This document shows positions 1-64,000 of a stretch of DNA of 64,000 bases, piece by piece. This DNA comes from Ascidia mentula. Lineage: Eukaryota > Chordata > Ascidiacea > Phlebobranchia > Ascidiidae. The first letter of the stretch is position 1; each line of letters begins with the position of its first letter. The stretch lies in the NCBI GenBank assembly GCA_947561715.1, contig OX387202.1:10553001-10617000 (forward strand), read 5' to 3'. The notes below the pieces were generated by a model. That model was not told the origin of the DNA. It saw nothing but the letters and a program-made list of their open reading frames with translations, and ran no database searches. A program made the translations under genes and the position numbers.

Positions 1-229
1 AATGTATGCTGCATGGAAAATGCAGAACTGCGCCTCCTTCAGAAATAGCATTGTAAATAAACGAAGTTTCTACGCTAATTCATATAGTTATTATAATGAG
101 TAAGTTAATGAAAACGGCATTTAGAATTGACAATATTAAATGGTGTAATTCAGAAAAAAGCATATACGAATTTGTATTTAAACAAATGTTTTGTATATGT
201 TCATATTGTGTAATCCAGACGTTGCGATA
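1..229 (+). other. 5' flank of ZF-A
   Basis: This stretch matches 41528-41755 and 51644-51871, the flanks just upstream of the other two zinc-finger copies. It lies directly before the inferred start codon, so it probably holds the 5' UTR and perhaps part of the promoter. I see no clear TATA box. The window begins inside the duplicated flank, so the 5' end of this copy is cut off. Confidence 0.5.
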
Positions 230-1389
230 ATGGCCCAAATTCAGGAAAAATGTAACGGTAAGAATATGTTTGGCGTACATTGTTCAAAAATACTGAAAAA
301 AAATATTTAACACAAACACTTCTAGCACCGAATCATGGCTACTCCCATGAACAAAGTTCATCGTCCAACAGTTATACTCAACATGATGAAGAAATATGTA
401 AGAAACAAAGACCTGACTTAAAACAAAGAAAAGTGGTGCTACGGATAGAAACCCAAGATAAAATTGTCGCAACAACGTCAGAAATGGAAACATACTCTGA
501 TGGCGATTTTGATGAAATTAATGTTCCCGAAACACGAATCAATAAAAAGCAAACAGTAAGCTGGGAAATTAATTCGGAAAATTCAATTCATTTCCAAGTA
601 TCCGACAATGCATCAGATGAGCCAGCTCCTGGAACTTCCAAAATAAACGAAGAAATGACTTCCGAGCGAAAATCCAAACGAACAAAAACAAAGGGGTTGA
701 AGGATGGAAAGCAAAAATGTGATTTATGCAATAAGTTTTACAGCAGCAAACTGTCGCTGAATATCCACCGTCGCATTATTCACAAACAGTTTTGGACAGA
801 CCGATGTAAAATATGTGAGAAGACTTTCTACTACAAGCAGGCCTTCAAAGACCACACGGACCTGCATTTAGGCGTGAAGTCACACCGTTGCGATATTTGC
901 GAAAAATCCTACACCTACGTTTCCAGCCTTAAATCGCACATTACTGTGGTTCACCACAAGCAAAAACCTCACGAATGCAAATTGTGCGGAAAAAGTTTCC
1001 CATATAAATCTGTTCTTGGAACGCACATGAGATCTCATACCGGCGAGACGCCATATTCGTGTCCTGTGTGCGATAAAAAGTTCAAACATTCCAATCATAT
1101 GAAGCGACATATTGACCACATCCACCTGGGAAAATCCGTTAAAGCAAAGAAAGTATATCCAAAGTACAACCAGCACCAAGAATTCAGGTGCCAAATATGC
1201 GATAAAATCTACACAACGAAATCAAACTTAGATATTCATGTCCAGGCCGTTCACTACATGCTTAAGCCACATGCCTGTCCTATTTGTGGAAGGTGTTTCG
1301 CCACCACATCATCACGAAATTCCCACACAAAAACACATGACAAGAAGGTCAAGAGGAAAGCATTGGTAATTTCCAAATCAAGAAAATAA
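230..1389 (+). CDS. ZF-A: seven-finger C2H2 zinc-finger protein, two exons
   Basis: Probable nuclear DNA-binding protein of 363 residues, joined from 230-257 and 326-1389. The start ATG at 230 opens a 28-nt first exon (MAQIQEKCN, then a split codon), followed by GTAAG and an intron ending TTCTAG. Splicing restores one frame; without it the exon-1 frame stops soon after the donor. Residues 10-140 are Ser/Lys/Glu-rich and low in order. Seven C2H2 fingers fill about 141-346: the first is CDLC-X12-H-X4-H and the last begins CPICGRCF. A TGE-type linker (HTGETPYSC) follows finger 4, typical of DNA-binding arrays. The tail is basic (KKVKRK), a likely nuclear localisation signal. AATAAA overlaps the stop. 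It is the only undamaged copy of three in the window. The target site is unknown. Confidence 0.85.
258..325 (+). other. 68-nt intron of ZF-A
   Basis: The donor is GTAAGAAT. The acceptor is AACACTTCTAG, with a TTTAACAC branch-like sequence about 15 nt before it. The same 68-nt interval with the same signals is present at 41784-41851 and 51900-51967. The phase-1 join gives GCA, so the protein reads on as APNHGYS. Confidence 0.8.
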
Positions 1390-1734
1390 ATTGTGATATT
1401 CAGAAGAATGATTAAAAGCATTACCTGATTACCTGTTTGGTAAATATTTAAAGCTAAGTTGTTTCTTTGAAATATGGGTAAAACAACGTGTTATAAGTGA
1501 GTAGTCACCATCAATTCTGTCACTCCAATCAAAAATGATGTATTTGCGATGCAGTATTCCAATGTTTGTGCTAAAATAAGTTTTCCATTTAAGGTTTTTT
1601 CCGTAGTTGTGTACATAAATGTAAACTTTGAGTTAGGTATAACCCGCAAGTCTTGAAATTAGCTTTCTGGTGCAAATTTCATTACATTGCAATTGTGCAA
1701 TTTTCAACAATTGTTTATGTTTGTTTATTGTCCT
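1390..1734 (+). other. 3' flank of ZF-A
   Basis: Non-coding sequence shared with the flanks after ZF-B (from 42916) and ZF-C (from 53027). It contains the CTTGAAATTAGCT site where a Penelope-like element inserted in the ZF-B copy. No gene is seen. Confidence 0.5.
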
Positions 1735-2000
1735 TGGAAATATTATTCAAGCAATGTATGCGATAAAAATTATAAACATTCCAATATATTTGCCGCATAC
1801 ACCTGGGAAAAACCATTAAGCAGATGCAGAACACAGAATTCAGGTGTAATATATGCGACAAAATATACACCAGGAAGAACTTTTTACACAAACATGCACA
1901 TGTTGTACACTACATGCTTGTTCTATTTATTAGGGTGTTTTCGGCACCAAATCATCACAAAATTCCCATTCTAAATCCACGAAAGAAAGAAAAATATCAC
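1735..2000 (+). pseudogene. Decayed zinc-finger fragment downstream of ZF-A
   Basis: Two frames carry remnants of fingers 5 and 6 of the same family. One reads VCDKNYKHSNIF, like finger 5 of ZF-A (VCDKKFKHSNHM). The other reads NTEFRCNICDKIYTRKNFL and then a VHYML stretch, like finger 6. The frames do not join and the paired cysteines and histidines are incomplete. The copy at 44440-44765 keeps slightly more (MRPHTDEKSYSCNV), so an older paralogue lay in tandem before the locus was duplicated. Confidence 0.7.
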
Positions 2001-2289
2001 TCTGGTTTCTCTTCACACGCATAAATTTTTCTGAGGTATACTCTGTTCCGCGAGTCGTTTCTGTGTATTAATATTCTGGTTGGTTAAGGAAAGTGTTCAA
2101 AGGACTTTACCATATCATTTGGAACCCCTTTCGAGACGAGAATTGCTAACCGTTATATGAAAGTGCAGAGGAGGCTTGAGGTCACTTGTTTAGATAGCTC
2201 GGCCCTTTTTAGGGCTACCATATTGCTTTGTAGTAGTGGTGAGCGGCAAGTGGCCAGCGTGTGTTTCATTTTTTTACACACAATTTTGT

Positions 2290-4120
2290 TACGAGATGGA
2301 TTTTGCCAGAGCTGTAGCCGGGCCAAGTGTGGCGGCTCTTTCTGTGTCAGGAACTGATCCGTTCGATACAGACGAGAATCTTGAAGTGGACGCACGCTTT
2401 AATCCGGGCCTAAAACGTCCAGTCAGTTTAGTCAGTTTATTTCCGCGAATTAAAATAAAATAAAGTAATGTGCATATTTTGTGTACAGCGGGTGATGCTG
2501 ACTATAGGGCACAAAAATCCTTTATCAACCGCCAGCACCACTGATTTCTAGGAAGCAGATATTACGCTAGTTTCAAAAGAAAACAAACACAATAATTCCA
2601 AAATGAGGCACAGAAAAAAATTACAAGAATAAATTGCAAAAAAATAAAGAAAGCATCATAATTGCTGAATAAAGCACAGTAATTTAGAAAAAAACAAACA
2701 AAGCACAAATAATTGCATTGGCGAATCGTTGTGAAAACTCACTTTGCGAAAAAGAAATCATCAGTTTAAGTTTAAAATACAGCCTGACGCGAAAGTAATT
2801 TTCTTATCCAGTATAATCAAATGATTAGCAGTTGATGTAAAGTAGGGTTGGAGGCAACGAGTACAACAAGGCAATAATGAAGTAAACAAAGTAAATAGTC
2901 CCTAAAGCATGAATTTCGTAATCAAAACAAAAACAAGTTGAAACAAGACCACGTGGAAATTACAGGAAATGAGGTTGTATAACAATGTGTGGTAAGGCAT
3001 CCTTGGCAATGTGTGGTAAGGCATCCAGAAATACACCTACTGTTGCGCAAGTTGAATGTTCGCTGGCGAAATACCCTAAAAGGTATTTTTCAATTCCCTA
3101 ATGGCAGGGTAAAATTTTTTTGCCCGACTATGGAGAAAACCCGAAGTTTAGCCATGAGCTTAATAGCTAGTGGCAAACCGGTTTATGCAACCGCGCACTG
3201 CGAGAATGAGATGCCCCAGCTTCGCGAAGCACGTAGCAGACCGTAAACGGGCCGCAGCTGCAAAAGGTGACAACACCGACGATAACGCGCAGAACTTACA
3301 AGCCGACGCGGTTACGGCGCGTCAAACATTCCCCTCTATTCTGACCAATCACTTCTCTATCAAACAATACTACAATCACAGCCTTTTGGAATCTCCAACT
3401 ACTCCGCAACTTTCCTTCACAGAATATAATCTTGGAACACCTTCTCCCCACCCTCTATATATTCTCAACCTCTTCAAATCTTGCCTTACGAACTTTACGA
3501 AAACCGAACTCATGACCCATATACTGAAGCCCCTCTATTTCCGTATTGTGGACGAATCCAACACACCCCATCATTTCAACGACTGGTCTCGAATCCACCA
3601 TCCTATTTTCCCGAACTACCTTAAAACTTTTAATTATCGCCTTACTCTTAAAATTCTTCCGTTAAAAAGTCAACAAACCTATTTTTCCCTGAATCAAGAA
3701 CCCCAGTGCTACCTTTGCAATTCCTCCTTCGAAACCTTCTCTCACCTTTTTCACAACTGTCGCTCCATTCAACCTCTTCTCACCCTAATTAGAAATATTT
3801 TTCGAAATTTAACTAACTCAAACTCTTCTCTATTTGATACAACTTTACACATCTCCCTTCCACAACTTCTCAACACAACACCATACACATAAACACTAGC
3901 AGCATTCCTTAACACCTCACTTGCACACACTATAAAACCCATCAACGACATTTCCTGGCATTTGGTTTCATCCTTCAAAACACTTTAAGCTAGCTATCCA
4001 ACGGAACAGAGGCAACCCTTTTCTCGAGGAAATCTTGGCTGATGTTGTTAACGCCATACCCAACCAATGAATCACAGAAACCGCGCTCTACCGCCCACTC
4101 CCGGATGACACACCAAAAAA
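2290..4120 (+). mobile_element. LINE fragment A (ORF1 5' part fused to ORF2 3' end)
   Basis: Remnant of a non-LTR retrotransposon, probably of the L1/Tx1 kind. An ORF1-like frame starts at the ATG at 2296 (MDFARAVAGPSVAALSV) and runs, after an insertion at 2424-3027, into an Ala/Lys/Asp-rich stretch near 3230-3312. At about 3312 it jumps into the C-terminal region of ORF2, open to 3892, which holds a CYLC...H...C knuckle (CYLCNSSFETFSHLFHNC) typical of L1/Tx1 ORF2 ends. All endonuclease and reverse-transcriptase sequence is missing, so the copy is dead. The 5' boundary is unclear because copy B shares the flank. The 3' end is near 4120, just after a run of A. Confidence 0.75.
2424..3027. other. 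About 604-bp insertion in LINE A, absent from LINE B
   Basis: Copy B reads straight through from AAACGTCCAG to AAATACACC (about 45160-45170). Copy A has about 604 bp of A-rich, non-coding sequence between the same points, flanked by TCCAG on both sides, a possible 5-bp target duplication. Near its right end a 19-bp stretch, AATGTGTGGTAAGGCATCC, occurs twice. I see no inverted ends and no protein-coding signal. Confidence 0.55.
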
Positions 4121-7100
4121 AAATGTTGTCACTTGCATGGAGAGACTAATTTATTAAGTATCTGACATGCGAGCTTTCGAGCATTTCCGCTCCCTTTTAT
4201 CGACTACTGGTGAAAAACACTAAAAAAGGAGATATAAAACATCAAGAAAAGCACGCAAAAATGTTGAGCCGTCGAATAATTTGGTCCGGTAGCATAATGT
4301 TGTTGTCATGGTGATTTTCACGCACATTTGCGTGAGTTGCGTAATACCTTTTTTTTGAAAACCTTTTTTCAAAATCCAAGCCTTAATGACAGGTTTAGTT
4401 GGGAGTCGGTAAGCTAACGGGTAAGACAGCAGGTGTCCACAACAAGGTGCCATAAAAAAGGAGTGTCGTCGAGCAGGCTGTGGGAGTTCTGCAGGTCTAA
4501 CTCTGTCTGCATATTTCGTTCCGTTACATGTGTTCCAGTGTGTGAGGAATTAGGCCAGGAAACATGCATACTGCTAAATATTTGTCTAATATTGTCTGAG
4601 TAGAGTCTATTTTTCTTTTGCATTGTCCTGTGATGATGTTGTGCGATTATTGGAATAATTCCATGTTTAAGGCACGAAACACTTGAAACTTAACTGGAGG
4701 TCATATTTCTAAAAATATTAGGCAAAAGTGTGGCGTCCCCTCATAAAAAGTGTACGAGGACTAAGTTTGTTGCATTAGTAGCAGGAAAAAATGTTTGGGA
4801 TGATGCAATCACTAAGATAATCAAACGTTAAATTTGGTATTTAGTTCATGTCACAGAAAATGGACCAAAACTCAAAATCATACGTGAAATAAGCTAAATA
4901 ACAATAAAATATTAGGCAATCGAATTTCAATTTTGAGCAAATATAACAATTTGCTTATTTGAATATTTGCATAGAAGTAAATTCATCTGGAGTGAGATGG
5001 CCAAAAAGTTTCATTATCGTGAGCTGATACTGTTCGGCGCAACTAACTGTGACGCAATAGTGGTGATTTTGAGGCGACCAGACAGCCATTAGTCAGACTA
5101 AACCACGCAATTGTTAGGTAACCCCTCGCCAGCATGTGCGACCGTCCTTTTCTTTATCTGCCATTGGGCACCAGGGTTGTATATTATAGAACGTGCTACT
5201 AAGTCTAATTATATTGTTGCGACTCTCTCCACAAATATGCAGATTAGACCCCGGGACAAGATACAGTCAAAATAGGAGGTCTCTGTATTGACCTCCCACC
5301 ACTGCTATTTAGAAAACACTCATTACAAAGAAAACGTTTTTTTGCACAAAAATACAGATCGCAAACAAACCGCTTCGTGAAGTGTTTGTTTACCCAGGAA
5401 TGTTTCTGATAAAAAAATTTGGTGGTTTGTTCCGTTGTCTTCTACCGCAGCTTATATTGGAAACGCTGTGTTGTGATGTAAAAAAATAATTTATATGTGT
5501 GAGGCGGATGTTGTTAAACAAAGGACGCAAGTCGACATTTTAGAATCCATCTATCAAAAATACTGAAATACCAATGGCATAAAATCATGAAAAATGTTAA
5601 TGCGACGAATCCACGCCCGATGACAATTATTCCGTTGATTTCCTGCCTTTAAACCAGGGTATGTGGATTGTCACGACTGACAGGAATAAAATAGATCCTC
5701 AATTTTAATGCGTGTGACAATTATAGAAATAAGTGACAATATTTCAGTGAAAATGAAATTGATGTACGCACTTCCCTTAATTAATGGTACACACATGTTG
5801 CAACATATCCTTCGCATTCACCTGTAATTAAAAATAAATGCAGTAAATCCCTGACAAAAATGAGTTCCAGGAAATATCCATCAACAAGACAAGCATTGAA
5901 CGAAGACCATTTTGCAATTGCTGCAGGATTGGTGTTAATTGACACGTCCGTTTGAGCGAAGCGCATTCGAAATCGCTTCAATTGTTCCTGTCGACGTTGT
6001 TGTAATCCCAAACAATTCCCTTATTTTTTTTCTGTGTCCGCTTTGACATAGATTTATACAAATAATCTTTAAATATCCCTTAATCCTCCAAAACCATTCG
6101 AATTTCAAAAGCTTATATTCTGTGTCAAAATACGAACAAAAAACATGTTTCCAAATTTCATTCGTAAAAGACTTTGATATTACAATAGATTTTGAATGTT
6201 GTTTGCTTGTTTGTAGCAAAGTAATGTTTTAAATGCAAACATGGACATCTTTCTAGCGCTTAAAATAAACAAATATAGACTTAAACCTTTCTCGCCTCTT
6301 GATATTTTTTGTTATTTCCCAATGCTTCTTTAAAAGCGATTCTAAAATCAGTTCATTGCGTTTAATAATCCATGAGTGTTGACAGCAAAATTGTATAGTC
6401 CAACAGCATTCCATAGGTTTGACTGTAAAGTTCTTGAAAATGAAATCCACCTTCCCTCGCGCAACCGACTTTGTCGGGTTCCATTCTTGCCTGTTGGAAT
6501 CGGTCCAACACAGTGTGATGGTCCGCCGGAATTATTTGTGTGATTTCCCGCAGCGACACGCCAACGCCCGCCAGCCGCCCTGGCCAAACCATCGAGACGA
6601 AATTGTGGCAGTTGTCATGGTGATTTTCACGCACATTTGCGTGAGTTACGTAATACTTTTTTGAAAGCCTTTTTTCAAAATCCAAGCCTTAATGTCGGGT
6701 TTGGTTGCGAGTCGGTAAACGGGTAGGACAGCAGGTGTCAACAACAAGGTGCCATAAAACAGGTGTGTCGTCAAGCAGTCTGTGGGATTTGTACAGGCCT
6801 AACTCTGCCTGCATATATCGTTCCGTTATATGTGTTCCAGTGTGTGAGGAATTAGGTCAGGAAAACATGCATACTGCTAAATATTTGTCTAATATTGTCT
6901 GAGTGGCGTTTATTTTTCTTTTGTCCTGTGATGATGTTGTGTGATCATTGGAATAATGCCAATTTTAAGGCACGAAACACTTAATACTTTAAAACTGGAG
7001 TTCATCTTTGTAAAAATACTGGGCTTGCAATAGTTTGGCGTCTCCACCCAAAAATGTTCGCTACAAGAAAGTGTCAAAAGTATACAAGGACCAAGTTTGT

Positions 7101-7864
7101 TTTTGAGTAGCAGGAAAAAATGTTTGGGATTAGTCCATTACCAAGACCATCAAACGTTAAATGTGGTATATTTAGTTCATGTCACAGAAAATGGGCCAAA
7201 ATTCAAAATCATACGTGAATTAGGTTAAATATTAATTAAATATTTAAGAATCGAAATTCATTTTTGAGCAAATATAACAATTTGCTTACTTGAATATATG
7301 CATAGAAGTAAATTCATTTGGAGTGAGATGGACTACCATTTGGGAATTGCTGCAGGATCGGTAATAATTGACACGTCCCTTTGAGCGAAGCCCATTCGAA
7401 ATCGCTTCAATTGTTCATGCAAACGTTGTTGGAATCCTAAACTATTTCGTTTAATTTGTTTGTTGATGCCCCGCTTTGACATATATTTCACTTAATCCTC
7501 CAAAACCATTCGAATTTCAAAAGCTGATATTCTGTGTCAAAAATTACGAAATAAAAACCTGGTCACAAATTTCATTCGTAAAAGACTTTGATATTATAAT
7601 AGTTTTTGAATGTTGTTTGCTTGTTTGTAGCAAAGTAATGTTTTGAATGCAAACATGGACATCTTTCTAGCGCTTTAAATAAACAAATATAGACTTAAAC
7701 ATTTCTCCCCTCTTGACATTTTTTGTTATTTCCCAATGATTCTTTAATAGCGATTCTACAAATCGTTGGATAAAGTTTAATTGAAAAAACGTCAGAGGAT
7801 CGGTGGATAGAGGATCGCATTTAACTTGTGTTAATCTGCAGTCGTAGTATAGAAATCGTTTATA
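4121..7864. repeat. GPCR1 upstream spacer with an internal tandem duplication
   Basis: No gene is seen. The spacer matches 57085-59339, upstream of GPCR2, but here a block is doubled. Sequence 4302-5000 recurs at 6612-7332, and 5903-6345 recurs at 7333-7760. The second copy lacks about 900 bp (roughly 5000-5900) and joins the two parts directly. About 270 bp at the junction (6345-6612) has no match that I can find here. The GPCR2 locus keeps the single, uninterrupted form, so the doubling happened after the two loci split. Short open frames here are not conserved. Confidence 0.7.
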
Positions 7865-10800
7865 ATGCTGAATTTGTTGCTGATATTTGTGTTAATCGGA
7901 TGGGCGGAAGGTGAATGTCCGGTTGAGGACACAAGTTTGGCCCCTCTTCCTATCACAAGTAAGTGTTGCTTTTGCATGAACAACTGTTCGTTTTATTTTT
8001 GTTAATAATTGTTGTTCAACTAAATTTAACCTACTTTAAGTCACTTTCTGATAAATGAACACAACCTACATTTATGCTTTGTTTTAAACTTCACAACAAT
8101 TCAAAAAACTTTAAACTTGTAACAGAAGATGAAAAGCTACCGGTTTGTCAAGTCCCATATCGTGACTCAAGCTGCACTTGTCCCTCGGCCATGTTCGAAT
8201 GTGCTCATCATAAGATCGGTAAAGTCGGAATGAATCAACCTGGATGTATTGAGTGGTCGAAAGTTAATAACGTAAAAAACAACTGTGGGGATTGGAGTGA
8301 TGAGTTAAGTGATGTTTGTCCTGATAAAAGATTCCAGTGCGATTGTTTTACAACAACATGTCCCGGAAGTAATGGATGTTTGAAAATAAATGACCAATGT
8401 GATGGAAGAATGAATTGTTTAGACGGCAGTGATGAAGGTAACTGCACATGTCCAGCTGATAAGTTTGAGTGTCCATGTTACAAAACTAAAAATTGCTCCT
8501 CGTTATTGGGTGGTTGTATCGATAAAATTTGGCAATGCGATGGATGGAATAACTGTGGAGATTGGAGTGATGAGGTTAACTGTACATGTCCAGCTGATAG
8601 ATTTGAGTGTCCATGTTATGAGACTAAAAACTGTATGTCAGGAATTGGTTGGTTCGATAAATCAATACAATGCGATGGACGGAATGACTGTGGAGATTGG
8701 AGTGATGAGGTTAACTGCACATGTTCAGCTGATAGATTTGAGTGTCCATGTTACAAAAACAAAAACTGCTCGTCTTGGAGTGCTGGCTGCATCAGAAAAT
8801 CTTTGCAATGCGATAGAATTAATCACTGCGGAGATTGGAGTGATGAGGTGAACTGCACGTATAAAGGTAAATTTGAGTGTTCTTGTGTTGAAATGAAACC
8901 GTGTCTTGGAAAGAATTTAAATAGCATTGACCGATCTTTGTTGTGTGACGGAAATGCTGACTGCATTGATGGAAGTGATGAGACACATTCTAGCTGTAAC
9001 TGCTCTGGTACTTACGCCAGATGTCCATGTAACACAAATAACACACAATGCTCATCGAACGGTAGATGTATACCTTTTAACTGGATAAATGATACCTTCG
9101 TAGATTGTGTTGATGAAACTGACGAAATTTGCTCATTTTTCAACATTACTTGTCATTCTTGTCATTTGATGGCTCTAACGTGCCCAAGTGAAAAGGATGC
9201 CAGAAATCTCATACATACGAATGGTAATATTACGTGCAATGAAGTTGTTAGTAAAATGTGCGCTACTGATGTTCATAATTGTGAAGTTGATAAAGCGGTT
9301 TGTACAATGTCAAACTGCATTGAATCCTGCAAAAACGTTTTTTTCTGTGAAAATCAACAACTTATTGCAAGTGAATACTTTTGTGACACGCAAGCTCTTT
9401 ATGGCTGCAAGGACAAAAGTGACGAAATTTGTCATGGGTTTGGGTTTAAATGTTCTGGGTCAACAAGAAAAGGTGTTTGCGTTTTACCTCAAACCAACGT
9501 CTACGATTCAGTGGCTCAATGTTCTGACAGTTCAGATATTTGTTTCCTCAATGGACAGTTTAGATGTTTCCAGTGTTTGGACAGAAAACTGATAGTTTCA
9601 AGCCAGCAAGTCTGTGACGGTGTGGTGGATTGCTTCGATATGTCAGATGAATGTTTGTGCAAAAATCAAACATTGTGTTGCGATATAGTAGGAGATTGTG
9701 CACACAGCAAAATGCATGGTAAGAACAGTTCAAGATTTGTGAACCAAGATAAGGTGTTGTGTAACACAAGTGTAAAATGCGTCAACCAAACTGACACAAA
9801 ATATTGTTCAACTGCCACGGCATCAGTGCAAAGCGAGTGTATAGCAGATGGCAGAATTTTCATACGAAAAAGTATGGGTAATGATTCGTTGTGCGTTACA
9901 GTTATGACGGAATTGTTTACATCGTATGCTTCGATAGCTGAACTATACTATCCTTTGTGGTGTGATGGATCTGTCAAAGACGGTATCGGAGTTATCGGCG
10001 AACGTTTTTGTCCCAACAGGTTTAAGTGTTTCAGCAATGGAGAAATTAACATAGATAAACAAAGATTCTGTGATGGAATAATTGATTGTGACGACAAATC
10101 AGATGAATTTCTAGATCTTTGTAACAATACCCGCTACTACTGCAGAAGTAAAGGAAAGATTTCCATACATAGAGATCATGTTTGTAACGGAATAATTGAT
10201 TGTGACGACGAATCAGACGAATTTCTAGATCTTTGTAACAATACCCGCTACTACTGCAGAAGTAAAGGAAAGATTTCCATATATGGAGATCATGTTTGTG
10301 ACGGAATAATTGACTGCGAAGACGAATCTGATGAAAGCAGGAGTCGCTGCGAAAATACCAGGTTTTATTGCACAAACAAACTTCCTTTATCCGTCGAAAT
10401 ACGGCTTATACAGAACGGAATCAATGACTGCTCAGACGGAAGTGACGAATGTGTCAATTTGGATAGAAACGCTTTTGCAGACGTCAACGAAATGATCGCA
10501 AATCCAGTTTATCGAGGTATCTTCTGGTTGACAGGCATCTTAGCAATGGGAGGGAATTCGTTTGTATTTGTTACAACCACACTTGATTTGATTAAAGTCA
10601 ATAAAAATAACAATTTGTTTATTAATACAAGCGTTTTTGTTCTTAATCTATGCGTTTCTGACCTTCTCATGGGAGTTTATCTACTAGCAGCCATAATACA
10701 AGCTACCAGATATTCTGGATCTTATTGTTTGTTTGATAAAGAATGGAGATCAAGTAGCTTGTGTTCAGGACTTGGGGCACTTCAACTGGTATCATCAGAA

Positions 10801-11661
10801 GCATCAGCACTCACAATGACAGCTATGACAACATTTCGCCTGATATCGGCCTATAAACCTTTCCATATGCGAAATGTTGGTGTGACTAAAACTTTAATTG
10901 CTGAATTGTCTTGTTGGATATTAGCTATTTTGTTGGCAACCGTTCCTTTGCTTTACCCAATTTCTGAGTACTTTGTAACTGATGTTTGGTTTCCAAACAA
11001 CTTGTTTGAAACAGATTTTGTGTCGAGAGAAAACATGATGTTACTTGCAGAAAGAATTTCCACATCAGAGCCAGAGTCTTGGTACGATGTTAAGCGTACA
11101 ATTGTAAGTGCCTTTCCACGTAATTCTATCAAAAGAGAGTTTGGATATTATGGTGGAACGAGCGTCTGTATGCCACGTTTGTTTGCAACAACCAATGAGT
11201 ATGCTTGGGAATATTCAGCATTTCTTATTACACTCAACTTTCTCATGTTTATCTACATGGTAGTTGCTAATTTACTTGTTTACAAGCGAAGCAACCGCAT
11301 GAGAGGCTCCAGAACAACTGACGTCAGCTTCCAGATGCAGAAGAGAATCACAAGGTTGATTTTGACCGACTTTTGTTGCTGGATTCCAATTTGCTTCATG
11401 GGATTTTTGAGTTTTGGAGGAATGAAGATGCCAGGAGATTCTTATGTGCTGAGTGCTTGTATGTTGCTTCCAATCAACAGCGCCCTTAACCCCCTGCTCT
11501 ACTCCAAATCATTAGAAGAGCTATTGTCGAAGATAAAAGAATGGCTCGTTTCCAAAATATTATCAGTACGTACATCAAGGAGTCGTTCGTCTGAATTAAG
11601 CGTTAGATACAACCCCCGTGCTGAGCAGGATGGTGATCGAGTAATTGAGATTGTTGAATGA
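7865..11661 (+). CDS. GPCR1: LDLa-repeat seven-transmembrane receptor
   Basis: Predicted cell-surface receptor of 1209 residues, joined from 7865-7958 and 8126-11661. Exon 1 encodes a signal peptide (MLNLLLIFVLIGWAEG) and ends at a GTAAGTG donor; the acceptor is TTGTAACAG and the join is phase 1. About 14 LDLa-like modules follow (about 48-820), many with CDG..DC.D.SDE calcium-binding acidic residues; modules 8-9 are atypical. The rhodopsin-type domain spans about 828-1160: TM1 with GNSFVFV, TM2 with NLCVSDLLMGVYLL, a TFRLISAYKPF stretch where DRY is expected, and TM7 with INSALNPLLYS in place of NPxxY. These are closest to LGR/RXFP or GRL101-type receptors, but no leucine-rich repeats are present. 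The tail is Ser/Arg-rich and ends in acidic residues. The gene is fully open. The ligand is unknown. Confidence 0.88.
10117..10344 (+). repeat. Tandemly duplicated LDLa module in GPCR1
   Basis: Two adjacent 114-bp (38-residue) units are almost identical; each begins CTTTGTAACAATACCCGC and encodes a YYCRSKGKISI...SDE module. The same doubling is in GPCR2, while GPCR3-5 have one less similar module at this point. It therefore arose in the plus-strand subfamily before the GPCR1/GPCR2 split. Confidence 0.75.
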
Positions 11662-12560
11662 TGAGTGGAGAAGTTTTTTTCCTATCATTTTCGGTTTGAA
11701 CGTAATTAACCTTCTGTAAACAATTACTACATAATTGTGGCCGAGATTAAAACAACAACCAGCCTGACAACCTTTCGAGATTGAGAAATTCCAAACCACG
11801 TTTTTAGAAAAAAAATTCCATTTTTATCTAAAATATGTTGATATCGACTTACCAAACGTCGTACTTAACAAACGTTGCAAACTTTTATTTCAATCCAATT
11901 CAATGTTGTCTCTTCTTGTGATTTTTGGTTTAGTTACTATAGTGTAAAAAACTTTCTCCGAATTTGTAGATATTTTCTCAATTTTTTGATAATACTATTT
12001 GTGACGAGTATGTAACTTACATTGTTTTGTAACAGAGAAATTTTATTTGTCAAAGAACTCAATTTCAGGAAATATGAAAGATGTAGCAGACAAATCAGGC
12101 CCAGGGGGGCCAACCATAATGCAACATACAGAAACAACTACAGGCCGTAATGTGTGGGCGTGCGCTTAACATTTGAGATATTTTTACGCTGTGAACAAAT
12201 CTTTCTGTTGCGACAGCAGCGCAACTCTACAGGAAGACCGTCTGTCTGCCACTGAAGATAAAATAAAAAAACACTCAATGGCTGTCTGTCAGAAACGCAC
12301 AAATCTCTTATTTTGTATTCGTGAGAAATCGTAATTACGAGATTAACAGAAATCAAACAAACACACGTCACCTGCAATTGATAAAAAAACAAGCTTGGGG
12401 GTGGTTAAATACAGCAATATAGTATAGTACTTTGTCTAAGTGTTTACGAAAAAATAATAACGACCCGCAGCACGAACACACGACGCCATTAAACAACATT
12501 AAAAACAGTGGTAAAAGATGTACTACATCCAAAAAACAACACCAAACAGAACCGCCAGCA
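11662..12560 (+). other. 3' flank of GPCR1
   Basis: Non-coding sequence that matches 63147-64000 after GPCR2 with scattered differences. It holds the 3' UTR and intergenic DNA. I see no gene and no clear poly(A) signal shared by both copies. Confidence 0.5.
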
Positions 12561-12651
12561 ACTAATAACGAATTAGGGGAGAATCATTTGGATGTTTATT
12601 AAAGCTTGGGTGAGGGAAAACAATTTGAAATTCTTAGGCGCGTTCCTGCCA

Positions 12652-12722
12652 GTGGACATTTTCTTCAAACTGCATGTTGTCCCATGGGTAAATGCGCAGA
12701 GCATCGTAAAACAACAAATCTT
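12652..12722 (-). pseudogene. Decayed Sulfotransfer_4 exon fragment 1
   Basis: Read on the minus strand, this resembles the first two-thirds of the middle exon of the sulfotransferase remnant at 46446-46552 (YDTLRTYPWDNMQFKENV). The remainder of the exon is absent, so this is a relic. Confidence 0.55.
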
Positions 12723-12779
12723 AATATGAAACATCACTTTTTCACATTCTTGCAAGAAAAACTCGATTTAATTTCTTGT

Positions 12780-13160
12780 GTGATTAGGAGCACAAATTCG
12801 CAGTGTATCCCATCGAATCCCAGGGGTTTCAAAGGTTCGACGAAGGTCCAATGATTTACAAAAGTCAGCGAAGGTTTCTGTCATATTGTTCTTTTATATT
12901 AATTGCAGAAAAAAATATTTACGCATGTTAAGTAGGCACAGACATTCAAATTAATAAGCTTTCTCTAAAAGTATTATTTTGCTGTTGCTGCCCGACATAT
13001 TATATTTTAATAATCTGTCCTTCTGTCACGATTAACGTGACTTTTTTTGTCCGGCGTTTCACCTGCTATACAGCCAGGCTTCTTCAGGGTATAGGTTTCT
13101 CTAAAAGTGTTTTTGGCAAATTTAATGTATTAATACTTACTACACATTTTTAAAGTTATA
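12780..13160. repeat. Spacer block shared with 20.88-20.90 and 22.05-22.34 kb
   Basis: In the second array unit the same sequence is split by about 1.1 kb of other DNA. Within it, 13021-13095 has a Penelope-tail-like arrangement on the minus strand: CTGAAGAAG, a short hairpin, then TGAAACG. Next to that is a small inverted repeat, GTCACG and CGTGAC. No gene is seen. Confidence 0.5.
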
Positions 13161-13215
13161 TAATCGTTGCCCCGGGATGCTTTCATGCGATTATTTTGCT
13201 TGAAAATAAAATCAT
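13160..13215 (-). pseudogene. Very short GPCR fragment
   Basis: About 55 bp matches, on the minus strand, the third intracellular loop of the GPCR3-5 subfamily (FKQNNRMKASRGND). It sits where larger GPCR 3' fragments sit in the next two units (22978-23270 and 31390-31775). It is the most eroded of the three. Confidence 0.6.
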
Positions 13216-13224
13216 GTGTACGCA

Positions 13225-14560
13225 AACGTCAGAAAATTGGCTCTGTTTGTACTCTTGAGCGCCACCAGTCATTTATTTGTGCTAAATAAAAGTCGCAAGA
13301 TGTCGCTCACGATAAAGTAGTGTCCAAGGATTTTTGCCGGGGTTCCAGTCCCGTCCCGGTGAGGTAAAAAGAACAAAACATAAGTTGATATTTTGTTGGT
13401 AAACCTCAAACTGTTCGCTATATATGATATGCGATTTATATGAGCAAGTATGCTGACTGTTTCGAATATGTAAAATGTATTAAAACAATATTATCTTTTG
13501 GTAAACAACATAAAGAGTAATTACTTGTAACACACCACCGTTTCAAAATGTTTCTTTTCAGGAAATTTAGGCGATTTGAAAAACATAAGGGAAATGAACA
13601 GAAAATTGTGACGAACAAACGCGTATATTGAATAGACATCATATGCTCTGTCGTAATAATACCAATGACTTATTGTTTTGTTACTTCCGCTCTTTTTCCT
13701 TCGTGTTTCTCTCGTATTGACTGTTATTGTTGTGTCAAATGGATTCAAAGATAATAAAAACTTAATAAAAGTTGGATCTTGTGCGACATCTAGCGGGGGT
13801 GCTAATGAGGTTTTGCCAACACGTTTGCTTTACGTCGTCAAATATAATACAAATGTTTACACGGAGATGAAGTTGGGCATCGACATCAATTCATTTTACT
13901 GGAGGTCATTTTCATACAACTGAATATTGGTAAGAGCCTTGAAATCATTTATGTATACATTTCAACAAGGCTATGCATCTTTGATTTATGTCTGATGTTT
14001 TATTGTTTCGAAAATAATAATTTCGGTTATATATTGTCCCAATTGTTTGTTGTTCACATCTTCCAACCATTATTGCATTACGTTACTTAGAATAACGCCA
14101 CTGACTAATATTGAGTTTTAACAAGAATTTTTTCAAATTCGTACTAACTGCCAAACCACAGACCACAATATGTGGCTCGCATACGGTGGTAAACAACAGT
14201 ATTTACATCAAATGAGCAAGTTGTGTTTTGCGGTTGAATAATCATACCGTGACAAAACCGCATGCCAAAATATCATTCACAATAATTGTCCTGCACTCAT
14301 ATAAATACGCACATTGAAACTGTTGATACTGACGACAATTTTTTTAAAATATTTTCTACAATCTTTGTTGTCCCCACAGATTACGTTCATTAGTAACATT
14401 TTAATAACATTTATGTAGAAAGGTAATTTCCATCAATCGTAGAATTGAGCAAATGCACTGTTATTTTCTGACTAGGTTCGGCCCTTTTTCAAACGCATGT
14501 GCCACTAAGATGAGATATATTGGAGAAATAAACAACATATACAATACATTACATGCAGAA
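13225..14560. repeat. Spacer block R, copy 1
   Basis: A block of about 1.3 kb found three times in the array, each time downstream of a minus-strand GPCR: here, 23290-24830 and 31790-33250. The first part, from TTGAGCGCCACCAGTCAT through a GTTCCAGTCCCGG stretch, also occurs near 39780-39900 and 49905-50030. GTTCCAGTCCC resembles a polymerase III B box, so that part may derive from a SINE, though I cannot place an A box. No gene is seen. Confidence 0.55.
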
Positions 14561-14615
14561 AAACAAAATATACAACGCTAAAATTGCATGTAGCTGCAGA
14601 GTGACGGCCATTCAC

Positions 14616-17600
14616 CTAATTTGAACGAAGTGAGAATACAAGAGAGGTAATGGACTTTCGTGCTTGACCCAAGCGCCGTTCCAATATATTAGAGTAAAGC
14701 AAGGGGTTAAGTGCGCTGTTGATAGGAAGCAACAGACAAGCACTCACAACATAAGCATCCGGAGGCATTTTAACACCTGCTATGCTCAGATATCCCATAA
14801 TGGAAACCGGAATCCAACAACAGAAATCAGTCAAAATCAATCTGCTTATTCTCTTCTGCATCTTGGAGATATTATCGTTGCCTCGGGATGCTCTCATGCT
14901 ATAATTTTGCTTGAAAATAAAAACATAAGCAATTACCATGTAGACAAACATCAGAAAATTGATTGTGATGATGAATGTAGAATATTCCCAAGCGAACTGA
15001 TTAGTTGTAGCAAAAAGTCGTGGCATGCAGACGCTTGTTTCCCCATAATAACCAATTTCCCCTTTAATTGGTTGCCTTGGAAACATATCAGTTATAATTT
15101 GCTTTACTTCAAACCAATTATCTGGTTTAATATTCAAAACTCTTTGCGCCAGAAGTGACATATTTCTTCTTGATACAAGATCTGTTTGATAAAAATTGTT
15201 TGGAAACCATACACTGGAAACAAAATACTTGGAAGTGATGTGTAACAGTGGGATAATAGCTGAACAAACGAAATGTTGTCATGGAGGCCAAAGTAAAAGA
15301 TGACGATTGCGATGACACAAGTGCAACTGCTCCAAAACCTGAACATAAGCTTCCAGATCTCCACTCCTTATCAAACAAACAATAGGAACCAGAAAACCGG
15401 GTTGCCTGGACAACAATCCCCAACAGGTAAATTCCCATTAGAAAGTCGGCTGCTGAGAGGTTAAGAATGAACACGCTTGTGCACACAAACACGTTCTGAT
15501 CCTTGTTCGACTTTGCTAATCTACAAGCAGTTGAGACAAACACAAACGAATTCCCGAACAATGCTAAGATTGCCATAATCCAGAAGAAAGCACGAAAAAA
15601 CGGGTTTGCAATCATTTCGTTGACGTTTGCGAGTGCGTTGTTCACCAAATTTACACATTCGTCACTTCCGTCGTTACAGTCGCCGATTCCATTGTTGACA
15701 AGCTTCCTGTCAATGGAAAGAGGTTGAGAATTTAAACAATAAAATCTGGTTCCTTCGCAAAGACAACGGTTTTCGTCTACTCCGTTATCGCAATCAACTA
15801 TGCCGTCGCAAACAAGTTTTCTTGCAATTGAAATCCTTCCTTTGCTTTTGCAGTAATAGCGAGTAGTTTTACATTTTTCCAGAAACTCATCTGATTTGTC
15901 GTCGCAGTCGATTTTTCCGTGACATACGCGATCACTAGCGATATTAATCTCACCCTTATTCAAACACCTGACAAAGTTTGGACAGTAAAGTTCAGTGGAA
16001 ACACCCAATTGGTGATGTACTTTCCCACTGCATACAAATGGAAGGTACTGAAGCAATTGATCCCTTGGAATAGTTGGAAACCTGCTAATATAATAGTCTA
16101 GTTTCGTGCATTTATAGCGAGTTGGACTTGACCGATTCTTTTTCAAGTTTGCTGGACACAGATACGATTTTAACTGTTGTTCATTTAAACAATACTTAGT
16201 ATTAGTTTGGTTGGAGCACTGAACACTTGTATTACACAGTGCAAGTACCTGGTTTAAACAAGTTGAGGTGTTATTACATAACACTTCATCCACAGGACAA
16301 CTTCCTCTAACTTCCCGACACAACGTTTGATCAGCGCACATACATTCGTCCGACATGTCAAAGCAGTCCACAACACCGTCACATACTTGTTTGCTTGAAA
16401 CTACAAGCCTTTTGTCCAGACAATGAAAGCATCGGAATTGGCCATTGACAAAGCAAAGATCAGAATTGTCCGAACATTAAGCCACAGAATCGTAGACGTT
16501 GGACTGAGGTAAAACACAAACACCTTTTCGTGTGACTCCAGAACATTTGAACCCAAATCCATGTTGAATTTCGTCGCTTTTGTCTTTGCAACTGTGTTGG
16601 GAATTACTTAATCCTTCACAAAAACCAGTTTTTGCAACAACTTGTTGGTTTTCACAGAAAAATACATCCCTGCAAATTGCGTTTGCACACGATGTAGTCG
16701 TACAAACTACCTTCTCCATTTGGCTGTAATTGATTCCGACAGCAAAGGCTTTGCTTACCACAGGATTGCAGGTTATTGATGTGTTCGTGTTGATTAATTG
16801 TCTGGCTTCCTTTTCTGTTTTACAGCTAACAGAAAGTGAGTGGCAAGATTGGCTAGAATAATAATTTGCAGAGCAAACTTCGTCACTTCCATCAATGCAG
16901 TCTGTGATGTTATCGCCCACCCACTGGTGGGGAATGCATCTGCCAGTTGCAAGTAGTTGTCTCTGTCAGATGTATTCCGACAATATGCTGAAATACCGGA
17001 ACAGTTACATGTATGATGCGTTTCATCACTTCCGTCAATACAATCTTCATTTCCGTCGCATATCAAGGAATGATCAATGCAGTTCAAGTTTATTCCAACG
17101 CATTGTCTGGTGCCGACACAAGCCCACGCGAACTTATTGACTGGGCAGGAGCAATTAATTTCATCACTCCAATCTCCGCATGTGTTCAAGCCATCGCATT
17201 GGTATGAGACTGGTAAGCATCCTCCTAATGTATTATTGCAGTTTTTTGTTTCGTAGCAATCACATTCAAAGGTATTAGCAGGACATGTGCAGTTTTCTTC
17301 ATCACTCCAGTCACCGTAGTGGTTGATTCCGTCACACCGGTTTATTGCAAATAGGTAACCGATGCCAAAGAACAATTTCGGTTCTTGTAACAAGGACACC
17401 TAACTTATAATGCGCAGGGAAGGACTTACAATTGATTTCATCACTCCAATCCCCGCAGCTATCAACTCCGTCGCAGTGAAGAATTGAGTTAAGACATCCA
17501 AACATGTAAGAACAGTTTTGTGTCTTGTAACATTCACACTCATACGTATTCGCTGGACATGTGCAGTTGATTTCGTCATACCAATCACCGCAATTGTTAT

Positions 17601-18461
17601 AACCGTCACACACTTCTGATTTGTTTATACAACCATATGAAGAATTAAAACCACCGACTGTTGCAACTACACCACCGCTTCTTATCTTTGTGCAGTTTCC
17701 TGTTTTGTAGCATGGACACTCAAACTTATCGACTGGACATGTGCAATTCAACTCATCACTTCCGTCGGGGCAATCGTCAACTAAATCGCATTTCAACAAA
17801 TCCAATACACAGCTTTCTCCATCCTTGCATGTTGTATTGTGGCAGTGACATTGAAAGAATCCTGGGTGGCACACTGAGGCCACTTCATCGCTCCAGTCTC
17901 CGCAGTTGTTGGAACCGTCTTGCAAGTACATCATATCTATACATCCCTGCACGGTTGGTTTACAACTTCCTATTTTGTGACAGGCGCATTCGAACATAGT
18001 GGTTGGACACGTGCAGTTGACGTCATAGTAGGGAGGAGTGCATGTTGAGGAATCAACGGCCCTAAGAAAAACATAAGGTTTTCTTCCAAGATCACCAAGA
18101 CTTTTACACTCACAGATATGAAGTCAAACATGATATATACATACCATAGTATTTGTGGGCTCAATTAAAATTGGTCAATGTTTAGATTCATATTGCGTGG
18201 TTTCACATCTATATTATAAGAAACATTGGACCAAAAAAGTTTGGTCGATTATAAAACAGTGTTGCTTCGATTTCAATAGCCCTAATTTGTTTGTTTATTT
18301 TTTTTATTTGAAAAATATATTAAAATCAATTTTTACGTTTAACGTATAGTTTACCGTGACTTACTTTTAAAGGGAAGTGGGGCCAAGCTTGTGTCCTCCA
18401 CTGGACAAAGACCTTCCACCAAACAAACCGAAAGAAGTAGTAGAATAAATATTCTTATCAT
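14616..18461 (-). pseudogene. GPCR3: broken LDLa-repeat GPCR
   Basis: Exon 1 (18461-18365) encodes the signal peptide MIRIFILLLLSVCLVEG and ends at GTAAGTCA. A 303-nt intron follows, with acceptor TTCTTAG, and exon 2 begins at 18061. The order is that of GPCR5: LDLa modules, then seven membrane segments, ending LVFSLRSN at 14616. Compared with its paralogues I see a 1-nt loss near 18050, a frameshift near 17402 with a second length change close by, a frameshift near 16945, a CAA-to-TAA stop at about 16480, and a deletion of about 89 nt near 15262. The last removes the end of TM3 through TM4. No full receptor can be made, although exon 1 and its splice sites look normal. Confidence 0.85.
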
Positions 18462-19257
18462 TTTTAAGCATCTAGAAAGTTCGTCACTAGTTTACTCACC
18501 ATATCTGTATATTACAAACTTTTCTGTGCAAAAAAGTCAAAATAACACGCTTCTCATGGATGTGGTTGTGGTGGCGCTAAAGATTATCGCTCTGAACTTA
18601 CAGTAACATCCACAAGTCTGACATAAATAAATTCTGCATAGTTCTGCGATAAGTAGTCCATTCCGTATCTTTGCAACTCACTTGATACCAAGATGAAAGA
18701 ATTCTGTTAGAATTTACTCGACTGTAAAATATACACCGTATGCCTATGTGGTCGACGAATTAAAAGGGCCACGAATATTTTCAGCTCAACAAACAGACGC
18801 TCAAAATACGCCCAAATTGCCAAATGCCGCCGGCAACTGAGATAGATATTTTTGAGAATTAACATTTATTCAGACGGGGCATCAGACCGCTAAGCACAAT
18901 ATCCTGTCCAACGTGCAGGTCTAAACCACTACATCAAAAAGTTCTGTTTGTGATGTCAACTCGACGTGTCAGTGGATCGTGCTTGGTGGCAGAGTAGAAC
19001 GTGACAAATAAAATGTCGCATATACATATTATTCTGTGATTGACGTTATGGCAATAATTTTCTCCACTGTTTTTATGTTACCAAGTAACACTACAAGTAA
19101 ACTTATCCCGGGTTGGTTGGTTGAAACAGACATTATAGTTTAGTCAGCAGATTTTCTGGCAATGTAAGTTTTGCCCAATTGCAAGTGGCATGAAAATTGG
19201 TTTCTTTGCTGTTTTGATTTTTCTTTACCTGCAAAACCAAACGCAGCCACTGGAATG
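18462..19257 (-). promoter_or_regulatory. Upstream region of GPCR3, conserved in three units
   Basis: This non-coding stretch is strongly similar to 28810-29654 and 37191-37820, each 5' of a minus-strand GPCR. It probably holds the 5' UTR and promoter of the subfamily, although general duplication could also explain the similarity. No TATA box is clear. At 19044-19225 lies a segment repeated directly at 20082-20330, on the far side of the minisatellite. Confidence 0.4.
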
Positions 19258-20075
19258 CAATAAAAAACGCAGCAAACAGTAGCTATGGCCTTTAAAATAC
19301 ATTAAAAACGCTTCGAACTGTGGCGAGGGCCTGCATTGCAAACCGCAGCAAACAGTAGCGATGGCCGTTTAAATGCATTAAAAACGCTGCGAATTGTGGC
19401 GAAGGATTGCATTGCAAACCGCAGCAAACAGCAGCGATGGCCGTTTAAATACATTAAAAACGCTGCGAACTGTGGCGAGGGCCTGCATTGCAAACCGCAG
19501 CAAACAGTAGCGATGTCCGTTTAAATGCATTGAAAAAAGCTGCGAACTGTGGCGAAGGATTGCATTGCAAACCGCAGCAAACAGTAGCGATGGCCGTTTA
19601 AATGCATTTAAAAACGCTGTAAACTGTGGCGAGGGCCTGCATTGCAAACCGCAGCAAACAGTAGCTATGGCCTTTAAAATACATTGAAAACGCTGCGAAT
19701 TGTGGCGAGGAACTGCATTGCAAACCGCAGCAAACAGTAGCGATGGCCGTTTAAATACATTGAAAAAAGCTGCGAACTGTGGCGAAGGATTGCATTGCAA
19801 ACCGCAGCAAACAGTAGCGATGGCCGTTTAAATGCATTTAAAAACGCTGTAAACTGTGGCAAGGGCCTGCATTGCAAACCGCATTAAACAGTAGCAATGG
19901 CCGTTTTAATACATTGAAAAACGCTGCGAACTGTGGCGAGGAACTGCATTGCAAACCGCATTAAACAGTAGCAATTAATGGCCGTTTTAATACATTGAAA
20001 AACGCTGCGAACTGTTGCGAGGAACTGCATTGCAAACCGCAGCAAACAGTAGCGATGGCCGTTTAAATACATTCA
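19258..20075. repeat. 76-77 bp minisatellite, about 11 copies (array 1)
   Basis: The word CCGCAGCAAACAG recurs at about 19268, 19344, 19420, 19496, 19573, 19650 and onward, giving a period of 76-77 bp. Each unit also holds GGCCGTTTAAATGCATT, GCTGCGAACTGTGGCGA and GCATTGCAAA. Copies differ by point changes and 1-bp indels. Long open frames read across it on the minus strand only because the unit has few stops; the period is not a multiple of three. Confidence 0.9.
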
Positions 20076-20081
20076 AAAACG

Positions 20082-20330
20082 ACATTATGGCATTAGTTTT
20101 CTCCACTGTTTTCATGAACACTGTTACCTAGTAACACTACACAGCAAATCAAATTGGGCTACTTTTACCCTCTACACTTGGTTACAATATTTCGGCTACT
20201 TGGTGGGGACACCCAAGTAAACTTATCCCGGGTTAGTTGGTTGAAACAGACATTACAGTTTGGAAGCAGATTTTCTGGCAATGTAAGTTTTGCCCAATTG
20301 CAAGTGGTATGACAATTGGGTTCCTTGCTG
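20082..20330. repeat. Direct repeat flanking minisatellite array 1
   Basis: This resembles 19044-19225: both hold TTTTCTCCACTGTTTT, a GTAACACTAC stretch, AAACTTATCCCGGGTT and GCAATGTAAGTTTTGCCC. The array is thus bracketed by two copies of one segment. The right copy carries about 60 bp extra, including TTTCGGCTACTTGG. Confidence 0.65.
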
Positions 20331-20334
20331 TTTT

Positions 20335-20904
20335 TTTTTCTATATACCTAAATATATTAGCCAAACTCTATACAAATATAAATATATCTATATCAGTAAA
20401 TCTGGCGTTCCGAATCAAAAAGCACAAAATAGCTTGTACGAAATATGGACCCTAAGGAATCTAACTCATATCCGCATATGCTTGACATCGATTGAAAATG
20501 TGGAAAAGTGATTAAACTAGAAACTATTTTAGCAGAATGGTTGGTCGTCAATAATTTGTCGTTATGTTGTTTCTGATATATATGTTTTGCCTACAATTCT
20601 GCATCGTTAACATAACTAAAAAACACCGCGTTGGCGAAATATCCACATCAGAAACAATATCAGATTTTCGCTTGTGTAACACTGCAATTGATTTATATTT
20701 CTACATACGAACATGAACGCTATATGTTTACGATATCAAAGCCTCAGGACATTTTCTTCAAACTGCATGTTGTCCCATGTGTAAATGCGCAGAGCATCGT
20801 AAAATAACAAATCTTAAAATGAAACATCACTTTTTAACATTCTTGCTAGAAAAACTCGATTTAATTACTTGTGTGATTAAGAGCACAATTCGCAGTATCC
20901 CACC
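20335..20904. repeat. Spacer block with sulfotransferase exon relic 2
   Basis: The block matches 38990-39690 and 49110-49800. At 20708-20818 on the minus strand is a decayed copy of the middle exon of the Sulfotransfer_4 gene: fragments of YDALRIY and DNMQFEENV can be read, interrupted by a stop. No intact gene is present. Confidence 0.55.
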
Positions 20905-22045
20905 AAAACACATCCAGAACCCCAAATAAAAAGTTGTTTCAAAATACCCGGTTACTGTCAAACGAGAATACAAAATCTTAAAGTTGGCCTTAACAAACGA
21001 TTTCACCAAACATAGAAAAGCGTGGAATTGCAAGAATCCATCATTTGTTTTCGGTGCTATTACATGCCCAATGCCTGTTTGTACAAGTTAATTTTGCTGC
21101 CATCAGCTTTTATGTCTATTCGATATATGACGTAATTTATACCACAATACATAGCTGTTACGTTGTATTCTATCCATTGTTAATCTAGAGAACCATAGAT
21201 ACGAAGATACGAAACCATAGATTACCTACATTCAAGGTTACCATCGACATGGACTAAAAAACAAGCATGTTGCTGTTGCGACCTATTATGTCAAATATGA
21301 GTCTCGAATCGGTCTTAACAATATTATTTATGATGGATGGAAATCCTATTTGATTAGCGCATTGTTTTGACATTAGATCGCACGTGAGTTCTAACTGTTG
21401 TGTTTTCCTAACCTGACTTTAATTGAAACTTGATGCAAACACTACACCAATATTTATTTACCACGAACAATTTTGGATACAAAATTAACATGCGCAATTA
21501 TACCAACGCCAAACTAAGTGAATTTACGAACTGAGGAGAGCACAGTACCGCTGCACTGCCCCGCTCCACCTCAGCTAAACGCACACGGAAAGTTTCATTA
21601 TTTAAACCGGAGGGAAACAAAGAGAACAAAGTGTCGCATGAAAAGAAGGGCGATCCAAGAACTAACGGTCAGCGAACAGTTAACAAAAGACGCACTCTCA
21701 CACAAAACAATGAAGGACTTCTCTAAGGCGACACATTTAAGCTGGCCAATAAAATCACATGAAAACACAGCTGTTGCGTAGAAACTAGTAACGAGATCTA
21801 ATCACGTGAGAAAGCAACCGTTGCTATACATTTTGAAATGAGATGCTGGACAAGACGCTACCTATGGAATGCCTTAACACAAAAACCCATGGAAAGAGAT
21901 TCCGGACGTTGATGACGAAACTGGCTGTTATGTGACCATATAGTTCATATATCCATGAATGCAAACGTTGCTATGTAACGTAAAATTACGTTACAGTTGC
22001 TTTATGTGTGTTGATTCCTTAATCAGTTGTTCTTAACGTGGTGTC
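20905..22045. other. About 1.1-kb segment without recognised content
   Basis: The flanking sequences are continuous near 12.80-12.82 kb, so this segment looks inserted in, or replaced within, the second unit. One open stretch of 87 codons (21518-21781, plus) lacks an ATG at its 5' end, is rich in Lys and Thr and resembles no family I know. I see no terminal inverted repeats and no transposase. Confidence 0.4.
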
Positions 22046-22977
22046 GATTGAATCCCTAGAGTTTCAAAGGTTCGACGAAGGTCCAATGATTTACAAAAGT
22101 CAGCGAAGTTTTCAGTCATTTTGTTCTTTTAAAGTAATTGCAGAAAAAAATTATTTACTCATGTTAAGTAGGCACGAACATTCGAAATAGTAGGCTTTCT
22201 CTAAAAGTATTATTTTGCTGTTGCTGCCCGACATATTATGTTTTAATGACAATTAACGTGAATTTTATTGTCCGACGTTTAACCTGCTATACAGCCAGGC
22301 TTCTTCAGGGTATAGGTTTCTCTAAAAGTGTTTTTGGCAAATTCAACCCCTATCTGATTGATATTATATGCATAAAAACGCAATAAGCACAAAACGCACA
22401 AATTTTCCGCGAGGATATAACTACGTTGGCATCTGACAAATTAATACTAACTGCCGAACCACAGACCACAATTTGTGGCGTGTATAATGTGGGAAACAAC
22501 ACTGTATTAAGTTGAATAGGTGTTTACATACCTTAACTGAGCTGGTGGCAAAACTGCATGCCCAAATATAATTTATAAGAAAACACTTTTCAAAATAATT
22601 GTACTGCACAAATTTAAACCGGCGCATTAAAACTGTTAAACGTAAATTTGTTTTAAATATTTTTAAAATTTTATGTAACTTTAAAAATGTATTTAGTAAA
22701 TATTAATACATTTGCGTGGCCGTGACCCTCCACACAATTATACCACTGATAAGCTTGTACATAGTACAGCTTGACTACATTATACGCTTTGGCTGCTTTA
22801 GTATCTTATACACAAGCACTGCAAGAGTCAGAAATGACTGAAATTCGAATGTTTGCATTTTGTTGTGACTTCGTGTGACTGCAGAAAATCCAAAAAAAAA
22901 CTGCCGTAAATGCATGAATTTAATTTTTTCAAAAGCACAGTTATTTCCTTACCCGGTTTGAACTCTGTCGAACGTCA
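22046..22977. repeat. Spacer copied at 12.82-13.16 kb and 30.64-31.39 kb
   Basis: The left part repeats 12816-13150, including the Penelope-tail-like motif near 22260-22310. The right part (22320-22977) repeats 30640-31390, including GTACATAGTACAGCTTGACT. No gene is seen. Confidence 0.55.
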
Positions 22978-23270
22978 CCTAGTTTGAACGAAGTGAGAAT
23001 ACATGAGAGGCAAAGGACTTTCGTGCTTGACCCATGCGACGTTCCAATATATTAGAGTAGAGCAAGGGATTAAGTGCGCTGTTGATCGGAAGCAACAGAT
23101 AAGCACTCCCCACAAAAGCATCCGCAGGCAATTTTACACCTTATATGCTCAGATATCCCATAATGGAAATTGGAATCCAACAACAGAAATCAGTCAAAAT
23201 CAATCTGCTTATTCTCTTCTGCTGCATCGAGATGCTTTCATGCGATTATTTTGCTTGAAAATAAACATGT
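22978..23270 (-). pseudogene. GPCR 3' fragment in unit 2
   Basis: The minus strand encodes the last part of a GPCR3-5 type receptor, from the third intracellular loop through TM6-TM7 to the stop, with a small internal deletion near 23222. It matches the C-terminal region of GPCR4 closely but has no ectodomain. It lies about 1.6 kb downstream of the GPCR4 stop codon. Confidence 0.8.
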
Positions 23271-23289
23271 GTAAACAAACGTCAGAAAA

Positions 23290-24830
23290 TTGACTCGGTT
23301 TGTACTCTTGAGCGCCACCAGTCATTTATTTTGTGCTAAATAAAAGCCGCAAGATGTCGCTCACGATAAAGAAGTGTCCAAGGATTTTTGCCTGTGTTCC
23401 AGTCCCGGTGTGGTAAAAAGAACAAAGCATAGATCAAAATTTTGTTGGTAAACGTCAAACTGTTCGCTATATATGATATGCGATTTATATGAGTATGTTG
23501 ATTGTTTTGAATATGTAAAACGTTTTAAATCAAAATTATCTGTTGGGTAACAACACAAAGAGTAATTACTTGTAACACAGCACCGTTTCGAAATGTTTGT
23601 TTTCAGCAAATTCAGGCGATTTGAAAAACATACGGGAGATTTAACAGAAAATTGTGACGAACAAACGCATATATTGAATACACAGCATATGCTCTGGCGT
23701 AATAATACCAATGACTTCTTGTTTTGTTACTTCCGCTCGTTTACCTTCGCGTTTCTCTCGTATTTGTTGTTGTTATTGTGTCAAATGGATTCAAAATAAA
23801 AAATATTTAGAAAGCTAGATCTTGTGCGACATCTAACGGTGGGTGCCAATAAGTTTTTGCCAACACGTTTGCTTTACGTCGTCAAATATAATACATTTGT
23901 TTACATGGACATGTAGTTGGGAATCGACATCAATTCATTTTACTGGAGTTCATTTCCATACAACCGAATATTGGTAAGAGCCTTTAAATCATTTATGTAT
24001 ACATTTCAACAAGGCTATGCGTCTTTGATTTATGTCAGATGTTTTATTTTACTGAATATAAATAATTTCGGTTATGTATTGTCCCAATTGTTTTTTATTC
24101 AAATCTTCTAACCATTAATGCATTACGTTACTTAAAATAACGCCGCTGACTAATTTTGAGTTTAACAAGAATTCTATCAAATTCGCACTAACTTCCAAAC
24201 CACAGACCACAGTATGTGGCTCGCATACGGTGGTAAACAATTGTTTATGCAGGTGAATAGGTGTATTTATCTCAATTGAGCCAATGGCATTTTGCGGTTA
24301 AAAAATCATAATACCGTGACAAAACCGCATGCCTAAATATCATTCACAAAAATTGCCCTGCACTTATTTGAATAAGCGCATTGAAACTGTTGATACTGAC
24401 ATCAATTTTTTTGAATTATTTCTACAATCGTTGCTATCCCCATAAATTACGTTCATTAGTAACATTTTAGCAACTACTTAAAAAAATATTGCAAAACATT
24501 TGCGTGACTGTGAAACTCCACACATTTAATCGTGTACAAAGCTTGTACAAAATTCATCTGTACATTTAATTCATAACCGGTCCATTTACTGCGCGCTTAA
24601 CAAGAAGACCACTAGTGATGTAAAACAACTCTAAAAAACGTAATTTGAAAGAACAAACGGCGTATAGAAAGATAATTTCCATGCGTAAAGAACAATATTT
24701 GTTTTGCAATCATTGGAATCATGAACGAATGCACGGTTATTTTCAGACCATGTGTGTCTTTTATCAAACGTACGTACTACACTAAGATATACATAAAACA
24801 TATTGGAGAAATAAACAATATATACAATAT
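23290..24830. repeat. Spacer block R, copy 2
   Basis: Non-coding block between the GPCR 3' fragment and GPCR4, matching 13225-14560 and 31790-33250 with small indels. Open stretches in it are not conserved as protein among the three copies. Confidence 0.55.
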
Positions 24831-24893
24831 ATTACATGCAGAAAAACATACCACGCTAAAATTACATGTAGCTGCAGAGCTACGGCCATTGAC

Positions 24894-27800
24894 CTAGTTT
24901 GAACGAAGTGAGAATACAAGAGAGGCAATGGACTTTCGTGCTTGACCCAAGCGCCGTTCCAATATATTAGAGTAGAGCAGGGGGTTAAGTGCGCTGTTGA
25001 TCGGTAGCAACAGACAAGCACTCACCACATAAGCATCCGGAGGCATTTTTACACCTGCTATGCTCAGATATCCCATAATGGAAATTGGTATCCAACAACA
25101 GAAATCAGTCAAAATCAATCTGCTTATTCTCTTCTGCATCTTAGAGCTATTATCGTTGCCCCGGGATGCTTTCATGCGATTATTTTGCTTGAAAATAAAA
25201 GCATAAGCAATTACCATGTAGATAAACAGTAGAAAGTTGATTGTGATGATGAATGTAGAATATACCCAAGCGAACTGATTAGTTGTAGCAAAAAGGCGTG
25301 GCATGCAGACGCTTGTTTCCCCATAATAACCAATTTCCCCTTTAATTGGTTGCCTTGGAAACATATCAGTTATAATTTTCTTTGCCTCAAGCCAAGTATC
25401 AGGTTTAATATTTGAAACTCTTTGCGCCAGAAGTGACATATTTCTTCTTGACACAAGATCTGTTTGATAAAAATTGTTTGGAAACCAGACACTGGAAACA
25501 AAATACTTGGAAGTGATGTGTAACAGTGGGATAATAGCTAAAAGAATAGCTGCCACCCAGCAAAAGACTGCAACAGTTACAGTTTTAACGACACTGGCAT
25601 TCCTCATAACAAAAGGTTTCAATGAAGAGATCAAACGAAATGTTGTCATGGAGGCCATAGTAAAAGATGATGTTTCCGATGATACAAGTGCAACTGCTCC
25701 AAAACCTGAACATAAGCTTCCGGTTCTCCACTCCTTATCAAACAAACAGTAGGAACCAGAAAACCGGGATGCCTGGACAACGATCCCCAACAGGTAAATC
25801 CCCATGAGAAAATCGGCTGCTGAGAGGTTAAGAATGAACACGCTTGTGCACACAAACACGTTCTGATCCTTGTTCGACTTTGCTAATCTGCAAGCAGTTG
25901 AGACAAACACAAACGAATTCCCCAACAATGCTAAGATTGCCATAACCCAGAAGAAAGCACGATAAAATGGGTTTGCGATCATTTCATTAACGTTTGCGAA
26001 TGCATTGTTCACTAAATTTACACATTCGTCACTTCCGTCCGAACAGTCGTCGATTCCATTGTTAACAAACTTCCTGTTAACGGAAAGAGGTTGAGAATTT
26101 AAACAATAAAATCTGGTTTCTTCGCAAAAACAATGGTTTTCGTCTATTCCGTTATCACAATCAACTATGCCGTCGCAAATATGTTTTCTTGCAATTGAAA
26201 TCCTTCCTTTACTCTTGCAGTAGTAGCGAGTAGTTTTACATTTTTCGAGAAACTCATCCGATTTGTCGTCGCAGTCGATTTTTCCGTCGCATACGCGATC
26301 ACTAGCGATATTAATCTCACCCTTGTCAAAACACCTGACAAAGTTTGGACAGTAAAGTTCAGTGGAAACACCCAATTGGTGATGTACTTTCCCACTGCAT
26401 ATAAATGGAAGGTACTGAAGCAATTGTTCCCTTGGAAAAGTTGGATACTTAAATATTCTAGTTTTGTGCATTTGTAGCGGGTTGGACTTAACGGATTCTT
26501 CTTCACGTTTGTTGGACACAGATACGATTTTGACTGTTGTTCATTTAAACAATACTTAGTATTGGTTTGGTTGGAGCACTGAACACTTGTGTTACACAGT
26601 GCAAGTACCTGGCTTAAACATGGTGAGGTGTTATTACACAACACTTCATTCACAGGACAACTTCCTGTAACTTCTCGACACAAAGTTTGATCAGCGCACA
26701 GACATTCGTCCGACATGTCAAAGCAGTCCACTACACCGTTACATACCTGTTTGCTTGAAACTATAAGTTGTTTGTCTAGGCATTGAAAGCATCGAAATTG
26801 GCCATTGACAAAGCAAAGGTCAAAATTGTCCGAACATTGAGCCACAGAATCGTAGATGTTGGACTGAGGTAAAACACAAACACCTTTTCGTGTGACTCCA
26901 GAACATTTAAACCCAAATCCTTGTTGAATTTCGTCGCTTTTGTCTTTGCAACTGTGTTGGGAATTACTGAATCTTTCACAAAAATCAGTTTTTGCAACAA
27001 CTTGTTTGTTTTCACAGAAAAATACATCCCTGCAAATCGCGTTTGCACACGATGTAGTCGTACAAACTACTTTCTCTATTTGGCTGTAATTGATTCCGAC
27101 AGCAAAGGCTTTGCTTACCACAGGATTGCAGGTTATTGATGTGTTCGTGTTGATTAGTTGTCTGGCTTCCTTTTCTGTTTTACAGCTAACAGAAAGTGAG
27201 TAGCAAGATTGGCAAGAATAATAATTTGCAGAGCAAACTTCGTCACTTCCATCAATGCAGTCTGTGATGTTATCGCCCACCCACTGGTAGGGAATGCATC
27301 TGTCAGATTTTAAGTAGTTGCCTCCGTCAGATGTATTCCGACAATATGCTGAAATACCGGAACAGTTACATGTATGATGCGTTTCATCACTTCCATCAAT
27401 ACAGTCTTCATTTCCGTCGCATAGCAACGAATGATCAATGCAGTCCAAGTTTATTCCAACACATTGTCTGGTGCCGACACAAGCGCACGCGAACTTATTG
27501 ACTGGGCAGGAGCAATTAACTTCATCACTCCAATCTCCGCATGTGTTCAAGCCATCGCATTGGTATGAGACTGGTAAGCATCCTCCGAGTGTATTATTGC
27601 AGTTTTTTGTTTCGTAGCAATCACATTCAAAGGTATTAGCAGGACATGTGCAGTTTTCTTCATCACTCCAGTCGCCGCAGTGGTTGATTCCGTCACACCG
27701 GTTCATTGCCAATAGGTAACCGATGCCAAAAGAACAATTCGGTTCTTGTAACATGGACACTCAAACTTATAATGCGCAGGGAAGGACTTGCAATTGATTT

Positions 27801-28809
27801 AATCACTCCAATCCCCGCAGCTATTAGCTCCGTCGCAACGAAGTATTGAGTTAAGACATCCAAACATGTAAGAACAGTTTTGTGTCTTGTAACACGCACA
27901 CTCATATGTATTCGCTGGACATGTGCAGTTGATTTCGTCATACCAATCACCGCAATTGTTATAACCGTCACACACTTCTGACTTGTTAATACATCCATAT
28001 GAGGGATTGAAACCATCGCCTGTTGCAACTACACCCCCGCTTCTTAGCTTTGTGCAGTTTCCTGTTTTGTAGCATGGACACTCAAACTTATCGACTGGAC
28101 ACGTGCAACCCAACTCATCACTTCCGTCAGGGCAATCGTCAACTAAATCGAATACACAGCTTTCTCCGTCCTTACATGTTGTATTGTGGCAGTGACATTG
28201 AAAGTGTCCTGGTCGGCACACTGAGGTCACTTCATCGCTCCAGTCTCCGCAGTTGTTGGAACTGTCTTGCAAGTACATCATATCTATGCATCCCTGCACT
28301 GTTGGTTTACAACTTCCAATCTTGTGGCAGGCGCATTCGAACATAGTGGTTGGACACGTACAGTTGACGTCATAGTAGGGAGGAGTGCACGTTGAGAGGT
28401 TCAACGGCCCTACGAAAAACATAAGGTTTTCTTCCAAGATCACCAAGACTTTTACACTCACAGATGTGAAGTCAAACATGATATATACATTGCATTGTAT
28501 TTGTGGGCTCAATTAAAATTGGCCAATGTTTGATTCATATTGCGTGGTTTCATATTTATATTATCACTTACATTGGACCAAAAAAAGTTTGGTCGATTAT
28601 AAAACAGTGTTGCTTCGATTTCAATAGCTCTAATTTGTTTGTTTAGCTTTTTCATTCAAAAAAAATATTAAAATCAATTTTAACGTTTAACGTATAATTT
28701 ACCGTGACTTACTTTTAAAGGGAAGTGGGGCCAAGCTTGTGTCCTCCACTGGACAAAGACCTTCCACCAAACAAACCGAAAGAAGCAGTAAAATAAATAT
28801 TCTTATCAT
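24894..28809 (-). pseudogene. GPCR4: LDLa-repeat GPCR with an intact 7TM region but a broken ectodomain
   Basis: Exon 1 is 28809-28713 (same signal-peptide exon as GPCR3) and exon 2 starts at 28409. The LDLa modules are interrupted by a GAA-to-TAA stop at 27799-27801, a 1-nt loss near 27742 and a 7-nt loss near 26450. From 26519 to the stop at 24894 the frame is open: the last LDLa modules, all seven membrane segments (TTFRLISSLKPF after TM3, INSALNPLLYS in TM7) and a short tail ending LVFSLRSN. A product with the full ectodomain is not possible. Use of a downstream start would need another signal peptide, and I see none. Confidence 0.85.
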
Positions 28810-29654
28810 TTTTAAGCATCTAGAAAGTTCGCCACTAGTTTACTTACCATATCTGTATATTACATACTTTTCTGTGCAAAAAAGTCAAAATAACACGCTT
28901 CTCATGCATGTGGTTGTGGTGACGCTAAAGATTATCGCTCTGAATAGATATTGCATAGCTTTTGAATCACTATAACATCCACAAGTCTGATATAAATAAA
29001 TTTTGCATAGTTCTGCGATAAGTAGTCCATTCCGTATCTTTGCGACTCACTTGATAGCAAGCTAAAAGAATTCTGTCAGAATTTACTCGACTGCAAAATA
29101 TACACCGTATGCCTATGTGGTCGACGAATTAAAAGGGCCACGAATGTTTTCAGCTCAACAAACAGACGCTCAAAATTCGCCCAAATTGCCAAATGCCGCC
29201 GGCGACGGCGAGAAATATTTTTGAGAATTAACATTAATTCAGAAGGGGCATCAGACCGCTAACCACAATATCCTGTCCAACGTGCAGGTCCAAACCACTA
29301 CATCAAAAAGTTCTGTTTGTGATGTCAACTCGACGTGTCAGTGGATCGTGCTTGGTGGCAGAGAAGAACGTGACAAATAAAATATCGCATGTACATATTA
29401 TTCTGTGATTGACATTATGACATTAATTTTCTCCACCGTTTGTATGAACACTGTTGCCTAGTAACACCACAAGTAAACTTATTCCGGGTTAGTTGGTTGA
29501 AACAGTCATTACAGTTTGGTCAGCAGATTTTCTGGCAATGTAAGTTTTGCCCAATTGCAAGTGGTATGAAAATTGGTTTCCTTGCTGTTTTTATTTCCTT
29601 ACCTGCAAAACCAACACGAACACAAACAAATGAGCACCATGTAAAACGCAGCCA
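28810..29654 (-). promoter_or_regulatory. Upstream region of GPCR4
   Basis: Counterpart of 18462-19257 and 37191-37820, with a few indels such as an extra GATATTGCATAGC-type stretch near 28945. It ends at minisatellite array 2. No gene is seen. Confidence 0.4.
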
Positions 29655-30335
29655 CTGGAATGCAATATAAAACGCAGCAAACAGCAGCGAAGGCCGCTTA
29701 AATACATTGAAAAATGCTGCGAACTGTGACGCGGAACTGCATTGCAATAGCGATGGCCGTTTAAATGCATTGAAAAACGCTGCGAACTGTGGCGAGGGCC
29801 TGCATTGCAAACCGCAGCAAACAGTAGCGAAGGCCGCTTAAATAAATTGAAAAATGCTGCGAACTGTAGCGAGGGCCTGCATTACAAACCGCAGCAAACA
29901 GTAGCAAGGTCGCTTAAATACATTGAAAAATGCTGCGAACTGTGACGCGGAACTGCATTGCAATAGCGATGGCCGTTTAAATGCATTGAAAAACGCTGCG
30001 AACTGTGGCGAGGGCCTGCATTGCAAACCGCAGCAAACAGTAGCGAAGGCCGCTTAAATAAATTGAAAAATGCTGCGAACTGTAGCGAGGGCCTGCATTA
30101 CAAACCGCAGCAAACAGTAGCGAAGGTCGCTTAAATACATTGAAAAATGCTGCGAACTGTGGCGAGGGACTACATTGCAAACCGCAGCAAACAGTAGCGA
30201 TGGCCGTTTAAATACATTGAAAAACGCTGCGAACTGTGGCGAGGGACTGCATTCCATACCGCAGCAAACAGTAGCGATGGCTGTTTGAATACATTGAAAA
30301 ACGCTGCAAACTGTGGCGAATGATTGCATAACAAA
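29655..30335. repeat. 76-bp minisatellite (array 2), about 9 copies
   Basis: Same unit family as array 1. A higher-order repeat is visible: a run of about three units, including a shortened one with GACGCGGAACTGCATTGC, at about 29690-29900 recurs at about 29910-30130. Array 2 therefore grew partly by multi-unit duplication. Confidence 0.88.
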
Positions 30336-30430
30336 CCGTAATTTTTAAAAAAATTACAAACCGTAATTTGAAAAAAATTGCAAACCGTAATTTGAAAAAA
30401 ATTACTAACTGCAATTTGAAAAAAAAAATT
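30333..30430. repeat. Short AT-rich tandem repeat at the end of array 2
   Basis: About four copies of a unit near 28 bp with the core CAAACCGTAATTTG followed by a run of A. The core shares CAAACCG with the 76-bp unit, so it may have grown from an edge of the last minisatellite copy. Confidence 0.7.
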
Positions 30431-30499
30431 CTGATTTGTGAAAACACTTGATTGAACATTGTTCGATGCAAAAGAACATACCTTTTCCAACTTTCCACG

Positions 30500-31389
30500 G
30501 GTGAAAATTATCCTATATGCCATTTTGACAAGCAATGGTTTGTCAAATTTGGCACGCCTGCCCTGTGTCCCAAAAGAAAGTGAATCAATAATTCTTTTTT
30601 TGAAATCGATGTAAAAGTAATTGCTATTCCACCAAAGGTTTCTCTAAAAGTGTTTTTGGCAAACCCCTATCTGACTGATATTATATGCATAAAAACGCAA
30701 TACGCACAGAACGCACAAATTTCCGCCAGGAGATAACGCCGTTGGCTAAATTGATTTTTATGAAGACCTCTGACAAATTAATACTAACTGCCAAACCACA
30801 GACCACAATTTGTGGCGCGTATAATGTGGGAAACAACAGTGTATTAAGTAGAACATACCTTAACTGAGCTGGTGGCGTTTTGTGGTTACTAAACTATATC
30901 TTGACAAAACTGCATGCCCAAATATAATTCATAAGAAAACACTTTTCAAAATGATTGTACTGCACAAATTTAAAACGGCGCATTTAAACTATTTATACAA
31001 ACGAAAATTTGTTTCAAATATTATTTCGACAATCGTTGTTATCCAGACAGACTACGTTCATTGGTAACTTTTGTATAACTTTAAAAATGTATAGTAAATA
31101 TTAATACATTTGCATGGCCGTGACCCTCCACACATTTATACCAGTGATAAGCTTGTACATAGTACAGCTTGACTACATTATACACTCTGGCTGGTTAGAA
31201 CTTCAGTATCTTATACACAGGCACTGCAAGAGTCAGAAATGACTGAAATTCGAATGTTTGCATTTTGTTGTGACTTCGTGTGACTGCAGAAAATCCAGAA
31301 AAAAATGCCATAAATGCAGGAATTTCATTTTTTCATGAATTGAGCACAGATATTTCCTGACCAGGTTTGAACTCTGTCGAAAGTCCGAC
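30500..31389. repeat. Spacer before unit 3
   Basis: The left part (30510-30630, with CATTTTGACAAGCAAT) matches 37834-37960. The rest matches 22320-22977. No gene is seen. Confidence 0.5.
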
Positions 31390-31775
31390 TGGAGAAATGT
31401 AAAATATATATACAATACATTACAAGCAGAAAAACAAAATACACAACGCTAAAATTACTGCAGAGCTAGTGAGAAGTGAGAATACAAGAGAGGCAATGGA
31501 CTTTCGTGCTTGACCCAAGCGCCGTCCCAATATATTAGAGTAGAGCAGGGGATTAAGTGCGCTGTTGATCGGTAGCAACAGACAAGCACTCACCACATAA
31601 GCATCCGCAGGCATTTTAACTCCTGTTATGCTCAGATATCCCATGATGGAAATCGGAATCCAACAACAGAAATCAGTCAAAATCAATCTGCTTATTCTCT
31701 TCTGCATCTTAGAGCTATTATCATTGCCTCGAGATGCTTTCATGCGATTATTTTGCATGAAAATAAAAACATGTG
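31390..31775 (-). pseudogene. GPCR 3' fragment in unit 3
   Basis: The minus strand encodes TM6-TM7 and neighbouring loops of a GPCR3-5 type receptor (RMKASRGNDNSSKMQKRISR through INSALNPLLYS), followed by a remnant of the normal 3' flank. The usual LVFSLRSN end is lost. The break in the third intracellular loop is close to that of the fragments at 13160 and 22978, so all three probably derive from one event. Confidence 0.8.
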
Positions 31776-31789
31776 TAAACAAACGTCAG

Positions 31790-33250
31790 AAAATTGGCTT
31801 TGTTTGTACTCTTGAGCGCCACCAGTCATTCATTCTGTGTTAAATAAAAGCCGCAAGATGTCGCTCACGATAAAGTAGTGTCCAAGGATTTTTGCCTGTG
31901 TTCCAGTCCCGGTGTGGTAAAAAGAACAAAACATAGATTAAAATTTTGTTGGTAAACCTCAAACTGTTCGCTGTATATGATATGCGATTTATATGAGCAA
32001 GTATGCTGATTGTTTCGAATATGTAAAATGTTTTAAATCAATATTATCTGTTGGCTAACAACATAAAGAGTAATTACTTGTAACACAGCACCGTTTCGAA
32101 ATGTTTGTTTTCAGCAAATTCAGGCGATTTGAAAAACATACGGGAGATTTAACAGAAAATTGTGACGAACAAACGCATATATTGAATACACAGCATATGC
32201 TCTGGCGCAATAATACCAATGACTTCTTGTTTTGTTACTTCCGCTCTTTTACCTTCGCGTTTCTCTCGTATTTGTTGTTGTTATTGTGTCAAATGGATTC
32301 AAAACAAAAAATACTTGAATTAAGTTGGATCTTGTGCGACATCTAACGGTGGGTGCCAATAATTTTTTGCCAACACGTTTGCTTTACGTCGTCAAATATA
32401 ATACATTTGTTTACATGGAGATGTAGTTGTGCATCGACATCAATTCATTTTACTGGAGTTCATTTCCATACAACCGAATATTGGTAAGAGTCTTTAAATC
32501 ATTTATGTATACATTTCAATAAGGCTATGCGTCTTTGATTTATGTATCATGTTTTATTTTACTGAATATAAATAATTTCGGTTATGTATTGTCCCAATTG
32601 TTTGTTATTCACATCTTCCAACCAATAATGCATTACGTTACTTAGAATAACGCCGCTGGCTAATTTTGAGTTTCAACAAGAATTTTGTAAAATTCGTACC
32701 AACTGCCAAACCACAGACCACAATATGTGACTCGCATACGGTGGTAAACAACAGAATTTATATCAATTGAGCCAGTGGTGTTTTGCGGTTGAATAATCAT
32801 ACCGTGACAAAACAGCATGCCTTAATATCATTCACAATAATTGTCCTGCACTTATTTAAATAAGCGCATAGAAACTGTTGAAACTGACAATAATTTTTTC
32901 AAATATTTTCTACAATCTTTGCTGTCCCCATAGATTACGTTCATCAGTAACATTTTGGTAACATTTATTGCAAAACTTTTGCGTGGCCCTGACACTTTAC
33001 ATAGTTATTTGAGTGATAAGCTTGTGCATAATTCATCTGTACATTTAATTCATAACTGGTCAATTCACAGCGGGCTTTTAACAAGAAGAGAAACCAATGA
33101 TGATGAGAAACAAATGTTAGAAACGTAATTTGAAAGAAACGGCGTGTAGAATGGTTTCTATCAATCGTAGAATTGAGCAAATGCACTGTTATTTTCGGAC
33201 TTCTTCAAAAAGCGTGTGCCACTAAGATATATAAACAATATATACAGAAA
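31790..33250. repeat. Spacer block R, copy 3
   Basis: Non-coding counterpart of 13225-14560 and 23290-24830, ending just downstream of the GPCR5 stop codon. No gene is seen. Confidence 0.55.
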
Positions 33251-33311
33251 AACAAAATATACAACGCTAAAATCCCATGTAGCTGCAGAGTTGCGGCTAC
33301 CTAGTATTCAC

Positions 33312-36300
33312 CTAGTTTGAACGAAGTGAGAATACAAAAGAGGCAATGGACTTTCGTGCTTGACCCAAGCGCCGTTCCAATATATTAGAGTAGAGCAAGG
33401 GGTTAAGTGCGCTGTTGATCGGTAGCAACAGACAAGCACTCACTACATAAGCATCCGGAGGCATTTTTACACCTGTTATGCTCAGATATCCCATAATGGA
33501 AATTGGTATCCAACAACAGAAATCAGTCAAAATCAATCTGCTTATTCTCTTCTGCATCTTGGAGCTATTATCGTTGCCCCGGGATGCTTTCATGCGATTA
33601 TTTTGCTTGAAAATAAAAGCATAAGCAATTACCATGTAGACAAACATTAGAAAGTTGATTGTGATGATGAATGTAGAATATTCCCAAGCGAACTGATTAG
33701 TTGTAGCGAAAAGTCGTGGCATGCAAACGCTTGTTTCCCCGTAATAACCAATTTCCCCTTTAATTGGTTGCCTTGGAAACATATCAGTTATAATTTGCTT
33801 TACCTCAAACCAATTATCTGGTTTAATATTTGAAACTCTTTGCGCCAGAAGTGACATATTTCTTCTTGACACAAGATCTGTTTGATAAAAATTGTTTGGA
33901 AACCAGACACTGGAAACAAAATACTTGGAAGTGATGGGTAACAGTGGGATAATAGCTAAAAGAATAGCTGCCACCCAGCAAAAGACTGCAACAGTTACAG
34001 TTTTAACGACACTGGCATTCCTCATAACAAAAGGTTTCAATTGTCATGGAGGCCATAGTAAAAGATGATGTTTGCGATGACACAAGTGCAACTGCTCCAA
34101 AACCTGAACACAAGCTTCCAGATCTCCATTCCTTATCAAACAAACAATAGGAACCAGAAAACCGGGATGCCTGGACAACGATCCCCAACAGGTAAATCCC
34201 CATGAGAAAATCGGCTGCTGAGAGGTTAAGAATGAACACGCTTGTGCACACGAACACGTTCTGATCCTTGTTCGACTTTGCTAATCTACAAGCCGTTGAG
34301 ACAAACACAAACGAATTTCCGAACAATGCAAAGATTGCCATAATCCAGAAGATAGCACGATAAAACGGGTTTGCAATCATTTCATTAACGTTTGCGAATG
34401 CATTGTTCACTAAATTTACACATTCGTCACTTCCGTCCGAACAGTCGTCGATTCCATTGTTAACAATCTTCCTATTAACGGAAAAAGGTTGAGAATTTAA
34501 ACAATAAAATCTGGTTCCTTCGCAAAGACAACGGTTTTCGTCTATTCCGTTATCACAATCAACTATGCCGTCGCAAATATGTTTTCTTGCGATTGAAATC
34601 CTTCCTTTACTCTTGCAGTAATAGCGAGTAGTTTTACATTTTTGGAGAAACTCATCTGATTTGTCGTCGCAGTCGATTTTTCCGTCGCATACGCGATCAC
34701 TGGCGATATTAATCTCACCCTTGTTGAAACACCTGACAAAGTTTGGACAGTAAAGTTCAGTGGAAACACCCAATTGGTGATGTACTTTCCCACTGCATAT
34801 AAATGGAAGGTACTGAAGCAATTGTTCCTTTAGAAAAGTTGGATATTTGCTTAATAAATATTCTAGTTTTGTGCATTTGTAGCGGGTTGGACTTAACGGA
34901 TTCTTCTTCACGTTTGTTGGACACAGATACGATTTTGACTGTTGTTCATTTAAACAATACTTAGTATTGGTTTGGTTGGAGCACTGAACACTTGTGTTAC
35001 ACAGTGCAAGTACCTGGCTTAAACATGGTGAGGTGTTATTACACAACACTTCATTCACAGGGCAACTTCCTCTAACTTCCCGACACAAAGTTTGATCAGC
35101 ACACAGACATTCGTCCGACATGTCAAAGCAGTCCACTACACCGTCACATACCTGTTTGCTTGAAACTATAAGTCGTTTGTCTAGGCATTGAAAGCATCGA
35201 AATTGGCCATTGACAAAGCAAAGGTCAGAATTGTCCGAACATTGAGCCACAGAATCGTAAACGTTGGACTGAGGTAAAACACAAACAGCTTTTCGTGTGA
35301 CTCCAGAACATTTAAACCCAAATCCTTGTTGAATTTCGTCGCTTTTGTCTTTGCAACTGTGTTGGGAATTACTGAATCCTTCACAAAAGTCAGTTTTTGC
35401 AACAACTTGTTTGTTTTCACAGAAAAATACATCCCTGCAAATTGCGTTTGCACACGATGTAGTCGTACAAACTACCTTCTCTATTTGGCTGTAATTGATT
35501 CCGACAGCAAAGGCTTTGCTTACCACAGGATTGCAGGTTATGAATGTGTTCGTGTTGATTAGTTGTCTGGCTTCCTTTTCTGTTTTACAGCTAACAGAAA
35601 GTGAGTGGCAAGATTGGCAAGAATAATAATTTGCAGAGCAAACTTCGTCACTTCCATCAATGCAGTCTGTGATGTTATCGCCCACCCACTGGTAGGGAAT
35701 GCATCTGTCAGATTTTAAGTAGTTGCCTCTGTCAGATGTATTCCGACAATATGCTGAAATACCGGAACAGTTACATGTATGATGCGTTTCATCACTTCCA
35801 TCAATACAGTCTTCATTTCCGTCGCATAGCAACGAATGATCAATGCAGTTCAAGTTTATTCCAACACATTGTCTGGTGCCGACGCATGCGCACTGAAACG
35901 TACCAACTGGGCAGGTGCAATTAACTTCATCACTCCAATCTCCGCATGTGTTCAAGCCATCGCATTGGTTTGAGACTGGGACGCATCCCCCTAATGTATT
36001 AATGCAGTTTTTTGTTTCGTAGCAATCACATTCAAAAGTATTAGCGAGGCATGAGCAGTTTTCTTCATCACTCCAGTCGCCACAATTGTTGATTCCGTCA
36101 CATTGAAAGAATTTTGAAAAGCAACCATCAGAAGAACAATTCCTGCTCTGGTAACAAGGACACTCAAAATCATTGGCAGGGCAGAACGTACAATTGATTT
36201 CATCACTCCAATCCCCGCAGCTATCAGCTCCGTCGCATTGAAGTATTGAGTTAAGACATCCATACATATAAGAACAGTTTTGTGTCTTGTAACATGCACA

Positions 36301-37190
36301 CTCATATGTATTCGCCGGGCATGTGCAGTTGATTTCGTCATACCAATCAACACAATTGTTATAACCGTCACAAACTTCAGACTTGTTGATGCAACCATAT
36401 GAGTGTTTGACACCATCCGTTACAACTACACCGCTTCTTAGCTTTGTGCAGTTTCCTGTTTTGTAGCATGGACACTCAAACTTATCGGCTGGACACGTGC
36501 AACCCAACTCATCACTTCCGTCGGGGCAATCTTCAACTAAATCGCATTTCAACAAATCCAATACACAGCTTTCTCCGTCCTTGCATGTTGTATTGTGGCA
36601 GTGACATTGGAAGTGACTCTGTCTGCACACTGAGGTCACTTCATCGCTCCAGTCTCCGCAGTTGTTGGTACTGTCTTGCAAGTACATCATATCTATACAA
36701 GCCTGCACTTTTGGTTTACAACTTCCAATTTTGTGGCAGGCGCATTCGAACATAGTGGTTGGACATGTGCAGTTGACGTCATTGTAGGGAGGGGTGCATG
36801 TTGAGAGGTTCAACGGCCCTACGTAAAACATAAGGTTTTCTTCCAAGATCGCCAAGACTTTTACACTCACAGATATGAAATCAAACATGATATGTACATT
36901 GCATTGTATTTGTGGGCTCAATTAAAATTGGCCAATGTTTGATTCATATTGCGTGGTTTCATATTTATATTATAACAAACATTGGACCAAAAAAAGTTTG
37001 GTCGATTATAAAACAGTGTTGCTTTGATTTCAATAGTTCTAATTTGTTTGTTTATCTTTTTCATTTGAAAAAAAACGTTTTACCGTGACTTACTTTTAAA
37101 GGGAAGTGGGGCCAAGCTTGTGTCCTCCACTGGACAAAAACCTTCCACCAAACAAACCGAAAGAAGTAGTAGAATAAATATTCTTATCAT
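33312..37190 (-). pseudogene. GPCR5: nearly complete LDLa-repeat GPCR with one frameshifting deletion
   Basis: Exon 1 is 37190-37094 (signal peptide, GTAAGTCA donor) and exon 2 starts at 36818 after a TACGTAG acceptor. The frame is open to 34003 and gives 14 LDLa-like modules and TM1 to TM3. A 20-nt deletion near 34040, relative to GPCR4, then removes the TTFRLISS region at the inner end of TM3 and shifts the frame. TM4-TM7 and the LVFSLRSN end continue in another frame (34040-33312). This is the best preserved minus-strand copy. If transcribed it could yield a large ectodomain with three membrane segments, but it is most simply a recent pseudogene. Confidence 0.85.
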
Positions 37191-38089
37191 TTTTAGGCAT
37201 CTAGAAAGTTCGTCACTAGTTTACTCACCATATCTGTATATTACAAACTTTTCTGTGCAAAAAAAGTCAAAATAACACGCTTCTCATGGATGTGGTTGTG
37301 GTGAAGCTAAAGATTATCGCTCTGAACTTACAATAACATCCACAAGTCTGACATAAATAAATTTTGCATAGTTCTGCGATAAGTAGTCCATTCCGTATCT
37401 TTGCAACTCACTTGATACCAAGCTGAAAGAATTCTGTTAGAATTTACTCGACTGTAAAATATACACCGTATGCCTAAGTGGTCGACGAATTAAAAGGGCC
37501 ACGAATATTTTCAGCTCAACAAACAGACGCTCAAAATTCGCCCAAATTGCCAAATGCCGCCGGCTACAGCGATAAATATTTTTGAGAATTAACATTTATT
37601 CAGACGGGGCATCAGACCGCTAACCACAATATCCTGCCCAACGTGCAGATCCAAACCACTACATCAAAAAGTCCTGTTTGTGATGTCAACTCGACGTGCC
37701 AGTGGATCGTGCTTGGTGGCAGAATAGAACGTGACAAATAAAATATCGCATATACATATTACTGTGTGATTGACATTATGGCATCAATTTTCTCCACTGT
37801 TTTTATGAACACTGTTACCTAGTTACCTTCCTGCATGACATTTTGACAAGCAATTGTCAAATTTGGAACGCCTGCCCTGTATCACATAAAAAAGTAAGTC
37901 TATAATTCTTTATTATTGAAATCGAAATAAAAGTAATTTCTATTGGACCAAAAATCCTTTCTGGGCCATTTGACATGTATGAAACCCCTTAAACATGTAC
38001 GACAGTTTAAACTGCTGCGGTGATTGGACAAAGTGGTCACCGTATGCTCCCCTGAATATTTTCAACATCTTGCAGAAAACAACATGCAA
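37191..38089. other. GPCR5 upstream region and array end
   Basis: 37191-37820 matches the upstream regions of GPCR3 and GPCR4. At about 37822, after ACTGTTACCTAG, the sequence jumps to a match of 30508 onward, so the minisatellite and its flanks (about 1 kb) are missing from this unit. No gene is seen from 37830 to 38089. Confidence 0.5.
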
Positions 38090-38504
38090 GGTAGCAGGAC
38101 GCAATGGATGTAATTTGCGTTGATGTGATTTCGTTGACGAGAAAAACTGTTTTCGTACAAACTTTGGCACCCCCATGGGTTCTCTAATTGTTCCAGTTTA
38201 GGTTTTATAATCATATAGACAGTGTCCAACCTGCAATAAACTTCACCCTACAAACACAACATAGCCAGGATCATCCTTGGGCGGAAATGTCACAGCACAA
38301 CCGGACAGAAAACTTACCCCTTGTATTTTTAACAAGCCTTCACACACAAACCGCTACTTACAATGCACTTACGTCCCACCAAAACATAAAGATTAAATTT
38401 GATCTATATAACAGAGCTCTTACACACATAAGCGATCTAGACTGTCAGAGGGCTGAACACAGACACATCGGAACTCTTTAAAGCTCAATAAGATTTCCGC
38501 TAAC

Positions 38505-38965
38505 CTTATTACTGAGTACTGCTCTTCTAGCAAAATTTAATTTATCGACGTTTCTCGACGGATGTTATGCAACAGCCTTTATCAGGAGATATGAAATGTA
38601 AATTAAGCAATGTGAACAATGTTGTGGCACATAAACAAAGAAAAAACGCTACAATAGAAAAGAAGAAGTGAAAAAACGATAAGAAAGGGCGAACACACCT
38701 GCACTATACAATTATCCACACGCGGGTTATCAATGTTTTTGGAGTGCGCAAGGTTTAACGGCAGAATTTCCTAGCAGGTGTCGGTACACTGGGGAAAACA
38801 GAGTTCGCTTTTTGTCATTGAGTGATGACGCATACGTATTAAGTTCAATTACTCCAAAAGCATCCTCTTGTACCTGTCGGACTCGCGTTCCAAGTAAACG
38901 TTCTTATGAAGTCCACCGAATAGCAGTATTCAGCAAAAACAACATGCCTGGCAGTGTCAGTAACA
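38505..38965 (-). mobile_element. Decayed Penelope-like element
   Basis: Same layout as the left arm of the element at 43183: GCTCTTCTAGCAAAA, then a CGACGTTTC...TTTATCAGG motif, a purine-rich stretch, and traces of the GIY-YIG C-terminal region on the minus strand. It ends with ATGCCTGGCAGTGTCAGTAACAA, the same tail as the 43183 element. The copy is old and non-coding. Confidence 0.6.
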
Positions 38966-39530
38966 ATATATGCACAGCATTCACTTCCATACCATATTTA
39001 CAAGAAGTTCCTGAACGGATATCTAAAATACTTAAATATATCAGCCAAACGCTATAATTGTAAATATGAACATAATTATATCAGCCAAACGAAACGTAAT
39101 CCGACGTTCCGAATCAAAAAGCACGATGTAGTTGCACGAAATATGGACCCTAATCAATCTAACCTATATCCATGTGCTTAACACCGATGCTTGACATTGA
39201 TTGATGTGCAAAAGTTATTAAACTAGAAATTATTTTAGCAGAACGGATGGTCCTCAGTAATTTGTCGTTATGTTGTTTCTGATATAAATATTTTGCCTAC
39301 AATTCTGCATCGTCAACATGACTAAAAAACATCGCGTTGGCGAAATATCCACATCAGAAACAATATAACGATAAATAAGGTTCTATCTTACATAACACTG
39401 CAGATGATTTATATTTCAACAGCCAACCCAACGTCATTTTTTGTACAAATATTTTTAGTTCATAGCAGGACAAACAATTAAAAAGATTTAAAAACCTCAT
39501 TATTGTCCAGCTTGTGTTTTCCGTACTTAC

Positions 39531-39640
39531 CATAAGAACATGTGCGTTGTTTTGACGATATCGAAGCCGCAGGACATTTTTTTTAAACTGCATATTGTCC
39601 CACGGGTAAGTGCGAAGAGTATCGTAAAAAAAACAATTCT
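39531..39640 (-). pseudogene. Sulfotransfer_4 exon relic 3
   Basis: The minus strand reads FYDTLRTYPWDNMQFKKNV and then a RLRYRQNNAHVLM stretch, almost the same as exon 46446-46552, and keeps the splice donor (ATG followed by GTAAGT). The neighbouring exons are absent. The exon itself is open. Confidence 0.7.
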
Positions 39641-40702
39641 TAACATAAAACACAATTTTTTTAAATTTTTGCCACAGAGATTTCGCGAATCGTAGAATTA
39701 GGCCCAACATAATAAAATAGTTATAATATACTCCAGAGCACTTGTTTTTCGTCAAAACCTGGTATGTACTCTTGAGTACTTTTGAGCACCACCAGTCATT
39801 TATTTTGTACTAAGTAAAAGTCAAAAGATGTCGCTCACGATAAAGTAGTGTCCACGGATTTTTGCCCTGGATGGTTCTAGTCCCGGTGTGGTAAAAACAA
39901 AAAAAAAATTGAAATATTTTTGGTAAACCTCAATTTGTTCGCTATATATGATATGCGATTTATATATTGTTTCACAAACAAACGCATACATTGAATACAC
40001 AGCAAATGGAATGCTCTGGGCATCGATATCGCTACAATTTACAGGAAATAATTTCCATAAAACTGAATATTGGTAAGAGCCTTTGAATCATCTGCATATG
40101 TTCAGAAAACACAACAAAGTTAAAGTCGCACATTCTAATTTAAACCAATTTTAAGAAGAAATAAAGCACGTCTAATTTTAATCACAATTTAGTTTAAAAA
40201 CTCTCTAATTTTAATTCTTAACGCCAAAGTGTGATTGTCTAAGTCTGATGACCTGTTCAGTAAGTTATTTCGGGCCACCTGTTTTTTGTTTTTGTGAGTT
40301 TTGTTTGTAGCTGTGTTAAAATTCTGAAACTTGAGCACATAATGTGTCCAACGTCAATATATATTTTTTTTAACTAAAATTTTTTAAAAGTGACGATTAT
40401 GTTTATTTACAAAACATATTTAATTAAATAACAACAAATCCGACGCAACTGACCAGTTAAAGTTCGGGTGATCAATCTTGATCGACGTGTTCGTCACCAA
40501 TGTTAACATGTACTCGTTTAAAAAATGATGTCTTACTGATTATTGCGTTACGTTATGTGCACAGTATCACAGTCGTACTGTAGTGTTCATTCTCACTAAT
40601 TCGTCCAAACCCTGACGCAGTGTGATTGGCGTCATCATTAAAATGGCATCACGTCAGTTGTGACAATACCTGTTCGAGATGTCGAAATATCTTTGAATTG
40701 CG

Positions 40703-41212
40703 TTGAGCGCACCGGGAAATGCTGCTCGATGCTTGAATTCTGAACATCACGTCTACCCAATTAAACCTAAACCATGTTTCTCCAACACAAACTATTGCTG
40801 GACAGTCAGACAACACTTAAAATCCATGTTAAAAGATTTTTGGTTAAAGATCAGTACAAATCACATGAATGGAATTATTGACTTTGCGGATAGCTTGGTA
40901 TAACCATTATTATAACGATACATTTTGATTATGTTTTACATCAACTAAAGTATTGTGAAAAACGATTCATTAACCTTTCTTTTGACATAGGTAGCTAAAA
41001 AGAGTGTTTCATTTCCTAGTTTGATTTTGATGGTAGTAAAAAATTCAATGGACATACGGATTCTTCTATGCCCCGGGGATAACTCATATCATGCTGAGAA
41101 AGCGATCGCGGGAATAAAAGCACCTGGCAGACTAACACCTCACAAACTTTTTTCTTTTTTTTATCCTTTCTTTGCCATGATGAAGTCGGCGACTCTGCAT
41201 CCGGTCAAATAA
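40703..41212 (+). other. Possible two-exon coding remnant, conserved in both ZF flanks
   Basis: An open stretch at about 40703-40897 (ending ...GIIDFADSL) is followed by GTATAACC and, after a CTTTTGACATAG acceptor, by a second open stretch at 40991-41212 in the same phase (VAKKSVSFPSLILMVV). The copy at 50837-51330 is open over most of the same frame, and an 18-nt difference between them keeps the frame. I do not recognise the protein, no initiator ATG is evident, and many differences change residues. It could be non-coding or a gene relic. Confidence 0.25.
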
Positions 41213-41755
41213 ATGCTAGGTCAGCAGTGAAAAGGAAATAAATGAGAAGATTTTTTCGTAAGAGATGTTGGTTGTGTAAGTTTATTTTTGAGAATATGAG
41301 TTCTGAACATTTATTTGGAATGAGGGTGTATACAGGTTGACTCGAGTACATTCGATGCAAGAGAATAATTTTTGGCGTGAAGTTTTTTTTTTAAATTTGC
41401 GTTTTGCGCATTCGTACCAGTGTAGACAGTGTGATTTGTCCCACGTCCCACTGATTTCAGAAAAGGGGAGTTCAATTTGCCAAATCATATCTCGCAGTGG
41501 GAATGGATAGGAAAGCCTATTACTGTAATGTATGCTGCATGGAAAATGCACAACTGCGCCTCCTTCAGAAATAGCATTGTAAATAAACGAAATTTCTACG
41601 CTAATTCACATAATTATTATAATGAGTAAGTTAATGAAAACGGCATTTAGAATTGACAATGTTAAATTGTGTAATTCAGAAACAAGCATATACGAATTTG
41701 TATTTAAACAAATGTTTTGTATATGTTCATATTGTGTAATCCAGACGTTGCAATA

Positions 41756-42915
41756 ATGGCCTAAATTCAGGAAAAATGTAATGGTAAGAATATGTTTGGC
41801 GTACATTGTTTAAAACTACTGAAAAAAAATATTTAACACAAACACTTCTAGCAACGAATCTTGGCGACTCCCATGAACAAAGTTCATCGTCCAACAGTTA
41901 TACTCATCATGATGAAGAAATATGTAAGAAACAAAGCCCTGACTAAAAACAAAGAAAAGAGGAGCTACGGATAGAAACCCAAGATAAAATTGTCGCAACA
42001 ACGTCAGAAATGGAAACATACTCTGATGGTGATTTTGATCAAATTAATGTTCCCGAAACACGGATTAATAAAAACCAAACAGTAAGCTGGGAAATTAATT
42101 CGGAAGATTCAATTCATTTCGAAGTATCCGACAATGCATCAGATGAGCCAGCTCCTGGAACTTCCAAAATAAACGAAGAAATGACTTCCGAGCGAAAATC
42201 CAAACGAACAAAAACAAAGGGGTTGAAGGATGGAAAGCACAAATGTGATTTATGCAATAAGTTTTACAGCAGCAAACCTTCGCTGAATATCCACCGTCGC
42301 ATTATTCACAAACAATTTTGGACAGACCGATGTAAAATATGTGAGAAGACTTTCTACTACAAGCAGGCCTTCAAAGACCACATGGACCTGCATTTAGGTG
42401 TGAAGTCACACCGTTGCGATATTTGCGAAAAATCCTACACCCACGTTTCCAGTCTTAACTCGCACATTAATGTGGTTCACCACAAGCAAAAACCTCACGA
42501 ATGTAAGTTGTGCGGAAAGAGTTTCCCATATAAATCTGTACTTCGAACTCACATGAGATCTCATACCGGCGAGACGCCATATTCGTGCCCTGTGTGCGAT
42601 AAAAAGTTCAAACATTCCAATCATATGAAGCGACATATTGACCACTTCCACCTGGGGAAATCTGTTAAAGCAAGGAAAGTATATCCAAAGTACAACCAGA
42701 ACCAAGAATTCAGGTGCCAAATATGCGATAAAATCTACACTAGGAAGGCACACTTAGATATTCATGTCCAGGCCGTTCACTACATGCTTAAGCCACATGC
42801 CTGTCCTATTTGTGGAAGGTGTTTCGCCACCACATCATCACGAAATTCCCACACAAAAACACATGACAAGAAGGTCAAGAGGAAAGCATTGGTAATTTCT
42901 AAATCAAGAAAATAA
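41756..42915 (+). pseudogene. ZF-B: zinc-finger copy with two early stop codons
   Basis: Same layout as ZF-A: exon 1 is 41756-41783, the intron 41784-41851 and exon 2 41852-42915. The third codon is TAA (41762-41764, CAA in ZF-A) and a second in-frame TAA lies at 41944-41946. From the ATG at 42010 the frame is open, with all seven fingers intact (301 residues). A shorter protein from that internal ATG is possible, so loss of function is likely but not certain. Confidence 0.75.
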
Positions 42916-43465
42916 ATTGTGATATCCCCTGATTACCTGTTTGGTAAATATTTAAAGCTAAGTTGTTTCTTTGAAATATGGGTAAAACAACGTGTTACAA
43001 GTGAGTAGTCACCATCAATTCTGTCACTCCAATCAATAATGTATTTGCGATGCAGTATTCTCAATGTTTAAAATAAGTTTTCCTTTTAAGTTTTTTTCCG
43101 TAGTTCTGTACATAAATGTTAGCTTTGAGTGAAATATTTCATTTATTACTATAGGTATAACCCGCAAGTCTTGAAATTAGCTGTAATTAAAAGCTCTTCT
43201 GGCAAAAGAAAAACTTGTTAGATCGACGTTTCGGTTGTTATACAACAAACCTTCATCAGGATAATGAAGTAAAAACGCCCACACGGTGATAAATATTCAC
43301 GCGCGCATAAAGCAAAAAAGGCAAAAAAGGGCAAAAAAGGCGAAGGAAACAACACAAGCTAGGAAGCGGGGAGGGGGGGAAAACACCAACAATAGAAAAT
43401 GCGCGTCAACAGGACGAAACCGAGGTCTAAAGCATAGCGCCTCGAGGTGCGCAAGACCATAACGT

Positions 43466-43882
43466 TCAACCAGGGGGCATGTCGTGCAGACCGTTTATCA
43501 AATTGCGATAAACGGGTGGAAAGAAGGTTTCCCTCTTATCATTAAGTGCGAACCCATGTTCGTTTATATGAACAGACTCGATGAACATCCTCTTGTATCT
43601 GTCCTTTTCCCGGTCCAGAATTATTGTGTTCTCAAAATTAACCGTGTGTCCTGTTGCTGCAACATGTTGCGACAATGCCGTCCCTGCCACCTTATTGGGC
43701 TTGCCAACATCCCGTTGATGTTCCTTTAGACGTGTTCGTAGGGCGCGACCCGTCTCACCAATGTACACCTTCTCACACCCTCCACATGGAATGCGGTATA
43801 CTACCCCTCTAGCATCTAGCGTACCACCAGCGCGATCTTTAGGATGCGATACCAAGGAGCGTAGTGTAACCGCAGGACGCAA
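43466..43882 (-). CDS. GIY-YIG endonuclease domain of the Penelope-like element
   Basis: An open frame of 138 residues. It contains GVVYRIPCGGCEKVYIGETG, the GIY and YIG strands with the CX2C insert typical of Penelope-like elements, then the conserved Arg and the RLKEH helix, ALSQHVAATGH, and ILDREKDRYKRMFIES with the catalytic-type glutamate. In these elements the domain nicks target DNA for reverse transcription. The reverse transcriptase normally fused upstream is missing, so this is a C-terminal fragment. Its last third lies in the left inverted arm. Confidence 0.8.
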   Translation of the reverse strand: MRPAVTLRSLVSHPKDRAGGTLDARGVVYRIPCGGCEKVYIGETGRALRTRLKEHQRDVGKPNKVAGTALSQHVAATGHTVNFENTIILDREKDRYKRMFIESVHINEHGFALNDKRETFFPPVYRNLINGLHDMPPG

Positions 43883-44245
43883 TAATTCTGGACCGGGAAA
43901 AGGACAGATACAAGAGGATGTTCATCGAGTCTGTTCATATAAACGAACATGGGTTCGCACTTAATGATAAGAGGGAAACCTTCTTTCCACCCGTTTATCG
44001 CAATTTGATAAACGGTCTGCACGACATGCCCCCTGGTTGAACGTTATGGTCTTGCGCACCTCGAGGCGCTATGCTTTAGACCTCGGTTTCGTCCTGTTGA
44101 CGCGCATTTTCTATTATTGGTGTTTTCCCCCCCTCCCCGCTTCCTAGCTTGTGTTGTTTCCTTCGCCTTTTTTGCCCTTTTTTGCCTTTTTTGCTTTATG
44201 CGCGCGTGAATATTTATCACCGTGTGGGCGTTTTTACTTCATTAT

Positions 44246-44290
44246 CCTGATGAAGGTTTGTTGTATAACAACCGAAACGTCGATCTAACA
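44246..44290 (+). ncRNA. Hammerhead-ribozyme-like core in the right arm (mirrored at 43216-43260, minus)
   Basis: CTGATGA is followed by a hairpin with GGTT and AACC at its base, then GAAAC. These are the conserved core boxes of hammerhead ribozymes, which are known in Penelope-like pseudo-LTRs. I could not place helices I and III or the cleavage site with confidence, so activity is uncertain. Confidence 0.4.
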
Positions 44291-44439
44291 AGTTTTTCTT
44301 TTGCCAGAAGAGCTTTTAATTACAAATAGTATGCCTGGCAGCGTTAGCAACAAACTTGAAATTAGCTTTCTAGTGCAAATTTTATTACATTGCTATTGTG
44401 CAATTTTTAACAATTGTTTATGTTTGTTCATTGTCCTTG

Positions 44440-44765
44440 GAATGCATATGAGACCTCATACAGACGAGAAATCTTATTCGTGCAATGTATACGATAAAAA
44501 TTATAAACATTCCAATATATTTACCGCATACACCTGGGAAAAACCATTAAGCAGATGCAGAACACAGAATTCAAGTGTAATATATGCGACAAAATATACA
44601 CCAGGAAGAACTTTTTACACAAACATGCACATGTTGTACACTACATGCTTGTTCTATTTATTAGGGTGTTTTCGGCACCAAATCATCACAAAATTCCCAC
44701 TCTAAATCCACGACAAAATTACCAAAAGAAAAATATCACTCTGGTTTCTCTTAACACGCATAAAT
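44440..44765 (+). pseudogene. Decayed zinc-finger fragment downstream of ZF-B
   Basis: Counterpart of 1735-2000. It keeps a little more of the fingers (GMHMRPHTDEKSYSCNV, then DKNYKHSNIF, then CNICDKIYTRKNFL in another frame). It is not an intact gene. Confidence 0.7.
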
Positions 44766-45035
44766 TTTTCTGAGGTATACTCTGTTCTGCGAGTCGTTTC
44801 TGTATATTAATATTCTGGTTGGTTAAGGAAAGTGTTCAAAGGACTTTACCATATCATTTGGAACCCCTTTCGAGACGAGAATTGCTAACCGTTATATGAA
44901 AGTGCAGAGGAGGCTTGAGGTCACTTGTTTAGTTAGCCCGGCCCTTTTTAGGGCTACCATATTGCTTTGTAGTAGTGGTGAGCGGCAAGTGGCCAGCGTG
45001 TCTTTCATTTTTTTTACACACAATTTTGTTACGAG

Positions 45036-45894
45036 ATGGATTTTGCCAGAGCTGTAGCCGGGCCAAGTGTGGCGGCTCTTTCTGTGTCAGGAACTGATCC
45101 GTTCGATACAGACGAGAATCTTGAAGTGGACGCACGCTTTAATCCGGGCCTAAAACGTCCAGAAATACACCTACTGTTGCGCAAGTTGAATGTTCGCTGG
45201 TAAAATATTTTTCAATTCCCTAATGGCAGGGTAAAATTTTTTTGCCCGACTATGGAGAAAACCCGAAGTTTAGTCATGATCTTAAGTGCTAGTGACAAAC
45301 CGGTTTATGCAACCGCGCACTGCGAGAATGAGATGCCCCTGCTTCGCGAAGCACGTAGCAGACCGTAAACGGGCCGCAGCTGAAAAAGGTGGCAACACCG
45401 ACGATAACGCGCAGAACGTACAAGCCGACGCGGACCCCCCCGCAGAAGGCAAAGATAAGAAGGCGCCAGAGGCGAAAGCGCACGACACCTGTGCACCTGC
45501 ATGTGCCAGATACGACAACTGACGTCACCGATAACATTGAGTCAGGTGTAAATTGTCAGGTGACCGACGCCCCTCCGTAAACTGTGGCGACTGACGTCAC
45601 ACCTGGTCAATGCAAAGAAGTGACTGCTGACGTCGGTGACTCTGCGTCGCCGACTGTGACGGCTGACGTCACCCAAAGCGGCGCGAAGCCATCAGAGGCG
45701 CAACCCTCTAGCGCTACAACGGTACTCGTGCAAGGCCAACTGAAGACACCAGAGTCGGTGCTTCACAGCATGCCAAAGCCAGTGCTGGCTAACACCGCCC
45801 CAACCCAAACCAACAGCGTGCAACCACCTCCATCAGCAACATCCACCCCCAAGTCAAACCTCAACGAAGGCGAAACGCCTGGCTCAAGAATCCC
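45036..45894 (+). mobile_element. LINE fragment B (ORF1 with internal deletion)
   Basis: It starts like LINE A (MDFARAVAGPSVAALSV at 45036) but lacks the 604-bp insertion and has an in-frame stop soon after (LNVRW then TAA). It continues through the Thr/Val/Pro-rich second half of ORF1 (45584-45870, nearly the same as 54092-54378 in LINE C). At 45871 it jumps to 24 bases identical to 55684-55707 in LINE C, a deletion of about 1.3 kb that removes the endonuclease region. The LINE match ends at about 45894. Confidence 0.75.
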
Positions 45895-45901
45895 CGTGAA
45901 A

Positions 45902-45990
45902 CCACTGAGTTCCAGTGGCTCAGTTGGTAGGGCGTTGGGACTGGATAGCCCACGGTCGTAAGTTTAAACATTACCGGGAACTTGATTTTT
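45902..45990 (+). repeat. tRNA-like sequence, probably a SINE head
   Basis: AGTGGCTCAGTTGGTAGGGC matches a polymerase III A box and D arm. GTTGGGACTGGATAGCCCA can form an anticodon-like stem and loop, and GGTCGTAAGTTTAAAC fits a worn B box and T arm. A small hairpin (CCACTG and CAGTGG) precedes it. The T stem has a mismatch and no acceptor stem is convincing, so this is not a working tRNA gene. It joins directly to the end of LINE fragment B. Confidence 0.55.
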
Positions 45991-46095
45991 CAGATCTCGC
46001 TCCGACTTGTCGGGAAAAGTGGCGGACCCAGCTTAGCTGCAACGCCTTGGCTGCGAAGCCCGTGTACCTTAATTACAAATATAGCCTACTTTCAG

Positions 46096-47030
46096 CTCGT
46101 TTTTACCGTACGAGACGAGGACAAGTGGCTTGCAAGCACCAAGACTCTGATTCAAACAAAAAACAACAGTCGTGTTCGGAAACTGCTTTACACCATCACC
46201 TTGACTGGTCGCAGATTCCATTTGTTTTGTAAAAAGTATGGTAAGTAATGTCATGGTTTTCTATGAATCTGTTTGTTAAGTCAACGACGACATACTGTAT
46301 GGTCGTTTGATTGTAATCTGATGTTTTGCGCAGTTATTTGGGGCCGTGGATGTGTTTTGATGAGGAACTGCGAATTCTTAATCACATTATTAGTTAAACC
46401 GATCTTCTGTTGCAAGAATGTTAAGAACTGTTGTTTTATGTTAAGATTTGTTGTTTTACGATACTCTTCGCACTTACCCGTGGGACAACATGCAGTTTAA
46501 AGAAAATGTCCTGCGGCTTCGATATCGTGAACATAACGCACATGTTCTTGTGGTAAGTATAGAAAAAACTGAGATATTTTAAAACTTGATATTTTCCCTC
46601 TTACTAACTAACAATAGGTTCCAAAAGACGTTAGGTTAGCTGTACAAATATAAATCAATTGCATTGTGTTCAACATGATATAGCCTAAAAAATACTGACG
46701 TCATACTATATCTATTTTTTAGTACGTTGTTGGTTTGTTAATGTACAAAAGTAATTGGAATTTCCCTTAAAAAACACAAGTTTTTTTTAGAACACCCCCA
46801 AGGACAAACTGTTGGTATTTCAACCAAGCCACGGTTGGGAACCACTTTGCAAATTTCTAAACATGGAAATTCCGTCAGTTAAATTTCCGCACGTCAACAA
46901 GGGTTTCTCGTGGTATGACGAAATGTTGCAAAGTCACCCGGTCGGAAAACGGATGAAACGTGAAGCTTTTTTGCTGGCGGGATGTTTAACATGTGTGTTT
47001 TCAATGATCACATTTTACTTTTTTGCGTGA
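46096..47030 (+). pseudogene. 3' exons of a Sulfotransfer_4-family protein (5' part missing)
   Basis: Three exons join cleanly: 46096-46240, 46446-46552 and 46791-47030 (163 residues to TGA). The first gives LVFTVRDEDKW, the family's ILTVRD-x-x-W motif. The second gives FYDTLRTYPWDN and NAHVLV. The third gives KDKLLVFQPSHGWEPLCKFL, a strong family signature, then FPHVN and a C-terminal membrane segment (FLLAGCLTCVFSMITFYFF). Donors are GTAAGTAA and GTAAGTAT. The P-loop region that would bind the sulfate donor PAPS is not in the window; LINE and SINE debris lies directly upstream. It may be the end of a gene cut by rearrangement, or retrotransposons may sit in a long intron. Confidence 0.75.
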
Positions 47031-48199
47031 GTTTGGCCTTGGCATGTATTGTAAGGTCGGTGATTGATTTTAGCGTAACTTGCCCGTTCACAATTTGTCA
47101 ATGCCTATATATCAGGATTATGGCGAAAGCAATTTAATGTAACGTCAGATTACGTTTCGTCTGGCCGATATAAACAGTGCCGCAATCATGGCAAGGTATT
47201 TGGTAAACTACAGACCATTTGAAAAATGGAATTACGGTCTTTTTGCGTTAAATGCTGCTTTTGATTCATTTATATTTATTAAGAAATTGAATTGACATAA
47301 AAGTTTGGTTTGTTGTAAGCGAATTAGGAGAGTTCAAATGTGCCGTGACCCCAAAAAGGTTAGAATATTCCTGCTTCATAGCAACATTTTTTACTGCATA
47401 CTGATTTAGGCGTAAGTAGAATTAAGATCGCAGCAAAATAAAACAGAATGTGCTCTTTATGGAAAGGTGTGCGTTCTTTTAGGCATTTTTCAAAATTATA
47501 TCGGGATACTTGACCAAAAATACGGTTTCGAAACACTGTCTAAAACAGGTTGCCATTCGATAATTCATTTAACTACCTCGAAGAAACCTGTTGCTGGTGT
47601 TTAAGTAACCGGAAGTTAAAGTTTAGCATATAATTTAGTTTTTCCCACGGTACAAACTCGACTGCTGTACCCTGATTTAAACCAAAGGATGGTGGAACCA
47701 AGTTTCTGTGTCGTTACATATTTACATAATCTTGTTTTGGTAACAAGTGTTTGTCAACTGGATCACTGGGCACGTAAATCAGAATACTCAAACCTATGAC
47801 CACGGAACCAAGACTTTACCATCATTTCCAATTAAGTCATTGTGCAGAGTTGAATGATTTGAAAAAAACAAAGGACTTGGAGGCTATAATAAAATAGTTC
47901 CAATGCCGGGTTGCATATTATCAACTTAAAAATGAGACTAATACTGTCTCACAACAAACCAGGTATGTTAATTCTGATAGGTATTTATTAGTGATGTCTT
48001 GAGCCGGATCCGGGTACCCGAACCCGGCCGGATAATACACTTAATTTTACCGGATAGTTGGGAAAGAATTTTTGTCCTAAAAACGGACAAACATTTTGCA
48101 AATTACTCGTTTTTGGGACCCAGTTGTAGCGCTTCTAGGAAAAGGCGCTTCGTGCGATCCACCTCATTTTCAAAAACCTTATTGGACAAGGTGGTCATC
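47031..48199. other. Intergenic sequence without recognised gene
   Basis: AT-rich and apparently unique in the window. The one oddity is a GC-rich island at 48001-48036 made of overlapping palindromes (CCGGATCCGG and GGGTACCC). No open frame is convincing. Confidence 0.5.
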
Positions 48200-48644
48200 A
48201 GAAACAAAATGCAAGGTTGCAGGACACAATGGATTTAATTTGCATTGATGTAATTTCGTTGAGGAGAAAAAACTGTTTTCACACAAACTTTGGCCAGTTT
48301 GGGTTTTGTAATGATGTAAACAGTGTCCAACCTGCAATAAACTTTTCCCTAAAAACACAACATATCCAGGATTTATCATTCTTGGGCGGAAATGTCACAG
48401 CACAACCGGACGGAAAACTTACCCTTTCTATTTTTAACAAGCCTTCACACACAAACCGCTACTTACAATGCACGTCTAACGTCCCACCAAAAAATAAAGT
48501 TGAAATTTGATCTATATAACGGAGCTCCTATACACATAAGCGATCTAGAGGGCTGAACATGGACATATCGGGACTCTTTAAAGCTCAAAAAGATTCCATC
48601 TAACCTAAATCTTACACCCCTCATATACAACAAACCAACACCAA

Positions 48645-49090
48645 ACATACACAACATTATTGCTTAATACTGCTCTTCTAGCAAAATTTATTTTATCGAC
48701 GTTTCGGCTTTTATGCAACATCCTTCATCAGGAGGTATGAAGTGTAAATTAAGCAATGTGGACAATGTTGTGGCACAAAAACAAAGAAAAAACGATGCAA
48801 TAGTAAAGAAGAAGTGAAAAAACGATAATAAAGGGCGAACACACCTGCACTATACAATTACCCACACGCGGGTTATCATGGTTTTTGGAGTGCGCGAGGT
48901 TTAACGGCACAATTTTCCAGGTGTCGGTACACTGGGGGAAACAGAGTTTGCATTTTGTCATTGAGTGATGATGCATACGTATTAAGTTCAATGACTCCAA
49001 AAACATCCTCTTGTACCTGTCGGACTCGCGTTCAAAGCAAACGTTCTTATGAAGTCCACCGAATAGCAGTATTCAGCAAAACAATATGCC
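48645..49090 (-). mobile_element. Decayed Penelope-like element, duplicate of 38505-38965
   Basis: It keeps the CGACGTTTCGGC...CCTTCATCAGG motif and traces of the GIY-YIG C-terminal region on the minus strand (RMFLESLNL beside RMFIESVHI in the 43183 element). It was copied with the flanking duplication and is not a separate insertion. Confidence 0.6.
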
Positions 49091-49651
49091 TGGCAGTGTC
49101 AGTAACCACATATGCACAGCTTTTCACTTCCATACCATATTTACAAGAAGTTTCTGAACGGATATCTAAAATACGTAAATATATCAGCCAAACGCTATAA
49201 ATGTAAGTATAAACATAATTATATCATCCAAACGAAACGTAATCCGACGTTCCGAATCAAAAAGCACCATGTAGCAGCACGGAATATGGACCCTAATCAA
49301 TCTAACCTAGATCCATATGCTTGACACCGATGCTTGACATCGACTGATGTGCAAAAGTGCAAAAGTTATTAAACTAGAAACTATTTTAGCAGAACGGTTG
49401 GTTGTCGTTGTGTTGTTTCTGATATATATGTTTTGCCTACATCAACATCACTAAAAAACACCGAAAATATCCATATCAGAAACAATATAACGATAAATAA
49501 GGTTCTATCTTACATAACACTGCAGATGATTTATATTTCAACAGCCAACCCAACGTCATTTTTCGTACAAATATTTTTAGTTCATAGCAGGACAAACAAT
49601 TGAAAAGTTTTAAAAATCTTAGTATTGTCCTGTTGTATTTTCCGTACTTAC

Positions 49652-49765
49652 CATAAGAACATGTGCGTTGTGTTGACGATATCGAAGCCGCAGGACATTT
49701 TTTAAAAACTGCATGTATTCACACGTGCAAGTTCGCAGAGCATCGTAAAACATCAAATCTTGACA
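49652..49765 (-). pseudogene. Sulfotransfer_4 exon relic 4
   Basis: Duplicate of 39531-39640, more decayed in the YPWDN region. The donor GTAAGT is still present. Confidence 0.6.
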
Positions 49766-51871
49766 TAAAACACCATTTTTTTTAATTTTTGCAACAGAGA
49801 TTTCGCGAATCGAAGAATTAGGCCCAACGTAGTAAAATAGTTATAATATACTCCAGAGCACTTGCCGTGTTTTTTGTCAAAACATGGTATGTACTCTTGA
49901 GTACTTTTGAGCGCCACCAGTCATTTATTTTGTACTAAGTAAAAGTCGAAAGATGTCGCTCACGATAAAGTAGTGTCCAAGGATTTTTGCCCTGGTTAGG
50001 TTCTAGTCCCGGTGTGGTAAAAACAAAAAAAAAATTGAAATATTTTTGGTAAACCTCAATTTGTTCGCCATATATGATATGCGATTTATATATTGTTTCA
50101 CAAACAAACGTATACATTGAATACACAGCAAATGGAATGCTCTGGGCATCGACATCGCTACAATTTACAGGAAATAATTTCCATAAAACTGAATATTGGT
50201 AAGAGCCTTTGAATCATCTGCATATGTTCAGAAAACACGACAAAGTTAAAGGCAGTCGCACATTCTAATTTTAACCAATTTTAAGAAGAAATCAAGCACA
50301 TCTAATTTTAACTACAATTTTATTTTAAAAACGCTCTAATTTTAATTCTTAACGCCAAAGTGTGATTATTTAAGTCTGATGACCTGTTCAGTAAGTTATT
50401 TCGGGCAACCTATTTTTTGTTTTTGTGAGTTTTGTGTGTAGCTGTGTTAAAATTCTGAAATTTGAGCACAAATGTGTCCATCAGGCAAACGTCAATACAT
50501 ATTTTTTTTAACTAAACTTCATTAAAAACGATTATGTTTATTTACAAAACATATTTAATTAAATAACAACAAATTAGACGCAACTGACCAGTTAAAGTTC
50601 GGGTGATCAATCTTGATCGACGTGTTCGTCACCAATGTTAACATATACTCGTTTAAACGATGACGTCTTACTGATTATTACGTTACTTTATGTGCAAATA
50701 TCACAGTCGTACTGTAGTGTTCATTCTTACTAATTCGTCCAAACCCTGACGCAGTTTGATTGGCATCATCATTACAATAGCATCACGTCAGTTGTGACAG
50801 TACCTGTTCGAGATGTCGAAATATCTTTAAATTGCGTTGAGCGCACCGGAAAATGCTGCTCGATGCTTGAATTCTGAACATCATGTCCATCAAATTAAAC
50901 CTAAACTATGTTTCTCCAATACAAACTATTGTTGGACAGTCAGACAACATTTCAAATCCATGTTAAAAGAGTTTTGGTCAAAGATTAGTACAAATCACAT
51001 CAATAGAATTATTGACTTTGCGGATAGCTTGGTATAACCATTATTATAACTATTAATTTTGACTATGTTTTATATTAACTAAAGTATTGTGTAAAACGAT
51101 TCATTAACCTTTCTTTTGACATAGGTGGCTGAAAAGAGTGTTTCATTTTCTACTTTGATTTTGATGGTAGTAAATAATTCCACTGACACACGGACTCTTC
51201 TATGCCCCGGGGAGAAAACGATTGCGGGAATAAAAACACCTGGCAGACTAACACCTCACAAACTTTATTTCCTTTTTTTAATCATTTCTTTGCCATGATG
51301 AAGCTGGCGACTCGACATCTGGTCAAATAATTGCAGGGTCAGCAGTGAAAAGGAAATAAATGAGAAGCTTATTTCGTAAGAGATATTGGTTGGGTAAGTT
51401 TATTTTTCAGAATATGAGTTCTGAACATTTATTTGGAATGAGGGTGTATACAGGTTGAATCGAGTACATTCGATGCAAGAGAATAATTTTTGGCGTGAAG
51501 TTGATTTTTAATTTGCGTTTTGCCCATTCGTACCAGTGTAGACAGTGTGATTTGTCCCACGTCCCACTGACTTCATAAAAGGGGAGTTCAATTTGCCAAA
51601 TCATATCTCGCAGTGGGAATGGATAGGAAAGCCTAATATTGTAACGTATGCTGCATGGAAAATGCAGAACTTCGCCTCCTTCAGAAATAGCATTGTAAAT
51701 AAACGAAATTTCTACGCTAATTCACAGAGTTATTGTTATGAGTAAGTTAATGAAAACGGCATTTAGAATTGACAATGTTAAATTGTGTAATTCAGGAATA
51801 AGCATATACGAATTTGTATTTAAACGAATGTTTTGTATATGTTCATATTGTGTAATCCAGACGTTGCGATA

Positions 51872-53026
51872 ATGGCGCAAATTCAGGAAAAATGTAATGG
51901 TAAGAATATGTTTGGCGTTTATTGTTTAAAACTACTGAAAAAAAATCTTTAACACAAACACTTCTAGCACCGAATCTTGGCTACTCCCATGAACAAAGTT
52001 CATCGTCCAACAGTTATTCTCATCATGATGAAGAAATATGTAAGAAACAAAGACCTTACTTAAAACAAAGAAAAGAGGATCTACGGATAGAAACCCAAGA
52101 TAAAATTGTCGCAACAACGTCAGAAATCGAAACATACTCTGATGGTGATTTTGATAAAATTAATGTTTCCGAAACACGAATCAATAAAAACCAAACAGTA
52201 AGCTGGGAAATTAATTCGGAAAATTCAATTCATTTCGAAGTATCCGACAATGCATGAGCCAGCTCCTGGAACTTCCAAAATAAACGAAGAAATGACTTCC
52301 GAGCGAAAATCCAAACGAACAAAAACAAAGGGGTTGAAGGATGGAAAGCACAAATGTGATTTATGCAATAAGTTTTACAGCAGCAAACCTTCGCTGAACA
52401 TCCACCGTCGTATTATTCACAAACAATTTTGGAAAGACCGATGTAAAATATGTGAGAAGACTTTCTACTGCAAGCAGGTCTTCAAAGACCACACGGACCT
52501 GCATTTAGGTGTGAAGTCACACCGTTGCGATATTTGCGAAAAATCCTACACCTACATTTCCAGCCTTAAATCGCACATTACTGTGGTTCACCACAAGCAA
52601 AAACCTCACGAATGCAAATTGTGCGGAAAAAGTTTCCCATATAAATCCGTTCTTGGAACGCACATGAGATCTCATACCGGCGAGACGCCATATTCGTGTC
52701 CTGTGTGCGATAAAAATTTCATACATTCCAATCATATGAAGCGACATATTGACCACCTCCACCTGGGAAAATCCGTTAAAGCAAAGAAAGTATATCCAAA
52801 GTACAACCAGCACCAAGAATTCAGGTGCCAAATATGCGATAAAATCTACACAACGAAATCAAACTTAGATATTCATGTCCAGGCCGTTCACTACATGCTT
52901 AAGCCACATGCCTGTTCTATTTGTGGAAGGTGTTTCGCCACCACATCATCACGAAATTCCCACACAAAAACACATGACAAGAAGGTCAAGAGGAAAGCAT
53001 TGGTAACTCCTAAATCAAGAAAATAA
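51872..53026 (+). pseudogene. ZF-C: zinc-finger copy with a 5-nt deletion
   Basis: Exon 1 is 51872-51899, the intron 51900-51967 and exon 2 starts at 51968. Relative to ZF-A, five bases (CAGAT) are missing at about 52255. This gives TGA at 52255-52257, ahead of all fingers. From the ATG at 52250, in the other frame, all seven fingers are open to 53026 (258 residues). Reinitiation could give a finger-only protein, but the normal product is lost. By eye the finger region is closer to ZF-A than to ZF-B. Confidence 0.75.
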
Positions 53027-53394
53027 ATTGTGATATTCAGAAGGATGATTTAAAGCATTACCTGATTACCTGTTTGGTAAATATTTAAAGCTAAGTTGTT
53101 TCTTTGAAATATGGGTAAAACAATATGTTAAAAGTGAGTAGTCACCATCAATTCTGTCACTCCAATCAAAAATAATGTATTTGCGATGCAGTATTCAAAT
53201 GTTTGTGCTAAAATAAGTTTTCCATTTAAGGTTTTTTCCGTAGTTCTGTACATAAATGTTAACTTTGAGTTAAAAATTTTTTATATTACTATAGGTATAA
53301 CCCGCAAGTCTTGAAATTAGCTTTCTGGTGCAAATTTCATTACATTGCTATTGTGCAATTTTCAACAATTGTTTATGTTTGTTTATTGTTCTTG

Positions 53395-53461
53395 GAAAGC
53401 ATATTCGTGCAATGTATGCGATAAAAATTATAAACATTCCAATATATTTACTGCATACACC
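53395..53461 (+). pseudogene. Truncated zinc-finger fragment downstream of ZF-C
   Basis: Only the start of the fragment seen at 1735-2000 remains (YSCNVCDKNYKHSNIFTAYT). It runs straight into LINE sequence at about 53461. Confidence 0.65.
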
Positions 53462-54782
53462 GGGGACTGCGAGGATGAGGGACGTTTTTTTTTATCGAGG
53501 GTCGCCCCGCGCGCCACGATGCAATCTCTACTTGCATATTTCTCGAAATACGCCCCGACACTTCGCGGGTGGAAGCTTTTTGATGACTTCGGTCTATATG
53601 GAGGCAGACGAGTTATCGTCATGAAGGCCTCAGTGTTATGAGGGAGAATCCGATTCCCGAGAGTCTGCGCCTCGGTAGAATATTTCTTGAAATCAAATAT
53701 AACGGTCAGCCCAGAAAATTTTGCGCTGAAATGGGCCACACGAAAAGCGATTGCCCCAGCTTCGCGAAGCATGGAGAAGACCATAAACGGGCCGCAGCTG
53801 CAAAAGGTGGCAACACTGACGATAACGCGCAGAACGCACAAGCCGACGCCCCTCCCTCTGAAAGCGACGGACCCTCCCGCTGAAAGCAAAGATAAGAAGG
53901 CGCCAGTGGCGAAAGCGCACGACGCCACAACGTCAGGTCTGGCAGGTGATGTTGTGCCAGCCCCAATCGAAGAAGTATCAGCTGAAGTCGTGCCACCTGT
54001 GCACCTGCATGTGCCAGATACGACAACTGACGTCACCGATAACATTGAGTCAGGTGTAAATTGTAAGGTGACCGACGCCCCTCCGTAAACTGTGGCGACT
54101 GACGTCACACCTGGTCAATGCAAAGAAGTGACTGCTGACGTCGGTGACTCTGCGTCGCTGACTGTGACGGCTGACGTCACCCAAAGCGGCGCGAAGCCAT
54201 CAGAGGCGCAACCCTCTAGCGCTACAACGGTACTCGTGCAAGGCCAACTGAAGACACCAGAGTCGGTGCTTCACAGCATGCCAAAGCCAGTGTTGGCTAA
54301 CACCGCCCCAACCCAAACCAACAGCGTGCAACCACCTCCATCAGCAACATCCACCCCCAAGTCAAACCGCAACGAAGGATTCACGGAAGTTCGCTCCCGC
54401 AAACGGAAGACGATGCCAACCACCCCAAAGTCAAAGAAGGGACCTTGCTGCAGTATACAGTATACACAACAGGCGAGAGTATTAAATGCCTTTCTGACAA
54501 CTTGCACCTAATGAGCAGATTTGGTAATTGGGCCTCAGAAGAGGCTTACCTCAGCCTTTCACGCTATCTGAACATTAAATGTCAGCGACTCTTAAAGCAT
54601 GTACTTGCGGATCAAGCTACAACCTTGCGCCGGGAGAGAAATTAGTGTGCAGTTGTAAAGCAGCAATACTAAATGATTTTAATGCATCGCGTTTTTAATC
54701 AACCGCAACCCCATTGCTTTGTCCCGTTCTTGTTTATTTTCTGTTACCCCCCTTTTTTGTTGTCTTGTTTTAATTTCTTACA

Positions 54783-55476
54783 ATGGCGTCGTATTTAAAG
54801 ATTTGTACCCATAATGTTATCGGCCTTGGCCAAGCCCCCAAGAGTAAAGCCCTGTCCCGGTACCTTTCCTCTTTAAAGTTTGACATTTTTTGCCTCCAAG
54901 AAACTTATTCTACCCCCCAAACCAAATCCCTGTGGAAGTCCGAATGGACTTCTGACCCCATCCTCTTAAACTCGACACCTCCAAAAGGCCCAGCCTGCGG
55001 GGTTGTCGCAGTTCTTCTAAACTCCTACAATCTTCGAATTCTTAACTCCGTTTCTGACTCTGACGGTTGCAGTCGACATTTCAACCCTGACCCACACCTT
55101 TCACTTTGATAACATATACTTTGATAACACTTTGATAACAATCACTACATTCTCAACAACAAATTCTTTGATTCTATCTACCCCTTACATTTATTTTACC
55201 CACCCCATTGTATTTACTGGTGACTTTAATTGTGTAACTGACCCTACCTTGGACAAACATCTCCCAGTACCCAATCGACAGCCCAGCTACAACTTTTTAA
55301 AATTATTAACAACTTTTAACCTACAGGATTCCTTTTGGCTTCTTCACCCAAACCTCTGCCAATTTTCCCGCCGTGTCCTAAATACACAGTCCAGAATTGA
55401 TAGAATTTATCTTTCCTCTTCGTTAATTCCCAACCAACATTTATTTACCCCATGCCCCTTTTCGGATCATGATTAA
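54783..55476 (+). pseudogene. LINE ORF2 APE-like endonuclease remnant
   Basis: The first frame (54783-55109) holds KICTHNVIGLG, the N-terminal Asn motif, and FDIFCLQETYS with the catalytic Glu. A second frame (55132-55476) holds FTGDFNCVTD (the GDFN motif), QSRIDRIYLSSSL and a closing FSDHD (the SDH motif). The domain therefore has all key motifs but is split between two frames near 55110. Confidence 0.8.
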
Positions 55477-56315
55477 GTATCGGTTTCCGTTAACCTTATC
55501 TCTGCCCCACCCAGGGGACGAGGTACCTGGAAAAATTACACTAAAACCCTTCACGATCCTCTTTTTCGCTTCGATTTCCACCGCTTTTACCCTCTATGGG
55601 AAACTCTGCACCTTTCCACTCTAACCCCATGGTCTTTTGGCTAACTCTTAAATTTAAATTTAAATCATTGATAAAATCTCACTCGAAACGCCTGGCTCAA
55701 GAATCCCGAGATCAAACCTATACCCTGCAGCAACAACTCGACACCGCCCGCCAAATTCTCAACGACAACCCCTCTTCTGAAAACTTCCGTTCTTTCCAAT
55801 CTATCAAAAAAACCCTAAATACTCTTTACCTTTTCTAAATCCCGTTCTTTTATTCTAAAACCTCTTTCCTCCGACTTCAACTTTAAAAATATAATTGATC
55901 AATTTCTTTACTTCCAACTTCTACCCTCACGCCTCCACAGTCCTATACTCGAGCTTCAAGACACTCATGGTCTCCCTCTTTCTACCCCCAAGGAACTTCT
56001 TTCCCACACCCAGCAATTCTTCGAAACTCTCCATTCTGATCAACACCTTCCAGCACCCGATCCTTCTAATTTATTTGTTAAAACTCCTTTAAAAGTAATA
56101 TCAGATCAATTCCTTGTAACCTTATCGAAGCCCACCACACTGCACGAAGTAAGAAAAACACTTCCCTTTTTCCTTCTTATCTTACCCTTATCTTCAAGAA
56201 AAATGACCCCACTCTCCTGAATAAATTAAAGATCCATTTATCTGTTAAACACTGATCTTAAAATTCTTCACAAACTTTTCAACATAAGACTCAAACCCTT
56301 TATACCCGAAAGTCT

Positions 56316-56603
56316 TTGTTCAAACCAATTCGCTCATCCACATCCGACGCAACTTCACTCTTACGCGATCTTCACCACCACGCATCCTCCATCAATTTGG
56401 ACACTTTCCTCATTTCCTTAGATGTTCAAAAAGCCTTCGATTCTGTTTCATTCTCCTGGTTACTTCTTCAGTTAACTTTCAAACGCTTTCCAACTTGCTT
56501 TACTAATTACCTTCAACAAGTCAATCGCTTACGCCTAAGACGTCACTCTAGTGGTGGCTCATCGGCACTCCCTCACCAAAGCCCTCGGCCTCGATTTTGC
56601 TAA
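56316..56603 (+). pseudogene. LINE reverse-transcriptase remnant
   Basis: FLISLDVQKAFDSVSFSWLL matches the reverse-transcriptase A block of L1/Tx1 elements (LDQEKAFD in relatives), with one catalytic Asp present. The expected YADD block is not readable and the rest of the palm and thumb is missing or shifted. Confidence 0.75.
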
Positions 56604-57084
56604 ATTCTTTGGTTTAAAACTCAACCCCACCAAAACCTAAGCGATTGCCATCCTTCGACCTCCCCTTGACCACCCAACCTTATGTAATATAAAGTGGAAA
56701 CCTAAATCGATAAACCCGTTAAATACCCCAATAGGCGCACCATCAGACATTACCGCGACATGGCACAAAGCAATCACCTCTTTGCAATCCCATGCCAAAT
56801 ATATCAGCAACCCGTTTCCTACTTTTGACTCTAAATGCATCTTCTCAAAAACTGTACGTTTACCCCAAATTTCATAATTTGCTAAAACTTACCCCCCTTA
56901 CCCCCCAGCAACTAGATGGTGCCCCCCCCCCAGCAACGAGAACGGATCGACGGCATTGTGGTAAAGTTCGTCGACGGGACAAACAATCCCACCTTGCCAA
57001 TTAACATCCTGGCAGCCGCTGTTACCAACCAATAAATCACAGAAACCGCGCTCTACCGCCCTCTCCCGGACGACACACAAAAAA

Positions 57085-59339
57085 TGTTGTCATTTGCATG
57101 GAGAGACTAATTTATTAAGTATCTGCAATGCGAGCTTTAGAGCGTTTCCGCTCCCTTTTATCGACTACTGGTGAAAAACACTAAAAAGGAGATATAGCAC
57201 ATCAAGAAAAGCACGCAAAAATGGTGAGCCGTCGATTAATTTGGTCCGGTAGCATAATGTTGTTGTCATGGTGATTTTCACGCACATTTGCGTGAGTTAC
57301 GTAATACCTTTTTTTTGAAAGCCTTTTTTCAAAATCCAAGCCTTAATGTCGGGTTTAGTTGCGAGTCGGTAAGCTAACAGGTAAGACAGCAGATATCAAC
57401 AACAAGGTGTCATAAAAAAGGAATGACGTCGAGCAGGCAGTGGGAGTTCTGCAAGTCTAACTCTGCCTGCATATTTCGTTCCGTTACATGTGTTCCAGTG
57501 TGTGAGGAATTAGATCAGGAAACATGCATACTGCTAAATATTTGTCTAACATTCTCTGAGTAGCGTTTATTTTTCTTTTGCATTGGCACGATATACTAGA
57601 AACTTAACTACAGGTAATATTTCCAAAAATATTAGGCTTACAAAAGTTTAGCGTCCCCACATAAAAATGTGCGCTAGAAGAAAGTGTCAAAAGTATACAA
57701 GGACTAAGTTTGTTTTTGAGTAGCAGGAAAAAATGTTTGGGATTAGGCAATTACCAAGACCATCAAACGTTAAATGTGGTATTTAGTTCATGTCACAGAA
57801 AATGGGCCAAAACTCAAAATCATACGTGAATTAGGTTAAATAATAATTAAATATTTAACAATCGAAATTTTCATTATGGTGGGCGGTTACTGTTCGGCGC
57901 AACTAACTGTGACGCAATAGTGGTGATTTTGAGGCGACCAGACAGCCATTAGTCAGACTCAACCACGCAATTGTTAGGTAACCCCTCGCCAGCATGTGCG
58001 ACCGCCCTTTTCTTGATCTGCCATTGGGCTCCAGGGTTGTATATTATAGAACGTGCTACTAAGTCTAATTATATTGTTGCGACTCTCTCCACAAATATGC
58101 AGATTAGTCCCCGGGACAAGATACAGTCAAAATAGGAGGCCTCTGTATTGACCTCCCACCACTGCTATTTAGAAATCACTCGTTACAAAGAAAGTGTTTT
58201 TTTGCACAAAAATACAGATCGCAAACAAACCGGTTCGTGAAGTGTTTGTTTACCCACGAATGTTTCTGAAAAAAAATTTGGTGGTTTGTTCCGTTGTCTT
58301 CTACCGCAGCTTATATTGGAAACGCTGTGTTGTGATGTAAAAAAATAATTTCTATGTGTGAGGCCCATGTTGGCTGTTAAACAAAGGACGCAGGTCGACA
58401 TTTTGCGATCCTTCCATCATAAATACTGAAATGTCAATGGCATAAAATCATGAAGAATGTTAATGCGACAAATCCACGCCCGATGTCAATTAACCCAGTT
58501 TGTTTCCTGCCTTAATCCAGGGTATGTGGATGGGACGCCTGTCAGGAATGAATACGATCCTCAATTTTAATGCGTGTGACAATTATAGAAATAAGTGACA
58601 ATATTTCAGTGATAATGAAATTAATGTACGCACTTCCCTTAATTAATGCTACGCACATGTTGCAACATATCCTTCGCATTCACCTGTAATCAAAATTAAA
58701 TGCAGTAAATGCCTGATAAAAATGAGTTCCAGGAAAAATTCATCAACAAGACAAGCATTGAACGACCACCATTTTGGAATTGCTGCAGGATCGGTGTTAA
58801 TTAACACGTCCGTTTGAGCGAAGCGCATTCGAAATCGCTTCAATTGTTCCTGTAGAAGCTGTTGGAATCCCAAAACATTTCCTTATATTTCTCTGTGTCC
58901 GCTTTTGACATAGATTTAAACAAATAATTTTTAATTATTCTTTAATCCTCTTTAATTATCCCAAAACCAATCGAATTTTAAAAGCTGAAATTCTGTGTCA
59001 AAATACAAAATATAAAAAATGGTTACAAATTTCATTCGTAAAAGACTGATATTAAAATTGATTTGGAATGTTGTTTGCTTGTTTGTAGCAAAGTAATGTT
59101 TTGAATGCACACATGGACATCTTTCTAGCGCTTAAAATAAACAAATATAGACTTAAACATTTCTCACCTCTTGACATTTTTTGTTATTTCCCAACGCTTC
59201 TTTAAAAGCGATTCTACAAATCGTTGGATAAAGTTTAATTGAAAAATTGTCAGAGGATCTTTGGTTGGAGGATCGCATTCAAATAATGGTTTATGAAATC
59301 TTATGTTAATCTGCAGTCGAAGTAGAGAAATCGTGTATA
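57085..59339. other. GPCR2 upstream spacer
   Basis: Single-copy counterpart of 4121-7864, without the internal doubling found there. Non-coding; presumably contains the GPCR2 promoter in its last few hundred bases, which match those before GPCR1. Confidence 0.5.
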
Positions 59340-62300
59340 ATGCTGAAATTGTTGCTGATGTTTGTGTTAATCGGATGGGCGGAAGGTGAATGTCCGGGTG
59401 AGGACACAAGTTTGGCCCCTCTTCCTATCACAAGTAAGTGTTGCTTTTTTGCATGAACAACTGTTCGTTTTATTTTTGTTAATAATTGCTGTTTAACTAA
59501 ATTTAACTACTTTAAGTCACTTTCTGATAAATGAACACAACCTACATTTATGCTTTGTTTTAAACTTCACAATAATTCAAAAAACTTTAAACTTGTAACA
59601 GAAGATGAAAAGCTACCGGTTTGTCAAGTCCCATATCGTGACTCAAACTGCACTTGTCCCTCGGCCATGTTCGAATGTGCTCGTCATAAGATCGGTAAAG
59701 TCGGATCGAGTCAACCTGGATGTATTGAGTGGTCGCAAATAAATGACGAACAAAACAACTGTGGAGATTGGAGTGATGAGTTAAGTGATGTTTGTCCTGA
59801 TAAAAGATTTCAGTGCGATTGTTTTACCACAACATGTCCCGGAAGTAATGGATGTTTGAAAAATAATGAGCAATGTGATGGAAGAATGAATTGTTTAGAC
59901 GGCAGTGATGAATTTAACTGCACTTCATGTCCTGCTGATAAGTTTGAGTGTCCATGTTACAAAACTAAAAATTGCTCCTCGCTATTTGGTGGTTGTATCG
60001 ATAAATTTTGGCAATGCGATGGATGGAATAACTGTGGAGATTGGAGCGATGAGGTTAACTGTACATGTCCAGCTGATATATTTGAGTGTTCATGTTACAA
60101 GACGAAAAACTGTACGTCCGGATTTGGTTGGTTCAGTAAATCAGTACAATGCGATGGATGGAATGACTGTGGAGATTGGAGTGATGAGGTTAACTGCACA
60201 TGTCCAGCTGATAGATTTGAGTGTCCATGTTACAAAAACAAAAACTGCTCGTCTTGGAGTGCTGGCTGCATCAGACAATCTTTGCAATGCGATAGAATTA
60301 ATCACTGCGGAGATTGGAGTGATGAGGTTAACTGCACGAATGAAGGTAAATTTGAGTGTTCTTGTGTTGGAGCAAAACCGTGCCTCGGAATGGATTCAAA
60401 TAGCATTGACCGATCTTTGTTGTGTAACGGAAAAGCTGACTGCATTGATGGAAGTGATGAGACACATTCTAGCTGTAACTGCTCTGGTACTTACGCCAGA
60501 TGTCCATGTAATACAAATAACACACAATGCTCATCGAACGATAGATGTATACCTTTTAACTGGATAAATGATACCTTCGTAGATTGTGTTGATGAAACTG
60601 ACGAAATTTGCTCATTTTTCAACATTACATGTCAATCTTGTCATATGATGGCTCTAACATGCCCAAGTGAAAAGGATGCCAGAAATCTTATACATACGAC
60701 TGATCCATATACGTGCAATGATGTTGTTAGTAAAACGTGCGCTTCTGATGTTCATAATTGTGAAGTTGATAAAGCTATTTGTACAATTTCAACATGCCGT
60801 GAATCCTGCAAAAACGTTTTTTTCTGTGAAAATCAACAACTTATTGCAAGTGAATACTTTTGTGACACGCAAGCTGGTTATGGCTGCAAGGACAAAAGTG
60901 ACGAAATTTGTCATGGGTTTGGGTTTAAATGTTCTGGGTCAACAAGGAAAGGTGTTTGCGTTTTACCTCAAACCAACGTCTACGATTCAGTGGCTCAATG
61001 TTCTGACAGTTCAGATATTTGTTTCCTCAATGGACAGTTTAGATGTTTCCAGTGTTTGGACAGAAAATTGATAGTTTCAAGCAAGCAAGTCTGTGACGGT
61101 GTGCTGGATTGCTTCGATATGTCAGATGAATGTTTGTGTAAAAATCAAACATTGTGTTGCGATATAGTTGGAGATTGTGCACACAACCAAATGCATGGTA
61201 AGAACAGTTCAAGATTTGTGAACCAAGGAAAGGTGTTGTGTAACACAAGTGTAAAATGCGTCAACCAAACTAACACAAAATATTGTTCAACTGCCACGGC
61301 ATCAGTGCAAAGTGAGTGTATAGCAGATGGCAGAATTTCCATACAAAAAAATATGGGTAATGATTCGATGTGCGTTACAGTTATGACGCAATTGTTTACA
61401 TCATATTATTCTACAGTGATAGCTGAACTATACTATCCTTTGTGGTGTGATGGATCTGTCAAAGACGCTATCGGAGTTATCGGCGAACGTTTTTGTCCTA
61501 ACAGGTTTAAGTGTTTTAGCAATGGAGAAATTAACATAGATAAACAAAGAGTCTGTGATGGAATAATTGATTGCGACGACAAATCAGATGAATTTCTAGA
61601 TCTTTGTAACAATACCCGCTACTACTGCAGAAGTAAAGGAAAGATTTCCATAAATACAGATCATGTTTGTAACGGAATAATTGATTGTGACGACGAATCA
61701 GACGAATTTCTAGATCTTTGTAACAATACCCGCTACTACTGCAGAAGTAAAAGAAAGATTTCCATATATGGAGATCATGTTTGTGACGGAATAATTGATT
61801 GTGACGACGAATCAGATGAAAGCAGGTGTCGCTGTGAAAATACCAGGTTTTATTGCACCAACAAAGATCCTTTATCCGTTGAAATAGGGCTTATACAGAA
61901 CGGAATCAATGACTGCTCAGACGGAAGTGACGAATGTGTTAATTTGGATGAAAACGCTTTTGCAGACGTCAACGAAATGATTGCAAACCAAGTTTATCGA
62001 GGTATCTTCTGGATGACAGGCATCTTAGCAATGGGAGGAAATTCATTTGTATTTGTTACAACCACACTTGATTTGATTAAAGTCAATAAAAATAACAATT
62101 TGTTTATTAATACAAGCGTTTTTGTTCTTAATCTATGCGTTTCTGACCTTCTCATGGGAGTTTATCTACTGGCAGCCATAATACAAGCTACCAGATATTC
62201 TGGATCTTATTGTTTGTTTGATAAACAATGGAGATCAAGTAGCTTGTGTTCAGGACTTGGGGCACTTCAACTGGTATCATCAGAAGCATCAGCACTCACA

Positions 62301-63146
62301 ATGACAGCTATGACAACATTTCGCCTGATATCGGCCTATAAACCTTTCCATATGCGAAATGTCGGTGTTACGAAAACTTTAATTGCTGAATTGTCTTGTT
62401 GGATATTAGCTATTTTGTTGGCAACCGTTCCTTTGCTTAATCCAACTTCTGAGTACTTTGTAACTGATGTTTGGTTTCCAAATAACTTTTATGAAACAGA
62501 TTTTGTGTCAAGAGAAAACATGATGTTACTTGCGGAAAGAATTTCGGCATCAGAGCCAGAGTCTTGGTACGATGTTAAGCGTACAATTGTAAGTGCCTTT
62601 CCACGTAATTCTATCAAAAGAGAGTTTGGATATTATGGTGGAACGAGCGTCTGTATGCCACGTTTGTTTGCAACAACCAATGAGTTTGCTTGGGAATATT
62701 CAACATTTCTTATTACACTCAACTTTCTCATGTTTATCTACATGGTGGTTGCTAATTTTCTTGTTTACAAGCGAAGCAACCGCATGAGAGGCTCCAGAAG
62801 AAATGACATCAGCTCCCGGATGCAGAAGAGAATCACCAGATTGATTTTGGCCGACTTCTGTTGCTGGATTCCAATTTGTTTCATGGGATTTTTGAGTTTT
62901 GGAGGAATGAAGATGCCAGGAGATTCTTATGTGCTGAGTGCGTGTATGTTGCTTCCAATCAACAGCGCCCTTAACCCCTTGCTCTACTCCAAATCATTAG
63001 AAGAGCTATTGTCGAAGATAAAAGAATGGCTCGTTTCCAAAATATCATCATTACGTACATCAAGAAGTCGTTCGTCTGAATTAAGAGTTAGATACAACCC
63101 CCGTACTGAGCAGGATGGTGATCGAGTAATTGAGATTGTTGAATGA
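59340..63146 (+). CDS. GPCR2: LDLa-repeat seven-transmembrane receptor
   Basis: Close paralogue of GPCR1, 1212 residues, joined from 59340-59433 and 59602-63146. The signal peptide is MLKLLLMFVLIGWAEG. Splice signals and phase match GPCR1. All 14 LDLa-like modules, the doubled 38-residue module, the seven membrane segments and the long Ser/Arg tail are kept. Differences gather in the LDLa region, for example an added Ser in LDLa module 3 and STV in place of AS before the later modules; the membrane domain is almost unchanged. The frame is open throughout, so with GPCR1 it is one of two likely working receptors in the window. Confidence 0.88.
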
Positions 63147-64000
63147 TGAGTGGAGAAGTTTTTTTCTATCCTTTTTGGTTTGAACCTAATTAACCTTCTG
63201 TAAACAATTACTACATAATTGTGGCCGAGATTAAAACAACAACCAGCCTGACAACCTTTCGAGATTGAGAAATTCCAAACCACGTTTTTAGAAAATAAAT
63301 TCCAGTTTTGTCTAAAATATGTTGATATCGATTTAGCAAACGTCATACTTAACAAACGTTGCAAACTTTTTTTCCAATCCAATTCAATGTTGTCTCTTCT
63401 TGTGATTTTTGGTTTAGTTACTATAGTGTAAAAAACTTTCCCCGAATTTGTAAATATTTTCTCAATTTTTTGATAATACTGTTTGTGACGAGTATGTAAC
63501 TTACATTGTTTTATAACAGAGAAAATTTATTTGTCAAAGAACTCAATTTCAGGAAACATGAAAGATGTATCAGGCAAATCAGGCCCAGGGATTCCCAACC
63601 ATAATGCAACATACAGAAACAACTACAGGCCGTAATGTGTGGGCGTGCGCTTAACATTTGGGATATTTTTGCGCTGTGAACAAATCTTTTTGTTGCGGTA
63701 GCAGCGCAACTCTACAGGAAGGCCGTCTGTCTGCCACAGAAGATAAAATAAAAAAACACTCCATGGCTGTCTGTCTAAAACGCACAAACCTCTTATTTTG
63801 TATTCGTGAGAAATCGTAACACTATTACGAGATTAACAGAAATCAAACAAACACACGTCACCTGCAATTGATAAAAAACAAGCTTAGGGGTGAATAAATA
63901 CCGCAACACAGTATAACACATTGGCTAAGTGTTTACGAAAAAATAATAACGACCCGCAGCACGAACGCACGACGTCATTAAACAACATTAAAAGCAGTTG
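63147..64000 (+). other. 3' flank of GPCR2
   Basis: Matches 11662-12510 to the end of the window, so the large duplication extends beyond it. An AATAAA lies near 63294 in this copy but not at the same place after GPCR1. No gene is seen. Confidence 0.5.

Follow-up and report, generated by a model that had tools for sequence, protein, structure and literature searches.

The LDLRR-GPCRs of Ascidia mentula probably form a birth-and-death recognition repertoire, in which an array of LDLa modules and a variable ectodomain segment contact varied ligands. Ascidians belong to the sister group of vertebrates. We analyzed a window of 64,000 nucleotides, placed by inference on chromosome 6, which contains, judged from its sequence, five real receptor genes, two intact and three broken. 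The same reading establishes their architecture (a signal-peptide exon, then a long exon encoding the LDLa array, a Cys-rich variable segment, further LDLa modules beside the membrane and an RXFP/LGR-type 7TM), two subfamilies (A and B), and tandem duplication that left relics at unit junctions. The size of the family, recent copy loss and especially a signal of diversifying selection mapped to 45 residues bear on where ligand is bound and on the task of the receptors, recognition rather than response to a fixed hormone.

In the mechanism that we propose, the LDLa array and the variable segment would bind a changing extracellular ligand (candidates are a protein, a lipoprotein complex, or a cue from microbes or conspecifics), and the membrane-next LDLa module or hinge would act on the 7TM much like the LDLa module of RXFP1. 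Gene duplication, unequal exchange that alters the LDLa array, and change within the variable segment would generate new specificities, and surplus copies would decay. Only tentatively do we extend this to some 100 modular GPCRs as an ascidian recognition system (chemosensory, immune, or for self/non-self discrimination at fertilisation) that might draw its specificity from duplication, in-exon LDLa expansion and shuffling, and an exchanged, selected, Cys-bounded segment of ~45 residues, with the presence or absence of intact copies varying between individuals. A published Ciona survey found no vertebrate-type olfactory receptors in ascidians.

Gene structure and receptor class

A first-pass annotation had described two fully open plus-strand genes around three reversed and disabled ones of a distinct subfamily, all five sharing a signal-peptide exon layout and a 14-module plan. 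The open frames, orientations, lesions, subfamilies and exon layout were borne out. GPCR1 exon 1 (7865..7958, +) has a start codon, a signal peptide and a GTAAGT donor in phase 1, splice sites and phase being inferred from sequence; exon 2 (8126..11661, +), in an open frame at 8059-11661 (+, 1200 aa stop to stop), encodes ~14 LDLa-type modules, Cys-rich spacers, the 7TM and a tail, and is open to its stop. GPCR2 comprises a signal-peptide exon 1 (59340..59433, +, its end set by homology to GPCR1) and an open exon 2 (59602..63146, +, its start set likewise) in a frame of 1203 aa at 59535-63146 (+). The two proteins are identical in 1082 of 1176 aligned columns. Each of the five window genes begins with a signal-peptide exon that has a GTAAGT donor behind it. 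Rfam and tRNA scans (the latter in bacterial setting) each returned 0 matches in the window.

A plan of ~14 modules fits the window genes but is not a rule for the family. A local LDLa profile gave 14 matches each in GPCR1, GPCR2 and a third plus-strand copy, with weak scores for several (E up to 0.8), and by eye the layouts differ among these three (7+3+4 versus 8+3+3). Run on pieces, Pfam supported 12 LDLa stretches for GPCR1 and 11 for GPCR2, and PF00057 matched the whole frames at 9.3e-40 and 3.1e-37, respectively. The open B copy G0 had 16 profile matches, ~14 of which we read as LDLa. Across the family, by contrast, N-terminal arrays range from 7 to 18 SDE-type motifs (13/16 genes, those in which the spacer was found), and ~24 LDLa-type motifs occur in one paralogue. 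The modules are predicted to be of the calcium-binding type, and their copy number changes between genes. A 138-bp tandem array in GPCR1 (8395..8858, +) corresponds to the N-terminal modules, and a 114-bp array (10075..10335, +, 93% match) to a recently duplicated module; the latter recurs in GPCR2 (61554-61820) and is shorter by one unit in the third plus-strand copy. At C69:881112, 14 N-terminal modules are 81-99% alike in DNA.

The 7TM scored above the 7tm_1 cut-off of 30.5 bits, as a class A (rhodopsin) GPCR does, with 58.3 bits for the part cut from GPCR1 and 62.9 for the C-terminal frame of GPCR4. LRR repeat families gave no match at E<=0.01 on whole frames, in a Pfam run that also missed 7tm_1 there, and pieces of the GPCR1 and GPCR2 ectodomains gave none even at E<=1; an LRRNT match in GPCR2 (13 bits, E 0.08, cut-off 25.8) sits on LDLa sequence. 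The D/E-R-Y type motif is usual, not universal, in class A GPCRs. Here, at the end of TM3, F replaces its acid in GPCR1, GPCR2 and GPCR4, and one distant member has Y at this site by eye. The best solved relative of the 7TM was RXFP1 (7tmw), at 2.5e-20 in a search where LRP2 outscored it through the LDLa part, or at 6.3e-27 when a 7TM-region profile was used. An AlphaFold2 model of the 7TM (pLDDT 33.2) was too poor for use. A search with the olfactory profile 7tm_4 gave no match, but its control was also without a match, so that the negative carries no weight.

Tandem duplication and copy loss

The three minus-strand genes carry different lesions, scored relative to a sibling whose frame is open, with minor length differences at the far 3' end, beyond the natural stop, left out of the count. 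GPCR3 (14616..18461, -) has four 1-bp deletions (18053, 17403, 17369 and 16946), one stop (16479) and an 89-bp deletion (15264). GPCR4 (24894..28809, -) has a stop (27801), a 1-bp deletion (27739) and a 7-bp deletion (26451), its 7TM part being open, and GPCR5 (33312..37190, -) has a sole 20-bp deletion (34041) around the end of TM3. No disabling lesion common to any of the three was found. The 7TM tree that the first-pass annotation had proposed separates the two subfamilies, with GPCR4 and GPCR5 in subfamily B; GPCR3, which was not in the tree, was assigned to B by its 93% DNA identity to both.

Pairwise w (dN/dS) for the broken copies was 0.28-0.31. Counted on private changes, w was 0.27, 0.25 and 0.24 for GPCR3, GPCR4 and GPCR5 and 0.41 for the open sibling L049; with L049 left out of the comparison, the three values were 0.31, 0.26 and 0.39. 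The value for Gm1 is unsafe in the run that included L049, where the alignment broke up its large deletion; other runs gave 0.30-0.36 (pairwise) and 0.39 (private changes). Because the private changes of GPCR3-5 show as much constraint as the open sibling does, we read the three as recent losses and reject old pseudogenes. The losses are also independent of each other.

Such constrained-looking changes, like the single lesion in GPCR5, would also suit genes that are not truly broken and whose lesions are assembly errors or unseen introns. We consider this very unlikely, however: the lesions include deletions of 7, 20 and 89 bp, the longest run within 10 bases of all five 1-bp sites is at most 3, the assembly has a QV of 64.9 (PMC11109543), and the same stretch is one open exon in sibling genes. 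GPCR3-5 could instead be null alleles, intact in other individuals, that reflect presence/absence polymorphism of a recognition locus. Their independent, recent lesions and the presence on this chromosome of close siblings whose frames are open are in keeping with polymorphism, but recent fixed loss accounts for the same pattern, and we rate null alleles as the less probable outcome by some distance.

GPCR4 and GPCR5 sit in tandem units. The unit with GPCR4 (22990..29465) is 90.6% identical to the GPCR5 unit (31473-37826), and each bears a relic of the 3' end of a B gene at its left edge (22982..23257, -, and 31465..31773, -). Blocks of 1-12509 recur in the same order at 51643-63998 with 84-95% identity, a divergence that ascidian alleles might partly reach, as would be expected if haplotypes of a very heterozygous animal had been misplaced in tandem. 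Yet the copies number more than two (another A gene lies at C70:10638230-10641874, and C70 holds 13 A loci), the published BUSCO duplication of the assembly is 1.2% (PMC11109543), and the minus-strand units have differing lesions as well as junction relics. On copy number and published assembly metrics we reject alleles in tandem, and we regard false duplication as exceedingly improbable.

Mapping the family through the whole genome, another proposed check, found at least 107 related 7TM loci, a lower bound that merges 105 and 111 genome matches and counts intact, broken, partial and distant members. Two earlier impressions proved to be effects of the window. The supposed five-gene cluster is part of a set of 27 A and B loci within 1.37 Mb of the window's chromosome, open members of the "broken" subfamily included. 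That subfamily, taken to be disabled throughout, has stop-free open frames of at least 1191 aa at 6/14 loci (e.g. L049 and G0); exon 1 is present in G0, the sole one of the six searched for it. In subfamily A, 36/51 loci have a complete 7TM match and a stop-free frame of at least 1000 aa. Tandem units, junction relics, 107 loci and open copies beside broken ones sustain the view of one family in birth and death.

Selection on the variable segment

Between GPCR1 and GPCR2, w was 0.53 in the ectodomain and 0.30 in the 7TM, and whole-gene w was below 1. Codon models (M0/M1a/M2a) were self-coded, and the code was checked only by 60 simulations. Comparison of M1a with M2a gave no signal in the 7TM (three gene sets, P = 0.08, 0.59 and 0.39) and 2dlnL values of 49.5 and 94.8 in the C-terminal ectodomain of two A sets. 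Site models and segment-only tests delimited a hypervariable, non-LDLa, Cys-containing segment (GPCR1, 9832..9969, +; GPCR2, 61311..61454, +), which in GPCR1 sits after the tenth LDLa-type module and before the last four. Tested alone, it gave P = 2.8e-4 (8 genes) and 8.9e-5 (16 genes), or 0.0015 and 7.1e-6 on ungapped columns, and 0/60 null simulations reached the observed value (8-gene set); the remainder of the C-terminal ectodomain gave P = 0.19 and 0.096 in the two A sets. The segment bounds were drawn from the tested data, so that its separate P values lack independence; that two gene sets agree is the stronger argument. Tree-free estimates of its pN/pS were 1.69 (0.85-4.64) and 0.89 (0.57-1.30), by themselves not above 1. 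Gene exchange may contribute, since the LRT was far larger on trees built from the flanks. Six B genes, two near-identical pairs among them, gave no signal (P = 0.38), in a test of low power. M2a was also favored in the N-terminal array (P = 3e-6), a result on which we do not rely because module duplication makes the alignment unsafe. Positive selection over the whole ectodomain is unsupported.

The ~45-residue non-LDLa segment of subfamily A appears to be under diversifying selection. Conflict-driven evolution, suggested in the first-pass annotation, is only partly supported: a signal is seen in this segment, but not in the 7TM or the six B genes; the separate dN/dS estimates it called for do set the ectodomain above the 7TM, with the signal mapped to sequence outside the LDLa modules. 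The genes might alternatively be ordinary hormone receptors that have kept relaxin/insulin-like ligands under neutral tandem drift, the segment being a weakly constrained linker. This would agree with RXFP1 as the nearest of the solved chains to the 7TM, with tree-free segment pN/pS not significantly above 1 and with whole-gene w well below 1. It is doubtful, however, because the LRR part, which holds the main relaxin site in RXFP1 (PMC4561518), is absent here, M2a fits the segment better than M1a in both A sets, also when only ungapped columns are used and, for one set, when judged by 60 simulations, and the loci number 107. We favor the recognition repertoire.

Relation to known receptor families

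The genes are of a kind already known, the LDLRR-GPCRs, receptors that lack LRRs and join LDLa repeats to a relaxin-receptor-like 7TM. Vertebrate OR and nematode sr families form tandem arrays with few introns, birth and death and many pseudogenes; the A. mentula genes have the same genomic habit, which implies no kinship, but differ in their long modular ectodomain. They resemble RXFP1/RXFP2 (type C LGR) in 7TM sequence, the LDLa module, NSALNP(I/L)LY at the end of TM7 and CWIP in TM6. RXFP receptors combine one LDLa module with LRRs (PMC4561518, accessible part), whereas the A. mentula genes have many LDLa modules and no LRR, F in place of the E of RXFP1 at the acidic site of the TM3 motif, and a second extracellular loop ~55 residues longer. 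They are thus neither type C1 LGRs (RXFP1/2), defined by an LRR ectodomain and one LDLa, nor type C2 LGRs (GRL101), defined by multiple LDLa modules plus LRRs, of which they have the former only. Snail GRL101 likewise places several LDLa modules before an LGR-type 7TM, but has LRRs besides (PMC2396169, accessible part), and a GRL101-like receptor of a starfish, in which six LDLa modules occur, is also an LGR (PMC6267866, accessible part).

Among the matches listed in open-licence PMC, only the 2008 Ciona paper treats LDLRR-GPCRs; none was found there on G protein-coupled receptors of A. mentula, and the accessible text of PMC12373286 mentions neither GPCR nor LDL. In its accessible part, the 2008 description from Ciona intestinalis (Kamesh et al., PMC2396169) reports 30 receptors with an RXFP-like 7TM, of which 14 carry LDLa, single or as 2-10 repeats, EST matches mostly from blood and haemocytes, and lipoproteins or large protein complexes as proposed ligands. 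These receptors were orphans in 2008, and a claim on the ligand site is now testable. The A. mentula genes share with them an RXFP/INSL3-receptor-like 7TM, tandem N-terminal LDLa modules, the lack of LRRs and a lineage-specific ascidian expansion. They differ in the segment with a diversifying-selection signal, which goes without mention for Ciona in that part of the paper, in having 107 related loci (broken, partial and distant ones included) against 30 receptors, and in carrying ~14 LDLa modules per window gene, and ~24 motifs in one paralogue, against single modules or 2-10 repeats in Ciona.

Receptor genes within and beyond the window

All five receptor genes that the first-pass annotation had placed in the window were recovered, with GPCR1 (exon 2 in 8059–11661) and GPCR2 (59535–63146) open on the plus strand and GPCR3, GPCR4, and GPCR5 broken on the minus strand. 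The common signal-peptide exon layout also held, as a short exon ending in a GTAAGT donor was seen in all five. Pfam matched LDLa repeats on whole frames. Pfam missed the class A 7TM when GPCR1 and GPCR2 were searched as whole frames, but matched it once parts were cut. Ectodomain pieces contained 12 LDLa stretches in GPCR1 and 11 in GPCR2 and no LRR repeats detectable by Pfam (one 13-bit LRRNT match fell far under the cut-off). The best solved relative of the 7TM was the relaxin receptor RXFP1.

The five-gene frame of the cluster is an effect of the window. Flanking slices revealed G0, an open gene of subfamily B (that of GPCR3–5) 36 kb to the left (plus strand, 1239 aa frame, exon 1 found), Gm1, a truncated B copy 5–7 kb to the left, and G8, a third open gene of subfamily A (that of GPCR1 and GPCR2) at relative positions 85230–88874. 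The family was mapped across its own genome, as first proposed, in the 195.8 Mb assembly kaAscMent1.1 (reported QV 64.9, duplicated BUSCOs 1.2%; PMC11109543). Searches with the 7TM parts of GPCR1 and GPCR4 yielded at least 105 (104 of 674 candidates scored) and at least 111 (110 of 696) matches, merging into at least 107 loci, broken, partial, and distant ones included: 31 each on contigs C2 and C69, 28 on C70 (matching chromosome 6 in length and holding the window), and 17 on six further contigs. Among the matches listed, 51 loci were ≥75% identical to GPCR1, and 36 of these matched the 7TM in full, without a stop, and had a frame of at least 1000 aa; the remaining A loci comprised seven with at least one stop (some perhaps only the natural end), four short frames, and four partial matches. 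Instead of five genes, C70 carried at least 27 A/B loci (13 A, 14 B) within 9.715–11.08 Mb, and the disabling lesions first noted in all of GPCR3–5 did not extend to the whole subfamily, with full open frames in 6/14 of these B loci among the matches listed. The A/B order was partly repeated with similar spacing (C70:10315748–10401520 and 10440155–10519664), which, judged by order and spacing rather than alignment, may be the pattern expected from large segmental duplications. More distant loci showed 33–54% identity (one 7TM among them was read). On C69 (15110118–15300432), six copies with equal open frames (1083 aa) and a 7TM 47% identical to GPCR1 lie 28–67 kb apart, perhaps another recent array.

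A midpoint-rooted FastTree phylogeny comprised 36 7TM sequences: loci L018–L053 minus L027, L028, L037, and L046, whose best frames did not span the 7TM, plus G0, GPCR4, Gm1, and a GPCR5 piece; it excluded GPCR3 and reached no further than the 30 loci cut out from the GPCR1 search. The B genes formed one clade (support 1.0), upholding the distinct subfamily first suggested for GPCR4 and GPCR5; GPCR3 was instead assigned by its 93% DNA identity to both. The C70 A genes also formed one clade (support 1.0), whose nesting among A genes of C69, C2, C71, and C72 was weakly supported.

Other elements occur in and near the window. A C2H2 zinc-finger gene (PF00096) occurs three times on the plus strand (262–1389, 41947–42915, and 52202–53026, the third with a shorter open frame); its copies lie in blocks 90–95% identical in DNA, are interspersed with the receptor genes, and seem to have been duplicated together with them. 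Two 385-bp blocks (45486–45870 and 53994–54378) share 99% identity, more than the duplications around them. An inverted repeat (43182–43632 and 43874–44324), whose 451-bp arms match at 99% with 241 bp between them, has the look of a foldback or short inverted-repeat element of recent origin. Retrotransposon reverse transcriptase remnants were found at 3167–3892 (plus strand; zf-RVT, PF13966) and, assigned by likeness, at C70:10634065–10634784. Long-frame pairs in both orientations at C70:10657750–10675137 (L015–L016), read by eye, look like a large mobile element bearing a DNA polymerase.

Module number and loss of copies

Tandem repeats of 114 to 138 bp, within a single exon, make up the LDLa array. 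The suggested 14-module plan stood in so far as a local LDLa profile gave 14 matches each, several weak, in GPCR1, GPCR2, and the third A copy; however, their layouts differed, and the N-terminal array, delimited in 13 of 16 parsed genes, contained 7, 8, or 10 SDE-type motifs in 12 genes and 18 in one. The 18-motif gene, on C69, has a 1681-aa frame, with 14 modules 81–99% alike in DNA and recurring blocks of about five modules. Open frames of A loci from the GPCR1 search spanned 1044 to 1681 aa among the matches listed. Together, motif counts, near-alike modules, and frame lengths show internal duplication to be what alters module number.

The GPCR4 and GPCR5 units (22990–29465 and 31473–37826) align over their full length with 90.6% identity. 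At the start of each lies a leftover 3′ end of a B gene (22982–23257 and 31465–31773), as would be expected if unequal exchange had taken place inside the gene. A 77-bp minisatellite, part of the tandem unit, adjoins GPCR3 and GPCR4 (19264–20081 and 29661–30338). Each disabling lesion is private to one of GPCR3, GPCR4, and GPCR5. Pairwise dN/dS among them was 0.28–0.31, and private changes gave 0.27 (0.16–0.43), 0.25 (0.12–0.50), and 0.24 (0.14–0.39), respectively, compared with 0.41 (0.24–0.73) for the open B sibling L049 (0.31, 0.26, and 0.39 in a first count leaving L049 out). By these ratios, GPCR3–5 were constrained through most of their separate history and either were lost recently or are null alleles in this one animal.

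Probable diversifying selection in the ectodomain

For GPCR1 versus GPCR2 (dS 0.084), region-wise dN/dS, as first proposed, was 0.30 in the 7TM compared with 0.53 in the ectodomain. Site models (M0/M1a/M2a; own code, IQ-TREE branch lengths, one scale factor) were likewise split by region. They covered three sets: the eight C70 A loci, out of 13, whose full frames were available (those truncated or carrying stops were dropped, as were two unfetched ones); the 16 of 19 fetched off-C70 A loci with a full frame and pattern-matched TM1 start; and six B genes. No positive selection was detected in the 7TM of these sets (P 0.08, 0.59, and 0.39) and M2a was not favoured in the B ectodomain (P 0.38), whereas the C-terminal half of the A ectodomain gave strong signals (2ΔlnL 49.5 for 8 genes, 94.8 for 16). 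The conflict-driven evolution first suggested is only partly borne out: the sites behind this signal concentrate in one Cys-bounded, non-LDLa stretch (GPCR1 9832–9969). This stretch, picked from the same data that then tested it, favoured M2a on its own tree (P 2.8e-4 and 8.9e-5) and in ungapped columns only (P 0.0015 and 7.1e-6), and in the C70 set 0/60 simulations under M1a attained the observed statistic; without it, the C-terminal half did not favour M2a (P 0.19 and 0.096). Its M0 dN/dS (1.62 and 0.77) did not differ significantly from 1 in either set (2ΔlnL 1.87 and 1.54), and its tree-free ratio was 1.69 (0.85–4.64) and 0.89 (0.57–1.30), with pS likewise doubled in the 16-gene set. Likelihood ratios were much larger with trees from the flanks, a hint of transfer of the stretch from gene to gene. 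The stretch reads as a hypervariable segment, some of whose sites are probably under diversifying selection, with a contribution from gene exchange.

Putative coupling and known receptors

In RXFP1, the LDLa module is required for 7TM activation, and a tethered-ligand role has been proposed (PMC4561518). Here, LDLa modules extend up to the hinge preceding TM1, and the stretch before TM1 aligns with its counterpart in RXFP1 and in the TSH receptor. A ligand would be bound by the LDLa array and variable segment and relayed by the membrane-next LDLa/hinge. Coupling may differ, because the TM3-motif acid is replaced by F and the second extracellular loop is ~55 residues longer than in RXFP1.

Ciona has 14 LDLRR-GPCRs among 30 receptors with an RXFP-like 7TM, a domain organisation termed novel by Kamesh et al. 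(2008, PMC2396169), who suggested lipoprotein or protein-complex ligands and found EST matches chiefly in blood and haemocytes. Their architecture is the same as that of the Ascidia genes on every feature that could be compared. As far as the open-licence literature shows, the scale of the Ascidia family, its longer and changing arrays, its recent copy loss, and its localised selection are new.
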